Assembly (NCBI RefSeq): GCF_003691585.1
Contig: NZ_CP033169.1
Coordinates: forward strand, 1,860,001 to 1,924,000
Direction: 5' to 3'
From: Biomaibacter acetigenes
GTDB lineage: Bacteria > Bacillota > Thermosediminibacteria > Thermosediminibacterales > Tepidanaerobacteraceae
DNA length: 64,000 bases
Positions within the stretch are counted from its first letter, which is position 1. Every line of letters starts with the position of its first letter. The notes under the pieces were generated by a model. The model saw only the letters and a list, made by a program, of their open reading frames with translations. It had not been told where the DNA came from and did not search any database. This document shows, one piece after another, positions 1 through 64,000 of this stretch. The translations under genes were made by a program, and so were the position numbers.

Positions 1-508
1 CTGCCGGCCTTTTGTAACCCAAGGGCCAGAAGTTTCTATATATGGTCCAATCAACACCCATGACATTAGCTGTCCACAAAGCCAATTTATCAAGCCACGG
101 GTCATCGGCCACTGTTTCCGGCACCGTCACTGGCTGCAGGGCCATTACGGCAAACCGAAGGCCTCGTGTTATGGCATCCCAGTCCTCGTCTACAAAATCA
201 TCACCAGCAGTTCCGAGATAGTGGCATGTAAAAACTTCTCCGGCCTGAGTTGTAAGAAGCTGACCATCCAAAGCCCTGATTACTTTTTCGGCCAAAGTAT
301 CAACGTTGATAAACGTCGTTCTTGATACATAGGGCCATACTTCGATAATTCTCCTAAAGCCGGTCCATGGAGTTTCTTCCGTATCCATGCCCTGCCGGAT
401 GATCAAATATGGTTTTTGAGTCTTTGCCGTAGCTGCATGAGGTTCAAAGCATCCTTTTATTTCCGGTATTTGATTTATCAAATGCTGTCTTATGGCTTCA
501 CGCATCAT
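1..508 (-). CDS. phage tail-terminator-like protein, 3' end outside window
   Basis: Open on the minus strand from tandem ATG codons (505-508) and running off the left edge, so about 169 residues are visible and the stop is missing. It begins MMREAIRQHLINQIPEI. Its place directly after an HK97 gp10-like gene, with the stop and start overlapping as TAATG, fits the tail-completion/terminator (gp17-like or minor capsid) slot of siphovirus-like head-tail modules. The family call is from synteny and length; I recognise no catalytic motif. Confidence 0.6.
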   Translation of the reverse strand, partial: MMREAIRQHLINQIPEIKGCFEPHAATAKTQKPYLIIRQGMDTEETPWTGFRRIIEVWPYVSRTTFINVDTLAEKVIRALDGQLLTTQAGEVFTCHYLGTAGDDFVDEDWDAITRGLRFAVMALQPVTVPETVADDPWLDKLALWTANVMGVDWTIYRNFWPLGYKRPA

Positions 509-918
509 TATTCACTCCACAAATCAAGGACCGACTTTTTAATTCTGCCGATGTGAGTATCTATAGTTGGTCCTATTATCGCATAAGATTTTGTTCCAGG
601 ATGATGGACTAATTTTACTGGATGCTTTGCCCCCTGCCAGTATAGGGCCTTCTTTCTATTTGGTCTTATGATATGGGGTGGTGTGCCAGATTCCAGATAT
701 CCGCTATACTCCATACCATGCGAAAGATACAAGATAAACTTGTTACCATTTCTCTCTACATCAGAGTGTATACTCTGTCTTGCATGGCCAGTTCTATCTC
801 GCCAGGCGGCGTGCTCTTTTGCATAGCCTTCCATTGTTCCCGCCCATTCCTGCAGTAGTCCATACATCTCAGCTTTCTTTCGCTCAATAAACTCTATTGC
901 TCCATCGCCCAGTGCCAT
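508..918 (-). CDS. HK97 gp10-like head-tail protein
   Basis: 136 residues. It has the usual gp10 layout: an N-terminal helical region (IEFIERKKAEMYGLLQEW), a conserved TGHARQSI stretch, then a central YSGYLESGTPPHI segment typical of HK97 gp10 / putative tail-component proteins. In this family the product sits at the head-tail joint during assembly. It follows the head-closure gene by 1 bp, and its stop overlaps the next start, so the connector genes look translationally coupled. Confidence 0.8.
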   Translation of the reverse strand: MALGDGAIEFIERKKAEMYGLLQEWAGTMEGYAKEHAAWRDRTGHARQSIHSDVERNGNKFILYLSHGMEYSGYLESGTPPHIIRPNRKKALYWQGAKHPVKLVHHPGTKSYAIIGPTIDTHIGRIKKSVLDLWSE

Positions 919-919
919 T

Positions 920-1300
920 TCAGCTCACCTTCTCCAGGTCGGCTTGGTATCCTACCAATTGCCCCTGCACATACTGAGGATAAACCGCTTTAATGATGAA
1001 ATGCCCCACAGGTGTATCAAATTCATCCAGTACGTTAGGCCCCGCCTTTATATCGGCATTATAATCAGCCAATAAGCCCCAACCTTTATCAATTTGCTTC
1101 GTTCCTGCCAGTGTTGAAACATCAAGCGGTACTCTATTCCCTTCTGTAAAAATTCTTACCGCAAAGGGACCCTTTGTGCTTTTTACCTCATTAAAATAAC
1201 CACCCATATCGACCTTCTCGGTTCGCTGGATGGTTATTGTCACCGGATTCTGCTGAATTGCCCATGCAACATGCTGCCGCCGAAGGCTAATCAAATCCAT
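920..1300 (-). CDS. phage head-closure / stopper-like protein
   Basis: 126 residues. The beginning (MDLISLRRQHVAWAIQQNP) and the beta-rich body with VGHFIIKAVYPQ resemble the head-tail adaptor (stopper) proteins that follow the gp6-like adaptor in tailed phages. It lies between the adaptor (1302-1655) and the gp10-like gene with 1-bp gaps. Assignment is mainly synteny, so the exact ring position is uncertain. Confidence 0.6.
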   Translation of the reverse strand: MDLISLRRQHVAWAIQQNPVTITIQRTEKVDMGGYFNEVKSTKGPFAVRIFTEGNRVPLDVSTLAGTKQIDKGWGLLADYNADIKAGPNVLDEFDTPVGHFIIKAVYPQYVQGQLVGYQADLEKVS

Positions 1301-1301
1301 A

Positions 1302-1655
1302 TCACAGCACCTCCGGCGGTGTAATCCTCAATATCATGCTCCCCATACCGCTGGCAGCCATACGGCTATAGGTTTCGGCCATCTTAAGAGCTGCATTTAT
1401 AGCCGTCGTCAAATTAACAACTTTATATGTTTCTTCTCCAACTGAATACTGTTCAATCTGCCCTAGCTCCTGTTGAAGCATTCCGGCTTTCATTGTCCAA
1501 CCGGCAGTTGCAGCAGAATAAATATTTACAGCTTCTATAAGCAGTGTATCAAGGTCTGCATTCAGGAACCTCGTGTCTGTTTCACTTCCGCCTTGTGGTA
1601 TTACCTCGTTTAGGAGTTTCCTTAGCCTTGTTCTTAGTTCCGGCGTCGGCGTCAT
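1302..1655 (-). CDS. phage head-tail connector (gp6-like adaptor)
   Basis: 117 residues, mostly helical, of the size and order of gp6/gp15-type adaptors that dock on the portal. The N-terminus (MTPTPELRTRLRKLLNEVIP) and the LDTLLIEAVNIYSAA helix fit that fold. Its first 74 bp overlap the 3' end of the upstream Cys-rich small gene in a different frame. No enzymatic motif. Confidence 0.6.
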   Translation of the reverse strand: MTPTPELRTRLRKLLNEVIPQGGSETDTRFLNADLDTLLIEAVNIYSAATAGWTMKAGMLQQELGQIEQYSVGEETYKVVNLTTAINAALKMAETYSRMAASGMGSMILRITPPEVL

Positions 1656-1818
1656 TGTTTATCACCGCCTTGAATTTAGGGCAATTATTATCAAGCTCTA
1701 TAGATTCAGCAGTCCATTTCCTTGCTTGAAGGTCTTGATGGCATTTCATTGCTGGCAGCATAGAAAGGTCAGCGCCCGGCACCCACGGATACCGGGCGCA
1801 ATCTTTACATTTTGCCAT
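1582..1818 (-). CDS. small Cys-rich phage protein
   Basis: 78 residues starting MAKCKDCARYPWVPG. A CxxC pair near the N-terminus and two further Cys (about residues 26 and 46) suggest one metal site. The tail is Lys/Arg/Thr rich. It sits between the major capsid gene (1833-2876) and the connector genes and overlaps the adaptor gene by 74 bp. Function unknown; zinc binding is inferred only from Cys spacing. Confidence 0.6.
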   Translation of the reverse strand: MAKCKDCARYPWVPGADLSMLPAMKCHQDLQARKWTAESIELDNNCPKFKAVINNDADAGTKNKAKETPKRGNTTRRK

Positions 1819-1832
1819 TCATATCACCCGCT

Positions 1833-2876
1833 TTAACTGGGCAGAGTTAATTCTTCCACAGAATTTGCGGGAGAAGCCACCACGCCCCGCCTTGCCCTGC
1901 CTACTATGGCATCCTCAACAAGCCTGGTTATATCCGCGCCACCGGCATCTATACGCAGGTCATGCTTCACTAGTTCACGGAAGTATTTCTGCGGCTCGAT
2001 GAGATATGCCTTACCGGAATCTACTCCGGGATATTCATATGACTTTTCACCAACAACTGTGCTCCATCCATCGTAGAATATGAGAGTGTCAATCTGGCTG
2101 ATAGCGGGATACACGGTTCCGCCAATCTGCATCCTCTGCAAGCATTCTTCTATATCCCACCGTCGGGAGCTGTGAGCAAAAAGTACCGTAGGCCGTCTGG
2201 GAGCACCAGTATCGGTGTTTTTATCCTGACTTGCATGTATCAGCCCGGCCTTAATTGTATTGCGGAGTTTCTCCAGCAAAGTCGCACCAGTAGTATCAGC
2301 TGCGGTTTTATTTTTAGCCGGATAGTTATAGCTCAATATAGGATATAAATGAATGTGGTTCAGCAATGCATTATAGGCTTCACCCATGGCCCTGTTGGCC
2401 TCGGTTATCTGCCATGTTTTATCATATTCAATCATATCCTCTGTCCACTGCAGCCCAGCAGCGTAGGTTATGATAGGTACTGTGTCTTTTAGGCCTACTT
2501 TTCTGGAGCCAAATTTGACTTCCTCAAGCTCCATATGTTCCAGGAATACCACCTGGGCATATGTGAAGGGTGCTATGTCAACATACTCTGAAAAATTTGG
2601 ATCCTCCATTCTGCGGTATATAGGCCCATATAGCAGTGGCACCGCCTCGCGGCCAAGTTCAAGGTCAATGACGGTCTTCTGAACTATGCTGTCAAGCCCA
2701 GCTGGTGTGGTGAGCATTTCGCCAACGGGTTTGGAAAACTCCAGTACCTCCATTTCCCCGTTGACCATCTTTTTGGTTACAGTCTTCATTTCGCCATTGA
2801 TGAAATATGGGACCTTTTCTTCGATGGTCTTCTTGCGTCTTTCTTCTTTTAACGTTTCAATGCTAATTATCTTCAT
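1833..2876 (-). CDS. major capsid protein (HK97-fold, phage)
   Basis: 347 residues with no obvious protease-cleaved delta domain, in the canonical position after the decoration protein. Family-like stretches are the YVDIAPFTYAQVVFLEH region (about residues 103-119) and the C-terminal DIARLVEDAIVGRARRGVV-type end. The 5' end is odd: three GEM tripeptides fall in the first 55 residues (see findings). Start at 2876 has an AGGTGGAATGA ribosome site upstream. It would form the prohead shell together with the XkdF-like protease. Confidence 0.8.
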   Translation of the reverse strand: MKIISIETLKEERRKKTIEEKVPYFINGEMKTVTKKMVNGEMEVLEFSKPVGEMLTTPAGLDSIVQKTVIDLELGREAVPLLYGPIYRRMEDPNFSEYVDIAPFTYAQVVFLEHMELEEVKFGSRKVGLKDTVPIITYAAGLQWTEDMIEYDKTWQITEANRAMGEAYNALLNHIHLYPILSYNYPAKNKTAADTTGATLLEKLRNTIKAGLIHASQDKNTDTGAPRRPTVLFAHSSRRWDIEECLQRMQIGGTVYPAISQIDTLIFYDGWSTVVGEKSYEYPGVDSGKAYLIEPQKYFRELVKHDLRIDAGGADITRLVEDAIVGRARRGVVASPANSVEELTLPS

Positions 2877-2890
2877 TCATTCCACCTCCA

Positions 2891-3274
2891 TTAAGCATGT
2901 GCCTGGACCTGCGGTCCAAGTATAAACCAGATTACATTGTTAGCATCTTTGGCAACTGTAACTCTGCCCACAGGTCTATTCTGTGGATTGCCGCTGGCGT
3001 CAGGATTAGCCTGCGTAGTAAGTAGCTTTGTCGTTGCATTCCAGTAAACTTTATCGCCCTTATTAAATGCATCGGTGGTTGTAATCTGTGATGTTTCATA
3101 TTCGGCCTGCTCTATATTGAGCACTACCTGTGCAGTCTGGCCTATTGCTGTGGTTACCGATTGGACTGCCAAGCCAAAGAAGCCATCCAGTTCATAGAAT
3201 TTACCCTGCTCTATCGTGGTATTTTCGGGCACCATAACTTTAACGGAAAGCCCATCACTTATTTTTCTTCCCAT
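2891..3274 (-). CDS. capsid decoration protein (DUF2190-like)
   Basis: 127 residues beginning MGRKISDGLSVKVMVPEN. The beta-strand pattern, the KFYELDGFFGLA segment, the FNKGDKVYWNATTK turn and the VGRVTVAKD end match small DUF2190/lambda D-like capsid-stabilising proteins. It is upstream of the major capsid gene on the same strand. Start preceded by a good GGAGG sequence (GAGGAGGTAATGAATC). Confidence 0.75.
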   Translation of the reverse strand: MGRKISDGLSVKVMVPENTTIEQGKFYELDGFFGLAVQSVTTAIGQTAQVVLNIEQAEYETSQITTTDAFNKGDKVYWNATTKLLTTQANPDASGNPQNRPVGRVTVAKDANNVIWFILGPQVQAHA

Positions 3275-3288
3275 GATTCATTACCTCC

Positions 3289-3474
3289 TCAATGCAAAAT
3301 TTTAACCGCTATATTAGCAGTTATTGGATGTTGGGATATTATTTGATGTCCTGACTTCTGCGGTGGCCTATTTGAGATTATCCCTTGATGAGACACTGCT
3401 TTTGGAGCAAAGGTCCCATTGCTTTTCTGGCTCACAAAAGTTTGTGACTGAGGATTGAACCTTACTATGCTCAT
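3289..3474 (-). CDS. small phage protein between protease and decoration genes
   Basis: 61 residues, starting MSIVRFNPQSQTFVSQK. Its ATG overlaps the TGA of the protease/scaffold gene (ATGA), and AAGGTGG lies just upstream, so it is probably translated by coupling. It is rich in Gln, Ser and His with no recognised domain. I treat it as real because of the overlap and the lack of any other gene in this gap. Confidence 0.5.
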   Translation of the reverse strand: MSIVRFNPQSQTFVSQKSNGTFAPKAVSHQGIISNRPPQKSGHQIISQHPITANIAVKILH

Positions 3475-4922
3475 ATGGCCACCTTCTTGGTCCTAAGTAA
3501 GCCATTGGGTTTTGGTTCACCATTGCCAGCACCTGCACCTGCTGGTTTATCAATGTACAGCTTGCTGAATGCATCTTTCAAGGTCTCATCTTTGAGTAAT
3601 GCGTCTATTTCTCCAGCTATTTGTTCCTTCGTTGCATTATCCGCTACATGAAGCATTTTCTTAATCAAGCCTTGCGCCATTTCGCCAGCAATCTTATCCT
3701 TGATGACTTCATCGATGAGTTTTTCGTGTTCTGCCTTCGTCTTCTCATCCAGAGCTTTTTTGGCTTCTCCAGCTACCTTAATTATGTCCATCTCGCCGGA
3801 TACTCCCAAAGCCTCTTTAACTTTGCCCAGGGTTTCTTTTGCCTCCAAGGCCTCTTTAATTTCTTTCATTTCTCCGGCTAATTCCTGGGTTGTAAAGCCC
3901 ATTTCACCTACTACTTGATTCAAAGTCACATCTTTATTCGTCAGCATCTGTTTAAGCTGTGCGATTAACTCTCTCCAATTCATTTTTACACCTCCATTAT
4001 TGTTTATAATTTCATCCATCTCGCCTATAGCCACCACTGCTGTAGGCATTCCTGCCCTACCTAGCGGTGTCCAGTCAATGCTTAGTGGCTGATAATCAAC
4101 CACCTGAGTTTCCCCTGCTACCTGTTGAAGTTTTGGAAGGCCGAAAATACTCACAGTGCGGACTACATTGGATTTTATCCATCGCTTTAGGTCTGCCGCC
4201 GCCTTATCAACCACACCTCTGAAATATGCTTTGTTCGTAAAAGGGTCCCATTTAGCACCTACCCAATGCGTTACTGGTGTCGGGAATTGATGATCCACAT
4301 CTTCTGGCTTTTGATGCCCTAAAAATCCAGGAAGACCTTGAGACATGACCTCGCCTACAATAGCCTGGAGTGCTTCTGGGCGGTAGTTCCATCCTCTTTT
4401 GCTCTTACCTGCAGGAATTTCGACTACAATCTCAAGAGGCTCTGTGTCTCCAGCTTTGAGAGTATCAAGATTAGCCCATGGTGCCAGTGGTATATCTTCA
4501 ACTTTAATTTCACCACATATCATGGCCTGCACTGCTACCATTTCACCGGCAAGACTTTCAGGCACCGGCATTTCCAACTCCCTGTAGTGACGGAGCAGGT
4601 GACGCCTGACCTGAGCTTTTTGCTCTGGAGTGAGGTTTGGCTCGCTTCTGGCACCCGACAATGCTGCAGCTGCAGCTATAAGGCCAGAACGGTTTAGGAC
4701 AATTGTTCCGTCTTCTCTTATTTCGTGGTGAGGTCCCCAGCAATCGGCTTGGGTAAGGTCTTTGTTCACTTCTGCTTTAATTACAGCATAGACTTCTTTT
4801 ACAGCCTCTGTTATCCCTTCGGCTCCTTCGGCTATCCCCTGTTTTAGAATTTGCCATATCCGGCCTTTATCTACATCTCCCCAGGATGCATTTGAGACAG
4901 ACTTTGATATTGTAAACTTCAC
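3471..4922 (-). CDS. phage prohead protease / scaffold (XkdF-like)
   Basis: 483 residues. The N-terminal third (MKFTISKSVSNASWGDVD, then a GPHHEI segment and RRHLLRHYREL) and the middle region around residues 170-300 resemble XkdF-type putative serine proteases. The last ~170 residues are a charged helical domain of scaffold character. So it probably both supports and matures the prohead. Unusual feature: about a dozen GE dipeptides, six as GEM, far more than expected. Start codon follows AAGGAGGTG. Confidence 0.65.
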   Translation of the reverse strand: MKFTISKSVSNASWGDVDKGRIWQILKQGIAEGAEGITEAVKEVYAVIKAEVNKDLTQADCWGPHHEIREDGTIVLNRSGLIAAAAALSGARSEPNLTPEQKAQVRRHLLRHYRELEMPVPESLAGEMVAVQAMICGEIKVEDIPLAPWANLDTLKAGDTEPLEIVVEIPAGKSKRGWNYRPEALQAIVGEVMSQGLPGFLGHQKPEDVDHQFPTPVTHWVGAKWDPFTNKAYFRGVVDKAAADLKRWIKSNVVRTVSIFGLPKLQQVAGETQVVDYQPLSIDWTPLGRAGMPTAVVAIGEMDEIINNNGGVKMNWRELIAQLKQMLTNKDVTLNQVVGEMGFTTQELAGEMKEIKEALEAKETLGKVKEALGVSGEMDIIKVAGEAKKALDEKTKAEHEKLIDEVIKDKIAGEMAQGLIKKMLHVADNATKEQIAGEIDALLKDETLKDAFSKLYIDKPAGAGAGNGEPKPNGLLRTKKVAI

Positions 4923-4962
4923 TTTTTCACCTCCTTATCAGGGTAAAATAATAGCACCTTGG

Positions 4963-5121
4963 CTATTTGCCTTGGTGCTTATAATTTTCTTTTGGCTTTT
5001 TATCTTTCTCTTTGTTGCCATCAATCACCTGAAACATATCATGGGCTACCTGTCGTCTTAGTTCTTTTAAGTCCTCTTTTGTTGGCTCTGCCGGAAAACT
5101 TATTTCAATCCCGAATGGCAT
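4963..5121 (-). CDS. 52-residue phage protein
   Basis: Short reading frame MPFGIEISFPAEPTKEDLK... ending at TAG (4963). An AAGGAGG ribosome site sits 6 bases before the ATG, and the gene fills the gap between the MuF-like gene and the protease gene on the same strand. Acidic helix in the middle, Lys-rich tail. No recognised domain. Confidence 0.55.
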   Translation of the reverse strand: MPFGIEISFPAEPTKEDLKELRRQVAHDMFQVIDGNKEKDKKPKENYKHQGK

Positions 5122-5135
5122 ATGGTGCCTCCTTG

Positions 5136-6137
5136 TCAGATTTTTTTGTATATATCATTATACCACTTTTCAAGTTCAGGATCACTACTTGGATCTGATC
5201 TCCACTTCTTTAATCGTTTGACAAACTGTTCAGGCTCCTCATGCACCGGCACCAATATGCAAAGGCAATTCGGATGTCCAGGATACGGCGGTTCGTTCCC
5301 GGGAGCATATACTCCTTTGCCAAGGCCTTCATCATGTGCTGCAAGGTCATCACAAATATCAGTTATGGGGTGGCTCTTCGATAGTATCCACTTCATTCCT
5401 TTGTAGCTCGGCGACATCCGGGCCGCCGCTATTGTTCCTTCACCGAAGGCTGCCGTTGTTTCTGTGCGGGCAAGCCGCAAAGCTTCATAACTGATATCTC
5501 CTGGAATTCTGCCGCCCATTCTTTCCATCATTTTGGGATACTCACTGGCTAAAGTTTTTTTTCCTTGTTTTACGTATCTTTCCAGCATTCTGGCTGTTTT
5601 CACTGCATCCTGACCTATGGCTACAGATTCCTGAATAATGTCCCGAATGGTTCCACGCAGGTTTTCTCCCTGCTCCCAAATTCTGTCCGATAGGAACAGC
5701 CCTTTTTTAGTTCTGGCCCAGCATGCTTCTACTGCCTGGCGGTTTACTCCTGCGAGCATTGCATTCATATGCCCGGTACTAATTCCGGCTTCCTCGAATA
5801 AAGAAGATAGAATGCTTTTGGTATATCCCACCCCCGCTTCGACGGCGGTTTGTATATACTCATCCATCTGGTTTTTAAACTGGCCGGCAAGTTTCTCAGC
5901 TTCCTGCCGCAAAAGTTTCTCCATTGCTTCAAGATGTCTTTTCCTCAGCATGGCACCCGGCGTGGAAGCGGCCATCTCCCGCAATTCTTCCGCAATTCTA
6001 TCTGCTGCTCTGATATATAGGCTTCGTATCTCCGGGTCCTGTCTTAACCGCAGGTCGATATATAGTTTTCGAGCTTCCAGGGCCCACCGCCAGTAATCAC
6101 CGGCGGTACTTTTCAGCTCATCTATTTCCCGGCTCAT
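5136..6137 (-). CDS. phage head morphogenesis protein (MuF / SPP1 gp7-like)
   Basis: 333 residues. The C-terminal half holds the MuF signature: RLARTETTAAFGEG (about residues 225-240), then HPITDICDDLAAHDEG, the GVYAPGNEPPYPGHPNC stretch and C-L-C. Proteins of this family enter the prohead with the portal and affect DNA packaging or ejection. The start overlaps the portal stop (ATGA), as in SPP1-like gene order. Confidence 0.85.
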   Translation of the reverse strand: MSREIDELKSTAGDYWRWALEARKLYIDLRLRQDPEIRSLYIRAADRIAEELREMAASTPGAMLRKRHLEAMEKLLRQEAEKLAGQFKNQMDEYIQTAVEAGVGYTKSILSSLFEEAGISTGHMNAMLAGVNRQAVEACWARTKKGLFLSDRIWEQGENLRGTIRDIIQESVAIGQDAVKTARMLERYVKQGKKTLASEYPKMMERMGGRIPGDISYEALRLARTETTAAFGEGTIAAARMSPSYKGMKWILSKSHPITDICDDLAAHDEGLGKGVYAPGNEPPYPGHPNCLCILVPVHEEPEQFVKRLKKWRSDPSSDPELEKWYNDIYKKI

Positions 6138-7645
6138 GCATTACCACCCAGCAATTTGTCTATTTCTTCTTTCTGGCTTGTCAGGAATTGCCCATCTTCC
6201 AATCGCATCATCATAAGCCTGGTCTTCATGATCCGTTCCCTTTCACCGGGGATTTCGGGGTCATCACTGATATAATCGTTCATAGTCTCGATATACTGAC
6301 TCAGGAATTGCGCTGCGGCATCAAGGCTTATGAATCCACCCTGCAAAGCAGTGTTTAAAGCCTGGGTTACTAACTGAAGTTCCTGGGCCACATCTTTTCC
6401 GTCTCTCGGGTCTATGTCGTCCCATTCAAGGGTTGTGGCATATGTTGAGAACCTTTTGTTTTCCGCTTGGGCCGTCATTGCCAGTACGATTCGAGCCAAT
6501 CTCTGCCATGCTTCGGTAAAGTGTTCCCTTTTTCTCGCTATTCTGCGGACCAGTATAGGCATCTGTTCCTTGACACTTGATAAACTACTTGGTGTATGGA
6601 CGCCAAAAGCGAATTCAGGAGTTTCTGATGTGTCTACAATGCAATAAAAAAGGAGCTGCAATAAATCCTTTGCATCTCCTATAGCTGAATTGACTTCAAT
6701 AAATCCAGCGTCTTCTTCATCCTGGAATATTAAAAGCTCATGACCATCTAAATTAATTGTTCCACCCTTTGCCGCAAATTCCGCCGGATCTGTTATACCA
6801 AAGTTGTTTGCTAAAAATCGTGCAACTTCTTTAAGTTTAAGTTTCAACCGTGGTGTTGAATGCATCTTAGATCCCTGTATGGCATGAAGCATAACATCAT
6901 GATAGGCTTTCAAAAATGGCTCTATCGGTTCAAGGTCCGATTGACCGAATTCTTTCGTTTCGTCTCCTTCATTCTTGAAATGCACTATAGGAATAAATCC
7001 CCATGGGTTCCTTTCTTCCCCCGGCTGTATATCCGGCGGTGTATCACCATCTATTTGTATCATGCGATGGTCTCCGCTAATGCGTTGAGTAACAACGCAT
7101 CGTCTTGTGTTATTACTTTCATCAAGCCAGATATGTTCGGATTTAAGAACATACTCTTGAACCGACCCGGTAATTGGGTTTCTGATGATTTGCACCACCT
7201 GTTCTGGTGGAATGATGTTATATACCAGCCTGGCCTTTGTCTCAGGATACAGCGCTGCATCTTCCGTCTCTTCCCGGGTTATCCAGACAAAACAGTCCCC
7301 GTCTCGCATAGCATTACGGTGAGTCTGCTGCATCCGGCTTACATTTGCACCGAAAAAGTCGTCCAGCACGGCCTGAGCATCCGGATCTTCGCTTCGAAAG
7401 TGCGGCACACCCATAAAGCCCACAGTCGTATTGATAACGGGCTTTGCAAACCCGGCACCGAGCTTATATGCATCATCTATGTTCTCATAAATGGCCCGAG
7501 CTTTCGGATAATCCACACGGCTGGAATTAAGTCGATACGGCGTGGCATAAGTGCCGGTATATAATCTCCATCCGGTAAAGCTGAATATGTCTCTTAACTT
7601 TGATATTTCGCCTACAGCCCATGTAAGCCATTTTGGTTTAGCCAT
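6134..7645 (-). CDS. phage portal protein (SPP1 gp6-like)
   Basis: 503 residues, the usual portal length. Recognisable parts are the NTTVGFMGVPHF region, the EEDAGFIEVNSAIGDAKDLL stretch, and the SSVKEQMPILVRRIARKREHF helix near residue 350-375 that is typical of SPP1/HK97-type portals. It forms the dodecameric ring through which terminase pumps DNA. It overlaps terL by 8 bp and the MuF-like gene by 4 bp. Confidence 0.85.
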   Translation of the reverse strand: MAKPKWLTWAVGEISKLRDIFSFTGWRLYTGTYATPYRLNSSRVDYPKARAIYENIDDAYKLGAGFAKPVINTTVGFMGVPHFRSEDPDAQAVLDDFFGANVSRMQQTHRNAMRDGDCFVWITREETEDAALYPETKARLVYNIIPPEQVVQIIRNPITGSVQEYVLKSEHIWLDESNNTRRCVVTQRISGDHRMIQIDGDTPPDIQPGEERNPWGFIPIVHFKNEGDETKEFGQSDLEPIEPFLKAYHDVMLHAIQGSKMHSTPRLKLKLKEVARFLANNFGITDPAEFAAKGGTINLDGHELLIFQDEEDAGFIEVNSAIGDAKDLLQLLFYCIVDTSETPEFAFGVHTPSSLSSVKEQMPILVRRIARKREHFTEAWQRLARIVLAMTAQAENKRFSTYATTLEWDDIDPRDGKDVAQELQLVTQALNTALQGGFISLDAAAQFLSQYIETMNDYISDDPEIPGERERIMKTRLMMMRLEDGQFLTSQKEEIDKLLGGNA

Positions 7646-9026
7646 ATATCTTCACACCTTTTAAAATATTTATAGCTGTCGGATCATAATTGCCTGTGGT
7701 TGGTTTAGCAAAAGCAAGAACCACTGCATCGGCCCTGTCCGGTGACATCAATCCCCGTTTCTTCATTTCTTCCTTAGTCTCCAATGCAATCTTACCTTTG
7801 CTGGTAATTCGATATTTTCTTGTGGTTAATTGACCCACGAGATCATCGTCGTTAATCAATTCTATCTGCTCTTCCTGTAATAAATCTCTCAAATGTGCCC
7901 ATGCTTCAGTACCCCAATTCTCGTAATGATCCTGATCCTCCGGTGTTCCTCCGTTATGACAATCAACTATATCTATATAAAGCTTTTCTTCTCTAACAAT
8001 TTCCCGTAGCCGGTCTGTAACACCACCGCCTACACCATCATCATCAATTTTTACGATGCATTTTGGTTTTCCATACTCTCTCATAAGGTCCTTTGCCAGT
8101 GCTATTACATGGCCTGCCGTGACCATTGTATCCTGTTTACTGTATGCTTTGAGATATACCAACTTCAACCCTACTCTTGCCGCTAATACTGTTTCATCAT
8201 CACCAAACCTTGCGACGTCCACGCCTATTTCTAAAACTCCGTCAGGTTCAGCTTCTCGCATTGTTGCCGCTTCAACAATATCCAGTGGTATGAACGTATC
8301 CGGTTCGGCCTTCGGAAATTCACCGAGGACACGCACTCGATATACATCGCTGTCCTCATGATATTTTCTTTTTAATCTTTCAGCATATTCCTGTGTAACT
8401 CTCGGGCTGTCCAGACATGAGACTTTCCGGGTCCAATACAGAGCACGGTCCTTGAAAAATGCATCGTGGAATACGCCGCTGTTTTTCGTCGGGTTTCCGC
8501 ACATAAGCAGCTTTGCATCCGATGTTGTAAGTGCACCTTCTATAGTCTCAAATATGCTATCAGCCACACCAGAGGCCTCGTCTATAATAAAAAGCAGGTG
8601 TTCCTCATGGAACCCTGCCATATTCTCCGGTTTATTTGATGTCCTGGCCGTTGCAAACCAGCGCTCTGGATATTGTTTTTGAACAATCTTTGTTTTTTGC
8701 CATTCGAAATATGGTTTTAAAGCTGGTGCTCTTTCCAGCCATTTTGCCGCTTCTGCCCACAGTATGTCATGCAACTGCTCTCTGGTCGGCGCTGTGCAAG
8801 GTATTTTTGGAAAAGGCCTCGTGAATAAAAACCATAAAAGTGCCCAGGCTTCGAGGGCTGTTTTCCCTACACCATGGCCGGACCTCACTGCTACCCGTGG
8901 GTAGTCTGCAAGAGCCTGTAAGGTTTCAGCTTGCCAATCGTCAGGTTCAGCATGGAGTACATTTCTAACAAACAGTACCGGCCTTTTGATGTATTGGATC
9001 ATGCCTCGGACCAATTCATTTTTCAT
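7638..9026 (-). CDS. terminase large subunit
   Basis: 462 residues. ATPase motor: Walker A SGHGVGKT at residues 49-56, Walker B LLFIIDEASG near 150-159, and a coupling motif in LLMCGNPTKNSG. Nuclease domain: EIGVDVARFGDDETV with catalytic Asp residues (about 270-285), IVKIDDDGVGGGV, and a later SPDRADAVVLAF. It cuts and packages phage DNA with the small subunit, whose gene overlaps it by 11 bp. Confidence 0.92.
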   Translation of the reverse strand: MKNELVRGMIQYIKRPVLFVRNVLHAEPDDWQAETLQALADYPRVAVRSGHGVGKTALEAWALLWFLFTRPFPKIPCTAPTREQLHDILWAEAAKWLERAPALKPYFEWQKTKIVQKQYPERWFATARTSNKPENMAGFHEEHLLFIIDEASGVADSIFETIEGALTTSDAKLLMCGNPTKNSGVFHDAFFKDRALYWTRKVSCLDSPRVTQEYAERLKRKYHEDSDVYRVRVLGEFPKAEPDTFIPLDIVEAATMREAEPDGVLEIGVDVARFGDDETVLAARVGLKLVYLKAYSKQDTMVTAGHVIALAKDLMREYGKPKCIVKIDDDGVGGGVTDRLREIVREEKLYIDIVDCHNGGTPEDQDHYENWGTEAWAHLRDLLQEEQIELINDDDLVGQLTTRKYRITSKGKIALETKEEMKKRGLMSPDRADAVVLAFAKPTTGNYDPTAINILKGVKIYG

Positions 9027-9534
9027 CTTTTAGCACATCCCAGGCCTCTTTTAACACGTCCGCTAGATTTTCCAAAGCATCTTTTTCGGGACTTTCTCCT
9101 AACAGCTCTTGTTTTTGCTTAAATTGCTGTCTAACTTCTGATGCTGTTGCTGACAATAAATCTACTAACGACTTGGGGGGTGCTTTAGCCTTTTCTTTTA
9201 ATATCTCTTCAAGCCATGCTTTGACTCCTTGATATAGTTCATAGTTGCTTTGAGCAATACTATCAAGCATTTCTATATCTGATAGATGTTTTTTGACTGT
9301 TTTTTGCATTTGCTCTTTACTTTTCCGATACTGTTCTCTCGCTTCAGCTTTTATATCGAAATGTTCATTGAGATGTTGCCAAATAGATTTATAACTTATA
9401 TCTTCGCCGAATTCTTCTTTAAGCCTTGAAGAGAGCGCTCTTGGGCTCATCCCTTCTTCTTTCGCCCATTTTTCAATTTCGACCCGGTGCTGGCTGTTAC
9501 AAACCTTGCACCGGGAAGAATACCCAGCCGGCAT
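9016..9534 (-). CDS. terminase small subunit
   Basis: The start is taken at MPAGYSSRCKVCNSQ (9534), which has GGGAGGTG six bases upstream; a longer frame reads into the repeat region and is unlikely. About 172 residues. An N-terminal CxxC-containing HTH-like domain (CKVCNSQHRVEIEKW) is followed by helices and a long coiled segment. In the family it binds the packaging site and feeds DNA to TerL. A GTTAC-rich repeat lies immediately upstream. Confidence 0.75.
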   Translation of the reverse strand: MPAGYSSRCKVCNSQHRVEIEKWAKEEGMSPRALSSRLKEEFGEDISYKSIWQHLNEHFDIKAEAREQYRKSKEQMQKTVKKHLSDIEMLDSIAQSNYELYQGVKAWLEEILKEKAKAPPKSLVDLLSATASEVRQQFKQKQELLGESPEKDALENLADVLKEAWDVLKDEK

Positions 9535-9549
9535 CCGGGCCACCTCCCT

Positions 9550-9591
9550 GTTACTGTTACGGTTGTTACTGTTACGGTTGTTACGGTAACA
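9550..9591. repeat. GTTAC tandem repeats upstream of terS
   Basis: Two perfect tandem copies of the 15-mer GTTACTGTTACGGTT (9550-9564, 9565-9579) are followed by a partial third that ends in the near-palindrome TGTTACCGTAACA when read on the other strand. The block abuts the terS ribosome site. Position suggests a pac/cos or TerS-binding site, or an operator for the packaging operon; this is inference. Confidence 0.6.
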
Positions 9592-9598
9592 CAGGCAT

Positions 9599-9625
9599 GA
9601 AAAAAGAGCCAAGTTAGGAGCTCTT
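9599..9625 (-). terminator. rho-independent terminator after the HEPN-like gene
   Basis: Read on the minus strand, AAGAGC and GCTCTT arms (about 10-base loop) are followed by a run of T. It lies about 120 bp downstream of the 9748-11085 gene and before terS, separating that gene from the packaging operon. Confidence 0.65.
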
Positions 9626-9747
9626 AAATTTTCATTTATCTTCTTATGTTTTTATAATCAGTATATTTTATACTCTTATCTTTTGTTGAACAGTTTCCGA
9701 CTTTTAAATCCTTATTTTTGTTCTTAATAGGCTTCATTCTTCTCCTC

Positions 9748-11085
9748 CTATTCTTGAATCTCAAAAATTTTATTTAACCTTTTTTTAAAATATTCTTTAT
9801 ATGGTTCTTTATTCCTAACCAATTTTAACAATGGCCATTCAAACATAAATAAAAAATCGTCATCATCAACATCATCTAGAGCAGCTTTAGTCTTTTCAAA
9901 AGCATCTTCTTCATCGAGTATAATAGCTTTTGCCATAATAAAATTATTATTTAGCATAGAAAAATCAATAGCTTCTAACTCTTCTCTTATTTCATCGACT
10001 CTGCCATTTATTTTGTAATATAAATAATAATTTACTTTTGCAATCAGTTGACTGTGTCTATCCATCTTGTCAAATTTATAAATAGATTGATATATACTAG
10101 GAATAATGTCACAATTTCTGTCCATATATTTTAGCAATAATTCATTTACATCATTAAACATACGTTTATAATTATCTCTATGTATTAGTTTACTATATTG
10201 ATAATATATTATCCATCCCAATCTTTCAACTTGCTTTATACGGCTCACTATGTAATTATAATCGGCATTAATTCTTTCTCCTTTTTTTACACAATTAGAA
10301 TACTCTTTTGAAACATTTTTTAAATAGTAGTCATTAATATATCCATCTGTATGTACAAATAAATTTCTTCGTTGATACAATTCATTAATTAACTCAACAG
10401 TTTGCTTTTCATCCTTAAAATTGTCACTAATTTTTAGCTTATCATTAATATATGAAAACCAACTCTTAAAACTCCCTCTAAAAATACTGTCAATCTCTGA
10501 GTCTATCAAATACAAACGTGCATCATTAATATTTCCGAATTCCTTCATTTGCTTAAATGTTACGGTTTTATTTTCAACTAAATCCCCCTCATATAAGTTC
10601 AAATAGAAATCTCGTAGTATTTCTGAAACTAGAGTTTCTAAGCAAATACACACACTTATAACAGAGGATTGATTTATTAAATCTTTTTTATGAAAACTTG
10701 GTTCTGAATCATCTTCTCTGATTCTTTCCATTATGTAGCTCATTACTCCTGGACTATCAGATGTCAGAGATACTTCACCATCTTCATCTTTACTAACTTT
10801 AATACTGTTGTATATTTTTTTCATTATAGGATTTTTTTCAATTAAAAAATCTGTAAGTGAATACAATTGCTCCCTTGCATCACCACGAGCCATTTCATCT
10901 TCTATATTATTTTGTGTAAAATACTCATCAAACTTTCTATCAAATATAGCATAAACTAAATCTCTTAGTTCTAATATTTCAACGTCTTTCTCTACCTTTT
11001 CAGCATTTGACTCTTCTATTATTTTTTCAATTAATTGTAATTGAGTAATGAAACGATTCATTGTATTATTCAATTCTATGCCCAT
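9748..11085 (-). CDS. HEPN-motif protein, candidate phage-borne defence gene
   Basis: 445 residues from MGIELNNTMN; this start has AGGAGG 7 bases upstream, so an earlier in-frame ATG is not favoured. Strongly AT-rich and unlike its neighbours in codon use. A helical region with CICLETLVSEILRDFYLNL (about 147-165) is followed by ELYQRRNLFVHTDG, where R240-N-L-F-V-H245 fits the R-x4-H motif of HEPN ribonucleases. The C-terminal 150 residues look helical and repeat-like. Own promoter (11138-11166) and terminator (9599-9625) make it an independent unit, as for phage morons. HEPN activity is inferred from the motif; substrate unknown. Confidence 0.55.
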   Translation of the reverse strand: MGIELNNTMNRFITQLQLIEKIIEESNAEKVEKDVEILELRDLVYAIFDRKFDEYFTQNNIEDEMARGDAREQLYSLTDFLIEKNPIMKKIYNSIKVSKDEDGEVSLTSDSPGVMSYIMERIREDDSEPSFHKKDLINQSSVISVCICLETLVSEILRDFYLNLYEGDLVENKTVTFKQMKEFGNINDARLYLIDSEIDSIFRGSFKSWFSYINDKLKISDNFKDEKQTVELINELYQRRNLFVHTDGYINDYYLKNVSKEYSNCVKKGERINADYNYIVSRIKQVERLGWIIYYQYSKLIHRDNYKRMFNDVNELLLKYMDRNCDIIPSIYQSIYKFDKMDRHSQLIAKVNYYLYYKINGRVDEIREELEAIDFSMLNNNFIMAKAIILDEEDAFEKTKAALDDVDDDDFLFMFEWPLLKLVRNKEPYKEYFKKRLNKIFEIQE

Positions 11086-11137
11086 AAGCAACCTCCTACC
11101 AACTTTTACAATTTTACGATTGTTATGCGTTATCTGT

Positions 11138-11166
11138 ATCATATCATGTTAAATATTTTATCTGAA
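11138..11166 (-). promoter_or_regulatory. promoter of the HEPN-like gene
   Basis: On the minus strand TTCAGA (11161-11166), a 17-base spacer and TATGAT (11138-11143) form a sigma-A type promoter about 50 bp before the start at 11085. Confidence 0.5.
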
Positions 11167-11422
11167 TAATTTGTTTTCTTTGTATTAATATTCAATTATT
11201 TCTTGTTTATTATATTTCTACATAAAAGTAGGAAATTCCTGCATCAATCATTCGACATTTTTCCATATAGAATTATAAAAGCACCGGTTGCCCGATGCTA
11301 TTATTCCGGATTGGCAGGTTACGGCCAGCTTAGAGGTCTCCGGTGTCTATCTGGCGCATTTATTAAAAGTTTATCGAAACCTGCCATCGTTATATATTGT
11401 ATATTATCATACTAACATATTT
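11167..11422. other. non-coding gap with a GC-rich hairpin
   Basis: About 255 bp with no convincing gene. It is AT-rich except for 11282-11345, where CACCGG and CCGGTG arms enclose about 50 GC-richer bases. It lies between the late regulator and the promoter of the HEPN-like gene. I could not assign it to a riboswitch class. Confidence 0.4.
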
Positions 11423-12049
11423 TTACCCACTCTGGACGGCTGTATTCCGGCTGTCTTTAGGCATTGCATCTTCTCCAAAAAGGCCAATTGCTATTTTAGT
11501 GACAGCTCGCTTTCGTATTTCCCTGCACCACCGTTCATTAATCCTTACACTATAAGCTATTTGCCACCACTGCTTACCGTTTATATACCGTTCGGTTATT
11601 ATCTGTCTCTCGGTGTCATTTAGAGCTTCTATTGCCCTGTCGATTCTCTCTATCTTCCCCTCTGTGGCTTTTATTCTCTGCTCAAGAAGCCTTTTCTTGT
11701 CTGCTGCTCTTACTCCCGCTTCTTCCGTAATCGAATAAAATGCATAAGTTTTACTGGTCGGCTCTTTATCATAATTAATAGCTGATATTTCCCGATAGTC
11801 CATTCCCTCAATTTCCTGCTTCATATTTTCGATACTGGCTTTGAGCGAATTGTAGTTATATAAAAATTTCTCCGTTGCTTTGTAGTAATTCAAAACAAAA
11901 TCCTCCTCCCTCTCTCCTGGTGCTAGCCCGCCTTTTCCCGGTAATGGTGGCTCTTCCATAATCCTTTTCAGGACCTTTGGCGGCATTTTCGTCCTTGGCC
12001 GCCTTTTCTCATGTTCCTGTAGCCACTCATCAAACTCTTGCTCCTTCAT
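11423..12049 (-). CDS. ArpU/RinA-like phage late transcription regulator
   Basis: 208 residues from MKEQEFDEWLQEHEKR; this ATG has GGGAGGGAGGG upstream. The C-terminal part (RIDRAIEALNDTERQIITERYINGKQWWQIAYSV...) has the sigma region 4-like helix-turn-helix typical of ArpU/RinA regulators that switch on late genes in Gram-positive phages. It sits between the early operon and the packaging genes, preceded by a terminator (12071-12100). Confidence 0.7.
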   Translation of the reverse strand: MKEQEFDEWLQEHEKRRPRTKMPPKVLKRIMEEPPLPGKGGLAPGEREEDFVLNYYKATEKFLYNYNSLKASIENMKQEIEGMDYREISAINYDKEPTSKTYAFYSITEEAGVRAADKKRLLEQRIKATEGKIERIDRAIEALNDTERQIITERYINGKQWWQIAYSVRINERWCREIRKRAVTKIAIGLFGEDAMPKDSRNTAVQSG

Positions 12050-12070
12050 CGCCCTCCCTCCCGCAATAGA

Positions 12071-12100
12071 AAAAGGCACCTCGATTTTCTCGAAGTGCCT
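12071..12100 (-). terminator. rho-independent terminator upstream of the late regulator
   Basis: On the minus strand AGGCACTTCGAG pairs with TCGAGGTGCCT (one bulge) and is followed by TTTTTC. It would stop early-operon transcripts before the ArpU/RinA-like gene. Confidence 0.7.
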
Positions 12101-12126
12101 CCGGTTTTCCGGTCAGCAGTTATTCA

Positions 12127-12363
12127 TTATATAATTAAACATAGTTGCTCTTCCTTTGGATAAATGATAGGGCATTTCTGCGGCATGTATACGTCTGTAA
12201 TGGGTATATTATCTCCTCCTAGAGGCGGTTCTACTAAAACTTTTTCTCGAAGAAGTGCGCAATAGATATAACTAAAATCTGGACTCGTATCTCCGCCACC
12301 CTGTTGGAAATGGTCAATGTATCGACATGGGCTGTATTCATCGCAATTAAAACAGTTTTTCAT
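12127..12363 (-). CDS. small Cys-rich phage protein
   Basis: 78 residues if it starts at MKNCFNCDEYSPCRYID; upstream in-frame ATG codons exist but overlap the previous gene. NCFNC, a third Cys at CRY, and Cys residues in YIYCALL and KCPII suggest a metal-binding fold. Unknown function; last gene of the early operon before the terminator. Confidence 0.5.
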   Translation of the reverse strand: MKNCFNCDEYSPCRYIDHFQQGGGDTSPDFSYIYCALLREKVLVEPPLGGDNIPITDVYMPQKCPIIYPKEEQLCLII

Positions 12364-12406
12364 ATTTCTTGTAATTTCACCCCCTGTCGCTATATCCTTG
12401 TAATGT

Positions 12407-12592
12407 TTAATAACGTGGATCATACTGCCTAGCCTTAAATCCACATTTCTCACATCGCCATTCTTTCCACATTCCCGGCACTACATGAACCTCGACATGT
12501 TTGTCACCACATCTTGGGCAGGTTATTGCGATACCTCTACCCTTACAATGCGGGCATATTTCCTCATACAAAGACATTGCTATTTCATCCAT
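12407..12592 (-). CDS. zinc-ribbon phage protein
   Basis: 61 residues with three CxxC knuckles (CPHCKGRG, CPRCGDKH, CEKCGFKA), so one or two zinc sites. A consensus GAAGGAGGAAC precedes the ATG. Resembles small double zinc-ribbon proteins common in Firmicute phages; role unknown. Confidence 0.65.
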   Translation of the reverse strand: MDEIAMSLYEEICPHCKGRGIAITCPRCGDKHVEVHVVPGMWKEWRCEKCGFKARQYDPRY

Positions 12593-12631
12593 TTATATGT
12601 TCCTCCTTCACATAATTTATAGACTGCGTCT

Positions 12632-12772
12632 CTATAACTTAGTCTTTTTAACTCCTTCCTCCACCATGACCGGCAGCCCATCCTGCACTTTTATCGTCAC
12701 TTCCCCATGCCCCAACTGCCGGATGAATTCCAGCAGCCGACGTTCTTTTTCATGCAGTTCTTGTTCGTTCAA
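12632..12772 (-). CDS. DUF2292 / YezD-like small protein
   Basis: 46 residues from a TTG start (LNEQELHEKERRLLEF) that has GGAGGCGGG upstream. The core GHGEVTIKVQDGLPVMVE is the hallmark of DUF2292 (YezD-like) proteins, which have no known function. It overlaps the end of the previous small gene by 23 bp. Confidence 0.65.
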   Translation of the reverse strand: MNEQELHEKERRLLEFIRQLGHGEVTIKVQDGLPVMVEEGVKKTKL

Positions 12773-12923
12773 TTTCCCGCCTCCAATCGATATATTCTTT
12801 AATCGTGATGCATAAGCGAATCTTCCGCAAATATTTCTCATACAGGTCCCACGTCCTTTCCTTCCGCCCCGCCATCGTCGCAAGCACCATCCGCCAGACA
12901 AGCTTCAATGCCTCATCATTCAC
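12750..12923 (-). CDS. 57-residue basic phage protein
   Basis: GTG-start frame MNDEALKLVWRMVLATM... ending RTRTA. It is preceded by AAGGGGG, its start overlaps the stop of the zinc-ribbon gene (GTGA), and it overlaps the next gene by 23 bp. Positively charged helices; no recognised domain. Confidence 0.45.
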   Translation of the reverse strand: MNDEALKLVWRMVLATMAGRKERTWDLYEKYLRKIRLCITIKEYIDWRREIERTRTA

Positions 12924-13099
12924 CGTCCGGCCCCCTTAAATGAAACTATCTCCCAGACTCCGTCTTCATCAAAATACGCCCCGCACTTCTTGCATTTGTA
13001 TAGTATTTCATCGCTATTGATACTCCGTAGTACTCGTGCCTCCCCAAGTTCCAGATTCAGCCACTGCAAGCATCCCGGGCATTGTATCACTTCGGCCAT
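12920..13099 (-). CDS. 59-residue zinc-ribbon protein
   Basis: MAEVIQCPGCLQWLNL... with CPGC and CKKCG knuckles and an acidic end. AAGGAGG lies before the ATG, and the stop overlaps the next start. Short single zinc ribbon, probably an early phage accessory protein of unknown role. Confidence 0.55.
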   Translation of the reverse strand: MAEVIQCPGCLQWLNLELGEARVLRSINSDEILYKCKKCGAYFDEDGVWEIVSFKGAGR

Positions 13100-13102
13100 G
13101 GC

Positions 13103-13282
13103 CTACGCCTCCTTAATTTTCCGTTTTTCCGCCAGCAGCTCACAAAGCCGCTTCGTGCACCGATCCATTTCCCGCTGGTATAGCTCCCGGGTTAATCCCT
13201 CCGCTATCTTCGATTTGTGGTAGGCGTTTTTGTATTTTGCCATTTGAAGTGCTATTTCAGAATTAATGCTTTCTAAGGTCAT
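13103..13282 (-). CDS. 59-residue helical phage protein
   Basis: MTLESINSEIALQMAKYKN..., strongly charged and helical, ending KIKEA. Its ATG directly follows the TAA of the RusA-like gene (TAAATG). The stop is 3 bp before the next gene. No recognised domain. Confidence 0.45.
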   Translation of the reverse strand: MTLESINSEIALQMAKYKNAYHKSKIAEGLTRELYQREMDRCTKRLCELLAEKRKIKEA

Positions 13283-13675
13283 TTAGCATACCTCCTCGAC
13301 TTCTAAAGGCTCAATATATACCTCCGTCCTTGGATTTTGTTTATCATACAGCACCCGGCTACCATCCGTCGCCGCTACAATCTTTGAATTGTCATCTTTT
13401 AAAATGCCACATTTTACAAGGATATCGTGTAAGGCTTCATTGAGATTCGTCAGGTCGCATTTTCGCCTCATGTCCATATAAAAAAGGGCTTTGACATTGA
13501 CAGGATAGTCGATAGGTTTCGGCAGAGGCTTGATGAAATATCGGCATTGTTGCTCATAGCGTTCATACTGGGGGCTTGGAGCGACAAAATACTTTTTCGT
13601 TCTATGGTTTAAACGTAATTGCTGATGGTTCTTTTTTGTAATTGGTGGAAGTGGGATGATGATTTTATACTTCAT
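13283..13675 (-). CDS. rusA: RusA-family Holliday junction resolvase
   Basis: 130 residues, the normal RusA length. N-terminal IIIPLPPITKKNHQ and the catalytic stretch KCDLTNLNEALHDILVKCGILKDD carry the conserved Asp residues of the DxxN-type motif, followed by the DGSRVLYD strand. It would cut four-way junctions during phage recombination and replication. Flanked by tightly spaced early genes. Confidence 0.82.
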   Translation of the reverse strand: MKYKIIIPLPPITKKNHQQLRLNHRTKKYFVAPSPQYERYEQQCRYFIKPLPKPIDYPVNVKALFYMDMRRKCDLTNLNEALHDILVKCGILKDDNSKIVAATDGSRVLYDKQNPRTEVYIEPLEVEEVC

Positions 13676-13850
13676 TTGTCTTCACCCTGTCTATCAATTC
13701 CTGCAACTTATCTGCGCATTCTCCATACGCTCTACCTCTGCCATAAAAATCAGCATTAGTATACTTATCTGACGTTTTCATGCCGAAGTATTTGTATTGC
13801 TTTTCGTCCATTTCGGCCTGGAGCTTTATGAGCTCTTCTATGATGTTCAT
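13665..13850 (-). CDS. 61-residue phage protein
   Basis: MNIIEELIKLQAEMDEKQ... with a YGRGRAYGECADKLQELID core, helical and acidic. Its ATG overlaps the TGA of the upstream gene (TGATG), and its 3' end overlaps the RusA gene by 11 bp. Unknown function. Confidence 0.5.
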   Translation of the reverse strand: MNIIEELIKLQAEMDEKQYKYFGMKTSDKYTNADFYGRGRAYGECADKLQELIDRVKTNEV

Positions 13851-14029
13851 CACGCACACCCCTTTGCCTTTTTTATGAGTGTGTCCAGCTTTTTGCGCTT
13901 TGCCATTAGTTCATATATTGCTGCATCTATAAAATCCGGCTCTGCGTATTCCAGGTCCTGCTCTGCAAGAGCAAGTTCTATTTGGGCTTTTTGAATATGC
14001 ATTGCGAATATATCTTTCTCAATGCTCAT
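13850..14029 (-). CDS. 59-residue helical phage protein
   Basis: MSIEKDIFAMHIQKAQ... with a long amphipathic helix and a Lys-rich end. It occupies the only space between two better supported genes and couples to the next gene by a TGATG overlap. Unknown function. Confidence 0.45.
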   Translation of the reverse strand: MSIEKDIFAMHIQKAQIELALAEQDLEYAEPDFIDAAIYELMAKRKKLDTLIKKAKGCA

Positions 14030-14032
14030 ACT

Positions 14033-14236
14033 TTATCCCTCCATGACTTTGATATCCCCGGTTTTAAGAAAGATTTTATTTATGCACTCCTTATAGCCTT
14101 TTTCATTCAGTATCAGGTAAAAATTAGGATATTCTTTGATCACCTTAGCTGTATAATTCCTTCGGCATTCACTATAATTGTTTCGGCCTTTTGTTTTATC
14201 TTTGACTTTTATAATTGTATTTTTTGTTAGTTCCAT
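14033..14236 (-). CDS. 67-residue basic phage protein
   Basis: MELTKNTIIKVKDKTKGRNN..., beta-rich and basic, with KVIKEYPNFYLIL. The start is chosen for the GAGGAGGCGG upstream; a longer in-frame extension would overlap the neighbour fully. Resembles the short SH3-like barrel early phage proteins, but the family is not certain. Confidence 0.5.
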   Translation of the reverse strand: MELTKNTIIKVKDKTKGRNNYSECRRNYTAKVIKEYPNFYLILNEKGYKECINKIFLKTGDIKVMEG

Positions 14237-14366
14237 TTTCCGCCTCCTCATCCAGCACCACAAGCCGTGCCAGTATCCGTATCCGTTCCTCGCCTCTGGC
14301 CCGGAGATACAGGTCCAGAAGACGGTCACGTTCACTGTATTGCAAGCCAATGTTGTTCCTCATCAT
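14196..14366 (-). CDS. 56-residue helical phage protein
   Basis: Tandem ATG start (MMRNNIGLQYSERDRL...) with a perfect AAGGAGG seven bases upstream. It overlaps the previous gene by 35 bp and the next by 41 bp, each in a different frame. The ribosome site is the main support. Confidence 0.45.
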   Translation of the reverse strand: MMRNNIGLQYSERDRLLDLYLRARGEERIRILARLVVLDEEAENGTNKKYNYKSQR

Positions 14367-14895
14367 CCTGTTTACCTCCTTCCAGCATTTTCATGCTCAT
14401 GCTGCCACTCAGTCGCTTTATGTCTTCTTTCAGGGCTGCCGGCAATAGACGCTCTTTTTGCTCCCGTTCCGCTACCTGTTCATACATCTTTAGGAACTGC
14501 CCTCGAACTACTCCTGGCTCTTCTGAAAGACATATCTCCTGCCAGCCCATGTATTTCACCACTTTTGCCGTCCGTGGTGACATGCTCGCCAGGGCTTCAG
14601 CCTGCCGGTAGTAACCGTATAACCTTATGGCTCGTTCGACTTCCCCCCAGGCTTCGGCAGCGGTTTCCGTTTGCGGAGTAGTTATCTCCATAATGGCTTC
14701 TCGCATCTCGGCCACTGTGGGGAAGTATTTTGCAGTGGCTAGTATCTTGAAAAGTGCTTTCTCGGCAACTTTGTAGGGCACATCCTTCAACATCTCAAAC
14801 CAAAGCATGGCCGTAGGACCCATATCACGCTCCTGCATGGCAGGGAAATTAGCCACAGCCCACCCCACAAGATTTTTTATTTCATCCAGTGTCAT
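14332..14895 (-). CDS. phage helicase loader/inhibitor (G39P-like)
   Basis: 187 residues. The N-terminal helical domain with LGWAV-type start, DVPYKVAEKALFKIL and ATAKYFPTVAEMREAI matches the SPP1 G39P-type proteins that bring the replicative helicase to the origin. Located directly downstream of the replisome-organiser gene (14-bp overlap), as in SPP1-like replication modules. The C-terminal half diverges. Confidence 0.65.
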   Translation of the reverse strand: MTLDEIKNLVGWAVANFPAMQERDMGPTAMLWFEMLKDVPYKVAEKALFKILATAKYFPTVAEMREAIMEITTPQTETAAEAWGEVERAIRLYGYYRQAEALASMSPRTAKVVKYMGWQEICLSEEPGVVRGQFLKMYEQVAEREQKERLLPAALKEDIKRLSGSMSMKMLEGGKQDDEEQHWLAIQ

Positions 14896-15892
14896 TCTTT
14901 CTTAATCCCCCTTTTGCGGATAATTCCATTAGACTAGCAAATGCACGAGGTATATGTTTTTTGGGTTCCTCCCTTGCTTTTTTAGCATCGAATTCTCTCT
15001 GTCTGTGAGCAACAAGGGTATCCCACTTTTCCCGAAGCTTCCCCGGGCTTAGTATGTTTGCTTTCCAGAAGCTGTCCCGATGCGACCAGTCAATCAGTGC
15101 CCGTATCTCGTCCGGACTTCGGTTATCTATGCGAATCATGAGGTCAATGTCATAGGCCCATCGCTTCAAGCCCTTTGCTGATGGTTCAGGGACCTTAGCG
15201 CCAGGTAGATTTTCTAATATGCACTGCCTCATGAACATTGCGAGCTGATATTGAACTGTATCTTCGCTGAAAAGTGGTATGATATGCCTCTTGCTTTTTT
15301 TGCCTTCGTTTTGGGGTTCCTGCGGCTCGTCCGGGCTTTGCTCGGACGTAGTACTAGTACCTGAAGGTGAAGGTGAAAGTGAAGGTGAAGGAGAAGGTGA
15401 AGGTACGCAAATGCGCTCATCTGCGCTACCTTGCGCGCAAGTGCGTGCATCTGCGTGCGAATTATCTCCCAAGAGCGTTTCTGCGCTATCCTCTGCGGTT
15501 TGTAGCTCTTCATCGTCCCCCCATGGAGGATTTGGCGGGGGTGGGCAATTGGAATCATCCAATTCTCGCTTACTGCTTCGTATGTAAGTTTGATATTTAT
15601 AGTATTTTTGCGGATCTATGGCTAAATAATATTTGCCGTTAACTTCATATTTATGAACTAATCCTGAAGCTGCATATAATTCAATGGCTTGTTCTATATC
15701 TTTCGCAGTGTATGGAAATGCTGGGAATATGCTAAGCTTAATTTTCATGGGCACTGCTTCCATTCGGCCCCAGTCATCGAAACCTGTAATAAACCAGGGC
15801 CACATAAGAGCTGCTACTGGGTTCTCTGATGCAATATTGGCTATCCGTTCATCTATACTCATATCGCTGGTGATGTATCGTTTCCTTCCCAT
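14882..15892 (-). CDS. phage replisome organiser / replication initiator
   Basis: 336 residues. An N-terminal winged-helix domain (MGRKRYITSDMSIDERI... to DPQKYYKYQTYI) resembles the DNA-binding part of phage replisome organisers. A low-complexity Ser-Pro linker sits at about 160-185, and a C-terminal helical domain has WAYDIDLMIRIDNRSPDEIRALIDW and KANILSPGKLREKWD, typical of DnaD-like/DUF replication proteins. The linker-coding DNA is repeat rich (15362-15470) and may contain the origin. Confidence 0.7.
   Translation of the reverse strand: MGRKRYITSDMSIDERIANIASENPVAALMWPWFITGFDDWGRMEAVPMKIKLSIFPAFPYTAKDIEQAIELYAASGLVHKYEVNGKYYLAIDPQKYYKYQTYIRSSKRELDDSNCPPPPNPPWGDDEELQTAEDSAETLLGDNSHADARTCAQGSADERICVPSPSPSPSLSPSPSGTSTTSEQSPDEPQEPQNEGKKSKRHIIPLFSEDTVQYQLAMFMRQCILENLPGAKVPEPSAKGLKRWAYDIDLMIRIDNRSPDEIRALIDWSHRDSFWKANILSPGKLREKWDTLVAHRQREFDAKKAREEPKKHIPRAFASLMELSAKGGLRKNDTG
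15362..15470. repeat. repeat-rich segment inside the replisome-organiser gene
   Basis: A GGTGAA-type microsatellite (about seven hexamer-like units, 15366-15403) encodes the Ser-Pro linker. Next to it is a purine/pyrimidine-phased segment with repeated TGCGC, ATCTGCG and GTGCG words (15405-15460). Phage origins often lie within the initiator gene, so this is a candidate origin, though it could be only a linker. Confidence 0.45.
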
Positions 15893-15904
15893 TTTTCCCT
15901 CTCC

Positions 15905-16399
15905 TTAATGCACAAGTAACAAATCAATTACTTCACGAGCACATTTATATGGATCCGCCCATATTTCACTTCCGGTAAAATGTATAATTTGATACCCAGC
16001 CATCATTAGCATCCTGTCTCTTTGCTTGTCTCTAGCAGCTTGTTCTTTTGTTTTTTCATGGAATTCGTGACCATCACATTCGATGATGAGCTTTTTGCAT
16101 GAATTCAAATCAGTAATATTTCCTAAATAAATACATATATCAACCCGATATTTCTTACCCAAAATCTCAATCTCTCTTTGAGGTTCTAAATAGAATCCAA
16201 TATGGGTAAGGCCTCTTCCATCAGCTACATCTAATAAGGCTAAAACTAATAATTGTTCAATAGGGGATTCACAGTCCTCGATTATTGACAAATATTCGTA
16301 AGCATAGTTGTAAATTATTTTATTAATAAAATCCTGAACTTTTGGTTCTAAGTGTTGAATTCTATCTATTAACCATTTATTGTTATCATCCAATATCAT
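15905..16399 (-). CDS. DUF559/Vsr-like PD-(D/E)XK endonuclease
   Basis: 164 residues. ESPIEQLLVLALL, then VDICIYL and the core KLIIECDGHEFHEKTKEQAARDKQRDRML are the DUF559/very-short-patch-repair-like nuclease signature; likely catalytic residues are the Asp of RVDI and the Glu of IECDGHEFH. The end IHFTGSEIWADPYKCA is also typical. Phage homologues may act in DNA repair or cutting of foreign DNA. It lies within the replication operon. Confidence 0.7.
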   Translation of the reverse strand: MILDDNNKWLIDRIQHLEPKVQDFINKIIYNYAYEYLSIIEDCESPIEQLLVLALLDVADGRGLTHIGFYLEPQREIEILGKKYRVDICIYLGNITDLNSCKKLIIECDGHEFHEKTKEQAARDKQRDRMLMMAGYQIIHFTGSEIWADPYKCAREVIDLLLVH

Positions 16400-16477
16400 C
16401 TTTAGACCCCCGCCCCTTAATTTACCTAATGGTTAAATAAATCAAAAATACATAAACTAATTATGGAGGTGCTTGCT

Positions 16478-16609
16478 ATGAAGGACATGTCACCTGTTGA
16501 TTGGATAATTGCTAGTATCCTGTCAGTGGGTTTAACTGTCCCTTTCATTTTCATCATGAAAGACATGGCGGACTCCCTCAGGATTATAGCGAAGAGGCAA
16601 CCTTCCTGA
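16478..16609 (+). CDS. 43-residue membrane peptide, possible type I toxin
   Basis: MKDMSPVDWIIASILSVG..., one hydrophobic helix (about 8-26) and a basic tail, preceded by GGAGGTG at good spacing and followed at once by a hairpin terminator. It is transcribed against the surrounding minus-strand operon. Length, topology and isolated plus-strand setting resemble TxpA/holin-like toxins of type I systems; no antitoxin RNA has been shown. Confidence 0.5.
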   Translation: MKDMSPVDWIIASILSVGLTVPFIFIMKDMADSLRIIAKRQPS

Positions 16610-16614
16610 GTCTG

Positions 16615-16650
16615 CGGAGGCCTACTATCAAGGGGCCTCCGTCTATTCAA
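16615..16650 (+). terminator. hairpin after the 43-residue membrane peptide
   Basis: CGGAGGCC and GGCCTCCG form an 8-bp stem with an 11-base loop followed by a T-containing tail, 6 bases after the stop codon. Confidence 0.55.
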
Positions 16651-16686
16651 TAAGGGATATAGGCAGGCCGGGGATAGCCCACCCGC

Positions 16687-16869
16687 CTAAAATGGAATAT
16701 CGTCGTTATAATCCAACTGCCGTTTTACTTCTGATTTAACTCTCTCCCACGCTCTTTGAAATGTGCTATCAAGATTGCCGGTAACATCAATTTCGATCTC
16801 AGCCTCTGCTTTACGGTTGTTGTATCCAGGCCCTGATTTGAGTTCGGAATATGCAACACGAATTTTCAT
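16687..16869 (-). CDS. 60-residue phage protein
   Basis: MKIRVAYSELKSGPGYNNRK..., with an EAEIEIDVTGNLDSTFQRAWE body. The start overlaps the stop of the metallopeptidase-like gene (TGATG) with GGGAGGGAATG upstream. Small early phage gene of unknown role. Confidence 0.55.
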   Translation of the reverse strand: MKIRVAYSELKSGPGYNNRKAEAEIEIDVTGNLDSTFQRAWERVKSEVKRQLDYNDDIPF

Positions 16870-17327
16870 CACTCATTCCCTCCCACTACCTTTAAATTTG
16901 GCTTTTCAAACAAATTCAACTGATGCATTGCCCTGCCCATGGCCTCCACATCTGGCATATATAACCCATGCCGGCGGACTACATCCACAAAATCCTCTAG
17001 GTCATGAGGCACCAAGATAAATTTAGCTTCATCGTCATCCCATCCGCAGTGACAAAGTTCGTGGTCAAGAATTGCCATCTTTCTATTTACATCAACTGTG
17101 GCCCAGACAAAATGGTTAAGCGTAATTATAAAATCGTATCCATGCAGTAGCTTCTCTTTCTCACTGCATCTATGAGCACTCCCCAGGATTGTTTTACCGT
17201 TTTTCTTCCAGGTATCCGTTTTGAATATGTATGCAATTTTTGCAAGTCCAAGGTGTGGATGATATTTTGATATGAGCTGTTTTGCAAGGTTCTGAACGTC
17301 TTCGGCAATTTCATATTTCAAACCCAT
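16869..17327 (-). CDS. putative phage metallopeptidase
   Basis: 152 residues. H89-E-L-C-H93 in AILDHELCHCG is an HExxH zinc motif, preceded by a strand-rich region (KIAYIFKTDTWKKNGKTILG). This arrangement matches the putative phage metallopeptidase domain seen near replication genes of Firmicute phages. Substrate unknown. Cytoplasmic, no signal peptide. Confidence 0.65.
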   Translation of the reverse strand: MGLKYEIAEDVQNLAKQLISKYHPHLGLAKIAYIFKTDTWKKNGKTILGSAHRCSEKEKLLHGYDFIITLNHFVWATVDVNRKMAILDHELCHCGWDDDEAKFILVPHDLEDFVDVVRRHGLYMPDVEAMGRAMHQLNLFEKPNLKVVGGNE

Positions 17328-17381
17328 ATTGGTCCCTCCTTTCGGGGCCTTTAGGCCCCCTTTATTGCCACCACAAGATTA

Positions 17382-17513
17382 TCAAATTCTGTATTCTTCG
17401 ATTAGTCTTTCTAACTTCTCCTTAAATTCGTAATAACTATCCCTTGTTATGCAAAATTCTTCTTGTATTTGTACTTTCATTTCACAATCATCGAGTATGG
17501 TAACTTCTATCAT
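17382..17513 (-). CDS. 43-residue phage protein
   Basis: MIEVTILDDCEMKVQIQEEF... with GGAGG seven bases before the ATG. A beta strand pair then a charged helix. No recognised family. The 50-bp gap after it holds a GGGGCC/GGCCCC hairpin without a T run. Confidence 0.5.
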   Translation of the reverse strand: MIEVTILDDCEMKVQIQEEFCITRDSYYEFKEKLERLIEEYRI

Positions 17514-17524
17514 GTTCTTTCCTC

Positions 17525-17707
17525 CTATATACGCAAAGCAAAATATTCCGCTATTGTCGCAATGCCTTTTATGGAGCACTCGCAGTTACGAACGTCCCAC
17601 CATGCACATTTTTCTTCTTTGCATGCAACGTCATGCAATCCGTTTTCAACATATCCTGTATCCTTCCAGACATACCTGCTCAACATCGGGCAAATTTTTT
17701 CATCCAT
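17525..17707 (-). CDS. 60-residue Cys-rich phage protein
   Basis: MDEKICPMLSRYVWKDTG... with Cys at ICPM, ACKEEKC, NCEC. The CKEEKCAWW and NCEC spacing resembles small metal-binding proteins found next to recombination genes in clostridial phages. GGGAGGAGGGAG precedes the ATG. Confidence 0.55.
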   Translation of the reverse strand: MDEKICPMLSRYVWKDTGYVENGLHDVACKEEKCAWWDVRNCECSIKGIATIAEYFALRI

Positions 17708-17731
17708 GCTTCTCCCTCCTCCCGGCACCGG

Positions 17732-18613
17732 CTATTGCGCCGCCGGTGCCTTTTTATTCTGTTTTCTCACTATCGCTTGACAATCCATACAAAGCGCCCG
17801 TTTGAAGTATTTCTCGCTATATTCTTTTTCCTTCTCCGATATCATCTTTCCACATTCGTCGCATGTTTGTATTTGTCCATATTCCACTGCTTCAGTATCT
17901 CCGACATCTTCGAAAGGCTCTGGAATACTGGGCTCTCCTCCATCTCCTTCCGGGCTTCCATCTTGCTCCGGATATCCTCCCGGACCCTCGTTATCTCCTC
18001 CGCCATCCTGCCGAAAAAACTCCTGATCCTCGCCCTCGAATGCGGCCACGTCATCAGCTTCTTCCTCCCGAATCATATTCTCCACATCTAAAAAGCCATT
18101 GGCGGTTATATACCGAACACACCGGTTAAAGGCTCTTGTTTGGGCCATGACATCGGCATGAGGCTTAATAGTGCTCATCTGAATATTTTCAGGGCTGGCT
18201 GTGGCTTTAGCTTCTACCTTCAATCCGTCGCCAAAGACGATAATACATTTTGCCACTGCGGTCCCTTGCGGGGCTGTGAACATTTCTGCCATATAGTCAC
18301 GCTCTTTGCACATCTGCTCTATGATAGGGGCAGGCAGTGTCTTTGCCAATTGGAGCATCTCTTGAGGGCTTTCGTGAGCGTAGCTGCCCATAATCGTTAG
18401 TATGCTCTTAATACCCTTACGCTTGTTGGCAACTTCCTGGAGCTTGAGTTTAAGGCCGCCGGTGTCTACGTACGGCTTGCCGCCCAAGGCTACCAAAAAA
18501 GGTTTCATTCCTTTTACGTCCAGTTTGCCGTTATACTGCGATATTTCAGCCAGGGCTTTTAGGACCTTTGGGTCCTTATCCGCTGGCACCATCTGTTTTT
18601 CATTTGTTGCCAT
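17732..18613 (-). CDS. phage ssDNA/recombination-associated protein
   Basis: 293 residues. The middle contains ATASPENIQMSTIKPH and MAQTRAFNRCVRYIT, a pattern like the Arg-rich helix of Rad52/Sak-type annealing proteins. A very acidic Gly/Asp/Pro linker (about 205-245) leads to a C-terminal zinc ribbon (CDECG...CMDC). Paired with a Gam-like gene downstream in transcription order reversed, it looks like a recombination module. The exact family is not certain. Confidence 0.45.
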   Translation of the reverse strand: MATNEKQMVPADKDPKVLKALAEISQYNGKLDVKGMKPFLVALGGKPYVDTGGLKLKLQEVANKRKGIKSILTIMGSYAHESPQEMLQLAKTLPAPIIEQMCKERDYMAEMFTAPQGTAVAKCIIVFGDGLKVEAKATASPENIQMSTIKPHADVMAQTRAFNRCVRYITANGFLDVENMIREEEADDVAAFEGEDQEFFRQDGGGDNEGPGGYPEQDGSPEGDGGEPSIPEPFEDVGDTEAVEYGQIQTCDECGKMISEKEKEYSEKYFKRALCMDCQAIVRKQNKKAPAAQ

Positions 18614-18616
18614 TTT

Positions 18617-19174
18617 TTACACCTCCACCGTAAATTCCGGATTTTGCGGTATTGCTACCACTCCCGGAATAGCTTCGCCAGTAGTTTTCGAAATTACTCG
18701 TTCACCATCAATGACCGTATCTTTCTTTAGAGTTGCCCAGTCTGCTCTTTTCTCGATCTTCACTAGTTCAGTCATCCCATTTTGCTCAAGCCAAGCTATT
18801 AGCTTTTCTTCGTCTCGTTCAATCTTCGGTTGTTTGTATTTCTTGATCAGCTTTCCGCTGGGAAGCGCATATGTCTCCTGCGTCTTGGTCTTTTTGTGTG
18901 GCACTGTCTCGAAGTATTCCGCCAGTTTCCCTGAAAAGAATCCGACTTCCCGCTCCATTTTTTCCTTTTCTGCTGCTAGAGCTTCCTGTAATTGTGCTAT
19001 TTTGTCATTTACGACCATCTCAAACCGCCTGAATTCGGCTTTTGCTTCCCTGATTTTGTCTAATGCCCAATCGGCCTGGCTATCGTTCTCGATTTTCCAG
19101 CTTTCTTTTTGCTGTTCATCTTCTATGTCCACGCCCAGGTTCTTCAGGGCTATGTTTGCTAATATGTTCATCAT
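18617..19174 (-). CDS. host-nuclease inhibitor Gam-like protein
   Basis: About 185 residues. ENDSQADWALDKIREAKAE, a long coiled coil (IAQLQEALAAEKEKMERE), and the SGKLIKKYKQPKIERDEEKLIAWLEQNG end match the Mu Gam family, which coats double-stranded ends and protects phage DNA from host exonucleases. Tandem ATG start after GGAGGAAG. Lies beside the recombination-associated gene. Confidence 0.8.
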   Translation of the reverse strand: MMNILANIALKNLGVDIEDEQQKESWKIENDSQADWALDKIREAKAEFRRFEMVVNDKIAQLQEALAAEKEKMEREVGFFSGKLAEYFETVPHKKTKTQETYALPSGKLIKKYKQPKIERDEEKLIAWLEQNGMTELVKIEKRADWATLKKDTVIDGERVISKTTGEAIPGVVAIPQNPEFTVEV

Positions 19175-19222
19175 TCTTCCTCCTTGCATTTTCCCCCAGC
19201 ATTTGCTATACTGGAGGTGGTG

Positions 19223-19693
19223 TTAGATTGCCCTTGCCATAAGGGCTTTTTCTTTTTGTGTCTCTGTAAACAGAATGGCTAATGCTGCACTTACAACATC
19301 TTCTACTTCTTTGGTCACCTCCCGCCATTTTGGTTTTTCTGTTTCGTCGACTTCTCCGTCGCAAGCTATTTCGATTAGTGTCCTGTCTACCGATTCAAGG
19401 TCCTTAACCTCCTTTTGAAATCTTAAGACAGCCCTTGCCAAGTCCGAGAATTTTATATCAGGCAAATATTTCTGTCCTACGGCTGTTGAGTATTTTAGAT
19501 GTTCATAACCAAGCCATGGTGCCCGATATGCTTCAATCATCCTGCAAACCACATCATCCGGCGGTATTGTTACGCCCGTCTCATAATCTGCCAGAGACCG
19601 AACACTGACATTTATTGCCTCTGCTGCCTGAATTTGTGTTAAACCTGCGCTTTTTCTAGCAATTTTGTAGATGTTTTCGCAATGGGCCTGCAT
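19223..19693 (-). CDS. XRE-family regulator
   Basis: 156 residues from MQAHCENIYKIARKSAG, where GAAAGGAGGGAAAGG is upstream. Residues 11-60 form a Cro/CI helix-turn-helix (GLTQIQAAEAINVSVRSLADYE). The C-terminal extension holds helices without a known domain. Probably an early-operon regulator; it is separate from the repressor pair at 22 kb. Confidence 0.7.
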   Translation of the reverse strand: MQAHCENIYKIARKSAGLTQIQAAEAINVSVRSLADYETGVTIPPDDVVCRMIEAYRAPWLGYEHLKYSTAVGQKYLPDIKFSDLARAVLRFQKEVKDLESVDRTLIEIACDGEVDETEKPKWREVTKEVEDVVSAALAILFTETQKEKALMARAI

Positions 19694-19790
19694 TCCCTTT
19701 CCCTCCTTTCTGCTGTATGATAAAGGCAACGAAGCAGTTTTAAGACAGTCTTAATTTCACGCACTTTGCAGGATACTGAAAATAACCTCA

Positions 19791-20051
19791 TCACGCTCCC
19801 TCCTCCCCGTATAAATAAGAGATATAATCTTGTAGGTTGCTCATCTGCGTCATGAGCTCCTGGTGCAATTCAATCAGCCTCTTTTCAGCTTCCCTGGCCT
19901 GGCGGATGATTCTGTTGCACTCATCAATTTCACGTAATGTTACCGCCAGTTGCTCTTCGGACCTTGCCAGATCTTCCGGAGTTAATCCTCCCTGGAGCCA
20001 TTCCTCTTGCCCCTCCCGCCTGTTTGGGGCGATTTTCGCTATTGTTCCCAT
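19791..20051 (-). CDS. 86-residue coiled-coil phage protein
   Basis: MGTIAKIAPNRREGQEEWLQ then a coiled coil from about residue 28 to 75. No domain recognised. Follows the next small genes with a short gap and a GAAGGGAC ribosome site. Confidence 0.5.
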   Translation of the reverse strand: MGTIAKIAPNRREGQEEWLQGGLTPEDLARSEEQLAVTLREIDECNRIIRQAREAEKRLIELHQELMTQMSNLQDYISYLYGEEGA

Positions 20052-20084
20052 GCTTGTCCCTTCTTTCGGTAAAAATTTTTGGCA

Positions 20085-20252
20085 TCAGACCACTTCCTCG
20101 ATTTGCCGCAGAATATCTGTTTTTGTATAGGGCCCGATTGCTTCCCATAGCACAAGTGTTTCGATGGCTCGCTTTACTGCTTCTTTATTTGCAGGAGTTA
20201 CATGGATACTCAATTCGATGTTGATAAAATCCGTTTTCGGTCCGAATTTCAA
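20085..20252 (-). CDS. 55-residue phage protein
   Basis: TTG start (LKFGPKTDFINIELSI...) with GGAGGTGA upstream; that ribosome site overlaps the stop of the previous zinc-finger gene. Two beta strands then AIETLVLWEAIGPYTKTDIL helix. Family unknown. Confidence 0.5.
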   Translation of the reverse strand: MKFGPKTDFINIELSIHVTPANKEAVKRAIETLVLWEAIGPYTKTDILRQIEEVV

Positions 20253-20257
20253 AACTG

Positions 20258-20383
20258 TCACCTCCTTGTGGCTCTCATTTTCCTCAACTGCTGCAGTTGC
20301 TTCAAGATCCTCCCTATGCACAGCCGGCAGATTTTTCCCTCATCGGGCCTCAGCCGTCGGCCACAGTGTTCGCACCGTTGCAT
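20258..20383 (-). CDS. 41-residue zinc-knuckle peptide
   Basis: MQRCEHCGRRLRPDEGK... with CEHC and CRLC knuckles and a basic helix. It overlaps the previous gene by 34 bp. Its last codons (AGG AGG TGA) provide the ribosome site of the next gene, a compact coupling. Confidence 0.5.
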   Translation of the reverse strand: MQRCEHCGRRLRPDEGKICRLCIGRILKQLQQLRKMRATRR

Positions 20384-20532
20384 CGGTGGTCACCTTCTTC
20401 CTTTTCTTTTTTTATCTCCTGGGCCAGTATCCGGGCCATGGCCAGCAGATTCGGGTATAGTATCTTTTGTAGTTGTTCCTCCGTCATGCCCTCCGGGGGC
20501 CCGGATTCTTTTTCGATTATTTTGGGTATCAT
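20350..20532 (-). CDS. 60-residue phage protein
   Basis: MIPKIIEKESGPPEGMTEEQ..., helical, ending in a Gly/Asn/Asp-rich tail that overlaps the next gene. GGGAGAG precedes the ATG. Function unknown. Confidence 0.45.
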   Translation of the reverse strand: MIPKIIEKESGPPEGMTEEQLQKILYPNLLAMARILAQEIKKEKEEGDHRCNGANTVADG

Positions 20533-20548
20533 GGTCTCAGCTCTCCCT

Positions 20549-21319
20549 TCATGCGGTTTGTTCTTTGCTTACCCTTCTTAAGGCCACAACATTGTCTTCC
20601 TTAAGCAGCTTCCTTATGAAGTCCAACCCCTTCTGATACACCAGGGTCTTAATGTTTATACATACCGTTCCGTCTGGCTTGGAGTATTTCTGCTCTATCG
20701 TTCTGAAGTAACCACAGTCGATGTATTTTTGATATGGGATGTTATTGCTCATTAAGACGCCTTTATTCCTAAGTATCTCGAACAGTTTGTTGCGGCCTAT
20801 GCCCATATCAAGCACCTTTGCCGCAGATCCTATATCTATGGCATCTTTGCTGCCGGCCACTGCGTCATAGAATTCAGCTTTTGGTAACAGCTCCTGTATC
20901 TTTTTATCCTGCTCTTGGATGATTTTATTGGCCTCCAGCACTGCTGCGGCTAATAGCTTTCGTGGATCAGCCGGAAGGTTATTTTTAAGCTCTTGCTCCA
21001 TGCGGTTGAATTCATTAATATAAGCGACTTTGAATCTCATGGCTTTCTCGCCGGTCCAGCCCATTGTGAGAAGAGTAAATCCATCTTTTGTGAGAAGATA
21101 TTCTTTGTAAGCCTGATTATTTTGCGGATGAATGTAAGTTGACTGGATGAAATACTTTTCTGCTTGGGTTTCCTCAATTTTGAGGAGACCCCCTATAAGT
21201 TCCTCAATGTCTCTTATGACATTGTCATGACGTTTATCAAAATTCTCTGCAACTATCCTGCTGGATACAACCAGCATTGAGCCTTCTTGTTTTATGCCAA
21301 GATGGATTATTTCGCCCAT
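20549..21319 (-). CDS. Rha-type antirepressor with KilA-C-like C-terminus
   Basis: 256 residues from MGEIIHLGIKQEGSML, which has CAAGGAGATG upstream. Residues 10-100 are a Rha regulatory domain (SSRIVAENFDKRHDNVIRDIEEL, LTKDGFTLLTMGWTGEKAM), followed by a coiled coil and a C-terminal antirepressor domain (SAAKVLDMGIGRNKLFEILR). In temperate phages such proteins counter the CI repressor or modulate host genes. It ends in the shared boundary sequence encoding EQTA (see findings). Confidence 0.8.
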   Translation of the reverse strand: MGEIIHLGIKQEGSMLVVSSRIVAENFDKRHDNVIRDIEELIGGLLKIEETQAEKYFIQSTYIHPQNNQAYKEYLLTKDGFTLLTMGWTGEKAMRFKVAYINEFNRMEQELKNNLPADPRKLLAAAVLEANKIIQEQDKKIQELLPKAEFYDAVAGSKDAIDIGSAAKVLDMGIGRNKLFEILRNKGVLMSNNIPYQKYIDCGYFRTIEQKYSKPDGTVCINIKTLVYQKGLDFIRKLLKEDNVVALRRVSKEQTA

Positions 21320-21391
21320 AAGTTCATCTCCTTGTTGATTGTTTTCTCCTCTCTCTGGTGGTAAAATTTTCTTGGAGAGGAGGTGATAATT

Positions 21392-21595
21392 ATGAGCATT
21401 ACATGCCCATTTTGTGGCAACCAAAATGTTCAGCAATTAAAAAACATACAACCCAATCAAACATATGCGCTTTCTATAATCGATACCGACAAAGGTCCTA
21501 CACTTCCATCACAATACTTGCCAGTAGATGTTTACGGTTGCTTGCAATGTAAAGCCATTTTTCTTGTCTGTGAATCGTTGAGAGAAAAGAAGTAG
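21392..21595 (+). CDS. 67-residue zinc-ribbon protein on the opposite strand
   Basis: MSITCPFCGNQNVQQLKN... with CPFCG and CLQCK knuckles, preceded by GAGGAGGTGATAA. It is transcribed against the flanking operon and converges on the 49-residue gene. Unknown role, possibly an accessory gene inserted into the early region. Confidence 0.55.
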   Translation: MSITCPFCGNQNVQQLKNIQPNQTYALSIIDTDKGPTLPSQYLPVDVYGCLQCKAIFLVCESLREKK

Positions 21596-21596
21596 T

Positions 21597-21746
21597 CTAT
21601 TTTGCTGTTGGTATTGTATCTGCAGTAAGTTCTCTAATTGCCGGTATCAAATCAGCGGTAAGCCCATTTTCCTTTTTCTGGCGGGTCTCAAGTTTATCGT
21701 TTATCTTTTTGAGTTCCGCCAGAATCTCTTTTAAAATTTCCTCCAT
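21597..21746 (-). CDS. 49-residue coiled-coil phage protein
   Basis: MEEILKEILAELKKIND..., a single charged coiled coil followed by a hydrophobic segment. GGGAGGGAGCAGG is upstream; this ribosome site belongs to the repeated boundary sequence that follows the EQTA-ending gene. Confidence 0.45.
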   Translation of the reverse strand: MEEILKEILAELKKINDKLETRQKKENGLTADLIPAIRELTADTIPTAK

Positions 21747-21760
21747 CCTGCTCCCTCCCT

Positions 21761-22024
21761 TCATGCGGTTTGCTCATACGTATCTGCATAATGTCTGTGC
21801 GACCATTCTGTGACCTTTGACACACCATAACCGACATATTGTTCTACAACAACAACATCTGTGTAATACCCTGGTTTGTAATCTTTTGAATTGAAGGCTT
21901 TAATTATGGCCTCACTCTCATCGTTAGCAATAATTTCATGCATTTCGTTAAACTGCACACCATCTTTTCTTGCCTCGCTCGGCACAAACACCTTGAAAAA
22001 TCTTTTGCCTGCAAATGTTTTCAT
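21761..22024 (-). CDS. 87-residue phage protein
   Basis: MKTFAGKRFFKVFVPSEAR..., alternating strands and a SEAIIKAFNSKDYKPGYY segment, ending YEQTA. The start is chosen for AAGGATG upstream. Small DUF-like early protein; no known function. Confidence 0.5.
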   Translation of the reverse strand: MKTFAGKRFFKVFVPSEARKDGVQFNEMHEIIANDESEAIIKAFNSKDYKPGYYTDVVVVEQYVGYGVSKVTEWSHRHYADTYEQTA

Positions 22025-22047
22025 ATTTATCATCCTTTCTTTTTGGT

Positions 22048-22293
22048 TTATGCGGTTTGCTGATTCGTTCGAGATGCTTGAACTTTTGTGTCAAAAAAAA
22101 TTTCTTCTACCCTTACACCCAATATCTGACTTATCTTAATGGCTTTCTCTAAAGTCATTTCAACATCTCCGTTTTCCAATTGGCAATATCCGCTCTTGTC
22201 TTTATATCCTAGTTTTAAAGCCATTTCCTTTTGTGTTATGTTTTTATCAGTTCTTATTTTTTTGAGTTTCTCATGGACCTTTTTCAAGTTCAT
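22048..22293 (-). CDS. Cro-like XRE regulator
   Basis: 81 residues (MNLKKVHEKLKKIRTDKN...), with a helix-turn-helix in TQKEMALKLGYKDKSGYCQLENG. It is the first gene of the minus-strand operon, divergent from the CI-like gene, and just downstream of a perfect TTGACA/TATAAT promoter whose spacer is an operator. Thus the Cro position of a genetic switch. Translation may instead begin at the TTG two codons later, which has better spacing to GGAGG. Confidence 0.75.
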   Translation of the reverse strand: MNLKKVHEKLKKIRTDKNITQKEMALKLGYKDKSGYCQLENGDVEMTLEKAIKISQILGVRVEEIFFDTKVQASRTNQQTA

Positions 22294-22333
22294 CCCTCCT
22301 TTGCTGTTCAAGCATCTTCAACTTTCAATTATT

Positions 22334-22362
22334 ATTATAGTTCAATGTTATTGAACTGTCAA
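22334..22362 (-). promoter_or_regulatory. early lytic promoter with operator in its spacer
   Basis: On the minus strand TTGACA (22357-22362) and TATAAT (22334-22339) are separated by exactly 17 bases, GTTCAATAACATTGAAC, a palindrome with 7-bp arms. Repressor bound here would cover both promoter boxes. Confidence 0.85.
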
Positions 22363-22421
22363 TAGGGTTATAATAAAAAAGTTAAAATTTCTTGAACAAT
22401 ATTTTTCTATCTTGAATCGAG

Positions 22422-22430
22422 TGATATAAT
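22422..22430 (+). promoter_or_regulatory. extended -10 promoter of the repressor gene
   Basis: TGATATAAT, an extended -10 element 33 bp before the CI-like start; no good -35. Half-sites TTGAAC (about 22393) and TTGAAT (about 22412) resembling the operator lie just upstream, so autoregulation is likely. Confidence 0.55.
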
Positions 22431-22462
22431 TAGTTTAAGATTTATGAACTGAGGGGTAGAAT

Positions 22463-22864
22463 ATGCCAACCATTGGTCAAAGAATAAAACAATTAAGGCT
22501 AGAAAATAATCTAACCCAAGAGGATTTTGGTAAATTATTTGGTATTGTCAAATCAACGGTTTCTATGTATGAAAGCGACAAAAGTATACCTGATGATGAA
22601 ATTAAGAAAAAAATAGCCGAATATTTTCAGGTTACTCTTGACTGGCTTATGGGGATATCCGAAATTCGTAACCCCGCCGACAAAATCACCGACTCCGTCT
22701 CCGATGACCCGGAACTGGCGAAGTTCTGGGATGAACTCAAGAATCGGGAGGATTTAAAATTACTATTTAAACAGATTAAAGACATGCCTCCAAGCGATGT
22801 CAAAAAGATTATACGGGTAATTAAGGCGATTGAAGATGAAGAAGCGGCGCATGATGATTTATAA
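22463..22864 (+). CDS. CI-like XRE repressor
   Basis: 133 residues. N-terminal helix-turn-helix (residues 4-60, MPTIGQRIKQLRLENNLTQE) closely resembles SinR/CI-type repressors; the C-terminal part is acidic and helical rather than a LexA-type peptidase. That fits the ImmA-dependent type of derepression, with the ImmA-like gene downstream. Divergent from the Cro-like gene and preceded by GAGGGGTAG. Confidence 0.8.
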   Translation: MPTIGQRIKQLRLENNLTQEDFGKLFGIVKSTVSMYESDKSIPDDEIKKKIAEYFQVTLDWLMGISEIRNPADKITDSVSDDPELAKFWDELKNREDLKLLFKQIKDMPPSDVKKIIRVIKAIEDEEAAHDDL

Positions 22865-22887
22865 AAATATATGGGGGGATAAAATCT

Positions 22888-23193
22888 ATGAGTAATAATG
22901 CATCAGATAGGGAGTTACTAGAACTTGTTCTTGCTCAAGTAAGCAAGCTAACTATGGACATGGATGGAATGAAATCAGAAATGCGGGAAAGATTTAACCA
23001 GGTAGATGAAAGATTCAATCAGATAGAACAAAGAATTGACAAGATTGAAAAAACCGTGATTAAAATCGAACATGAGCATGGTGAGAAACTCTCAGCCCTA
23101 TTTGATGGATATAAACAGAATAGTGATAAGCTAGATCGAATTGAAACCGAAGTATCAAAACATGAGGAAGTAATATTGCGCCGCATAAGATAA
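22888..23193 (+). CDS. 101-residue coiled-coil protein
   Basis: MSNNASDRELLELVLAQVSK then a heptad coiled coil with repeats of RFNQVDERFNQIEQRIDKIE, much like small phage-associated proteins that accompany repressor/ImmA pairs. ATGGGGGGAT upstream. No known activity. Confidence 0.6.
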   Translation: MSNNASDRELLELVLAQVSKLTMDMDGMKSEMRERFNQVDERFNQIEQRIDKIEKTVIKIEHEHGEKLSALFDGYKQNSDKLDRIETEVSKHEEVILRRIR

Positions 23194-23245
23194 ACTTAAT
23201 GGTAAAACAGTCAAGATTTTACTTTTGATTCAAGGGGGCGGCTGA

Positions 23246-23590
23246 ATGTTGGTTTTAGATGAGCCCCTATTCCGGGCTTTAATGGATGGCACTATGCCAT
23301 TCCATGAGGTTATGAATGCATTCGGTATACGGGTTACTATTGCAAACCTCCCACCTGCTGTGTATGGGTTTACATATGTAAGTAAGAAAGGTAATTATCA
23401 TTTAGCTCTTAACGGAAATATAAATTATGAAACTCAATGCAAAGTTTTTATTCATGAGATAAAGCACATTATAAATGATATACCAAAAGAAGGGTATATC
23501 ATCGGGCTGGACATGCAACATCAGACATTCGAAATCGAAGCGGATAAGGTAGCTGAAAGTTGCAGCCGGTATAATGCTAAAGTCGGTTAG
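23246..23590 (+). CDS. ImmA/IrrE-type metallopeptidase, frameshifted at the 3' end
   Basis: 114 residues open. H70-E-I-K-H74 (FIHEIKHII) and the downstream E of FEIEADKVA form the zinc-binding triad of the ImmA/IrrE family, which cleaves phage or ICE repressors. Family members continue with an LxVPEELVRYR end. Here that end is present in another frame right after the stop (VPEELVRYKMN, up to 23688). So the gene appears frameshifted near the A run at about 23578. Confidence 0.75.
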   Translation: MLVLDEPLFRALMDGTMPFHEVMNAFGIRVTIANLPPAVYGFTYVSKKGNYHLALNGNINYETQCKVFIHEIKHIINDIPKEGYIIGLDMQHQTFEIEADKVAESCSRYNAKVG

Positions 23591-23733
23591 ACGACGATGA
23601 GGTTAGAAAAGATTTGAGTGCCCCGGAAATGAGTCAGTGGCTCGAGGTGCCGGAGGAATTAGTAAGGTATAAAATGAATACCTATTGATAAAAGGATTTT
23701 ATACTATTCATGATTATATGGAGGGGGTTTTCC

Positions 23734-24409
23734 TTGGCTGAATTCTCTTTAGATAATCTATATCTTGATGAAGCTTTAATAGATGTTCGTCATCCTGATT
23801 CATTATTTTTCAATGACAAAAAAGCAGAACTTGTTAGCAAGTTGGGCAATATTTTACCTAATTACTCAATTCAACCTGATAATACAATAGCTCTATTCAA
23901 TCCTGAAATGAAGACTAATGCTAATATTAGTATAAATAGATTTGGGTTAACATATAGTGAACCCAAAGATGTAGATGAGTTCATATTATTTGTAAAATCT
24001 TTTTCAAAAACTGTATTGGATTTTCAAAAAACCCATTATCTTAAATAGAGTTGGAATACGATATTTCTTTATAAAGGATACATCCACAATACAAATGGCT
24101 CAGAAATTTATAACGAAAAATTTTCTACGATATAATTATTTCCCAAACTCTTTCAAAGCTAATAATATGACCACCGAGATTATTTTCCATATACAAAAGA
24201 ATTATAAGATTAATTTAAGATTTGCTCCTATCGGAAGGCAAATAATTAATATTACAGAAAATCATACTGAGGCAAAAAGACGTTGGGGCCTACTTATCGA
24301 TGCGGATTTTTATATCGAAAATATTCCGTTTAATGACTCCTTTGATTTCTTCCAAGATAGTAAAAAATATTTATTAAATGACGTTTGTAATTTTTTAAAT
24401 TCTTTCTAA
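23734..24409 (+). pseudogene. TIGR04255-like protein split by a frameshift
   Basis: Two AT-rich frames belong together. The first starts at TTG (23734, after GGAGGGGG) as AEFSLDNLYLDEALIDV and stops at 24048. In the next frame NRVGIRYFFIKDTSTIQMA reads on from about 24046 and continues to 24409 (GLLIDADFYIENIPF). Joined they give about 225 residues with the NRxGIRY and LLIDxD strands of the TIGR04255 family, whose function is unknown and which is often found on defence-like islands. Either a decayed gene, a sequencing error in the AAAT run, or recoding. Confidence 0.55.
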
Positions 24410-24422
24410 GGGGAATATTATT

Positions 24423-25010
24423 ATGTTAGATCCAAATCCAGAATATAATATAGAAAACTCAACTGTAAAAAAACCAACAATAATAAAAAATACTTCTCCT
24501 GAATATTCAATTAAAGCATTCCTTGAAGTTCCTCCAGATACCACAGCAATAATTTACTATGATAAGAATTTATCTGAGAAAGATGATTTTTATCAAGCAA
24601 ATAGTGTTATAATAAGAAAAAAGAATCAAGTTTTTCCAAATAATAAATTTAGACAAAGCCGTAATTTTGATAAGCATTATTCTGAGAATGCATATTTCTA
24701 CTCCGAAGAATGCAATTCTTTAAATATCCCAGAATATTATAGAACTATAAGAATATATTCTCGCGAATCTTCGCTGGAGGAACCTAATATGACTAAACTA
24801 TTTTTAGACAATTTTAGCATGCCATTTCTAATTTTTACCTTGATAAGCTGTCTTGGTATAACTTTTTTCTCTATATCTTTAATATTATTAATAATTAAGG
24901 GGATTTACATAATACATCCGTATTATTCGATAATGGGTGTTTTTGGTTCAATCGGACTATTGTCAACAGTAATTTCTGCTATAAAGTATTATAAGGAGAA
25001 ATTGTTATAA
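24423..25010 (+). CDS. 195-residue membrane protein of an accessory cluster
   Basis: A soluble, Asn/Tyr-rich N-terminal domain of about 120 residues is followed by two transmembrane helices (FLIFTLISCLGITFFSISL and the IIHPYYSIMGVFGSIGLL region) and a short basic end. AGGGG lies before the start. It overlaps the next gene by one base. Very AT-rich, unlike the phage structural genes. Not recognised; see findings for the cluster. Confidence 0.55.
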   Translation: MLDPNPEYNIENSTVKKPTIIKNTSPEYSIKAFLEVPPDTTAIIYYDKNLSEKDDFYQANSVIIRKKNQVFPNNKFRQSRNFDKHYSENAYFYSEECNSLNIPEYYRTIRIYSRESSLEEPNMTKLFLDNFSMPFLIFTLISCLGITFFSISLILLIIKGIYIIHPYYSIMGVFGSIGLLSTVISAIKYYKEKLL

Positions 25011-25315
25011 TGATAGATAAAGCTATTTCCTTTTTTAAAAAAATATCGGATATTCCTAAAGCAAAGCCATTTGAAACAGTAAATTTAAGATTTTTTTTGG
25101 TAATGAGTATAACGGCTATTATTTTATGCATGCCAAATATTGCAAATTTAATTTATTATTATGCTATGGATATTAAATTCACGCCATTAGATTCTATATA
25201 TTATTTTTTACCTTCTGTTGGAGAAGCTTTTTTATGTACAAGTTTTTGTTTTTGGTTGAGATATCAGGAATTATCTATTAAGAAAACAAAATTTATAAAG
25301 AATCAAAAACTGTAA
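25010..25315 (+). CDS. 101-residue membrane protein of an accessory cluster
   Basis: Two predicted transmembrane helices (FFLVMSITAIILCMPNIANL; SVGEAFLCTSFCFWL) with a basic C-terminal tail. ATG overlaps the stop of the preceding gene (TAATG), so the two are probably made together and may interact. Not recognised. Last gene before the serine recombinase. Confidence 0.55.
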   Translation: MIDKAISFFKKISDIPKAKPFETVNLRFFLVMSITAIILCMPNIANLIYYYAMDIKFTPLDSIYYFLPSVGEAFLCTSFCFWLRYQELSIKKTKFIKNQKL

Positions 25316-25415
25316 TATATTTTTATTTAAATGCGGGAAACCGCTTTTTATTTCAGCTTCATATAGAACAAATGTTTATAAAACAGTAAAATAACACTAA
25401 AAAGGGGGCCTTCTT

Positions 25416-27314
25416 ATGAATGAAATATTGAATTTCCGCAGCCCAAAAATACAGTCAAAAAGTATCAAATATGCAGTTGCCCTCTGCCGGGTTTCTACTG
25501 AAGACCAGTTCACAAAAGGCCTTTCTGTCCCGGAACAGCGCCAGCGGATTCAGAAGTGGGCGGATGAACATAATGTAACTATTTTAAAATGGGTCGAACT
25601 CCACCATTCCGCTTATCGTGGGCTAGATGAAGATCCTGAAGTCCTGGAACTATTGGAATATGCCAAGAATAACGACAAAGTGTCTCTGTTTTTAGTCGAT
25701 GAAAAAAGCCGGTTCGCCCGCCGGAAATATCTTCGGGTGGTATGGCAAGAAGAGTTGCGCCGGCACGGTGTAACGGTCATCGGAGTCAGCGAGCCACAAT
25801 ATGACCGGAACTCAATTCACGGCATCTGGCTGGAGGGTATTTCTGAGACCAAAGATGAGGCCCGGAGTATCGAAACCGCCTATCATACCGTAAAAGGTAT
25901 GACAAGAAACGCCGGCACCCGGGACCCTGAGACAGGTTACTGCTATAAAAACGGTGGAATTGCCCCGGATGGATACATAAACAAACGGGTTATCAGAGGA
26001 AAAGACTCCCGTGGGAAGGATATTACCAAACTTCTATGGGAGATTGATGAAAAAAGGTCCTGGCTCATCCGGTATATGATCCTGGAACTCTGGTATCGAA
26101 AAAAAATGTCATATAGAGATGTGAGGGACCATCTCAATACTAAAGGTACCGAATATCAAAATAGAGAGGGTAGGCCCTGGTCAGTAACAACTATCAGGGA
26201 AATCTGTATGCGTGCCCTGGAAGGTGTTTATTCAGGCCTTTACTATTGGAACCGGACGGGGCGGGATCTTAGGGGAACCGGCCAGAAATGGAAAGATGCA
26301 GATGACTGGGTAATAATTGAGAATGCTCATCCGGCAATTATCACCCAAGCCGAATGGCAGGAATTAAAGGAGGTAATGGGACCTTTGGTGGAAAAAAGAA
26401 AGAGAAATATAATTCCTACCAGAACTGAAGACAGCCCATATCTTTTTAGCGGAGAAAATGCAGTAGGAGAGCCCATGTTTGTCTGCCTTAACTGTGGAGG
26501 TCCTATGAACAGCCAACAGATGGGAAAACATCGTTATATGTATTATGTATGTGCTAATTTCAAAAATAAAGGCAAGGCTGGATGTAATAAGGCTGTTGCA
26601 CTCAGGAAAGAAGAAGTGGAAGGAAAAGTGCTGGCGGCCATAAAGAGCCGTTTTACTCCGCAAAAGATAAAAGTAATAGTCCGGGAAATGAATGAAATAC
26701 TTAAAGAAAATAATAATGACCTTTACAAAGCTGAAAATCATTTACAAAAATCTATTATTGAAACAGAAAATGCTATAAATAATATTTTAGCCGCAATCCA
26801 GGAGGGAAAAGATTCAAAAGTTATTCCATTGCTTTTGAGCCAGCTCGAAAAACTCCAGGAGGAAAAACAGACCCTTGAAACTGAACTTGAGGAAATTCAA
26901 AAGGAAAGTCCAAAGGTAGATAAAATTGAAGAAGCCACAATCCTTGCTCAAGTCCAGAATCTAGAATCAATCCTTATGGATTCTACCACATCAAATCATA
27001 CCAAAAGAATGGCTGTGAGAAGCTTTATACGTCAATTACGCTTTAATCCCGATACCGGTGAGATATATGTTTATTTCTGGCATGATCCGACCGGGCAGGA
27101 TATTAAGCGTTTAATGCTAATGAATGGAAATAATCAAAATAAAAAAGAAGATGAAAGTTCATCTTCTATTCGTAATGAATTATCTGATAATGTAATGAAA
27201 AAAGGTGGTGCCGGGAACCGGAATCGAACCGGTATGGGTATCGCTACCCGCAGGATTTTAAGTCCTGTGCGTCTGCCTGTGGCCCTCAAATCCGCATTTT
27301 TACTGGGTTTTTGA
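25416..27314 (+). CDS. large serine recombinase (phage integrase)
   Basis: 632 residues. The resolvase catalytic domain begins YAVALCRVSTEDQ with nucleophile Ser27; DEKSRFARRK follows near residue 95. Then a recombinase domain (about 185-300), a zinc ribbon with CLNCGG and CNKA Cys residues, and a long coiled coil (about 435-500). This is the typical integrase of prophage A. The last ~38 codons run through the tRNA-Leu fragment at 27204-27280 and into element B, so the natural C-terminus was probably altered by insertion there. Confidence 0.9.
   Translation: MNEILNFRSPKIQSKSIKYAVALCRVSTEDQFTKGLSVPEQRQRIQKWADEHNVTILKWVELHHSAYRGLDEDPEVLELLEYAKNNDKVSLFLVDEKSRFARRKYLRVVWQEELRRHGVTVIGVSEPQYDRNSIHGIWLEGISETKDEARSIETAYHTVKGMTRNAGTRDPETGYCYKNGGIAPDGYINKRVIRGKDSRGKDITKLLWEIDEKRSWLIRYMILELWYRKKMSYRDVRDHLNTKGTEYQNREGRPWSVTTIREICMRALEGVYSGLYYWNRTGRDLRGTGQKWKDADDWVIIENAHPAIITQAEWQELKEVMGPLVEKRKRNIIPTRTEDSPYLFSGENAVGEPMFVCLNCGGPMNSQQMGKHRYMYYVCANFKNKGKAGCNKAVALRKEEVEGKVLAAIKSRFTPQKIKVIVREMNEILKENNNDLYKAENHLQKSIIETENAINNILAAIQEGKDSKVIPLLLSQLEKLQEEKQTLETELEEIQKESPKVDKIEEATILAQVQNLESILMDSTTSNHTKRMAVRSFIRQLRFNPDTGEIYVYFWHDPTGQDIKRLMLMNGNNQNKKEDESSSSIRNELSDNVMKKGGAGNRNRTGMGIATRRILSPVRLPVALKSAFLLGF
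27204..27280. repeat. attachment-site copy of tRNA-Leu 3' part
   Basis: 77 bp match 46490-46566 with one mismatch (27242 C versus 46528 T). It contains the tRNA-Leu sequence from the encoded CCA end through anticodon to the D-arm, then diverges. It marks the left junction of element B and lies inside the 3' end of the recombinase reading frame. Confidence 0.9.
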
Positions 27315-27456
27315 CCTTCCCACATGCTCCAGGCACACAGGATTATTATTTATATTCAATATATCACATTTTGTCTATTTTGTAAATATAGTTTATCTAT
27401 CCCGAAAATAAATCCCAGTAAACCGGTTTTAATACCGATCCAAAGTTTTAAGTAGT

Positions 27457-28239
27457 TCATTTCTTCAGATGTTCTTCAACATGCTTCCACATTTCTTTTT
27501 CGGCCTCTTTTCCAAGACCTAGCTTTTGTGTGGCACGATATTGTGCTAGATATGCCATAAGTTCAATATCATCTTTCGTGAATTGTGTGCCTCCTACAAT
27601 CGACATACCACATACGTTTTGCTGCATGTGCGTGGCTTCGTGTACCAACAAGGCAGCAGCATTCTTCGCCAGCCATTCTTTGTCACACCTGGAATTTATC
27701 CACATATTATAGGAATCTGTGTTAAAAATTACAGTACCATCGGAAACAACCGCAGCGTCGTATCGTTCTTCAGTGTCAGCTTTACCTAGTTTTATGTTTT
27801 TAACATAACTTAATACGATTCTATATTCATTCGGAGTCTTATTTTTTAATACTTCCAATGCTTCAGTTATGAATTTTTTGAAGTCATCTGGGCCATCTAT
27901 TGGCGGTGTTTCAAGGTCAGTTTCCGTCCAATACCGGTTTACCAATTCTGCAAATAATGGTAATTCAGGTTGTTCTTGCGGTAATTCCGGTTTTTCTTCA
28001 GGTTTTGAGTTAACGTAAATAATATTTGTCGAGCTATCATAATGTATATCTACGCCCAGAGCTTCAGCTATTGTTCGAAATGGTACGAGAATATAACCAT
28101 TTACCACACGTGGAGGAATATTGCATTTTAGCGGCGTACCATTGACAAGTATTGTATAATCCTCCTGTGCTGCATATACCACAGTTGCCATAATCATAAG
28201 AGTCATTAAAACTATTGTGAGTTTTCTTTTCAAGCTCAA
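27457..28239 (-). CDS. secreted metallopeptidase-like protein with copper-amine-oxidase N domain
   Basis: 260 residues. Signal peptide (about 1-23, ends VVYAAQ), then a copper-amine-oxidase N-terminal-like domain (TILVNGTPLK...VLVPFRTIAEALG-like, residues 28-80), a Pro/Glu hinge, and a domain with H200-E-A-T-H204 in LLVHEATHMQQ. So a cell-surface or secreted putative zinc protease. It sits at the left end of element B, the place where integrated elements carry cargo. Substrate unknown. Confidence 0.65.
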   Translation of the reverse strand: MSLKRKLTIVLMTLMIMATVVYAAQEDYTILVNGTPLKCNIPPRVVNGYILVPFRTIAEALGVDIHYDSSTNIIYVNSKPEEKPELPQEQPELPLFAELVNRYWTETDLETPPIDGPDDFKKFITEALEVLKNKTPNEYRIVLSYVKNIKLGKADTEERYDAAVVSDGTVIFNTDSYNMWINSRCDKEWLAKNAAALLVHEATHMQQNVCGMSIVGGTQFTKDDIELMAYLAQYRATQKLGLGKEAEKEMWKHVEEHLKK

Positions 28240-28326
28240 TGCCTCCTAAAATCGTTTTTAAGCATTGCTTTTTAGCGTTTTAAATTAAAACCATTTGCGA
28301 AGAAAAACTCGGTCTATAAAGGGCAT

Positions 28327-28551
28327 TTAAAGGGCCTGCAGGTTAATGCCGATGTAATCCGCTTTTGCCGTCGGCATTGGAATTGGCAATCCATCTTCCT
28401 TGAGGCCCTTTATGTGAATTTTTATGGCTTCAGCCATGTTCTCCCTGACCTCCTGTGGAGTTTTGCCCGTCGCTACGCAGCCGGGAAGGTCCGGTGAATA
28501 AGCAGAATAGTTGTTATCCGCCTTTTCGATTACGACCAGAAACCTGTTCAC
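28327..28551 (-). CDS. hicB: HicB-family antitoxin
   Basis: 74 residues. VVIEKADNNYSAYSPDLPG and CVATGKTPQEVRENMAEAIKIHI are the HicB RNase-H-like fold signature, ending in a PIPMPTAKADYI segment. Only the short HicB fold is present, without a C-terminal DNA-binding domain. Located 2 bp after hicA; together they form a type II toxin-antitoxin pair that may stabilise element B. Confidence 0.88.
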   Translation of the reverse strand: MNRFLVVIEKADNNYSAYSPDLPGCVATGKTPQEVRENMAEAIKIHIKGLKEDGLPIPMPTAKADYIGINLQAL

Positions 28552-28553
28552 GG

Positions 28554-28748
28554 CTATTTTCCCTCCTTTAGCCTGGCTTGCTTTAAAATGCTGTTTAAAG
28601 TGCCTGGAGCCAGGTCATCATTCAGATGACCGGCTATGGTGACACGTCCTGGTTTTACAGGATGCTTGAACTGCCTGTGGCTTCCTTTTTGGGTAACAAT
28701 ATACCAGCCATCCTTTTCTATTATTTTTATAATATCACGGACTTTCAT
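28554..28748 (-). CDS. hicA: HicA-family toxin (mRNA interferase)
   Basis: 64 residues. KVRDIIKIIEKDGWYIV, GSHRQFKHP with the catalytic His, and VTIAGHLNDDLAPGTLNSIL match HicA, a dsRBD-fold ribonuclease that cuts mRNA until bound by HicB. First gene of the pair. Confidence 0.9.
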   Translation of the reverse strand: MKVRDIIKIIEKDGWYIVTQKGSHRQFKHPVKPGRVTIAGHLNDDLAPGTLNSILKQARLKEGK

Positions 28749-28787
28749 CTTTGATTATCCTTTTCTGCAATAAAATTTTCCTTTCAT

Positions 28788-29018
28788 TTATTCATTATTA
28801 GTTTGTGTTTTATTTTCTGGTGTATAAACAAGAAGGTTAGCCGGTGTGCAGTTTAATACTTCGCATAGTTTATTTAGTGTATCAAAACGAATTCCATCCG
28901 ACTGATTATACCACAGTTTGGTCAGTGTGGACCTTGCAATGCCGGTTTTCACCGATAGGTCGCTGATATGCCGCACACCTCTTTCGGCCATAATTGTAGC
29001 AAGCTTGCATGTAATCAT
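28788..29018 (-). CDS. small XRE-type regulator
   Basis: 76 residues. MITCKLATIMAERGVRHISD then SVKTGIARSTLTKLWYNQ is a compact Cro/CI helix-turn-helix of the YozG type. GAGGTGAAC upstream. It faces away from the plus-strand gene at 29301 and could control both HicAB and the divergent promoter. Confidence 0.75.
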   Translation of the reverse strand: MITCKLATIMAERGVRHISDLSVKTGIARSTLTKLWYNQSDGIRFDTLNKLCEVLNCTPANLLVYTPENKTQTNNE

Positions 29019-29210
29019 TTGTTCACCTCCAATTATCTAAAAGCCAGGATTTTCGGATAAGCACACCCTTGGAGCTTTTATAAACGGCAGCGTCAAATGA
29101 ATTGCCGTGAACAAATCAGCCGAACAATTTGTCCATTCATATTGTATCATATGCAAGACAATTTATCAATAATTTATTTCAAATTGATTTAAATTTTTAT
29201 CATAAATCTA

Positions 29211-29239
29211 TTTACAAAATGAAGCATATATGCTACAAT
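29211..29239 (+). promoter_or_regulatory. promoter of the plus-strand 111-residue gene
   Basis: TTTACA (29211-29216), 17-base spacer, TACAAT (29234-29239). A short GCAGGA/TCCTGC hairpin (29252-29268) lies in the leader before the GGAGG of the gene at 29301. Confidence 0.65.
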
Positions 29240-29300
29240 ATATAATAGCAGGCAGGACAAAATCCTGCTAGCAAAAAATATTATATAGGAGGTTTTACAA

Positions 29301-29636
29301 ATGTTAGTATCAATGGAAAAGGTCAGGGAAAAACTGGAGGAAAGGAGGATGGGTATTAAAGCCAGACTGTGGGATTCGTTAACGGATGAGCAAATGATAG
29401 GAATTTACAGATATGCTACGGAAGAACAGGAAAAACTGCTGAGCGCATCGAATGATAAAAATGCAACAAAATGGGATTCATTGACGGACGAGCAGCTTAA
29501 AGTGATTTATCAAAGTTTAACAAAAGACCAAGACAGGTTATTGGACTATCTGGAAGACATGGAGGCTATAGAACAATTGCTACAGGACGGTGAATGGTCT
29601 CACTTACCAGAAGAAGACAAGTTAAATGAAGAATGA
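29301..29636 (+). CDS. 111-residue protein with internal duplication
   Basis: After a short basic start, two related units of about 35 residues appear: LWDSLTDEQMIGIYRYATEE and KWDSLTDEQLKVIYQSLTKD. Acidic and helical, no known family. Good AGGAGG ribosome site, own promoter and terminator, so a monocistronic gene at the left of element B, possibly divergent partner of the XRE regulator. Confidence 0.6.
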   Translation: MLVSMEKVREKLEERRMGIKARLWDSLTDEQMIGIYRYATEEQEKLLSASNDKNATKWDSLTDEQLKVIYQSLTKDQDRLLDYLEDMEAIEQLLQDGEWSHLPEEDKLNEE

Positions 29637-29644
29637 AACATGTC

Positions 29645-29676
29645 AAGCCCTGCATGATATGCAGGGCTTTTTCTTT
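29645..29676 (+). terminator. rho-independent terminator
   Basis: AGCCCTGCA and TGCAGGGCT form a 9-bp stem with a short loop, followed by TTTTCTTTT, 10 bases after the stop of the 111-residue gene. Confidence 0.85.
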
Positions 29677-29699
29677 TCCTTCGGCATCCGTAAAGCTGA

Positions 29700-29838
29700 C
29701 AAGGCTATCGGTAGGGCTTTTCTTCGGACTTTCATGTCAATTGCATGGGTATCCCGGTATTGGGCATGGAGCCGTGGGATTGGTTCTGGGTAAGCCCTGT
29801 CGCTTCATATGCGCACCGATTTTTTTTTTTTTTTTTTT
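29700..29838 (+). ncRNA. candidate structured RNA ending in a long T tract
   Basis: No plausible gene fits here. Long-range pairings appear: TCGGTAGGGCTT (around 29709-29720) with AAGCCCTGTCG (about 29792-29801) and ACCGA (29815-29819), enclosing inner GC-rich arms. The 3' side is followed by 19 consecutive T (29820-29838), a very strong terminator tail. It looks like a terminated small RNA; class not recognised. Confidence 0.4.
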
Positions 29839-29944
29839 AACGCTCACAAGGCTCGAATCTTGATACGGATGGATATATTGCAATGTTACGGAATATATGT
29901 TACTATCTAATTAATGGGATTATTTGGGATGGAGGTGCATTAAC

Positions 29945-30259
29945 ATTACTGCACGAAAAAGAATCGTATGGTTAATTTTCGCTATTTATATTATGGTTCT
30001 GGGCTATCTGGCATTCGGGTCTTTTGGTTGGTCTTTTACTGACCGCTTGGTAGCATTTGGTTTGCAAGTTCCCCAGTATGGTTACGGAACATATTATGTG
30101 CGTGAAAATTTCAGTCCTTTTTCTCCAGAAAAGGAGATGTACGGCACTCATCAGATCGGGTATGGGCCTAATTATGGTGGTTTCCTGGCCTATTCCGTGG
30201 GTGGCGCCGTCATTGCATATCTGCTTCAAGGCGGCGAGACAACGAAAAAACAGCAATAG
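29945..30259 (+). CDS. 104-residue membrane protein, ATT start likely
   Basis: The frame has no ATG, GTG or TTG compatible with the GGAGGTG at 29931-29937; the only nearby candidates are ATT codons (29939, 29945). One N-terminal transmembrane helix (VWLIFAIYIMVLGYLAFGSF), a Tyr/Gly-rich middle (PQYGYGTYYVRENF), and a second hydrophobic stretch (YSVGGAVIAYLL). Promoter TTGCAA-17-TACTAT lies upstream (29879-29907). Unknown function. Confidence 0.5.
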   Translation: MTARKRIVWLIFAIYIMVLGYLAFGSFGWSFTDRLVAFGLQVPQYGYGTYYVRENFSPFSPEKEMYGTHQIGYGPNYGGFLAYSVGGAVIAYLLQGGETTKKQQ

Positions 30260-30467
30260 TCTAAATAAATGGCAGGGTGTATTGGGATTAATTTTAGGGA
30301 TACTGTATCTTCTCGTAAACGCTCACCTGCACGGGCATTTTTAGAGTTAAAGAAGGTGCATCCAAGAAACAAGAAAATCGGAAAACCCGAAGCGCAAATC
30401 AACGCTATTACCGCCTGGCGTTCTCGGACTGGCGTTCTAAAGCGGAGGATTAAGGGGGCAGAGTGTT

Positions 30468-30587
30468 GTGAAAGGCAAATTTCTCAATATAGTCTTGTGG
30501 GTGTTGGTTGTGGCTGCGATGATAGCATTTCAGATGCTACAGGATTATCTGACGCTTGGGTCGCGTTTTGGGCGCCTGCCGTGGTAA
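30468..30587 (+). CDS. 39-residue single-helix membrane peptide
   Basis: GTG start after AAGGGGG, reading MKGKFLNIVLWVLVVAAMIA... to LPW. One transmembrane helix with a basic N-terminus. About 200 bp after the 104-residue membrane gene on the same strand and 65 bp before the terminator. Possibly holin-like or a small accessory of the neighbouring membrane protein. Confidence 0.45.
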   Translation: MKGKFLNIVLWVLVVAAMIAFQMLQDYLTLGSRFGRLPW

Positions 30588-30652
30588 ATGGCAAGAGATA
30601 ACAATTTTCGGCAGTAATTACAGTAATAATTAACGACTTGTATATAGCCTTT

Positions 30653-30684
30653 AAGGGTGTCTATTGAAACGACACCCTTTTCAT
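30653..30684. terminator. bidirectional terminator between convergent genes
   Basis: AAGGGTGTC and GACACCCTT form a 9-bp stem; T-rich on the plus-strand side (TTCATTTT). It separates the plus-strand membrane-peptide genes from the sigma-factor gene. Confidence 0.8.
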
Positions 30685-31418
30685 TTTCCCGCTATTTTAT
30701 CAATTGCCCTTTCTCTCTGTATTGCCACGCTTTCGACTGGGCTGGCCAGTTTTGAGCCGCTTCCCACAGGTTTGCTTGGGTCCCATGCCCGTATAATTGG
30801 CACTTCTTCGTCCAGAAGTTCATCCAGGAACACTTCAAACATGCCACGCACTTTATAGCTCCGTAAAATCTTTTCGGCATTGGTTTTTTCTTTCCAGGCC
30901 ACTTCTTCGCTTATGCCGAGTTTTTTGGCGATTTGCCGGATGTTGCAGCCGAAGCAAAAATAGACCATGATTTTATACTGCGTTTCGGATAATACGGCTT
31001 TTATCCGCTCCCACAATTTGCTGCCGTCGATTCTATTTTCGACCGGTTGGTAGTAATCATGCTCGTCGGTGATGATGTCTTCAAGTGTGTTGCAGTCTCC
31101 TTCGTCATTAAAAGCGATTGGCTCCTGTAGAGAGACTGTGTTGTTTTCACGGCTTAATGCACGGAGCATTTTTACTCTAATCCAGTAGGCTGCGTATGTG
31201 AGAAACGCAGCTCCACAGGACGGGTCGTAGCCGTCTATCGCCCTTACAAGCCCGAAAATGCCCTCATGGACGAGGTCTTCGATGTCCATATCCGGCCTCT
31301 GTGTGTAAATCTTCTTCGCCATGCGCCATATAAACGGCTTGTTCCGCAGTATCAATTCATTTCGGGCTTCTATGTCACCTTTTCGGGCCTTCACTGCAAG
31401 TTCCTCATTTGCTGCCAT
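30681..31418 (-). CDS. element-encoded sigma-70 family RNA polymerase sigma factor
   Basis: 245 residues from MAANEELAVKARKGD; this ATG has AAAAGGAG upstream, so the longer frame is not favoured. Region 2 is clear: IEDLVHEGIFGLVRAIDGYDP and FLTYAAYWIRVKMLRALSRE (about residues 40-90). Region 3/4 follows, with IRQIAKKLGISEEVAWKE as the helix-turn-helix (about 155-175). A C-terminal ~60-residue tail is unusual. It could direct transcription of the element's own late genes. Confidence 0.82.
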   Translation of the reverse strand: MAANEELAVKARKGDIEARNELILRNKPFIWRMAKKIYTQRPDMDIEDLVHEGIFGLVRAIDGYDPSCGAAFLTYAAYWIRVKMLRALSRENNTVSLQEPIAFNDEGDCNTLEDIITDEHDYYQPVENRIDGSKLWERIKAVLSETQYKIMVYFCFGCNIRQIAKKLGISEEVAWKEKTNAEKILRSYKVRGMFEVFLDELLDEEVPIIRAWDPSKPVGSGSKLASPVESVAIQRERAIDKIAGK

Positions 31419-31440
31419 GCCCTTTTCGCTCCTTTTGCTG

Positions 31441-31857
31441 TCAGGCATTCGCTCGGGTATCCCGACGGCTGTCTGCCTCCTGTGGTATTCGTTTCTGCAT
31501 GTCCCTGCCGCTCCACAGATTTGCAAGCCCGAGATTGGCCGCCACCGCAACAATAAGTTCACGACGCAGTCGAAAAAAGGTCCTTTCGCTGACGTGCATC
31601 TCGGCGCAGGTGCGCTGCCAGGGTTTGTTCTGTACGTATAGAAGCTCGTATAACTTCCTGTGGCCTTCGTTCAAAACTTCCAGGGTTTTTGCCGCAGCTC
31701 TTATAATGCGCCACATGTGGGCTGCTTCGGCGCATGATACGATTTCGGTAAAAGATATTTCAGATATTGAGTCCATATCCTGCAGTCTCTTGCTGTATTT
31801 CTCAACGTTACGCAATTCGTGCTCTATGAAATTGAAAACGGCTTTATCAAGTTTCAT
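31441..31857 (-). CDS. RinA/ArpU-like regulator
   Basis: 138 residues. N-terminal helices, then KLYELLYVQNKPWQRTCAEMHVSERTFFRLRRELI, the sigma-region-4-like HTH of RinA-type phage regulators. It lies 22 bp upstream of the sigma-factor gene on the same strand, with GAAAGGAGG before the ATG, so the two are probably co-transcribed. Confidence 0.65.
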   Translation of the reverse strand: MKLDKAVFNFIEHELRNVEKYSKRLQDMDSISEISFTEIVSCAEAAHMWRIIRAAAKTLEVLNEGHRKLYELLYVQNKPWQRTCAEMHVSERTFFRLRRELIVAVAANLGLANLWSGRDMQKRIPQEADSRRDTRANA

Positions 31858-31888
31858 GCTGCCCTCCTTTCGTAATCGAAAGGAAAAG

Positions 31889-31909
31889 GAGGCCGTTTTA
31901 AACGGCCTC
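31889..31909 (-). terminator. terminator of the large structural-type operon
   Basis: On the minus strand GAGGCCGTTT pairs with AAACGGCCTC with almost no loop, followed by CTTTTCCTTT. It ends the operon that runs from 39.2 to 31.9 kb. Confidence 0.7.
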
Positions 31910-31911
31910 GA

Positions 31912-32916
31912 TTATCTCCCACCTAACCGCTGCATCATCGCCTTCATACGGGAGGATTTCTCAGGAGACAACATGCCGAGACGTTGCAGATACAATCGCC
32001 ATACTGGGTCGGCCTGCATCCAGAAAGGTACCGTCCCGCCAAGAACAGACTGGAAATCCGGCGAAGCGAGATAATCCCTCACAGCCTGGTCTTCCTGTCC
32101 GCCTGTAACCTGTTTGTATAGATTGTAAAGTTCGTCAACAGTCGGTACGTTAGCAATAGGACCGACGTATTCCGCAAACCCGGAAGGAGTCCTGCTCATG
32201 GCCTCCGGCACATTGGCGTTTGCCGTTGAAGCCATTTGCGTTCCAGCAGTAACATCAATATCCGTCGGCGGTGTCCCTATGGTTTGCATAGAAATCCCGG
32301 GCGAAGTAGATGTGCCAGACGATGGTGATAACCCAGACGATGTTGAAGACGACCCGGGCATCAAACGGTTTTGTATGGCCTTTGTTCTCTGTGAATTGGA
32401 TTCAGCACCGTTGCCCGCATTGCCACTACCTAGCCCTAGTGCAATAGATGTAGATGTTGAAGGTCTTGCGGAGTTCGGGTTGTTTCGTTCATCCGATGCA
32501 CGGAAAGACGACAATGTTTCCGGTGCCCTCGATACTATATTAGAACCGGGCGAAGCGCTTTTAGGCGCAGAACCGCCACCAGTTCCGGAATTTCCGGATG
32601 ATGCGGGCGCAGCTTTAAAAAGGTCCGGGTTTTCCCGCTTGAACCTTTCAGCGGCCTCCGGATTTGATAATGTCTGTCCGCTGGCTTCCTTTTGCTGAAT
32701 GGCCCGGGCATATGCCTCTTTGCTTCCGAAGCCGAAATAGTTTTTACCATAAGGACTACTACCCGATGAGGCACTGTCGCTTGTCGAAGGTGCTGGTGCG
32801 CTTGTCTTCGACGTATTTTTCACACTAGAACCTGCAATACTCTCGTTGAGTTTTTTGGTAATCGCCGTTTTTCGGGCGGTTGCGGCACCGCCGCCAGTTC
32901 CGACTTCAAATGCCAT
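31912..32916 (-). CDS. Ser/Thr/Pro-rich putative virion-associated protein
   Basis: About 334 residues from MAFEVGTGGGAATARKT; GAAAGGAGACG is upstream. The N-terminal ARKTAITKKLNES is like the N-terminus of the 668-residue protein (LRKTVLKERIGS). Next is YGKNYFGFGSKEAYARAIQQ, then a long Ser/Pro/Gly-rich disordered region, and a folded C-terminal ~90 residues (VDELYNLYKQVTGG... WRLYLQRLGML). No family recognised. Last gene of the large operon. Confidence 0.5.
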   Translation of the reverse strand: MAFEVGTGGGAATARKTAITKKLNESIAGSSVKNTSKTSAPAPSTSDSASSGSSPYGKNYFGFGSKEAYARAIQQKEASGQTLSNPEAAERFKRENPDLFKAAPASSGNSGTGGGSAPKSASPGSNIVSRAPETLSSFRASDERNNPNSARPSTSTSIALGLGSGNAGNGAESNSQRTKAIQNRLMPGSSSTSSGLSPSSGTSTSPGISMQTIGTPPTDIDVTAGTQMASTANANVPEAMSRTPSGFAEYVGPIANVPTVDELYNLYKQVTGGQEDQAVRDYLASPDFQSVLGGTVPFWMQADPVWRLYLQRLGMLSPEKSSRMKAMMQRLGGR

Positions 32917-33026
32917 TTTTAACGTCTCCTTTCGATATGTGAATTTTGTGGTAGTTGTAAATACTCCACAGCGGTAAATACCGCTACGGCTGAAATGCAA
33001 GCACCGTCAGCCGGTCTTGCGGCCGA

Positions 33027-33350
33027 TCATTCATCGTCGTATTGGCGGCTATAGTTCCCTATCCTTCCCTGCTGAAAATCTGCTTCAAGCATTTCTTGTT
33101 CCTTCTGGGTTATGTTAATCTGTATAGCATTTTGAACCGACTTACTGCTACTTCCGCTTAAATCAAGACCGGCCACTTTGAACACCAGTTCAGCCGCTTC
33201 AAGGTCTCCCTCGCAGGCAAGTTTAATTACCGCCTGCAAAACCTGTGGAGCGGCCTCAAGGGCCTGTTCGGTAAGCTCCTGGCGTTTCTTTTCGGCTATC
33301 TCCACAGGGGTTGGTTCCTTTGAAGTTTTTGCCAATGAATGTCTGTTCAA
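33027..33350 (-). CDS. 107-residue helical protein, paralogue of its neighbour
   Basis: TTG start (LNRHSLAKTSKEPTPVE...) with AGGTGG just upstream. Core QVLQAVIKLACEGDLEAAELVFKVAGLD is clearly related to the GDVEAARLIFELAGL core of the gene it overlaps. Acidic end with IGNYSRQYDDE. The helical core resembles small-terminase-like or DUF proteins, but this is not certain. Confidence 0.5.
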   Translation of the reverse strand: MNRHSLAKTSKEPTPVEIAEKKRQELTEQALEAAPQVLQAVIKLACEGDLEAAELVFKVAGLDLSGSSSKSVQNAIQINITQKEQEMLEADFQQGRIGNYSRQYDDE

Positions 33351-33516
33351 TCTTTCCACCTTCCCTCGTCGGCAAAAGCCCTGCCAACTCAAAAATCAGC
33401 CTGGCAGCTTCCACATCTCCTGACTCCGCTTTTTGCGCCGTTATTTCTACAATCTTCAGCGTCTGTGAAAGAAATTCCCACAGAGCCGACAACTGCACCA
33501 ACTCCATTACGGTCAT
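33256..33516 (-). CDS. 86-residue helical protein, paralogue of its neighbour
   Basis: MTVMELVQLSALWEFLSQTL..., with AAGGAGGG upstream of the ATG at 33516. Contains GDVEAARLIFELAGLLP. The last 95 bp overlap the next gene in another frame, and the next gene's ribosome site lies inside this one. Both look like one duplicated helical unit. Confidence 0.5.
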   Translation of the reverse strand: MTVMELVQLSALWEFLSQTLKIVEITAQKAESGDVEAARLIFELAGLLPTREGGKIEQTFIGKNFKGTNPCGDSRKETPGAYRTGP

Positions 33517-33938
33517 GGCCCGCCCTCCTTTTGCAAAATTCGTGCCGCTTTCCTGCCGAACCATGCAAACCACGCATCAACCCGCTTAGGAACCCGTGTG
33601 CAGCCCGGTGCTTTCCATGCCGAGTATTTCAGAGCGCCGGCACAGTATCTGCACACGAACCTGCCGTGGGTTTTTGAAAAGAACAGAACTGTGGTTACCA
33701 GCCCACATTCCGGGCATTTAATCCGTGTGGCAAACCCGCCGTTGGGATATGGCAACCTATGCCTCTTAATCGATTGAATATGCCCTCGACCGTGAGAATT
33801 CCAGAAAACAAAGATATTATTTTTTAAGACACGCAGTCCGATCTTCATTCCACCCGTAGTGACACGCAAAACTGTATTTGTCATACTCTGCAGAGGGTAT
33901 GCTCGAATTTGCGGGAAATCTTCTATATACTCCGGCAC
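33513..33938 (-). CDS. zinc-ribbon protein
   Basis: About 141 residues from a GTG start (PEYIEDFPQIRAYP); AAGGAGG is upstream. A strand-rich N-terminal half, then CPEC...CRYC (spacing about 20) forming a zinc ribbon, then a Trp-rich basic tail. Probably structural or DNA-binding; family not recognised. Confidence 0.5.
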   Translation of the reverse strand: MPEYIEDFPQIRAYPLQSMTNTVLRVTTGGMKIGLRVLKNNIFVFWNSHGRGHIQSIKRHRLPYPNGGFATRIKCPECGLVTTVLFFSKTHGRFVCRYCAGALKYSAWKAPGCTRVPKRVDAWFAWFGRKAARILQKEGGP

Positions 33939-34038
33939 GCACGTTCTCACCTCCTTGGATAAAGATGAACTATATGCGATTATTGCCGAGTACAGACTAA
34001 GAAAAAACTAGGTGTACGTAATATTGTGGATGACCGTG

Positions 34039-37000
34039 TTAATACGTTTTAGTTGACTGTCGTACAGCTTTTTTAAGTGTATTCCAGTCGGGTACAGGAA
34101 CACCCTGTGCTTTTTTCAACCGTATTACCTGCCGTAGCAGGTCTCGCAACTCATATATCTGATTGCGCCGTACAGCCTGTGGATTAACATAGGTTATCAC
34201 AGACCCGAGCCCTGGGATATGTTTGGTAGTTAGAGGCTTTTCGGGTGTTGCCGCCATGAAGCGCTGTGCAGCAGCTATTTCCCTGACCGGTCCCATCTGC
34301 GATAGTGCAAACTTTAGAGCATCTTTCAATCTCTGCATGGGCAGGTCAGGGTATTTGCTTATATCCATATTGGTAAACAGGTTTTTATTGGCAATTACCT
34401 GGAATGGAACAGTATACAACGGGTTTAGAGCATTTAACACTTCTTTGCCTATTTCCGGCCAGTCAGAAACAGAGTGCAGTCGGGCAAGGTCTGCTGGAGG
34501 TAGAGATAGGTTCAGATATCTGTAATTGCCTTCAGGGGTCACACCAACGGGTATCGCCAACATATCTCGAAGCCATGTTGGGACATCCTTGTCGTCAATA
34601 TTGTTCACGGCTTTACCAGATTCGATAGCATGTTTCAATGCCAGCATTGTGCCGGGCCTGGTAGCCATGAGCCTCAGCATGGCAGGTGTGTTAAATCTCA
34701 TCCACGCGTAGAACGGCACAAGGTACCGGCGGATAAACTGTTCCTTATCCGTTAAAGCACCATAGTCATACAGCACTTCTCGAGTATGCTCGGCTGCCTG
34801 CGTTGGTGACATACCTCTTTTCAGATTATATATAAAGTTCGCCATTCGAGCCAGAGAATCTTCATATACACCCAGCCTTGTAGGAATAGCCATTAACCGT
34901 CGTAAGCGCCCCTGCTTAGTCGCAGCTGTTATTCCGATATCTTCAGCCTCTTGAACGGCCTGTTTCAGCAGTGGTTGGGGATACTCAAACTGCCGAACAA
35001 AACCCTGTCCTGCAAGCCCATACGTTTCAAATAGACGTCTCAACAGTTCACCTGATACTGCTTTACCGCCAATATCTATTGACACAGGTTTGCCTCTAAG
35101 TACCTTGTCTGCGACTGCATATATCGTTGGGTCAAATAGCCCATCAATCAAATTAAGGAAAATATTTCCAGCAAGTTGTCTAGGATGAAATGCTGGATTC
35201 CAAGCAGTCATGCCAGATTTCACTATTCGCATAACTTTGTCGTATATACTGTTTAGTGCTTTAGCGGCTTCATCCGGGTACTTTACAACGGTGTACAATC
35301 GTTCCAATGTCTTTGCTACCTCCGGATGCACGGCCGTTCCCTTCAATATCGGGATAGTTGTGTCTTTTACTGGAACCCAGTCTGGCGGTGCAAGATGTGC
35401 AGGGCGTATCACATCCGAACCAAGTTTGAGCAGACTTTTGCCAAGGTTCTGTATAGCCAGGGCCTGTTCAGTCATAGCCCTGTGAACGGCTGTGGTTATT
35501 GCTACGTTTTTAACCGGGTGTAGTCCTAGATCCTCGGCCTTCTCAATAAACTCGATTAAGCGCTCTTTAGCGAAGGCCGGATGTGCTGCTGATATTCTTT
35601 GAGTATTGAAAAACTTTTGTAGTACGGCATTAACCTTTTCCGGTGGGTCGTAGTATAGGTGTTGGACATAATTGCTGATAAGATGTAATGGCATGCCGCC
35701 TTGGACATATCTGCTGGCGTCCTCCGCAAACATTTTAATCGCACTGTTAGCCGCTTGTGACACTTCTCTAGGTATTGTGGTAGTGCCGAATAGCTTCATT
35801 CGATGGGCGTCAAACGCTGCTTGAGCTTCCGCCAGTTTTTTAGTCCAGATGTTGACACTTCGCTGTTTCCCGGCTATGGCTCTGGCGGACGCCCCAGTTT
35901 GCAACAACTCGTTTAGTTTGTTTGTAGCTTCACTGAGTTTTGTTTTGGCTTTCTCCAGGGCTTTATATTCGGGTGTCTTGGGTTCCTCGATAAGATAGGT
36001 GGCTTTCTCCAAGGCATCTTCGGGTATACCTGTTTTCTTCCAGTCTCGCAAAACGTCCCTTAAGACCTGCTGGGCAGAAGCGGGCGCCATGAGTTCTGTC
36101 TGCCCTATCCGCCGTTTCGCTTCTTGTATGGTAGCTCTGAGAGTCCCTTTTATAGTAGATGGTGTGTAGTCTCTGACAAAGACTCGTCCAGCCAAGTCAA
36201 ATAACTTCTGTCCAGGCTTGCCACCTACTTTGCCAGCAAATCCCCTCAAAGTGTTTACCAGCTTCGTGATGTCTACAGTTGTCACAGGTTTGGTGAAACC
36301 CATGAACGAACCTAATTCCAGTTGGTGCGCCGGAATCTCGCCTGCAACCTTTGTAACGGTAACTGCTCGTTCGGGAACCTGCAACCGCTGCAGTAACTCC
36401 GACGCTACCTCTGGGGCCATCCTGGCAGTTCCCTTTTCCGGGAAAGCGGCTTTATAAACGGCTTTGGCGGCACTGCTCGCTGACTTAAATCTCTTCCCTA
36501 AAAGTTGTCCAGCTTGTCTTTTAGCGACCGTTCGTTCGATTTCCGGCAAATTACTTGCTATCCTTGCAGTCTCCGCCTGGCGGCCCAGTGCCCGCTGGAT
36601 TGCAGTTCCCAACCGGCCCACGGGAATATTGCCTTTCAGGGCATTCTGCGCTAGCATTAGGGCGCTCTTGTCGGAGATTGTCTTGCCCGTTTCCGACGCT
36701 ACTTCCCGGGCAACCCGCTTGGCTATGGTTTCGGCGGATTCAGTAGCCGCTTTCTTTGCCAGGGAAGTGGTACCCAGCGTAAGATAGGTAGCCGGGTCCA
36801 ACAGTATTTCAACGCCGGTGGACAGCGCCCATTTTGCAATTTTGTTGCTCGGATCGATTCCCATATCTTTAAGAATATCCGCACCGGTGACCTTGGCTTT
36901 TCCGGTAAGCCCCTTCCAAGCCTCACCAAGTATGGATTCTTTTTCCGGTGTCAGGGCAGCATGGACTGCCCCACGCACTGCGGCTGCCGGTCTATCCCAT

Positions 37001-37209
37001 ATGTCTAGCGCGGTGATGAGCAGGTTTGGATGTGAAGACACTTTCGGAGGCGTGATACCAGCCGCCTGCAGTCGGGCTATATCGTGTGCCACAGTGGTCT
37101 GTGCGGCCTTGAATGGGTCGTATTGTTTTCCTTGTGCGAAAGAACCGTATCTAAAATCAGGTAGTCCCGCTATTCTTGACGTTAATCTAAAGTCGGGTAT
37201 TTCAGGCAT
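34039..37209 (-). CDS. 1056-residue large polyvalent-type, putative virion protein
   Basis: Begins MPEIPDFRLTSRIAGLPDF with GGAGG upstream. Long Ala/Lys-rich helical stretches fill the first third. A region near residues 660-690 (WNPAFHPRQLAGNIFLNLID) and one near 810-835 (YGALTDKEQFIRRYLVPFYAWMRFN, shown only in part) are typical of large phage-borne polyvalent/internal virion proteins that are ejected with DNA. The C-terminal ~60 residues are basic. No enzyme motif visible. It is the largest gene of element B. Confidence 0.55.
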   Translation of the reverse strand: MPEIPDFRLTSRIAGLPDFRYGSFAQGKQYDPFKAAQTTVAHDIARLQAAGITPPKVSSHPNLLITALDIWDRPAAAVRGAVHAALTPEKESILGEAWKGLTGKAKVTGADILKDMGIDPSNKIAKWALSTGVEILLDPATYLTLGTTSLAKKAATESAETIAKRVAREVASETGKTISDKSALMLAQNALKGNIPVGRLGTAIQRALGRQAETARIASNLPEIERTVAKRQAGQLLGKRFKSASSAAKAVYKAAFPEKGTARMAPEVASELLQRLQVPERAVTVTKVAGEIPAHQLELGSFMGFTKPVTTVDITKLVNTLRGFAGKVGGKPGQKLFDLAGRVFVRDYTPSTIKGTLRATIQEAKRRIGQTELMAPASAQQVLRDVLRDWKKTGIPEDALEKATYLIEEPKTPEYKALEKAKTKLSEATNKLNELLQTGASARAIAGKQRSVNIWTKKLAEAQAAFDAHRMKLFGTTTIPREVSQAANSAIKMFAEDASRYVQGGMPLHLISNYVQHLYYDPPEKVNAVLQKFFNTQRISAAHPAFAKERLIEFIEKAEDLGLHPVKNVAITTAVHRAMTEQALAIQNLGKSLLKLGSDVIRPAHLAPPDWVPVKDTTIPILKGTAVHPEVAKTLERLYTVVKYPDEAAKALNSIYDKVMRIVKSGMTAWNPAFHPRQLAGNIFLNLIDGLFDPTIYAVADKVLRGKPVSIDIGGKAVSGELLRRLFETYGLAGQGFVRQFEYPQPLLKQAVQEAEDIGITAATKQGRLRRLMAIPTRLGVYEDSLARMANFIYNLKRGMSPTQAAEHTREVLYDYGALTDKEQFIRRYLVPFYAWMRFNTPAMLRLMATRPGTMLALKHAIESGKAVNNIDDKDVPTWLRDMLAIPVGVTPEGNYRYLNLSLPPADLARLHSVSDWPEIGKEVLNALNPLYTVPFQVIANKNLFTNMDISKYPDLPMQRLKDALKFALSQMGPVREIAAAQRFMAATPEKPLTTKHIPGLGSVITYVNPQAVRRNQIYELRDLLRQVIRLKKAQGVPVPDWNTLKKAVRQSTKTY

Positions 37210-37230
37210 TCGGACGCACCTCCAACGGCA

Positions 37231-39237
37231 TTACATTATACCACCGGTAAGACCGCCAATATTACGGATGTTGCGGCGATTTATAATCGTAGTAGGTGTT
37301 GATGTTTTAGGTGTTGAAGTTTGTTTTGGTCTGGCAGATTCGATAAAGCGTCTTATATAATCTATATCCGCACCCTTAAGTAAACCGGCATCTTTATCCG
37401 CTTGCAACTGTTTTAGTGCCCAATCCGGGTTTTGTCTTATATAATCCTGGTTATCGTAAATCCACTTCGCCGTAACCGGGTCTAGCGTGTATTTAACTGC
37501 GAAATCAGCTACAGCCTTGTCATGCGCTGTCTTTTCTTGAGCAGCTTGCAATTCTTGCATAAGTTTTATATAGGCAGCTGATGGATATGAGCTACCGCTC
37601 GGTTTTCTTTCCATAGCGATATTGTGCCGCTGTGTCTCCTGTAGTTGTGCCTGTCTCAACGCCTGCTCACCAGCCCATTTCAACTGTTCCCACGCCAGCT
37701 GATCCGCCTTCTGCTGAGCTTCCTGTTCTGCCTGTTTTTCAGCCTGCTTACCTTTCACAAAGGTTTCGTATATCTGGTTGGCTATGGTCAACCCTGTCTC
37801 TGCCAATGCGCTCTGTGCCTGATACTGCTGTTGGGCAAGGTTAGATTGCAGACCGTATATGTTACTAGCCAGGGACATGCCCTGTTGCAAAGGCTGCATG
37901 TACGCCTGACTGTACAAATTAGCATAATTTGCGGCATACTGCGCCTGCATGTTAGCCATTTGCATGGCGGCCTGAAACATCTGCTTGTGCTGGTCATCCA
38001 GCCATTGGGCCAGCAGTTGGGCCTTTTCAGTGCCTATAGCATCCTGGGCCTGCTTTATGCGGTCAGCCGCTATAGAGGAATTATACACGCCACGCTCATT
38101 CAGTATATTGTTAATCTGCCGTATGTTTTCGTTTAGCTGTTTATCCAGTACATCCAGTGCCACCTTCACACTTTCCGGGATTTCCGTGCTCGGTTGCAGA
38201 TATTGCCGGAGCTGAGCGATTGCCTGCTCGTATTGCTCCTGATACTGCCTCAGCATCGCCAGTCCTGCGTCGCTTAACTGGGACATGTAGTTGTTCATCT
38301 GTTGGATAAAGGTGTTTATTTGCTGCTGTTGCTGCTCGAAATACCGCTGATTGATAGCTGTCTGCTGTTCCATGTATTTTTTCAACTGTGCGGTTTCGTC
38401 TTTGTAATAATCTTCCAATGTACCCTTTGGAACGTCCGTGGAAGTACCCTTACCTGCGGTGCCACTAACGATTGTCCCTGAACTACCGGGTGCTGTCGGT
38501 GACTTTGTCAAACTGCTTCCATATCCCGGAAGCGTGTATTTACCAGACGATATAGTGTTTTTTACGTTCTGTGCTACGTTTGGCGCAATATAAGCCTTGC
38601 CGTTTATTATTTTGTAATTGTTTTTGTCGATGGTTGCGGAGTGCCCTGTCTTTGGGTCATATACACGTATGACACCGGTAGAACTGTCAAAGTCAACTTT
38701 AAGTCCCTGAGGCTCAAACGTGCTCCTCACGGCCACACCGGAAGAAGTTGGTGTACTTGCTTTGGCTGCAGGCACGCTCACCGTAGTTTTTGTTGTTGTG
38801 ATAGGCGGCTTTACACTGTTAGGGTCGCTCCGTTCCTTGCTGGTCAAGGTCCCGCTACCGCTACTGCCGGACTTGTTCGACGTTGTAGATGTGTACAGGC
38901 TCCAACCGCTATTCGGGCCGCCTTTTTCGGTACTCGTCTTTGACGTTGTTGACGAGACCGTACCGGACTTGGAGTACGTGCCGGTGCCTGGATTATAGGT
39001 AAGCCCCAGCTGCTTGGCGATTTTCAGGTTCTCCTGATGCAACCGTTCCTTTTCTGCCGGGTCGCTGGTCCTATACCATGCTTCGGAGTTTTTCTTCATC
39101 TGGGCTTCGAGTGAACTTGTTGAAGAAGTAGAAGTTATAGAATCCGTAGAACTTGAAGAAGGGTTTTTATAACTTCCAATACGTTCTTTAAGTACCGTTT
39201 TTCGGAGGGTTTTACCGTCCAAATTGCTATTTGCCAT
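37231..39237 (-). CDS. 668-residue coiled-coil putative virion protein
   Basis: After a basic start (MANSNLDGKTLRKTVLKERI) comes a Ser/Thr-rich linker (to about 150), a small beta domain near residues 175-235 (VDFDSSTGVIRVYDPKTG), and a long Gln/Ala coiled coil (about 275-560) with the NERGVYNSSIAADRI motif seen in phage internal or adaptor proteins. C-terminal helices and a Thr-rich tail end it. Start has AGGTGG upstream. First large gene of the operon. Confidence 0.5.
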   Translation of the reverse strand: MANSNLDGKTLRKTVLKERIGSYKNPSSSSTDSITSTSSTSSLEAQMKKNSEAWYRTSDPAEKERLHQENLKIAKQLGLTYNPGTGTYSKSGTVSSTTSKTSTEKGGPNSGWSLYTSTTSNKSGSSGSGTLTSKERSDPNSVKPPITTTKTTVSVPAAKASTPTSSGVAVRSTFEPQGLKVDFDSSTGVIRVYDPKTGHSATIDKNNYKIINGKAYIAPNVAQNVKNTISSGKYTLPGYGSSLTKSPTAPGSSGTIVSGTAGKGTSTDVPKGTLEDYYKDETAQLKKYMEQQTAINQRYFEQQQQQINTFIQQMNNYMSQLSDAGLAMLRQYQEQYEQAIAQLRQYLQPSTEIPESVKVALDVLDKQLNENIRQINNILNERGVYNSSIAADRIKQAQDAIGTEKAQLLAQWLDDQHKQMFQAAMQMANMQAQYAANYANLYSQAYMQPLQQGMSLASNIYGLQSNLAQQQYQAQSALAETGLTIANQIYETFVKGKQAEKQAEQEAQQKADQLAWEQLKWAGEQALRQAQLQETQRHNIAMERKPSGSSYPSAAYIKLMQELQAAQEKTAHDKAVADFAVKYTLDPVTAKWIYDNQDYIRQNPDWALKQLQADKDAGLLKGADIDYIRRFIESARPKQTSTPKTSTPTTIINRRNIRNIGGLTGGIM

Positions 39238-39318
39238 TTTTTACCACCTTCTGGTCTTGAAAATTGTGATTAAATTATGGTATAATATAATTTTAACATA
39301 TTTTTTGCAAAAATACAA

Positions 39319-39579
39319 TCACGCCTTGTTTACAAACACGTATTTCCCACGGACTGTATTCTCTCGAAGGGAATCCAGAAGGATTCCGAGAGAAGTAGTT
39401 ATACAATCAAGCGCATCAGGATTTTGGTCCAGATATGAAAGCCAGCAGCTATTGTGCAGTATTTCGATATTTCCATTGCGAAATACTACCGTACTGCCAC
39501 CAAAAATCGGCCATCCACAGAAGTCGCATTTAAAAATTGGGTATATCTTACCATCATGCATGTCATATGTTAGCGACAT
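39319..39579 (-). CDS. 86-residue zinc-binding protein
   Basis: MSLTYDMHDGKIYPIFKCDF... with CDFCG and a later HNSCW, an incomplete treble-clef-like site. GGAGG lies 9 bases before the ATG. Small protein upstream of the 668-residue gene's operon end; role unknown. Confidence 0.5.
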   Translation of the reverse strand: MSLTYDMHDGKIYPIFKCDFCGWPIFGGSTVVFRNGNIEILHNSCWLSYLDQNPDALDCITTSLGILLDSLRENTVRGKYVFVNKA

Positions 39580-39624
39580 CAGTAAACCTCCAATCAGACA
39601 GTTTACATAATGTTTTAAACCAAC

Positions 39625-39711
39625 CTACCATAGCATTAAAGTTTTACCAATAAGCGCTACCGAAAGAACAATAACCGCAATGGTCAATGCGTTGGCGATT
39701 ATCACCTTCAT
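39625..39711 (-). CDS. 28-residue single-helix membrane peptide
   Basis: MKVIIANALTIAVIVLSVAL... with AGGAGGCG seven bases before the ATG. Entirely one hydrophobic helix with basic flank. Lies between the zinc-binding gene and the amber-interrupted gene. May be a holin-like or regulatory peptide; support is the ribosome site and composition. Confidence 0.4.
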   Translation of the reverse strand: MKVIIANALTIAVIVLSVALIGKTLMLW

Positions 39712-39740
39712 AGTATCGCCTCCTTGATGGTCTCAACATG

Positions 39741-40025
39741 CTATAACATCGCATCGGTGCAGTATTTTTCTCGGAGAGCTTCATAAACTTCCTAAGGAAA
39801 CAGCCGCTTGACATCGTTTTCGAGTATCTCGGCAACATAGCAACCAAAATCAAACTGTATCCCGGAGCGATCATACCAGGCCCATAAAACCAATTCTGCG
39901 CCTTTTAAGCGGTTCTCCACAGGTGGCGGCTTCCCGGCAATAAGCAGAATCGAAAGGACAAAGCCGATAACCGCCAGCAGGACACTGTCAACCGCTGAGA
40001 GCGTTTTTACCACCTTCTTTCGCAT
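39741..40025 (-). pseudogene. duplicated domain gene interrupted by an amber codon
   Basis: An N-terminal transmembrane helix (SVLLAVIGFVLSILLIAG) is joined to ENRLKGAELVLWAWYDRSG, a clear copy of the EDRLKGAELVLQAWYDRSG domain of the next gene. At KRLFP the paralogue reads on as EEVFAAL, while here TAG (39792-39794) replaces the Glu codon and the frame continues as EVYEALREKYC to 39741. So it is a recent duplication with a nonsense change, or a gene using readthrough. Confidence 0.6.
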
Positions 40026-40042
40026 ACCCTGTGAGGATATTC

Positions 40043-40408
40043 TTATAAAACGTGCCGTCGGCGGGTATTCCCGCCTGTTGGGCCGTATTTTTTCACAAGA
40101 GCGGCGAACACCTCTTCCGGGAACAGCTGCTTGATGTGTGTCTGCCTCAGGGATGTGCTGACGTACCTGTCGAAGTCCAGCGGTGTGCCTGAGCGGTCAT
40201 ACCATGCCTGCAGGACGAGTTCGGCGCCTTTTAAGCGGTCCTCCACAGGCAGGGCGGCGTCATGCACCAGCGACCAGCCGACGGATTTGTAGACCTCCCG
40301 TTCATGGTATTCGTAGCTGTCCCAGGATATGAACTCCTTCATCCGTTCCCTGGCAAATTCAAGGGCCTCCGCGTAACTGCCGAAACGCTTATTGAGCATC
40401 ACTGACAA
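40043..40408 (-). CDS. 121-residue protein with duplicated domain
   Basis: MSVMLNKRFGSYAEALEFAR, then the EDRLKGAELVLQAWYDRSGT domain and LFPEEVFAALVKKYGP. Helical, soluble, no known family. Its stretch from about residue 50 on is duplicated in the following gene behind a membrane anchor. Overlaps the PD-(D/E)XK-like gene by 10 bp. Confidence 0.55.
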   Translation of the reverse strand: MSVMLNKRFGSYAEALEFARERMKEFISWDSYEYHEREVYKSVGWSLVHDAALPVEDRLKGAELVLQAWYDRSGTPLDFDRYVSTSLRQTHIKQLFPEEVFAALVKKYGPTGGNTRRRHVL

Positions 40409-40824
40409 CCTCCCTTTGCTTTCTGAAGATTTTCCAGAACCTCCGGTGGCACCTCACGGCCTCGAAGGGAATAGAGGAACCTGACAAAATCCGGTTCATC
40501 CATCTCCACAGGTTGTGGAATTCTATACTGTGCGATGTAATTCACCGGCCGGACTTCCCAGCGGGAAAAGTCACTGCTGTAAATCACCTGAAATAGCGGC
40601 AGCATGGCGTTGTTCGCCAGCGTTTCCAGGGCGTGCCAAGTAGTCCATGACGTGTGTCCCGAATAGGCGTGTTCATTCTTGTATTCAATTAAGGCCACAG
40701 GTGCTGCCTGGTCGTATTCGATGAGCAGCAGGTCGATGTCAACAGCCGGGCAATCAATACCATACAGCCGATGCCGCTCGCTGAGCGACACGTCTCTCTC
40801 GTGAGTGCGTTCAGGCTTTACCAT
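40399..40824 (-). CDS. PD-(D/E)XK-like nuclease
   Basis: 141 residues. AVDIDLLLIEYDQ followed by PVALIEYKNEHA gives the D-x(n)-E-x-K arrangement of PD-(D/E)XK nucleases (Asp about residue 30, Glu-Tyr-Lys about 47-49). An N-terminal helix carries RHRLYG. In an element with its own replication module this could process replication intermediates or act in defence. No close family recognised. Confidence 0.5.
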   Translation of the reverse strand: MVKPERTHERDVSLSERHRLYGIDCPAVDIDLLLIEYDQAAPVALIEYKNEHAYSGHTSWTTWHALETLANNAMLPLFQVIYSSDFSRWEVRPVNYIAQYRIPQPVEMDEPDFVRFLYSLRGREVPPEVLENLQKAKGGCQ

Positions 40825-41057
40825 TCCGGCTGCCTCCCGCCGGTGTAGGCCGGAACCGCACCCACCACTTCTTTGTTTACTTCCAATTCCACAGGTTCGC
40901 CGGAAGCAGGTACCGGCACGGCTCGGATGTACTTGCGGCCCTTCACCGGCGCCACCAGGGCATAGGCGACTATGGTGCCGGTGTCGGTGGCGGTATCGCT
41001 CTCGAAAAGACTCACCTGACCATCATGACTTACAAAGTAATTGGTTTTTAGTTCCAT
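40818..41057 (-). CDS. 79-residue beta-rich protein
   Basis: MELKTNYFVSHDGQVSLFES... mostly strands, ending GGRQPEW. The ATG has GGGAGGC upstream. Its stop overlaps the start of the nuclease-like gene. Unknown; first gene downstream of the putative origin on this strand. Confidence 0.5.
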   Translation of the reverse strand: MELKTNYFVSHDGQVSLFESDTATDTGTIVAYALVAPVKGRKYIRAVPVPASGEPVELEVNKEVVGAVPAYTGGRQPEW

Positions 41058-41099
41058 GATTCTGAAGCCTCCCTTTTGGTTTTATTGCATTTTTCATTT

Positions 41100-41520
41100 A
41101 AAATTGCCTCCAAAGCCTTGACACGACTGAGGTTTTAGGCTTTCCACAGGTTGATTAAAGCCGAAGTAAAAATCGGGTTTAAATCGTCTATCCTTACAGC
41201 CATGTGGGTTTAATGCAAAAGGTGACGTGTCACCTTTGAAAAAATGCCGTCAAACCCGCATGGGAGTAAGGTTACAGGGCAAAAAGTGACGTTTTATATA
41301 TAGATTTGGAGTATCCGTCACTTTGTCACCTTTTGTACCTAACTGTATAAGATACAGTTACTTTATCTATTTATACTTTTATACTTTTAAAAAAGGTGAC
41401 AAAGTGTCAGAAAAACAAAATATATATATATGTCACTTTGTCACCTTTGCCCTTAAAGCCTTGATACGCCTGGTGTTGTGGGCATTTCATAAATAAATTG
41501 AAAAGGTGATACGTCACTTT
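41100..41520. other. candidate replication origin with iterons and a cruciform
   Basis: At least six copies of an AAAGGTGAC / GTCACCTTT word pair occur near 41218, 41282, 41317, 41393, 41430 and 41502; several read as AAAGGTGACAAAGTGTC-like units. One sits as a 20-bp palindrome (41218-41237) inside a larger inverted repeat: CCTTAC with GTAAGG, CCATG with CATGG, GGGTTT with AAACCC (41192-41271). A separate palindrome AACTGTAT/ATACAGTT lies at 41340-41358. Directly repeated AAAGCCTTGA flanks the block (about 41112 and 41455). It adjoins the primase-polymerase gene. Confidence 0.65.
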
Positions 41521-43379
41521 TCGACCACCTTATACTTCCCTCGGCCAATTCTTTCCACGAGTTTTTTACCGACCAACCGCGCTAAAGCTTTCTTCACAGC
41601 TGCCTCAGTTAGATTTAATGCTGTGGAGATATCCTTGGGACTGGCAGGTTTTTTCGATGTCTTTAAAAATAACACGATTTTCTCACCTGTGCTACCGTCT
41701 GGTGTATCCTTCTGACAGGCCGCATTTTCCTGTGGTAATTCATATGTCCCGTGTTTTATGTCATTTAAAACAGCGTATAGCGGTTCTTCCGGGTGGTCCA
41801 GGCGGCCTATGACTTCGAGTTTACGGGCGTTCTTTTCATCGGTTACGTTGGCGAATTTTATATATACGTCAACAGACCCTAATAGCCCGGTCCCACCTCG
41901 AATTTCGTCACCATCTGTTCCACCTGACTTCCGAAAGTGATGAACCAAAACTACGCACGTGGTACTGTTATGTGTGGCTTCAAGAATAGGTGCCAGCTTT
42001 TCGACAATTTCCGCATTGTCATTTTCATCAGTTATGGGAATAATTTTGTCGAGAACGTCAAGGATGATTACGTCAAAAATATTGCTCGATATCACTTCGG
42101 CGATGGGTTTTACTCCGCCGCTCCGTGCCGTGTATGCAGAGATTACTTTTACGTTTGAGAGCGGTATGTTGCGGGTTCGCCAGGCCGCCTGCGGCTCCTC
42201 TGTGATAACTAAAACTTTTAAGTGATGTTTATGTTTCATATTCCAGTATTTCCCATCAGCTAGCGTCTTTCCATTAACTACCAGCTGTTCGGGTAGCCAT
42301 GTTAAATGTGCAAGTAGATCATGGATGAATCTGGATTTACCGCGTTTTGAAGGAGCTGCCAGCAAATGAACTGCGCCTCGGTAGAGGATACCTTCCCATA
42401 AGGGCTCTGCATCCGGGACTTGATTGAGCCAGTCCTCGTAGTTGACCGCCTGTGCCAGCAGCCAGTTACCGTCCCTTTCAGCTTCTGTGTATGAAACAGC
42501 CGTTCCTCGCTCCAGCGCGTGTCTGGCACAGTCAACAGCGAGCTTCCAGGAGGCTGCAGGACTTCTTCCGGCGGTCTTGGCCCGGTGAACAGCACTCCCG
42601 TAAACGATTTTGGCAACGGTTTCCAGGTCTTTGAAACCGAATTCCACGAGTTTTCGGGCAAGTAAATACTCCATCCCGGAACGGTCGATGCCGTCGGTGC
42701 GGGCTTCAAACCAGTGCCCATACAAAAGATGGTGAATATCGGGTACGACCTGGTCGGCGGCCTTCACCAGGGCTTGGACTTCGGTATCGGAAGGGATTGG
42801 ACCCAACTCTGTGGTTAAGGACTCGTTTTGGGCGTCGAAAAGCTCCCGAACAAAACTTTCAAGCTCAGCCTGCCGGTCATAGATTTCGGTCGAAGTACCC
42901 TTCAGGTGGTTTCCAGTAATTGTAAAATACCTATCAGCGGTGTAAACTTCAATGTTACCCGATTTTCGGCCAGACGGTAATCTGGATTTGTCCTGGACCT
43001 TCGCCAGGATGTGAAGTCCATGACCGCTTGGCGACAATTCAGTGTAACTATCGATTTTGTTTATAATCTCTCGTGCCCACGACTGGATCTCTCCGGTGTC
43101 ATTAATACACCCGTCAACGTCGATGCCCACAAACGAGTCGGTACCCGTGAACACAAAGCCCAACCCATCGTATTCGCCGGTCTCGAGTGCGGTCAGGGCC
43201 TCGTCAAATGTGGCCCAATTTGTTGAATCAGTTACGGAAGCGGGTTTGCCGGTCCTCGGATTATGCGGGATTTTGGTCGGTCTTTCGTTTTCACGATTAG
43301 TGTAACGCCACACCACCCACTGTGGATATTGCCTTAATTCATTTGGGATGTTGTCGAAATTACCCGTTACATTGGTCAT
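41514..43379 (-). CDS. primase-polymerase / helicase replication protein
   Basis: 621 residues if the ATG with GGCAGGTG upstream is used. The N-terminal domain (NIPNELRQYPQWVVW, KIPHNPRTGKPA, FVGIDVDGCI with catalytic acids, GHGLHILAKV) matches NrS-1-like primase-polymerase folds of phages. A RepA-like AAA ATPase follows, with Walker A APSKRGKS and a DVIILDVLDKI Walker B. A winged-helix C-terminus (KDISTALNLTEAAVKKAL) ends it. It should start and unwind element DNA at the adjacent iterons. Confidence 0.8.
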   Translation of the reverse strand: MTNVTGNFDNIPNELRQYPQWVVWRYTNRENERPTKIPHNPRTGKPASVTDSTNWATFDEALTALETGEYDGLGFVFTGTDSFVGIDVDGCINDTGEIQSWAREIINKIDSYTELSPSGHGLHILAKVQDKSRLPSGRKSGNIEVYTADRYFTITGNHLKGTSTEIYDRQAELESFVRELFDAQNESLTTELGPIPSDTEVQALVKAADQVVPDIHHLLYGHWFEARTDGIDRSGMEYLLARKLVEFGFKDLETVAKIVYGSAVHRAKTAGRSPAASWKLAVDCARHALERGTAVSYTEAERDGNWLLAQAVNYEDWLNQVPDAEPLWEGILYRGAVHLLAAPSKRGKSRFIHDLLAHLTWLPEQLVVNGKTLADGKYWNMKHKHHLKVLVITEEPQAAWRTRNIPLSNVKVISAYTARSGGVKPIAEVISSNIFDVIILDVLDKIIPITDENDNAEIVEKLAPILEATHNSTTCVVLVHHFRKSGGTDGDEIRGGTGLLGSVDVYIKFANVTDEKNARKLEVIGRLDHPEEPLYAVLNDIKHGTYELPQENAACQKDTPDGSTGEKIVLFLKTSKKPASPKDISTALNLTEAAVKKALARLVGKKLVERIGRGKYKVVEK

Positions 43380-43384
43380 GAACA

Positions 43385-43582
43385 TCACCTGCCAGTAATT
43401 TTACAGTCATCCGGTAGCTTAATCTTGAAAAATTGTTCAAATTCGCTAACGGGTATCAAAATCTTCCAGTTGTGCGGTTTAATTCCATGCAGCTCGCCGT
43501 TGTAAAAGTAGCCTTTTATAGTGCGTTCACTTAATCCGGTGAGTTGAGCAATTTCCTTCGGCGTTAGGAAAAGCTTTCTCAT
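43385..43582 (-). CDS. AlpA/excisionase-type HTH protein
   Basis: 65 residues with LTPKEIAQLTGLSERTIKGYF, a MerR-like winged helix of the excisionase family. Overlaps the next gene by 4 bp and precedes the primase-polymerase. Likely a directionality factor for the integrase or a transcription regulator. Confidence 0.65.
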   Translation of the reverse strand: MRKLFLTPKEIAQLTGLSERTIKGYFYNGELHGIKPHNWKILIPVSEFEQFFKIKLPDDCKITGR

Positions 43583-43800
43583 CTATAGTCCACCTCCCTG
43601 TAACCGATTTTTGAAGCTAGCTGTCGGATTGCGATGGTGTCGTCGTAAATACCGAGCAGTCTCTTGCCGTGGCCTCTTGAAATCCCGGCAGCCCGACAGG
43701 CGGTAGAAAAACCGATACCGCCAAAATCTCTCTTGATACGGCGTAAAATTTGCGGGTCCCTTGTTCGGACAAATTCGTCAATCAACGTGTGTAAACGCAT
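43579..43800 (-). CDS. 73-residue HTH-like protein
   Basis: MRLHTLIDEFVRTRDPQILR..., with GFSTACRAAGISRGHGKRLLG as a possible helix-turn-helix. Basic, AGGTGG upstream. First gene of the replication operon under the promoter at 43.87 kb; may autoregulate it. Confidence 0.5.
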   Translation of the reverse strand: MRLHTLIDEFVRTRDPQILRRIKRDFGGIGFSTACRAAGISRGHGKRLLGIYDDTIAIRQLASKIGYREVDYR

Positions 43801-43864
43801 AAAACCACCTCATTGAAAGTCTCCAATCAGCGGGCGGCTAGTCCCGCAAAAACCACTACTTGTT

Positions 43865-43915
43865 TTACAATCCAAGTATAATACACGAGGGTATCTCGTT
43901 TTTATCAATTTTTTA
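43865..43915 (-). promoter_or_regulatory. early promoter/operator of element B
   Basis: On the minus strand TATTATACT-like -10 sequence and TTGATA upstream flank the palindrome ACGAG-ggtat-CTCGT (about 43886-43900). Two tandem TTGATAAAAA words and a CGAAATTTCG palindrome (about 43927) follow. The region lies between divergent operons and is the likely control switch. Confidence 0.5.
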
Positions 43916-44101
43916 TCAACTTTTTACGAAATTTCGTTTATTCCCTTTTTTCAAGTCGATTTTAGCACAAAACAACCTTTCAATCCTGCCATGTCTCTGC
44001 CAAGTTCAACTTGTGGTTTTATTACACGGTTTATCTTGACTTAGTAAATTTGGTGAGATACTGAAGCTAGATATTTCAAGGCACAGGAGGCAATGTAAAA
44101 T

Positions 44102-44956
44102 ATGCTTCAAACTTTTGTTGTGAGTTTTTACTTTAATCCGCTAAAGCACCAGGAAAGGTTATTGACCGGTGGAAAGGATAAGAAGGTCCAGGCAGGGCAT
44201 TTCCTTCGAAAAGCTGTAGAGCTTGTACTTGCCGAGGAAAACGGCCATTCGGAAGATGAAGTCCGGGAATTCTTTCCGGGAGATAACGAAAAGGAAAAGA
44301 CTGCCCACCTGTGGAGTTTATTCGAGGCATGGTTTTCAACCATACCGCCAAATGCGGCCATCAGAAAGAGCTTTCCACAGAAAGGGCAAGAGCGTAAATG
44401 GGACCCTGATTACCCGGTGAAAAAACTCGAGTGGCCGAATACGCCCGCAGGAGCATATGCGGCGGTGATGTACAACGACCCTTATTTCAGCCATATAGCG
44501 AAAGAATTGTTTTTCCAGGATGTATGGCTGCCTGTATTCGCAGCGTGGAACAGGTGCCGGATACTGCCCTATCGCGGCGGCTGGCTGGTCGATGCGGGCA
44601 GCGAATATGACGCCGCTTGCTGCGAAGCACTGCTGTTTATCCAGTTCAACAGGCGGCCAAAATGGAAAGTGTGCTCGAACCCGAAGTGTCTCAAGGTCCA
44701 TGACGGCAATGAATGGAAATGTGCGAAGTGTCGAGGTCAGGTAAGGCGTTATATTCCACCTGTGGAGAGGACGGAGGAGATGAGGTTTCTGGACCGAATC
44801 AGGCGGGCCAAATGCGATGGGATTATCGGTGAAAAGGATTATGCCGGTCTGAAAGCCCTTGTTGATAATGGAGAGCTTTTAAAAGCGCAGGAGCGTTACA
44901 GCCAGCTGAAAAAGGAACATGCCATGCGAAAACGTGCTGCGTCATTCAGGCGATGA
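44102..44956 (+). CDS. 284-residue protein with zinc ribbon
   Basis: N-terminal domain (MLQTFVVSFYFNPLKHQERL) of unknown fold, a central YDAACCEALLFIQFNRRPKW region, and a zinc ribbon CSNPKCLKV...CAKCR (about residues 197-217) before a basic tail. The layout resembles CGNR/ABATE-like regulators. It is the only long plus-strand gene in the right half, divergent from the replication operon and preceded by AGGAGG. Probably regulatory; not certain. Confidence 0.55.
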   Translation: MLQTFVVSFYFNPLKHQERLLTGGKDKKVQAGHFLRKAVELVLAEENGHSEDEVREFFPGDNEKEKTAHLWSLFEAWFSTIPPNAAIRKSFPQKGQERKWDPDYPVKKLEWPNTPAGAYAAVMYNDPYFSHIAKELFFQDVWLPVFAAWNRCRILPYRGGWLVDAGSEYDAACCEALLFIQFNRRPKWKVCSNPKCLKVHDGNEWKCAKCRGQVRRYIPPVERTEEMRFLDRIRRAKCDGIIGEKDYAGLKALVDNGELLKAQERYSQLKKEHAMRKRAASFRR

Positions 44957-45097
44957 CATTATTCCCTCCACAGGTTTGCGTTCCGTACTGATTGCGCATA
45001 CGACACCGTTATATACCCTCCCAAAATGTGGTGCGACACTGCCCAACCTGTGGTATAATAATATCGAAGCATGTTTTTGATTCCTGTGGCCTCTCCC

Positions 45098-45120
45098 GGC
45101 CCTGCTCTACAGGGCCTTTC
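45098..45120 (+). terminator. terminator after the zinc-ribbon gene
   Basis: GGCCCTG and CAGGGCC 7-bp stem with 5-base loop then TTTCC, about 140 bp after the stop of the 284-residue gene. Confidence 0.55.
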
Positions 45121-45131
45121 CTATTAAAGCA

Positions 45132-45160
45132 AAAAACCCGGCTTGAATTGCCGGGTTTTT
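45132..45160. terminator. bidirectional terminator
   Basis: AAAAACCCGGC and GCCGGGTTTTT form an 11-bp stem with a 7-base loop. It separates the plus-strand gene from the convergent integrase operon. Confidence 0.85.
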
Positions 45161-45201
45161 CGGTAAGCACGCCCTTACAGCTTCTGCGGGCCTGCCGCCT
45201 C

Positions 45202-45369
45202 CTATTCCCTTTCTTTTACGGTATAGCTGAGCAGCGCTTCCATGATTTTCTTTTTGTAAACCGGTTCGAAATTCCAGTCGAGCTGCAGGATGTTATCCAG
45301 TGCGTTCAGGATTTCATCCGCCAGTTTTTCCTTCGCCGTCATTTTGCCCGCTTGCATAATTCCCGCCAT
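45202..45369 (-). CDS. 55-residue protein coupled to the integrase gene
   Basis: MAGIMQAGKMTAKEKLADEI..., helical, ending TVKERE. The ATG follows the integrase TAA by 3 bases and uses an AGGAAGGTG inside the integrase end. It may assist recombination or be an unrelated accessory. Confidence 0.5.
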   Translation of the reverse strand: MAGIMQAGKMTAKEKLADEILNALDNILQLDWNFEPVYKKKIMEALLSYTVKERE

Positions 45370-45372
45370 TTG

Positions 45373-46308
45373 TTACACCTTCCTCTTTCGATGGTTTTTT
45401 CGAGGAAGGAGCGAATTGATTGGCGAAACGGCGGAATTCATCCGGTGCAGGTCCTCGTTTGAAAAGTTCACGTAGCGCTTTGTCATAGCCAGAGTGGTAT
45501 GGCCCATGGTGCGCATCAGGCCCAGTTCGTATCCTCCGTTTCTCAGGTAATTTATTGCATACAGATGGCGCAGGGAATACGGCGTGAGTTTCACTCCGAG
45601 TTTTTGGCCGTACATCTTCAGCCGGTCCCGCCATGTAAAACGGGACATCATGGTGCCTTCGCTCGAACAGAACACCGGCACGTCGTTTTTCCATGACGGG
45701 TGCCTTGCCGAAATGAGCTTTCGGACCGCTTCGCAGGTCTGAGGCATTATCGGCAGCGTCCTTGCGGTCCTTGTCTTGGATACTTCCGCCCGCACGGTCA
45801 CTTCCAGATTTCTGAAATCAAAATCCGAAATGAGTAGCTGCAGCGCTTCCTTCGGTCGAATGCCCGTGTCGAGTTCAAGGACCAGCATGGCGTAGTCTCT
45901 CAAACCCGCAAATGTGGTCTGATCCGGCAGCTCCAGCAGTTTTTTGAGCACTTCCGTATCAATGTCCACAATTCGAGCTTCGGCCTTCCGGTGTTTGAAT
46001 CCTTCCAATGGGTTTTCGAAGAAAATTCCTTCGTGAACGCACCAGTCAAAGAACGCCTTCAAATAGACCAGCCTCAAATTAAACGTAGCGGGTTTCACCG
46101 GCTGCGCCATATACTCCAGGACACAGGGCTTTAAACCGGTCTGGCTGTATGCCGTCGGATACCGCTTGAAAAACCTTGTGATGTGCTGGCGGTAGTCGTT
46201 AAGCGTCGTTTCACTGATTCCCTGAGCCTGCTTCCACCACAGGAACTGTTGTAAAGCCTCCTGCCATGTGGCGGGTGTATCTCTGGTGATTTTTACTACT
46301 TTGGGCAT
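45373..46308 (-). CDS. tyrosine recombinase (integrase of element B)
   Basis: 311 residues. SAM-like N-terminal domain (WQEALQQFLWWKQAQGISE, residues about 14-95), then the catalytic domain: Arg in DTGIRPKEALQLL, Lys in the beta hairpin (EVSKTRTARTLP), H-x-x-R in TPYSLRHLYAI, HTTLAMTKRY with His and the nucleophile Tyr. It lies about 180 bp from the intact tRNA-Leu, so it catalyses integration at the 77-bp attachment sequence. Confidence 0.92.
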   Translation of the reverse strand: MPKVVKITRDTPATWQEALQQFLWWKQAQGISETTLNDYRQHITRFFKRYPTAYSQTGLKPCVLEYMAQPVKPATFNLRLVYLKAFFDWCVHEGIFFENPLEGFKHRKAEARIVDIDTEVLKKLLELPDQTTFAGLRDYAMLVLELDTGIRPKEALQLLISDFDFRNLEVTVRAEVSKTRTARTLPIMPQTCEAVRKLISARHPSWKNDVPVFCSSEGTMMSRFTWRDRLKMYGQKLGVKLTPYSLRHLYAINYLRNGGYELGLMRTMGHTTLAMTKRYVNFSNEDLHRMNSAVSPINSLLPRKNHRKRKV

Positions 46309-46489
46309 AATAAAAACCCTCCCGCAAAATGTTTTTGTGGGAAGGTCAATTTTACTACACAGGATTTGCGATTTTAAACAATCCTGTGGGTATAAAAAAC
46401 GGGTTCAGGCACACAGGATTATCGTAAAATACCGTGAAATATTGTGGATTGGAAAATGCTGTAAATGCCCTGAAACCCTTGATTTTGCT

Positions 46490-46566
46490 GGTGGTGCCGG
46501 GAACCGGAATCGAACCGGTATGGGTATTGCTACCCGCAGGATTTTAAGTCCTGTGCGTCTGCCTGT
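46490..46566. repeat. attachment-site copy inside tRNA-Leu
   Basis: Partner of the repeat at 27204-27280, 76 of 77 bases identical. The sequence 5' of it in the tRNA (GTTCCGCCAC on this strand) is unique to the intact gene, so the element side carries the 3' part that restored the tRNA. Confidence 0.85.
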
Positions 46567-46580
46567 TCCGCCACCCCGGC
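46492..46580 (-). tRNA. tRNA-Leu (anticodon TAA)
   Basis: 89 nt with encoded CCA. Acceptor GCCGGGG at the 5' end pairs with the 3' CCGGC end; anticodon loop reads ACTTAAAAT with TAA; a long variable arm GGGTAGCAATACCC is present. Its 3' 75 nt are repeated at 27204-27280: this is the integration target of element B. Confidence 0.95.
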
Positions 46581-46591
46581 ATGAATTTATA

Positions 46592-46665
<74 letters not shown>

Positions 46666-46678
46666 TTAACATACAAAA

Positions 46679-46753
46679 TGGAGCGGAAGACGGGATTTGA
46701 ACCCGCGACCCTCGCCTTGGCAAGGCGATGCTCTACCACTGAGCCACTTCCGC
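46679..46753 (-). tRNA. tRNA-Gly (anticodon GCC)
   Basis: 75 nt. GCGGAAG acceptor, anticodon loop TTGCCAA with GCC, GGTTCAAAT T-arm and encoded CCA. Confidence 0.95.
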
Positions 46754-46761
46754 ACAATCTA

Positions 46762-46837
<76 letters not shown>

Positions 46838-46844
46838 TCATATA

Positions 46845-46922
46845 TGGCGACCCAGAAGGGATTCGAACCCTCGACCTCCAACGTGACAGGCTGGCGTTCT
46901 AAACCAACTGAACTACTGGGCC
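46845..46922 (-). tRNA. tRNA-Asp (anticodon GTC)
   Basis: 78 nt. GGCCCAG acceptor with one G-T pair, anticodon loop CTGTCAC with GTC, GGTTCGAAT T-arm and encoded CCA. Confidence 0.93.
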
Positions 46923-46936
46923 GCAAATTTTAATCT

Positions 46937-47012
46937 TGGTGGGCGAAACAGGGATCGAACCTGTGACCCCGTGCTTGTAAGGCACGTGCTCTCCCAACTG
47001 AGCTATCCGCCC
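46937..47012 (-). tRNA. tRNA-Val (anticodon TAC)
   Basis: 76 nt. GGGCGGA acceptor, anticodon loop CTTACAA with TAC, GGTTCGATC T-arm and encoded CCA. First tRNA transcribed in the six-gene cluster. Confidence 0.95.
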
Positions 47013-47210
47013 GAAGACAATACTAAGTATACCTTAGAATCCATCCGGTGTCAAAAATCATTAAATATTATTATCCATATTTATTCGTATTATACGCTTA
47101 ATATCTCTTTCTTACTCCAGATATCTAGCTGCAATGGCTGAACTTCAGGTTCTTTAAGGTTTTAAATATACCTGCTGTTGTTTAAATTATATAAATATCC
47201 TGACGATTTG

Positions 47211-48152
47211 TCAAGGCTTTGAAAGATCAATTATTGATTTTGCGGTTTTCTCATCGGTTATCAGCACATCCAGTATGCCGCTCTTCAAAGCCCCAAGGAT
47301 TGACTTTACCTTTTCTTTGCCCGTAGCCACGCCTATGACTCTGGGAATCTTTTTTAAATCCTCGGTGCTTATGGCTATAACCCTTCGGTCGATGTCAGTG
47401 CACAATCTACCCTCTATATCGAAAAAATGGGCGCAGATATCCCCCACCGCTTTTTCTTGCTTTAAGGCCTCCAGGTCCTTTTGTTTTAGATAACCCGTGT
47501 TGAAGAAGCTAGAATTTTTATCTATATTGCCTATACCTACCAGGGCTATGTTCACCGACCTGGCCATATTCAAAATGTCCTGAATGGTATTATCTTTTAT
47601 GATGGCATCCTTAATTTCCGGACTATCAACTATAGCCGGCGCCGGGAGTATAAAAGAATTCCCTCCGAAACTCTCCGCCATTTTTCGCACTATTTCATTG
47701 GCACTTTCCGAACTCTGTCCCAGGCTTCCAATTATCTGAACAGCCCTGACATTTTTTCTTTCGGTAATGCCTATTGAATCGACTACCGCTCTCAGCGTCC
47801 TACCCCAGGCAACGCCGATAGAATCCCTTTCTTTTACCATTCTTCTTAAATATTTTGCTGCTGTTGCTGTTACCTGAGCAAAGGTCCTGAAGTGGTTTTC
47901 GTTGACATTACTGACTATGACCGCTTCTTTTAAACCAAAATTACTTTCAAAAGCTTTCTCAAGCTCTGACCTTGCGGGTTCGGGGTAATTTATTTTTATG
48001 TCGATAAGATTATGTTCTTTGGCAGCTTTTAACAATCTCGAAACTTTAGGCCTGGATAGGTTGAGTTTTTGTGCTATCTCCCTCTGCGGCACATCGTCAA
48101 GATAATACAGTTCGGCTACTTTAATCATGAGTTCGATGTCGTAATCCGCCAC
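47211..48152 (-). CDS. SorC/DeoR-family sugar-binding transcription regulator
   Basis: 313 residues. N-terminal HTH (IKVAELYYLDDVPQREIAQKLNLSRPKVSRLLK, quoted in part; residues 7-45) followed by the SorC effector domain (SIGVAWGRTLRAVVDSI, AVQIIGSLGQ, VALVGIGNID). The effector is usually a phosphorylated sugar. It follows the 2-oxoacid dehydrogenase genes on the same strand by 100 bp and probably regulates that operon. Confidence 0.85.
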   Translation of the reverse strand: MADYDIELMIKVAELYYLDDVPQREIAQKLNLSRPKVSRLLKAAKEHNLIDIKINYPEPARSELEKAFESNFGLKEAVIVSNVNENHFRTFAQVTATAAKYLRRMVKERDSIGVAWGRTLRAVVDSIGITERKNVRAVQIIGSLGQSSESANEIVRKMAESFGGNSFILPAPAIVDSPEIKDAIIKDNTIQDILNMARSVNIALVGIGNIDKNSSFFNTGYLKQKDLEALKQEKAVGDICAHFFDIEGRLCTDIDRRVIAISTEDLKKIPRVIGVATGKEKVKSILGALKSGILDVLITDEKTAKSIIDLSKP

Positions 48153-48254
48153 GCTAATCCTCCTAATAAGCCCGCAGAAACGATGTTCTGCGGGCCGCCT
48201 ACAGTTCCATAGTATATTTTTTGTGAAAATATGTCAATTTATTTTTTTTAAAGT

Positions 48255-50726
48255 TTATACACCGAGTTTGTTCAACCTTATTTGCTCATTTCTGGTAAAA
48301 TTATTTACAGGTATATGACCTTTTATGGGCATTATTTTTTCATGGATGGCATCTATGATCCAGTCTGCCTGCGGATAGAAGAATTTTTCCAGTTCAAAAG
48401 CCGGGGTTATCCAGTTTTTGGCGCCAACCACCACAGGTGGAGCATCCAGGTAATCAAAAGCAAGTTCGGTGATATTGCGTGCAAAGTCGTTCAGAATTGA
48501 GCCACGCTCACATTCATCACTGGTAAGTACGATCTTGCCCGTCTTTTTCACCGATTCTATGACCTTTTCGTAGTTAAAGGGAACCACCGACCTCGCATCG
48601 ATTATTTCTGCGGAGATACCGTATTTTTGTTCCAGTATCTTTGCCGCTTCTACTGCCTGGTAAAGAGTAGGCCCTATGGTCAAAATGGTTACATCTTTAC
48701 CTTCTTTCTTAATGTCCGGTTCGCCGATGGGAATTTCATAATATCCCTCGGGCACGCCTTCCATGTGGAACAACTCTCCTATGTCGTAAATCTTCTGGCT
48801 CTCCATGAACACCACCGGGTCTGTTCCCATCAGTGCGGTGTTCATGATACCCTTTGCATCATACGGTGTTGCGGGATAAACCACTTTCAGGCCCGGAATA
48901 TGGGCACAGATGGATGTCCAGTCCTGGGAATGCTGTGCACCATACTTAGCGCCTACCGACATGCGCAGGACTACCGGCATTTTCAAAACACCTGCGCTCA
49001 TGGACTGCCACTTGGACAACTGGTTGAAAATTTCATCTCCGGCCCTTCCCATGAAGTCTGCATACATTAGTTCTACAACCACCCTGCCGCCACAAAGGGC
49101 GTAGCCTACAGCCGAACCCACTATGGCAGCTTCGGAAATCGGGGAGTTGAAAAATCTGTGATAGGGAAGCGATTCCGTAAGTCCTTTGTAAACACCGAAG
49201 GCACCGCCCCAATCCCTATTATCCTCACCATAGGCTATCAAAGTAGGATCCGTATAAAATTTATCAATTATAGACTCAAAAATTGCGTCTCTAAGCTGGT
49301 AAGTCTTTATCTTTGAAACGGGTTTGCCATCCTGGACTCCAACCCTGATTTTATTTTTAATCTGCTTTACCCTTGGATTTTCTTCTTTGGGAATCAAGAC
49401 ATCACATTCCCTGTCATCCATTTTTTCGATTCTTTGATTTGAGAACATTACATTGCCTATGAAATTTGGAATTTTTACAAGGTCTATTCTGGGGGATATA
49501 CTGTCATCAATGGCTAGCTTGAATATCTTCAAAATTAATTCCTTACTGTTTTGACGTATCTCGCTGATCTCATCCTGTGAGGCAATACCGGCATTCACCA
49601 ACTCATCTTTAAAAGTTTCTAAGGGGTCTACTGCCTTCCACGCATCAAGCTCTTCTTTGGTCCTGTATGTCTCGGCATCGGAAGGCGAGTGTCCCGTCAA
49701 CCTGTATGTCACCGTATCCAGCAAAACGGGCCCTTGATTTTCTTCTATTATCTTTTTCTTTCTCTTTATGGCATCTATCACTGCCAGGGGATTATATCCA
49801 TCAATTCTCTCGGCGTGCATCTGCTCGGGGTTGATACCGGCTCCAAGTCTTGCCAGCATCTTATATCCCATGGTTTCTCCGTTGGTCTGGCCGCCCATTC
49901 CGTACTGGTTGTTAAAGAAGTTGAATATGATGGGAAGGCCGCCCTTGTATCCTTCCTCCCACAGTGTCTTAAACTGGTCCATAGCCGCCATGTTCATAGC
50001 TTCCCATACAGGGCCGCAGCCAAGGGCGCCGTCGCCCACATTGGAGATGACTATACCTTTCTTTTTATTTACTTTCTTGTATAGAGCCGCTCCCATAGCT
50101 ATCGGAGCTGAACCTCCCACGATGGCATTGTTTGGATAGATTCCAAAGGGAGTAAAAAAGGCGTGCATGGAATTGCCCAAACCCCTGGCAAATCCGTTTT
50201 CCCGGCCGAATATCTCCGCCATGGCACCATAGATGAAAAAGTCAATGGCCAGTTCTTTTATGCTGTTTGTATCTTTCTGTTTCCCCTCAACGACCTTAAG
50301 TATGGCCCCTTCAAAGGTGTTCTTCATGATTTCAAGCAGTTCTTCATCACTCATTTTTTGAATACAGGACATGGCCTTGGCTATGATTTCCCCGTGGCTT
50401 CTGTGGGAACCGAAAATATAGTCGTCTTTATCGAGGAGATATGCCTGGCCTACCGCCGATGCCTCCTGTCCTATGGAAAGATGAGCAGGACCGGTGTATT
50501 TATAGGGTATGCCTTCATATTCATTGGTGGTCCTGACCGTATGAAGCATCATTTCGAATTCCCTTATGATGGCCATATCCCGGTAAATCCTTAAAAAATC
50601 CTCTTTTAAAAAATTAGCTTTTTCATCGTTTATACTTCTGTTATACTGATTTACCGGAATGTCTTTGAAAGTAATCCATCCGCTTTTTCTCATTTGCTTT
50701 GGATCGATGAAAAGAGTCTTGGACAT
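48255..50726 (-). CDS. fused 2-oxoacid dehydrogenase E1 alpha-beta
   Basis: 823 residues. The first ~420 are E1-alpha: GPAHLSIGQEASAVG, GSHRSHGEIIAKAM, and a thiamine-diphosphate site with GDGALGCGPVWEAMN and FNFFNN (about 232-275). After a linker, the E1-beta part starts near residue 480 (TYQLRDAIFESIIDKF) with IAYGEDNRDWGGAFG, PISEAAIVGSAVGYAL and the C-terminal transketolase-like domain. Normally two proteins, here one chain. It oxidatively decarboxylates a 2-oxoacid (pyruvate, or acetoin-type) and passes the acyl group to E2. The substrate cannot be told from sequence. Confidence 0.85.
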   Translation of the reverse strand: MSKTLFIDPKQMRKSGWITFKDIPVNQYNRSINDEKANFLKEDFLRIYRDMAIIREFEMMLHTVRTTNEYEGIPYKYTGPAHLSIGQEASAVGQAYLLDKDDYIFGSHRSHGEIIAKAMSCIQKMSDEELLEIMKNTFEGAILKVVEGKQKDTNSIKELAIDFFIYGAMAEIFGRENGFARGLGNSMHAFFTPFGIYPNNAIVGGSAPIAMGAALYKKVNKKKGIVISNVGDGALGCGPVWEAMNMAAMDQFKTLWEEGYKGGLPIIFNFFNNQYGMGGQTNGETMGYKMLARLGAGINPEQMHAERIDGYNPLAVIDAIKRKKKIIEENQGPVLLDTVTYRLTGHSPSDAETYRTKEELDAWKAVDPLETFKDELVNAGIASQDEISEIRQNSKELILKIFKLAIDDSISPRIDLVKIPNFIGNVMFSNQRIEKMDDRECDVLIPKEENPRVKQIKNKIRVGVQDGKPVSKIKTYQLRDAIFESIIDKFYTDPTLIAYGEDNRDWGGAFGVYKGLTESLPYHRFFNSPISEAAIVGSAVGYALCGGRVVVELMYADFMGRAGDEIFNQLSKWQSMSAGVLKMPVVLRMSVGAKYGAQHSQDWTSICAHIPGLKVVYPATPYDAKGIMNTALMGTDPVVFMESQKIYDIGELFHMEGVPEGYYEIPIGEPDIKKEGKDVTILTIGPTLYQAVEAAKILEQKYGISAEIIDARSVVPFNYEKVIESVKKTGKIVLTSDECERGSILNDFARNITELAFDYLDAPPVVVGAKNWITPAFELEKFFYPQADWIIDAIHEKIMPIKGHIPVNNFTRNEQIRLNKLGV

Positions 50727-50746
50727 TCTATTTTCCTCCCGTAAAG

Positions 50747-52110
50747 TTAAAATTTAAATATAGCTTCCCTAATAATTTCCGAAACCGTCGGGTGCGGGAA
50801 AACAAGTTGTTTGACATCTTTCACCCGCATCTCTGCTTCTACCATCAGTGCAGCGCCGTAAATGATCTCTGATGAGTAACTGCCGATCATATGGACGCCG
50901 ATGATTCTACCATACTTTTTATCTACCAGGACTTTGCATATGCCGTCGCCCTGTTCATTTTCCGCCATGTACCTGCCGCTAAACCGCATCGATACGATGG
51001 ATTTTTCAAAATTTATTCCCTGCTGCCGGGCTGACTCTTCTGTTTCACCCACCGAAGCCACTTCGGGATTGGTATATATGACCGAAGGAATACTGTTATA
51101 CCTAACCATATCCTTCTGACCTAGCATGTTGTTGACGCAAACTTCAGCCTCCCGATAAGCTGTGTGGGCCAGCATGGAAAAGCCATTTACATCACCTGCG
51201 GCGTAAACTTCAGGAATGTTGGTCTTGCCGGTTTCATCGGTTTTTATGCGGCCTCTTTCAATCTCAACGCCTATGTTTTCAAGGCCCAATCCCCGAATTA
51301 CGGGTTTTCTCCCTATGCTCATCAAATCTTTTCAGCTTCTATGGAATTCTTCCGGCCATTTGCTTCGTAGAAAACTGTATTATCTTTTATCTCCACAACC
51401 TTTGAGTTAAGGTTAAAGACAATACCTTTTTTCTCATAGTTTTTCATAAGAATTTGCGAGAGCTCCCTGTCGGTGTTTCCGGCAATGTGGTCCAGCATTT
51501 CTATGACCGTCACTTTACAACCTGCAGAATTAAAATAAGAAGCCATCTCAAGGCCTATGACCCCGCCGCCTATGATGACAAGGGATTCCGGTACCTTTTT
51601 TATGTCCAGGATTTCCCTGTTGGTCAGGATAATGCCCTTCTCCAGGCCTTCCTTTGTCCCGGGAATGGGCGGTATCAGGGGTTCAGAACCGGTGGCAATC
51701 AAAAGCCTTTTACCTACAAAGGTTTCTCCGCTGGCGCTTACTTCATATCCCTCTACGGCTTTGCCTTTTATTTCGCCGGCACCCTCAATAACGGTGACAT
51801 TGCAGCTTTTAAGCTGGGACCTGACGCCGGAAACCAGCATTTTTACCACCTTGTTTTTCCTGGCAATCACCATCTCATGGTTTAAATTAAGATTTTCGGC
51901 TGTAACTCCATACTTTTCGCCATGCTTTGCTCCGTCATATATCTTGGCGGAGTAGAGCATGGTTTTTGTGGGAATGCAGCCTTCATTCAGGCATACTCCG
52001 CCGAGAAATCTCTTCTCAATGAGGAGCGTCTTTAAGCCTGCCCGGGCGGCCCTTTCCGCCCCCAGATAACCGGCAGGCCCGCCGCCGATGACTATCAAAT
52101 CATAAACCAT
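50747..52110 (-). pseudogene. lpdA: dihydrolipoyl dehydrogenase (E3), frameshifted
   Basis: Two overlapping frames. The N-terminal part (51322-52110) has the FAD-binding GGGPAGYLGAERAA, the redox pair in GGVCLNEGCIP and the NAD site GGGVIGLEMAS. It ends EAEKI. The rest (50747-51325) begins MSIGRKPVIRGLGL and has AAGDV and the catalytic His of VFPHPTVSE. The expected join KI-LMSIGRKP needs one more T in the TTT run at about 51325. So either a sequencing error or a real inactivating frameshift. All catalytic residues are otherwise present. Confidence 0.85.
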
Positions 52111-52234
52111 GTTTTATCACCTGCTATCAATTAATATTTTACGTCTGTTCAGCATCTTGGTTGGTTCATGAATCACTAGAAAAATCATGGGCCTTCCTGT
52201 ATTGATGGTAAAACTTTTCTATTTATATAAAAAC

Positions 52235-53677
52235 TTATCTAGCCAGCAGAAGGCTGAAGTTTTCCAGGTTTGTCTTGAGGTCTTTCAAGAACCTCGCTGC
52301 TGGAGCTCCGTCTACTGCCCTGTGGTCAAAGGTCAGGGAAAGGCCCATGGCCGGGTAATATTCATACTGGCCGTTAACCAGCCTTGGCTTGTAAGTTATA
52401 GAGCAGACTCCAAGAATGCCGGTCTGAGGCGGATTCAGAATGGGTGTGAAATGTTCCACATCCAGTGGCCCCAGGTTAGTCACAGTAAAGGTGCCTCCCT
52501 TCAGGTAATCAGGATTGATGGAACCTTTTCTGCACTGTTCGGCCAGTTCTTTCACCTCTCTGGAAATTTCATTCAGAGATTTCAGGTTTGCATTGAATAT
52601 GGTGGGTACCATCAAGCCCCTTTCAGTGTCAATAGCCACGCCAAGATGCACATTTTCAAATACCATCATGGTTTCACCTACAAGGTGTGCATTCAGGTCC
52701 GGGTGGTTTAAAAGGGTCCTGGATACGGCATAGAGCACCATATCATTTAAGGTTATATTTTCCAGCCCGTATTTCTCCCCGGCTGCCTTGATTTTTTCCC
52801 TGTAAGCCAGTATTTCGGTGGCGTCAAAGGTAGCATGATGGGTCAGTTGTGCCGTGGTGGAAAGGGAATTCATCATATTTCTGGCGATGACTTTTCTTAT
52901 ATTCGTAAATTTCACTTCTTTATACTGCAACGCCTGTTGAGGCCCTTCAATAACCGATTTTTGTACGGTTTCCTGCTTCTCCAACCCTTTGGCTGCCATT
53001 GAAGCTTCCTTCTCCACCTTCTGTTCTTCGGAATTCTTCTGAAGATCTCCGGTGGTGATCCTGCCCCCAACGCCCGTGCCTTCTGACACCTGCAGGTCCA
53101 GGCCCGATTTTAGATACTCTTCTTTTGCAGCCGGGGTAAATACCGGGCCTTTTTCTATTAATGCAAGTATGTCCCTTTCAATGATCCTGCCCTCCGGACC
53201 CGTAGGGCTTGTGAACCTAAAGTCCACTCCCGCTCTTTCGGCTAGATTCCTGGCCCGGGGGGAAATTTTTATGATGCCATTTTCCTCCGCTTCAGCCAAA
53301 TCAGGATAGGCCTTTTCAACCGTCTCTTTCGACGATACCTCTGGTTTTATACTTTCTGCTTCCGGAATTTGCAGCTTTTGAGTTGCCGCCTGACTTTCCG
53401 GTTTCCCCTGGCCGGTAGTAATGCTGCTGATGTCCTCTCCTTCACTGCCAATTACACCGACATCCGTTAGTACCGGAACTTCATCTCCCTCATTAAAAAA
53501 TACATCCAGCAGTGTACCATCGGCCTCGGCTTCCACATCAAAGGTGGACTTATCGGTCTCGATGGTAAACAACACTTCTCCTGCTTTTACCTGTTCTCCT
53601 TTTTTCTTGTACCATTTTGCAATGATGGCACTCTCGTCCGATAACCCTATTTTTGGCATTTTAACAAGTGTAGCCAT
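52235..53677 (-). CDS. 2-oxoacid dehydrogenase E2 (dihydrolipoyl acyltransferase)
   Basis: 480 residues. Lipoyl domain residues 1-78 with the lipoylated Lys43 in ETDKSTFD. A Ser/Gln/Pro linker leads to a peripheral-subunit-binding domain (ISPRARNLAERAGVDF, about 138-178) and a second, similar one (AAKEEYLKSGLDLQV...GVGGRITTGDL, about 181-215). Catalytic domain from about 250, ending with LSLTFDHRAVDGAPAARFL, the HRAVDG active site. First gene of the operon. Tandem binding domains are less usual and may hold E1 and E3 separately. Confidence 0.9.
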   Translation of the reverse strand: MATLVKMPKIGLSDESAIIAKWYKKKGEQVKAGEVLFTIETDKSTFDVEAEADGTLLDVFFNEGDEVPVLTDVGVIGSEGEDISSITTGQGKPESQAATQKLQIPEAESIKPEVSSKETVEKAYPDLAEAEENGIIKISPRARNLAERAGVDFRFTSPTGPEGRIIERDILALIEKGPVFTPAAKEEYLKSGLDLQVSEGTGVGGRITTGDLQKNSEEQKVEKEASMAAKGLEKQETVQKSVIEGPQQALQYKEVKFTNIRKVIARNMMNSLSTTAQLTHHATFDATEILAYREKIKAAGEKYGLENITLNDMVLYAVSRTLLNHPDLNAHLVGETMMVFENVHLGVAIDTERGLMVPTIFNANLKSLNEISREVKELAEQCRKGSINPDYLKGGTFTVTNLGPLDVEHFTPILNPPQTGILGVCSITYKPRLVNGQYEYYPAMGLSLTFDHRAVDGAPAARFLKDLKTNLENFSLLLAR

Positions 53678-53904
53678 ATTTACCTTCCTCCATTAAAATA
53701 ATCAATGTCGAATGAAATTTTGTTCATACATAAGATTTTGTTCAGTATATTATATTCTACATAAAAACTAATTTTCCTTCTTTTTTGATAAAAAAATCCC
53801 AGGCTAAATTATCTCCTTTCATTTTATCCCATATCCTTTAGCAAAAATTACTGCTCGGCCTCATTAGCTTCTTGTTGGGATATGCGGAAATTATTTATAT
53901 TTTA

Positions 53905-53935
53905 AAAATTAAAAGAGGCTCAAAAGCCTCTTTTC
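53905..53935 (-). terminator. terminator after the SASP gene
   Basis: AAAGAGGCT and AGCCTCTTT form a 9-bp stem with a 4-base loop, T-rich on both sides, 25 bp after the SASP stop. Confidence 0.85.
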
Positions 53936-53958
53936 TTTGGAATTAATATAAGGTTCAA

Positions 53959-54204
53959 CTATTTTTTTCCGGTACTTTTATCTTTTTTTATCTTGCCGTC
54001 TTTTTTATCCATCTCTTCTTCTGCCAGGTTTATCATCTTTCTGATCATGTTGCCGCCTATTTTGCCGACTTCCCGGGTTGTCATGTTTTCCCACCCACGC
54101 TTTTCGATGTCGTCGTCCAGATGAAGTTCTTCAGCCACTTCTTCTTTCAAGCTGTCGAGTTCATCTTCAGCTTTAGGATTGACAGGTCTGTTTTTCCGTG
54201 GCAT
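53959..54204 (-). CDS. alpha/beta-type small acid-soluble spore protein
   Basis: 81 residues. The core RGWENMTTREVGKIGGNMIRKMI is the DNA-binding alpha/beta SASP motif; it covers spore DNA and protects it. The N- and C-termini are Lys-rich (KKDGKIKKDKSTGKK). Shows the host is an endospore former. Monocistronic with a strong terminator. Confidence 0.85.
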   Translation of the reverse strand: MPRKNRPVNPKAEDELDSLKEEVAEELHLDDDIEKRGWENMTTREVGKIGGNMIRKMINLAEEEMDKKDGKIKKDKSTGKK

Positions 54205-54293
54205 AAGGATAACCTCCTGAAAAATTTTTTCTATTATATGCAGAAAAGTATAACTGTATTCAATAATTTACCGCGGTAACAAACAACCGATTT

Positions 54294-55046
54294 TCATTTT
54301 CTCCGCCTTTTCAATTCTTCCATGATTTCCTGAATGGATATGCCGTCATAGCGTAGGGCTATTAGTAAGTGGAAAATCAAGTCAGCGGCCTCATAAATGG
54401 TATCGCTTTTTTCACCGCTCATGGATGCTATGATGACTTCGGAGGCTTCCTCACCCACTTTTTTTAATATCCTTTCTCTGCCACCTTTATAGAGCTTTGC
54501 CACATAGGAATCTTCTGGAAGTTCATTGAATCTGGAATCTATTATATCTATTAGATCTTCAAGGATTTCCAATTCACTATTGTGGCCTTTTTTCCGGACC
54601 GAGTCATTTTCCGGATTGTTTTCTTCTCTATTTTTCTTATCTCCAAAATCTTCAACCTTTTGAATACCCTTATCCTCTGTTACTGTTATCAAACTCCTGT
54701 AAAAGCATGATTTGTTTCCGGTATGGCATGCCGGACCTTTTGGATTTACTTTTAAAAGTAATGTATCACCATCGCAATCGTAAAGGATTTCTTTCACTTT
54801 CTGGAAATTACCGCTAGTTTCACCCTTTTGCCATAGGGTTCTGCGCTTTCTGCTGTAAAACCATGCATTTTTCGTCTCCAGAGTTTTTTGCAGAGCTTCT
54901 TTATTCATATATGCCACCATCAAAACTTCCCCGGTGTTTTTATCTTGAACCACTGCGGGTATGAGGCCTTTTTCATCAAAATGTATTTCAAGATTATCTC
55001 CTTTGCTGCCAACGGATATTTCCTTATTGAGGTTAGTTTCGCTCAT
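54294..55046 (-). CDS. hisIE: bifunctional PRA-CH / PRA-PH
   Basis: 250 residues. HisI domain (residues ~20-125): [41 protein letters not shown], and the zinc/metal residues in [11 protein letters not shown] and C-x6-C. HisE domain (about 155-250): [38 protein letters not shown]. Steps 2 and 3 of histidine synthesis. Last gene of the operon; overlaps hisF by 4 bp. Confidence 0.95.
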
Positions 55047-55798
55047 AATCTTATTTCAATCCCTTCTCGCCGCAGATATTGTTTCACCTGACGGATGCTG
55101 TAAGTGCCGTAATGAAATACTGATGCCGCCAGGGCCGCATCAGCCCTGCCTTCCTGAAATATTTCTTTAAAATGCTCCATTTTGCCTGCACCGCCTGACG
55201 CTATCACCGGTACATTCACCCTTTCAGCAACTGCCCTGGTGAGCTCCACATCATAGCCGTCCTTGGTGCCGTCGGCATCCATGCTGGTCAGGAGAATTTC
55301 GCCTGCTCCCAGTTTCACTGCCCTATCTATCCATTCCAGTGCGTCAATTCCCGTGGCAGTGCGCCCTCCGTGGATATATACTTCCCAGCCTTTTTCCTTC
55401 CTTTTGGCGTCGCAAGCCAGCACAATGCACTGGCTGCCGAAACGTCTTGCCCCTTCATAGATCAAATCGGGATTCTGGACGGCAGCAGTGTTAAGGGATA
55501 CTTTGTCGGCTCCGGCCATGAGCAAATTTCTGATATCTTCAATGCTCGAGATGCCGCCGCCCACTGTGAGAGGAATGAATACTTCCCGGGCAGCCCTTCT
55601 AACCATTTCCACCGTGGTCTTGCGCCCTTCGGCCGATGCGGTTATATCCAGAAAAACCACCTCATCGGCACCTTCCCTGTCGTAAAAGGCCGCCAGTTCG
55701 ACCGGGTCTCCCGCATCCTGCAGGTTTATGAAGTTTGTACCCTTTACTACCCGTCCAGCCTTGACATCAAGGCATGGGATGATTCTCTTTTTGAGCAT
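55043..55798 (-). CDS. hisF: imidazole glycerol phosphate synthase cyclase subunit
   Basis: 251 residues, TIM barrel. [20 protein letters not shown] with catalytic Asp11, [42 protein letters not shown] with catalytic Asp, PVIASGGAG. It closes the imidazole ring using ammonia from HisH. Confidence 0.97.
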
Positions 55799-56021
55799 GA
55801 TATTAAACCTCGCATTTTAAAAGTATTTTCAATGACTTTTATACTGTTCAGCATCCTTCACCGGCGTGCTATTTCCACCACTTGTGAGTTTACGTCAATC
55901 TCGCGGTGACCTTGCGCAAGTAGCACAAGATATGAAGTTTGATTAAATTAGATATCCGCTTCCAATATTGTAGTAATATTGTTAAGCCGGCACGTATATA
56001 TTAGTAAATAGCGTAGAAAGC
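55799..56021. other. 223-bp gap inside the his operon
   Basis: The other his genes overlap or lie close together, but hisA and hisF are separated by this AT-rich gap. It contains a hairpin CAATATT/AATATTG (about 55964-55982) and GTGCTA/TAGCAC arms around 55865-55930. A short minus-strand frame (LAQGHREIDVNSQVVEIARR) is open but too short to trust. I could not identify an element. Confidence 0.4.
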
Positions 56022-56744
56022 TTAAAACTTCTGAATTAACTCTCCCAAACACAATGCACCGCTATATAGAGCTTTTCCGATAATGGCTCCCTCAAGGCCC
56101 TGACTTTCATAGCGGGACAATTGCTCCAAATCTTCCACAGATGATATGCCGCCTGATGCAATAACGGAAAAACCTCCGAAGTCAAGTATCTTCTCAATAC
56201 CTTCAGTATCCGGCCCCGACATCATGCCGTCTTTAGAGATGTCCGTATATATTACTCTTTTTATCCCCAATTCCCGAAGCTTTTTTAAAACTTGTTCAAG
56301 AGTCACTTCAGATGTAGCGGTCCACCCCTTAACGGCTACCATGTCATTTTTTACATCTACTCCCACAGCTATCTTTTCTTTCCCAAAAAAATCTACCGCC
56401 TGTTTTACCGTGTCTTGAAATTCTATCGCCGCCGAACCTAATATGAGCCGATCGATTCCTGTATCAAAATATTTTTTTATGGTATCTAGATTTCTTATAC
56501 CTCCGCCTACCTGGATTTTTAGCTTTACATTTTCCCTGATAAGTTTTATTACTTCAAAATTTTGAGGGCTGCCCGACTTTGCCCCATCAAGGTCCACCAC
56601 GTGTATCCATGAAGCTCCTTGATCTTCCCACCTTTTTGCCACTTCCACCGGGTCCTCTGAAAACACGGTCTCCTTCGAAAAGTCCCCCTGTATGAGTCTT
56701 ACGCAGCGACCGCTCCTTAAGTCTATTGCAGGATATATGATCAT
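56022..56744 (-). CDS. hisA: ProFAR isomerase
   Basis: 240 residues. IIYPAIDLRSGRCVRLIQGD with catalytic Asp8, WIHVVDLDGAKSG, QVGGGIR, LILGSAA, IYTDISKDGMMSGPD with the second catalytic Asp, VIASGGISS. Fourth step, TIM barrel. Overlaps hisH by 4 bp. Confidence 0.97.
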   Translation of the reverse strand: MIIYPAIDLRSGRCVRLIQGDFSKETVFSEDPVEVAKRWEDQGASWIHVVDLDGAKSGSPQNFEVIKLIRENVKLKIQVGGGIRNLDTIKKYFDTGIDRLILGSAAIEFQDTVKQAVDFFGKEKIAVGVDVKNDMVAVKGWTATSEVTLEQVLKKLRELGIKRVIYTDISKDGMMSGPDTEGIEKILDFGGFSVIASGGISSVEDLEQLSRYESQGLEGAIIGKALYSGALCLGELIQKF

Positions 56745-57352
56745 CCGGCCATCTCCCCAAAATTCTTTAGAATCTCAAGCCCAAACCGGCTGCTTTTTTC
56801 TGGATGAAACTGCACCCCGAAAACGTTGTCTTTTTCGACACATGAAGTAAAAACGTTGTCATAATCGGTGGTCCCGATGGTGGCATCCTCCTTGGGGTCG
56901 CAGTAATAGGAGTGGACAAAATAAAAGTCGGTGTTGTCGGGTATGTTTGCAAGAAGACGGGAATCCCCGGTTTTTTTCACACTGTTCCAGCCCATATGAG
57001 GGACTTTTAGGTTTTTTTGTTTCGGCTCAAATCTTCTGACAGAACCTTTTATAAGGCCCAGGCCTTCATGGTGCCCACCTTCGAAACTTTCTTCAAATAA
57101 AAGCTGCATGCCAAGGCATATGCCCAAAAAAGGCATCCCGGACTTTACAACATCATTAATAACTTCGATCCAGCCCAGAGATTTAAGGCTGTCAATGGCG
57201 TCTTCAAAAGCCCCTACTCCCGGCAGGACCATCGCATTTATGTCCTTTAAGTCCTGCAGATTTTTGAGCAGTTTTGCCTTAAAGCCCAATTTTTCAAAAG
57301 CCTTTTGCACACTCATCAAATTTCCCATGCCGTAATCGATGATGCCTATCAA
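56741..57352 (-). CDS. hisH: imidazole glycerol phosphate synthase glutaminase subunit
   Basis: 203 residues from a TTG start (IGIIDYGMGNLMSVQKA) that has AAAGGAGG eight bases upstream. Class I glutaminase: nucleophile Cys in PFLGICLGMQLLFE, His-Glu dyad in GVQFHPEKSS. It supplies ammonia to HisF. Confidence 0.95.
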   Translation of the reverse strand: MIGIIDYGMGNLMSVQKAFEKLGFKAKLLKNLQDLKDINAMVLPGVGAFEDAIDSLKSLGWIEVINDVVKSGMPFLGICLGMQLLFEESFEGGHHEGLGLIKGSVRRFEPKQKNLKVPHMGWNSVKKTGDSRLLANIPDNTDFYFVHSYYCDPKEDATIGTTDYDNVFTSCVEKDNVFGVQFHPEKSSRFGLEILKNFGEMAG

Positions 57353-57420
57353 GAATGCATCCTCCTTTAATGTCCGGACTGAAAAATACATTATTGCCAT
57401 CTTTCAAAAGCATTTTAACC

Positions 57421-58017
57421 CTATAAAATTCCCTTTGTTGAAGGTATGCCTTTTTCCCGCTCATCAAAACTTACCGCTTCCCGCAGTGATCTGGCAAAAG
57501 ATTTAAAAATGCTTTCTATCATATGGTGGGTATTCCAGCCCCGGATGACCTCTATGTGCAGCGTTATTTTTGCGCTGTTTACAAAAGCCTTGAAAAATTC
57601 CTCCACCAGTTCTACATCAAACTCTCCTACCTTATCTTTCAAAAAATCTGCCATAAAAAATATATAAGGCCTTCCGCTGATGTCTACCGCCGAAAAACCC
57701 AGGGATTCATCCATGGGCACATAAAAGCTTCCGTAGCGGCGGATTGACTCCTTTCCTTCCAGGGCTTTCAGAAAAGCTTCTCCAAGAACTATACCGGTAT
57801 CCTCTACCAGATGGTGGAAATCCACCTCACAGTCTCCGGCGGCCCTTACTTCCAGATCAAAAAGGGAATGGCGGGAAAATAGGGTCAACATATGGTTGAA
57901 AAAACCTGCGGGAGTTTGAATTAAACTTTGGCCTGTACCGTCTAAATTCAATCTTACCCTTATATCGGTTTCTGCCGTCTTTCTTGAGATTTCAGCGCTT
58001 CTTTCCATGAATTTCAC
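57421..58017 (-). CDS. hisB: imidazoleglycerol-phosphate dehydratase
   Basis: 198 residues. Manganese-binding motifs: FFNHMLTLFSRHSLFD and DFHHLVEDTGIVLGEA, and later GWNTHHMIESIFKSFA. Monofunctional dehydratase without the phosphatase part, as usual in Firmicutes. Confidence 0.96.
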   Translation of the reverse strand: MKFMERSAEISRKTAETDIRVRLNLDGTGQSLIQTPAGFFNHMLTLFSRHSLFDLEVRAAGDCEVDFHHLVEDTGIVLGEAFLKALEGKESIRRYGSFYVPMDESLGFSAVDISGRPYIFFMADFLKDKVGEFDVELVEEFFKAFVNSAKITLHIEVIRGWNTHHMIESIFKSFARSLREAVSFDEREKGIPSTKGIL

Positions 58018-58061
58018 TTCTTTCAGTAAATATCTCTATAAATAAATAAAATAGGAGTAAC

Positions 58062-59150
58062 TTATTCCGATAGAATTTGTCTCAATGCATCCACCAGGAC
58101 ATTATTCTGTTCGGGACTTCCCACGCAAAATCTCAATACATTTTTTAGCTTTTCGCCGTTGAGTTTGCGGGTAAGGATCCCCTTTTCCAGAAGCTTTTCA
58201 TACACCAAATCTCTGGGCTTTTCAAATTCGCACAAGAAGAAATTGGTATTGCTGGGGTAGACTATTATGCCCGGTACCCTATCAAGTTCCGCTTTAAGCT
58301 CATCTCGGGACTTTACAAGTTCATCCCGTAAAGCTTCTACCCAGTCTAGATTTTTTAATATCTCCACCGCAGCAATCTGGGAAAAAAGGGTGACATTATA
58401 AGGTAGTTTTACCTTGTAAAGCTGCTCTATTATAGTCTCGTCGGCTATGGCGTAACCCACCCTGAGACCCGCCATAGAAAATATTTTGGAAAAAGTGCGT
58501 ATAACGGTCACATTAGGATACTTTGAAAGGCGGTTTGCAAAAGTCTTCCTTCCGAATTCAAAGTAAGCTTCATCCACTGCCACGATGCCGTTAAAAGATT
58601 CTATAAGATCAAGGATTTTCTCCTCGCTGAAGTAATCGCCTGTAGGATTGTTGGGATAACATAAAAACATCATCTGGGGTTCATCTTTTTTAAAGTGCTT
58701 TTTTATGCCCTCTACATCCAGGTCCCAGCGCCAGGCCTCATTTTGTTTTTCCAACAAAAGCGGTACCTTTATGACATTTGCCCCGGAAACGGTAGCAAAA
58801 ATCTCATAACTGGAAAAGGCCGGCACCGGTATAATCACATCCCGACCCGGTCCCGCAAAGGCAAAAAGCAGATCGCTGATTATCTCATCGGAGCCGCTGC
58901 CCACGAATATTTGCACGGGTTTTACTCCGACATATTTTGAAAGCTCTTCTCTTAGCTCATCACAGCTGGGGTCATAGTAGAAATTTATTTTTTCACGTTT
59001 TAGCCTCTGCCAGATGCGCTCTTTAACTTCCTGTGGGATATCATATGGACTTTCATTGGCGTCAAGCTTTATACTGCAAGCTTCTTTTGAAGGTTTATAA
59101 GGTTCAAGTCCTAAAATATCCTGTCTTACAAATTTTAGCCCTGGATTTAT
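58062..59150 (-). CDS. hisC: histidinol-phosphate aminotransferase, ATA/ATT start
   Basis: 362 residues. PLP fold type I: LDANESPYDIP near the N-terminus, VGSGSDEIISDLL, CYPNNPTGDYF, DEAYFEFG, and TFSKIFSMAGLRVGYAI with the PLP Lys. Reading upstream from GTG at 58916, the frame stays open with family-like sequence to INPGLKFVRQDI; there is no ATG, GTG or TTG before an in-frame stop. GGGGAGGAG (59157-59165) sits 6 bases before ATA (59148-59150), so a rare ATA start is most likely. Confidence 0.9.
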   Translation of the reverse strand: MNPGLKFVRQDILGLEPYKPSKEACSIKLDANESPYDIPQEVKERIWQRLKREKINFYYDPSCDELREELSKYVGVKPVQIFVGSGSDEIISDLLFAFAGPGRDVIIPVPAFSSYEIFATVSGANVIKVPLLLEKQNEAWRWDLDVEGIKKHFKKDEPQMMFLCYPNNPTGDYFSEEKILDLIESFNGIVAVDEAYFEFGRKTFANRLSKYPNVTVIRTFSKIFSMAGLRVGYAIADETIIEQLYKVKLPYNVTLFSQIAAVEILKNLDWVEALRDELVKSRDELKAELDRVPGIIVYPSNTNFFLCEFEKPRDLVYEKLLEKGILTRKLNGEKLKNVLRFCVGSPEQNNVLVDALRQILSE

Positions 59151-59189
59151 TTTAATCTCCTCCCCATATTTACTTTCGTATAATTATGA

Positions 59190-59435
59190 TATCGGTGTAA
59201 AAAGTCACATCGGTGGTAGTGACGCCCCTGTCACCGGATTGTTATGTAATCCGCTCTAAAGTCCGCTACTACGCTCCACAGGGGTTCGCCGGCAATTCGG
59301 CGTCCTGACTCAGATGTCGGCCGGCATGCATCCGTGCATACCGGTCCTGTCTGAGACCCATCGAAGGTGGTGTTGTTTATGGTGCCTTGGGCAGTCATTT
59401 ACCACCTTCGTTGGTTTTTTACACCAAACCAATTA
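59190..59435 (-). ncRNA. HEARO / omega-RNA-like structured element
   Basis: No gene fits. Read on the minus strand it has an end hairpin TTGGTTT/AAACCAA, arms GGTGTAAAAA and TTTTTACACC closing the whole block, a 10-bp hairpin (ACCACCTTCG type), a long multi-part arm (CTCAGA/TCTGAG, GGCCGG/CCGGTC, ATGCA/TGCAT), CGCCG/CGGCG, a CCCCTGT/ACAGGGG helix around CGGATT/AATCCG, and a GTCAC/GTGAC end hairpin. The TAGCGGA word and helix order resemble, from memory, omega RNAs of IscB/IsrB (HEARO) elements of IS200/IS605 kind. No nuclease gene is beside it. Family assignment is inference. Confidence 0.5.
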
Positions 59436-59477
59436 TACATTAAATATTCTACGGATAGCAAGAATTTTCCTATTTCG

Positions 59478-60098
59478 TTATACAACCGCTTTTATTTTGC
59501 CCAGCAATTCCTGTATCTGCCCGGATTTGAGGCGGAAACTGACCTGATTTGCAATGAGGCGGGCGCTGATGGGACAGATTACCTCTTCTACCTTCAGGTG
59601 GTTTTCCCTTAATGTATGGCCTGTAGCCACTATGTCCACGATAGCATCGGAAAGTCCCAGCAGCGGCCCTAATTCCACAGAGCCGTTGAGTTTTATAATT
59701 TCCACCGGCTGGGCCTTTTTTAAAAAAAAGCTTTCAGCGATATGAGGATATTTTGTGGCAACCCGGTATATAGGTACACCCGGCGCCCTATCCTCCGGCA
59801 CGGCCACCACCATCCTGCACCGTGCCAGTTTTAAATCCAGGAGTTCAAAAACATCCTTCCTATCTTCCAGGAGCACATCCTTTCCGGCCACTCCCAGGTC
59901 CGCCACGCCGTGCTCCACAAAGGTTGGCACATCGGTAGGTTTTGACAGGATCAATCTCATATCATAGTCTTTAAATTCAAAAACCAGTTTCCTGGAATCC
60001 TCGCTGACATTGTCAAAATGCATTTTTATTCTGTTGAAAAGTTCCATCGTTTCTCCGAGTATCCTGCCCTTTGACAGGGCTATGGTCAGAAATTCCAA
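59478..60098 (-). CDS. hisG: ATP phosphoribosyltransferase, short form
   Basis: 206 residues from a TTG start (EFLTIALSKGRILGET) with AAAAGGAG upstream. Family motifs: VPTFVEHGVADLGVAGKDVL, then the ATP/PRPP site in IVDIVATGHTLRENHL. Short-form HisG lacks the C-terminal regulatory domain and needs HisZ, whose gene is upstream. First step of histidine synthesis. Confidence 0.95.
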   Translation of the reverse strand: MEFLTIALSKGRILGETMELFNRIKMHFDNVSEDSRKLVFEFKDYDMRLILSKPTDVPTFVEHGVADLGVAGKDVLLEDRKDVFELLDLKLARCRMVVAVPEDRAPGVPIYRVATKYPHIAESFFLKKAQPVEIIKLNGSVELGPLLGLSDAIVDIVATGHTLRENHLKVEEVICPISARLIANQVSFRLKSGQIQELLGKIKAVV

Positions 60099-60214
60099 AG
60101 CAGATCTCCTTTTCCATATTTCATATTTGATGTAATCCATAATAAGGCAGCAGCACAACTTTTACTTGTATTTCCCGCTTTATCACAGATTATTTTAATC
60201 ATCTCTTTTTGCTT

Positions 60215-61378
60215 CTATTTTTTGGTTTTTATAATGAAGGTTTGGGAAGTAAGACTTTCATCCGGACATATGTTTTCTTCATCTTCCATTGGTACTAGTT
60301 TAACCGCAAGATTTTTTCTCCTAAGTTCTTCCGCTTTTTTTAGAGCCTGCGTGAAACTTTCCCTGTCGTAAAAAATATAATTCGGCTCGTATGAATCGTC
60401 CATGTCTTTCTCCAGTATTGAAAGCAGGGCCTCTTCGGTCAGTGCAAAACCTGTAGCGGGGCGGTTTCCGTTGAATTTATCCATGAGATTGTCATAGCGC
60501 CCGCCGCCGCCCAGAGGGAAACCGGAGTCCGGTGAATATATTTCAAAAACAATGCCCGTATAATAGTCAAGTCCTCTGGCGAGCCCCGGGTCGAAGGTAA
60601 GCCTTATATCATTAAAACCTTTTAGCATCCCGGCCAGCTCCATAAGTTCCGACAGGGCATTATAGCATTTTTCATTCAAGGGGGTTTTATTTAATCTCTC
60701 AAGAATTTCCTGGCCGCCATAAAAACTGCTCAGGGATAGCAAAACCTGTTTTATACCCGGGTTTATGGGAATATCCTTAATCAGTTCTTCCAGCAGAACA
60801 AAGTTTTTACCCCATATGGCATGGGCTATCTGCTCTTTTTTCCCCGGGTCCGCATTTATTTCATCCAGCAAACCTTCAAGGAATTTTATATGTCCTATAT
60901 TAATAATAAAATCGGAAATACCGATTTGCTTCAATATATCCGATGCCAGCAGGATTATTTCCGTGTCGGCCTGTATGCCCTTTATGCCGATGAGTTCGGC
61001 ACCCACCTGGAAAAACTCCTGGTCGCGCCCCTTCCTTGGCTCCTGAAATCTGAAGACATTTGAAATATAACAAAAGCGGAGCGGGAGCCGGTGTTCGCCG
61101 TAATAAGTCGCCACCATGCGGGCTATAGATGTGGTGACATCTGACCTTAAAGCCAGAACCCTTCCCTGTCGGTCGAAAAACTTGAAGATTTTCTCGGAAA
61201 ATCCCGGACTGTTGCTTGAAAGAAATGTTTCCAGATATTCGAAGGAAGGAGCTATTATCTCCTCATAACCCCACTTTTCAAAAACATCATATATGGCCCT
61301 TTCGATTTGCCTTTTTTTGCGGACCAGCGGCGGAAGGAAATCCTTCACCCCTGCGGGCTTTTGAAAGATATAATCCAT
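60215..61378 (-). CDS. hisZ: ATP phosphoribosyltransferase regulatory subunit
   Basis: 387 residues with HisRS-like catalytic-fold motifs: PAGVKDFLPP, LRSDVTTSIARMVAT, FCYISNVFRFQ, and GRGLDYYTGIVFEIY-type (ARGLDYYTGIVF) and GGGGRYDNL. It lacks the tRNA-binding C-terminus of true HisRS and pairs with short HisG. First gene of the operon, promoter 50 bp upstream. Confidence 0.93.
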   Translation of the reverse strand: MDYIFQKPAGVKDFLPPLVRKKRQIERAIYDVFEKWGYEEIIAPSFEYLETFLSSNSPGFSEKIFKFFDRQGRVLALRSDVTTSIARMVATYYGEHRLPLRFCYISNVFRFQEPRKGRDQEFFQVGAELIGIKGIQADTEIILLASDILKQIGISDFIINIGHIKFLEGLLDEINADPGKKEQIAHAIWGKNFVLLEELIKDIPINPGIKQVLLSLSSFYGGQEILERLNKTPLNEKCYNALSELMELAGMLKGFNDIRLTFDPGLARGLDYYTGIVFEIYSPDSGFPLGGGGRYDNLMDKFNGNRPATGFALTEEALLSILEKDMDDSYEPNYIFYDRESFTQALKKAEELRRKNLAVKLVPMEDEENICPDESLTSQTFIIKTKK

Positions 61379-61425
61379 TATATTTTACATCCTTTAGTTT
61401 GGTAAATTGTTAAAGTATTAAAATG

Positions 61426-61454
61426 ATACTACCATAACTTTTTCCAGAGGTCAA
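61426..61454 (-). promoter_or_regulatory. his operon promoter
   Basis: TTGACC (61449-61454), 17-base spacer, TAGTAT (61426-61431) on the minus strand, about 50 bp before hisZ. I see no T-box or attenuator hairpin between promoter and start. Confidence 0.75.
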
Positions 61455-61647
61455 CATCATTACAAAGTATTTTGCCCGATTTTACCTGAATATAATAGAT
61501 TTTCACGTCTGTATTTTTGATTGCTCACATTATTGTATGAACGCTTCCCAACACATCCAAGTCATCACTTCCAAAGCGCCTTCACCTCCTGATTTTGCGC
61601 ATAAAAAAATCACCAGCCCTTAAGCCGACGATTCTGGTACATGTATT

Positions 61648-61980
61648 CTATTTTTCTTCATCCTCCGGCAAATCACCGAACAGTATACGCGTATAATCCC
61701 GCCTGCCGTATAAGATTCTCGACACGAAAACAATTCCATCTTCGTACCTATAAAATATCAGGTAATTGGCACAGACAAGAAAACGATAGTCTGTCTGAAT
61801 ATCCACGACGGAAGATAGCGGCGCACCAATTCCAGGATGCTCCGACAGTCCGCGCATCTTTTTCGTGATTTTAGAAATCAGATTTACAGCCGCCTGCGGA
61901 TTACAAAGTTCCTGAGAAATGTAGCCTTTAATTTCTGCCAAATCATCTTTGGCTTCAGGCGAAATTTTCAGCTTATACAT
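61648..61980 (-). CDS. RelE/ParE-family toxin
   Basis: About 110 residues. YKLKISPEAKDDLAEIKGYI, GLSEHPGIGAPL, YRFLVCANYLIFYRYED and ILYGRRDYTRILF are the RelE/ParE fold pattern. Overlaps the antitoxin gene by 8 bp; an in-frame TTG two codons earlier is possible. Either a ribosome-dependent mRNA interferase (RelE) or gyrase inhibitor (ParE); the sequence does not decide. Confidence 0.85.
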   Translation of the reverse strand: MYKLKISPEAKDDLAEIKGYISQELCNPQAAVNLISKITKKMRGLSEHPGIGAPLSSVVDIQTDYRFLVCANYLIFYRYEDGIVFVSRILYGRRDYTRILFGDLPEDEEK

Positions 61981-62227
61981 TCTCAATCCCCAGTTCTGCT
62001 TCCACTTCCTCGATAGTCATCCATCCTTTTTCTTTTCCAGCCAGCTCTCCCCGGGCAAGCTGTGACATCAGCTTCAGTGAAGCTTTTAATTTTTCATATT
62101 CTTTAATATCGACAATGGCATATTTCCCTCTGCCATTTTTGGTTAAAAACACTGGCTCGCCTATGGCAATATCACGCAGGACTTCATTGTAATTCCTTAA
62201 ATCGGAGATGGGTTTGATATTTGGCAT
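61973..62227 (-). CDS. Phd/YefM-family antitoxin
   Basis: 84 residues. PISDLRNYNEVLRDIAIGEPVFLTKNGRGKYAIVDI (shown in part) is the Phd/YefM DNA-binding domain; the end EVEAELGIENV is the toxin-neutralising helix. Precedes the toxin gene and probably represses the pair. Confidence 0.88.
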   Translation of the reverse strand: MPNIKPISDLRNYNEVLRDIAIGEPVFLTKNGRGKYAIVDIKEYEKLKASLKLMSQLARGELAGKEKGWMTIEEVEAELGIENV

Positions 62228-62362
62228 AGATAACAGCTCCTTTCCTTGCTGTTATTATTATATCCTTATTATTCGTAAAATTCAACAGCAATTTTAAAAT
62301 TAATGCAATCCTTTTCGATGGCTTCCTGAATTTGCTGTTCTAAGCCCGGATAGCCGGTGTCT

Positions 62363-62630
62363 ACTCAATGGGATGCACTGTTTTGACTAACCCATATTCA
62401 ATTGCATCATTTAAACCAAAATCGCTGACAATCCAGCCAAAAAGCGCCTCTTCCTAGGCTTTTTTCCCAGAGGGTGCAAAAGGTGCTGCTGAAAAGTCAA
62501 AACAGTACTGAATTTCCTTGTCCTGTGTATACGGTCCAGTCCGCCTATCCGAACCGTTGCTTTAGCCTCCTGATCTTTAAACTCCCTTTTCACTTTCAGC
62601 TCGGGATTACAACGCCATGCACGGTCGTGG
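62363..62630 (-). pseudogene. remnant of a type III restriction enzyme Res subunit
   Basis: Minus-strand fragments in two frames: NPELKVKREFKDQEAKATVR and DRIHRTRKFSTV, then in another frame FDFSAAPFAPSGKKA, a stop, EEALFGWIVSDFGLNDAIEY and GLVKT. The second part matches the SATPFAPSGKxxxEEALFxWIVSDFGLNDAIExGLVKTP region of type III Res/helicase subunits. Two stops and a frameshift show that it is decayed. It lies beside the toxin-antitoxin pair. Confidence 0.7.
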
Positions 62631-62736
62631 GCTTTTTACTTTTTTTATGTATATTGATAACTTTAAAATTGATAATCCAAATAATTTCTGATATAATGGG
62701 AATGATTTAAATAGATACTGAAGGGAGTTGTGTCCT

Positions 62737-62961
62737 TTGAAGGAAAAAGTAAAGGAAGTCCTGGATAAAATCCGCCCATCTCTGCAGGCCGACGGCGGTG
62801 ATGTTGAACTGGTGGATGTGGATGAATCTACCGGCATAGTAAAGGTAAAACTCACAGGTTCTTGCTTCGGATGCCCCTTTGCCACCATGACCCTGAAAAA
62901 CGGCATCGAGGAAACGTTAAAAGAGCAGGTCCCCGGAGTAAAAGAGGTCCAGCAGGTTTAA
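62737..62961 (+). CDS. NifU-like C-terminal domain Fe-S scaffold (Nfu type)
   Basis: 74 residues from TTG ([20 protein letters not shown]); GGGAG is eight bases upstream. Contains [18 protein letters not shown] with the CxxC cluster-binding pair, and ends [10 protein letters not shown]. Holds and transfers Fe-S clusters. Single gene with its own terminator. Confidence 0.93.
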
Positions 62962-62970
62962 CCATTTTTA

Positions 62971-62999
62971 AAAGCAGCTAACTGCTGCTTTTTATTTTT
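62971..62999 (+). terminator. terminator of the nfu gene
   Basis: AAAGCAGC and GCTGCTTT 8-bp stem, 5-base loop, then TTTATTTTT. Confidence 0.85.
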
Positions 63000-63009
63000 C
63001 TACATATTT

Positions 63010-63636
63010 TTATACATATAGATGAAATGTATCATTCACGGTCACTATATATGCATCGCTTTGGGCCAGGTCTTTTTGTCCATCATATTCTACCACCGTC
63101 AAAGAAGCATTGCTGATTTTAAACTTCCAGAATAGGTCATAATGCAGGTTCAATATGATTGAAAGCAGCGCTCTGATAGGCCCTGCATGGGTTACAATCA
63201 ATATACTTTCCCCGGGATGACTATTGGCGGCGGTTTTTAAAAACTTCGACACCCTGTCACAAAGCTCCGATAAGGTTTCCCCGCCTTCCGGACGCTCATT
63301 ATACGGGTCCTGCCTCCACCTTTCCATCTCTCCGGGCCATTTTTGAGTTATTTCATCAAAAGTACAGCCTTCCCATATACCGAAGCTCAATTCCCTCATT
63401 TCCCTGGCGGGAAAAACCTTTAGTCCATGCGGCGCTGCAATAATTCCGGCCGTTTCCATGGCCCTTTGCAAATCACTGGCATATATCGCATCGATTTTTT
63501 GCTCTTTCAGCCTTTCGGAAAGCCTTGCCGCTTGAAACCTTCCGGTATCGCTCAGGGGTATATCCGATTGGCCCTGATATTTATACTCTTTGTTCCAGAG
63601 GGTTTCTCCATGCCTTACCAGATAAAATCTTGACAA
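63010..63636 (-). CDS. cobC: alpha-ribazole phosphatase / histidine phosphatase
   Basis: 208 residues. FYLVRHGETLWNKEYKYQGQ (RHG catalytic His), RAMETAG, ELSFGIWEG, and the second catalytic His in IVTHAGPIRAL. CobC removes phosphate from alpha-ribazole phosphate in cobalamin loop assembly. The cobS gene next to it supports cobC over a general phosphoglycerate mutase. Confidence 0.85.
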   Translation of the reverse strand: MSRFYLVRHGETLWNKEYKYQGQSDIPLSDTGRFQAARLSERLKEQKIDAIYASDLQRAMETAGIIAAPHGLKVFPAREMRELSFGIWEGCTFDEITQKWPGEMERWRQDPYNERPEGGETLSELCDRVSKFLKTAANSHPGESILIVTHAGPIRALLSIILNLHYDLFWKFKISNASLTVVEYDGQKDLAQSDAYIVTVNDTFHLYV

Positions 63637-63642
63637 AAAAAA

Positions 63643-64000
63643 TCACCCTTTATTAGATAATATGACAAAGATTAAAAGTACAACTATTTCACAAAGCTCA
63701 TTTATTGCTCCGTATGTATCCCCTGTCAGGCCCCCTAATTGTCCTATAATATATTTTATTAAAACGAAACCTGCTACAATTACTATCAATGCTATGATAA
63801 ATCCCATTGCTTTTGCAACCAAAATTGCAATCCCGATGGCGATAACACTTGATGTAATAAAATACCATGGGTTTTTGTAAAGGCTGAATGCCCTGCCAAG
63901 CCCGCTTTCCCGGGCATAGGGGAATAAGATTATGGCATAAGTCATGACCCACCGGCTCAGGACGGGAGCAAGAATTAACGCCGGTATCAGATACTGCCGT
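63643..64000 (-). CDS. cobS: adenosylcobinamide-GDP ribazoletransferase, 5' part outside window
   Basis: The visible 118 C-terminal residues start RQYLIPALILAPVLSRWVMT at the window edge. Several transmembrane helices (FITSSVIAIGIAILVAKAMG, FIIALIVIVAGFVLI) and the family motif GGLTGDTYGAINELCEI are present. A membrane enzyme joining alpha-ribazole to AdoCbi-GDP, the last step of cobalamin synthesis. Confidence 0.92.
   Translation of the reverse strand, partial: RQYLIPALILAPVLSRWVMTYAIILFPYARESGLGRAFSLYKNPWYFITSSVIAIGIAILVAKAMGFIIALIVIVAGFVLIKYIIGQLGGLTGDTYGAINELCEIVVLLIFVILSNKG

Follow-up and report, generated by a model that had tools for sequence, protein, structure and literature searches.

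How could an integrated DNA element be passed on when it carries genes for large proteins of virion type and none for a capsid? The question is raised by element B, which lies in the window, that is, the whole stretch of 64,000 nt of Biomaibacter acetigenes DNA analysed here (NZ_CP033169.1, assembly GCF_003691585.1, positions 1,860,001-1,924,000). Element B spans positions 27204-46566 of the window (19.3 kb); it is set in a tRNA-Leu gene and is flanked by a 77-bp tRNA-Leu repeat, the two copies of which differ by one mismatch. The tRNA-Leu(taa) gene itself is intact (46492-46580, minus strand), and the longest exact repeat between the flanks measures 38 bp, whereas none of 200 shuffles gave one above 15 bp, bearing out the exact bounds that an initial annotation had drawn from the tRNA repeat.

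The features of element B are collected in Table 1. Profile scans and repeat searches agreed with the initial annotation on the tyrosine integrase, the primase-polymerase/helicase with its iterons (the probable replication origin, judging from these repeats), the RinA-like regulator and HicAB; an excisionase-like gene, a sigma factor and three large proteins complete the main inventory. To call the sigma factor "full", as had been done, was generous, because only region 2 passes in Pfam, although membership of the sigma-70 family is clear (TIGR02937, 78.5 bits against a cut-off of 42.9). The assignment of the 141-aa protein to the PD-(D/E)XK nucleases was not confirmed, its sole match being to a family with no assigned function. 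When a close relative of B was sought through its primase, the primase domain alone matched, at 30-45%.

Table 1. Features of element B (positions in the window)
Feature	Position	Strand	Evidence
Distal att copy, 3' part of tRNA-Leu, left boundary	27204-27280	-	76/77 identical to 46490-46566
260-aa secreted Cu-amine-oxidase-N-type domain + HExxH putative metallopeptidase	27457-28239	-	PF07833 1.1e-9
HicB antitoxin	28327-28551	-	PF15919 5.8e-11
HicA toxin	28554-28748	-	PF07927 2.6e-24
Cro/C1-type regulator	28788-29018	-	PF13443 1.5e-19; phage transcriptional regulator PHROGs
Sigma-70 family factor	30681-31562	-	PF04542 3e-14; TIGR02937 78.5 bits (cut-off 42.9); phrog_351 1.6e-31
RinA-family late regulator	31441-31857	-	TIGR01636 36.6 bits (cut-off 31.9)
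362-aa protein, C-terminus like the product of the gene that directly precedes portal in related phages	31912-33000	-	homology
TerS-position protein, without ATG (TTG or GTG start)	33027-33392	-	homology to G046 protein
Second TerS-like ORF, 86 aa, ATG, other frame, overlapping 33027-33392	33256-33516	-	homology
145-aa zinc-ribbon protein	33513-33950	-	weak zinc-ribbon matches, all below cut-offs
1056-aa giant virion protein, phage large-polyvalent-protein type	34039-37209	-	homology and fold matches
668-aa coiled-coil protein, ejection/internal-virion type	37231-39237	-	homology and fold matches
Two paralogous small proteins (39792-40025, 40043-40408)	39792-40408	-	64% over 44 aa; no family
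141-aa protein, possible nuclease (putative)	40399-40824	-	phrog_16357 1.2e-14, no function assigned
Iteron region AAAGGTGAC/GTCACCTTT, probable replication origin	41218-41521		direct and inverted repeats
Primase-polymerase/AAA_25 helicase, 624 aa	41514-43388	-	phrog_13901 4.5e-61; PF13481 3.9e-13
HTH_17 excisionase-like protein	43385-43582	-	PF12728 6.6e-9; phrog_66 excisionase 1e-4
284-aa protein, no family match	44102-44956	+	Pfam, PHROGs, TIGRFAM-type profile scans
Tyrosine integrase	45373-46308	-	PF00589 1.2e-25
Proximal att copy within intact tRNA-Leu (46492-46580)	46490-46566	-	77-bp repeat

Scans with PHROGs and Pfam revealed no homologue of TerL, portal, scaffold, capsid, tail or holin genes in element B, and tblastn with three related phage regions detected no fragment of TerL, portal, scaffold, capsid or tail genes, in keeping with the earlier statement that portal, major capsid and tail are absent. 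Equally, Pfam scans of the element's ORFs contained no relaxase or VirB4/coupling ATPase family, as had been proposed. Element B thus has neither the TerL, portal and major capsid genes of a complete temperate phage nor the relaxase or VirB4/coupling ATPase of an integrative conjugative or mobilizable element. The claim that it has no terminase is true for the large subunit only, since B encodes a protein in the TerS position and a second TerS-like ORF. The initial annotation had made its reading depend on there being no terminase or capsid gene inside the element; TerL and capsid genes were not found there, but a TerS-like gene was.

Both TerS-like ORFs resemble the protein immediately preceding TerL in the podovirus-like prophage G046, the first over 68 aa (46%, 3.6e-11) and the second over 38 aa (45%, with the DNA-level comparison in agreement). 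Neither contains a recognisable DNA-binding domain and they overlap in different frames, so both may be non-functional. The virion-type character that had been read by eye into the three large proteins is supported by homologues within complete phage virion modules. The 362-aa protein, which contains low-complexity sequence, matches the G046 protein encoded at 40253-41527 (51% over 126 aa) and that at 14479-15180 of L039 (48%); the 668-aa protein shows 35-38% identity to homologues in G046, L017 and L039; and the 1056-aa protein is 48% identical over 1023 aa to its G046 homologue inside a complete phage. Structure models of the last two proteins, both with low confidence (mean pLDDT 63 and 57), gave fold matches to phage "DNA transfer protein" and "internal virion protein" for the 668-aa protein and, in Foldseek, to phage proteins named "large polyvalent protein associated domain" or LPD38 for the 1056-aa protein (E 1.7e-8 to 8e-4). 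Against solved structures the 1056-aa model had no fold match below E 0.4, and a Pfam scan of the giant-protein family, the 1056-aa member included, gave nothing above cut-off, LPD domains included. Phage "large polyvalent" proteins are predicted to be injected along with the DNA. The metallopeptidase, finally, is 28-30% identical to the genes that G046 and L017 carry beside the giant gene; in related phages, genes of its type lie next to the giant gene in convergent orientation.

It is, we consider, just about probable that B descends from a short-tailed (podovirus-like) phage and is now a phage satellite: an integrative element that replicates by itself, depends on a helper, by which it is presumably packaged, and brings ejection proteins of its own. 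A satellite bringing internal virion proteins without a capsid, as initially suggested, is the best-supported reading: three other capsid-less elements with exact att repeats (see below) and the fold matches of the 668-aa protein speak for it, whereas the refuting conditions set by the initial annotation itself gave a mixed outcome, in view of the TerS-like gene and of the closest homologues in complete phages. Upon induction, B would excise and replicate from its iterons, with RinA and the sigma factor switching on its late genes; the TerS-like protein, or some packaging site, would guide B DNA to the large terminase and capsid of the helper. The 668- and 1056-aa proteins would enter the helper particle and be ejected into the next cell before the DNA, so that, in a borrowed shell, B would still control its delivery and the first contact with the cell.

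The main rival, which we regard as rather unlikely, is that B is the tidied remnant of a podovirus-like prophage from which deletion and rearrangement removed the capsid and packaging genes, the rest persisting without transmission. The G046-type prophages (G046, G312/L039 and IMG/VR 3300033998_000199) share with B the TerS-position, portal-neighbour, 668-like, 1056-like and metallopeptidase genes, and B keeps nothing else of them; the closest homologues of every retained virion gene sit in complete phages, and B is nested in that phage clade. The two TerS-like ORFs overlapping in different frames also suit a remnant, and true remnants of the giant family do exist: in G135, G378 and G108 the gene is truncated or carries stops. 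In B, by contrast, the large genes are all open and full-length relative to their homologues, and the tblastn searches left zero residual pieces of the missing genes. The phages differ from B in possessing TerL, portal, scaffold, capsid and tail genes, in gene order and in their replication module; their TerL, portal and capsid genes sit between the shared ones. Comparing the phage order (TerS-TerL-362-portal-capsid-668-1056) with that of B (668-1056-TerS-362) indicates that one deletion cannot yield the latter, and that rearrangement would be needed.

Also against a remnant is the recurrence of the same gene set in three further elements of 12.6-17 kb from unrelated bacteria. The att repeats that bound them, of 45, 67 and 39 bp, are perfect, and the elements carry an integrase, a primase/helicase and a giant-family gene without TerL, portal or capsid. 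All comparison elements were found by a giant-gene search, so the giant gene is present in each of them by construction; in the G532 element the 668-like partner has also been kept, adjoining the giant gene. In the tree B falls inside the phage clade and the other three elsewhere, which indicates that among these four the capsid-less state arose at least twice. The initial annotation would have been undermined by homologues always lying in complete prophages; this is the case for the closest ones (46-48%), but more distant ones occur in capsid-less elements. A 734-aa protein of G386, considered as a 668-family member, showed no similarity to that family, and neither it nor the 948-aa protein of G117 had close relatives in IMG/VR. 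G544 contig 7, on which a phage tail-hub-type marker was noted, and G447 are at contig edges and were left unassigned.

As a possible helper, the initial annotation had pointed to prophage A, which lies in tandem with B and whose left end is marked by 21 bp identical to the end of tRNA-Leu. Because A and B have in common only the att site at the DNA level and a very weak RinA-like match (0.006) at the protein level, nothing in the sequence favours A in particular. A resident G046-like helper was likewise dismissed, no G046-like portal being found in the host's own genome. A further terminase is present at 1650555 of this genome. Neither a helper for B nor a packaging site within it was identified, and a terminase of the tested family is absent from two of the three host genomes of the similar elements. 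The missing helper and terminases would suit an autonomous integrative replicon of the integrated phage-plasmid type, whose large proteins stay unpackaged and act in the cell, for example by excluding or poisoning phages of the same type as they enter; the complete modules for replication and integration, with HicAB for maintenance, fit as well. We nevertheless hold such a replicon to be quite improbable: transfer genes were not found, RinA and the sigma factor indicate late, virion-type expression, and exclusion alone hardly accounts for the co-kept ejection pair and the TerS-like protein. That B is a complete virus, its capsid hidden unrecognised in small ORFs or in the 362-aa or 284-aa protein, is very improbable even though many of its ORFs belong to no family of known function, since the 362-aa protein is of low complexity and shares its C-terminus with the portal-neighbour protein, related phages have an ordinary capsid, and no packaging ATPase was found.

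If B is indeed a satellite supplying its own ejection proteins, it might represent, we tentatively suggest, a recurrent, independently evolved satellite class without capsid genes but with its own injected proteins (giant polyvalent-type, joined in some by a coiled-coil ejection protein), in which helper-built particles deliver proteins of the satellite's choosing along with its DNA. This would mean that, for a parasite, control over DNA entry and the first minutes in a new cell can outweigh a capsid. It would also offer a handle on the largely unknown function of giant polyvalent virion proteins, as in elements of 12-19 kb they could be deleted and traced apart from the remaining virion.

Known satellites, to our knowledge, either have zero structural genes or encode a shell but depend on a borrowed tail. 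By definition, PICIs, of about 15 kb, lack phage structural genes and sit at att sites that prophages never use (PMC6092414). Like PICI/SaPI elements (PMC6092414), B combines an integrase, a primase-type replication module with iterons, pointing to an origin of its own, and an excisionase/regulator within about 15-19 kb, and like some of them it has a TerS homologue without TerL. Unlike PICIs, B keeps homologues of phage virion genes (those for the 362-, 668- and 1056-aa proteins), shares its tRNA-Leu att site with prophage A and has no demonstrated induction system of the Stl or AlpA type; its 19.3 kb compare with the about 15 kb listed for PICIs.

Phage-type polyvalent proteins with LPD38 (Iyer et al. 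2017, PMC5512222) resemble the 1056-aa protein, judging from its fold matches, as large multidomain proteins from virion modules, although the latter has no Pfam LPD match by sequence; they have been described in phages and conjugative elements, in a paper that never uses the word "satellite". Capsid-forming PICIs and MulchRoom/MiniFlayer, like B, are satellites with part of a virion gene set (PMC10690885). Those systems carry capsid, portal and both terminase subunits, and capsid-forming PICIs borrow tails (PMC10690885); HMM and tblastn searches found no capsid, portal or TerL genes in B. Compared with these systems, element B has the reverse set, with no capsid but with ejection-type proteins of its own.

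Element B, the 19.3-kb integrative element at tRNA-Leu, is flanked by a 77-bp repeat (76 of 77 positions identical) that corresponds to the 3' part of the tRNA; the longest exact repeat between the flanks is 38 bp, and 200 shuffles gave 15 bp at most. Among the products of the element are a tyrosine integrase and an HTH_17 excisionase-like protein, a primase-polymerase/AAA helicase, HicAB and, for regulation, a sigma-70 family factor, a Cro-type protein and a RinA protein that scores above the NCBIfam cut-off. The initial annotation had also read one of its proteins as PD-(D/E)XK, for which no confirmation was obtained.

Location of the features discussed (window positions unless prefixed)
Feature	Position	Remark
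Prophage A	G000:C1:1843693-1887280	~43.6 kb; includes window 1-27280
Large serine recombinase (A)	25416-27314	
Repeat of B, left copy	27204-27280	
Cu-amine-oxidase-N plus HExxH gene	27457-28239	
362-aa protein	31912-33000 (-)	~40-residue motif
TerS-like part, doubled	33027-33516	overlapping ORFs, different frames
1056-aa (giant) protein	34039-37209	
668-aa protein	37231-39237	
Two neighbouring small paralogous proteins	39792-40408	no family matched
Iteron field	41218-41521	~9 GTGAC/GTCAC cores; adjoins primase gene
Repeat of B, right copy	46490-46566	
tRNA-Leu	46492-46580	
Motif sites in a phage region	L039 14479-15180; L039 2927-4714	~40-residue motif
Further large-terminase gene, own genome	G000:C1:1650555-1652042	

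The model of the giant protein, all-helical and of modest confidence (mean pLDDT 63), had no match in the PDB and matched viral 'large polyvalent protein associated domain' proteins, one of them named LPD38. LPD38 is described as confined to the phage type of polyvalent proteins, which are likely packaged and injected together with the DNA (PMC5512222). For the 668-aa protein (mean pLDDT 57), the top match was a phage 'DNA transfer protein', with 'internal virion proteins' lower in the list.

The complete phage region of G046, a genome of the same phylum as the host of B, runs from a TerS-position protein and TerL, through a 424-aa protein, portal, scaffold and capsid, to a tail protein, 182-aa, 484-aa and 1057-aa proteins and a convergent metallopeptidase gene (TerL was confirmed by phrog_2; portal, scaffold and capsid were named from sequence and position). 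Five of these genes have homologues in B, with identities of 46% (68 aa aligned) for the TerS-position protein, 51% (126 aa aligned) for the 424-aa protein, 35% for the 484-aa protein, 48% (1023 aa aligned) for the 1057-aa protein, the counterpart of the giant protein, and 28-30% for the metallopeptidase. No homologue was found for any other gene of that region. The same picture emerged with two further phage regions, L039/L016 and the IMG/VR contig behind L017. The two TerS-like ORFs of B align to a single stretch of one phage protein; they are either a tandem duplication or a copy split by a frameshift.

Different virion proteins, of the 362-aa and 668-aa types, have in common a motif of ~40 residues (GFGSxEAYAxAIxxxxAxGxxLSxPxAAxxFKxxxPxLF), possibly an assembly or packaging module. 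In most related phages (L009, L017, L036, L040, L025, L026), a Cu-amine-oxidase-N plus HExxH gene lies next to the giant gene in convergent orientation. B carries such a gene too, and in G108 and G378 it still adjoins the ends of fossil giant genes.

A search profile for the C-terminal core of the giant protein (A3; motif DYGxLTxxE...PFYxWxRxNxP) returned 137 relatives from viral contigs; in the phylum of the host, it finds a few for every hundred genomes. A phage tail/head-completion marker adjoins the giant gene in 46 of the 98 loci examined, and in none of B, G117, G386, G532, G135 and G447. Three of these marker-free loci are bounded elements. That of G386 (16.6 kb; 45-bp perfect repeat, tRNA-Arg) has an integrase, a primase/helicase, a 734-aa protein without a match to the 668 family, and a giant gene cut by the contig end, whose frames fail to join; that of G117 (12.6 kb; 67-bp repeat, tRNA-SeC) has an integrase, a D5-type primase and a 948-aa giant; that of G532 (17.1 kb; 39-bp repeat) has an integrase, primase and helicase genes, a 964-aa protein and a 717-aa member of the 668 family (E 2.4e-6). 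No phrog_2 terminase was detected across the whole G117 and G386 genomes (the positive control, G046, returned its own), and the G532 genome has one, 2 Mb from the element. The comparison elements were collected via the giant gene, so that its presence in them is no evidence by itself; informative instead are the absences they share, their intact integrase-replication-att sets and, in G532, the partner kept together with the giant gene.

A maximum-likelihood tree built from 94 cores places B among complete-phage proteins (G312, L017, G046) with full support (100/99). G117 groups with L059 and the decayed copy of G135 (98/91); G386 and G532 occupy long branches in other parts of the tree. To account for the capsid-less label on this tree takes three changes, of which well-supported branches force at least two. 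From these positions and changes, the capsid-less elements represent a state reached more than once, not one old family.

At the left end of the neighbouring prophage A, which has a full packaging set, 21 bp repeat the 3' end of the tRNA-Leu exactly, and the serine recombinase gene of A ends at the tRNA fragment; A and B therefore lie in tandem at one tRNA-Leu. At 62,315 bp, IMG/VR provirus L002 (IMGVR_UViG_2893925626_000003) has a length that agrees with A and B having been merged into a single virus. The further large-terminase gene of the host probably marks another prophage.

The analysis establishes the limits of B, its gene content, the missing genes, the homologies and the recurrence. 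Beyond this, we read B as a helper-dependent satellite with its own ejection-type proteins: it would excise, start replication at the iterons, express its genes late and be packaged by the large terminase of a helper, its own proteins then being ejected. A serious rival, which we consider rather unlikely, is that B is a tidied prophage remnant; its nearest homologues are indeed in full phages, and neither a helper nor a packaging site was found for it. A single deletion of the phage gene order cannot give that of B (replication, 668, 1056, TerS-like, 362, RinA, sigma). The intactness of its genes could also stem from recent integration.

No satellite with ejection-type proteins only is described in the open literature searched, whose partial coverage makes this weak evidence of novelty. 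By the criteria of PMC6092414, PICIs have no structural genes and a unique att site; B departs from them on both counts, and it also falls outside the capsid-forming PICI type.
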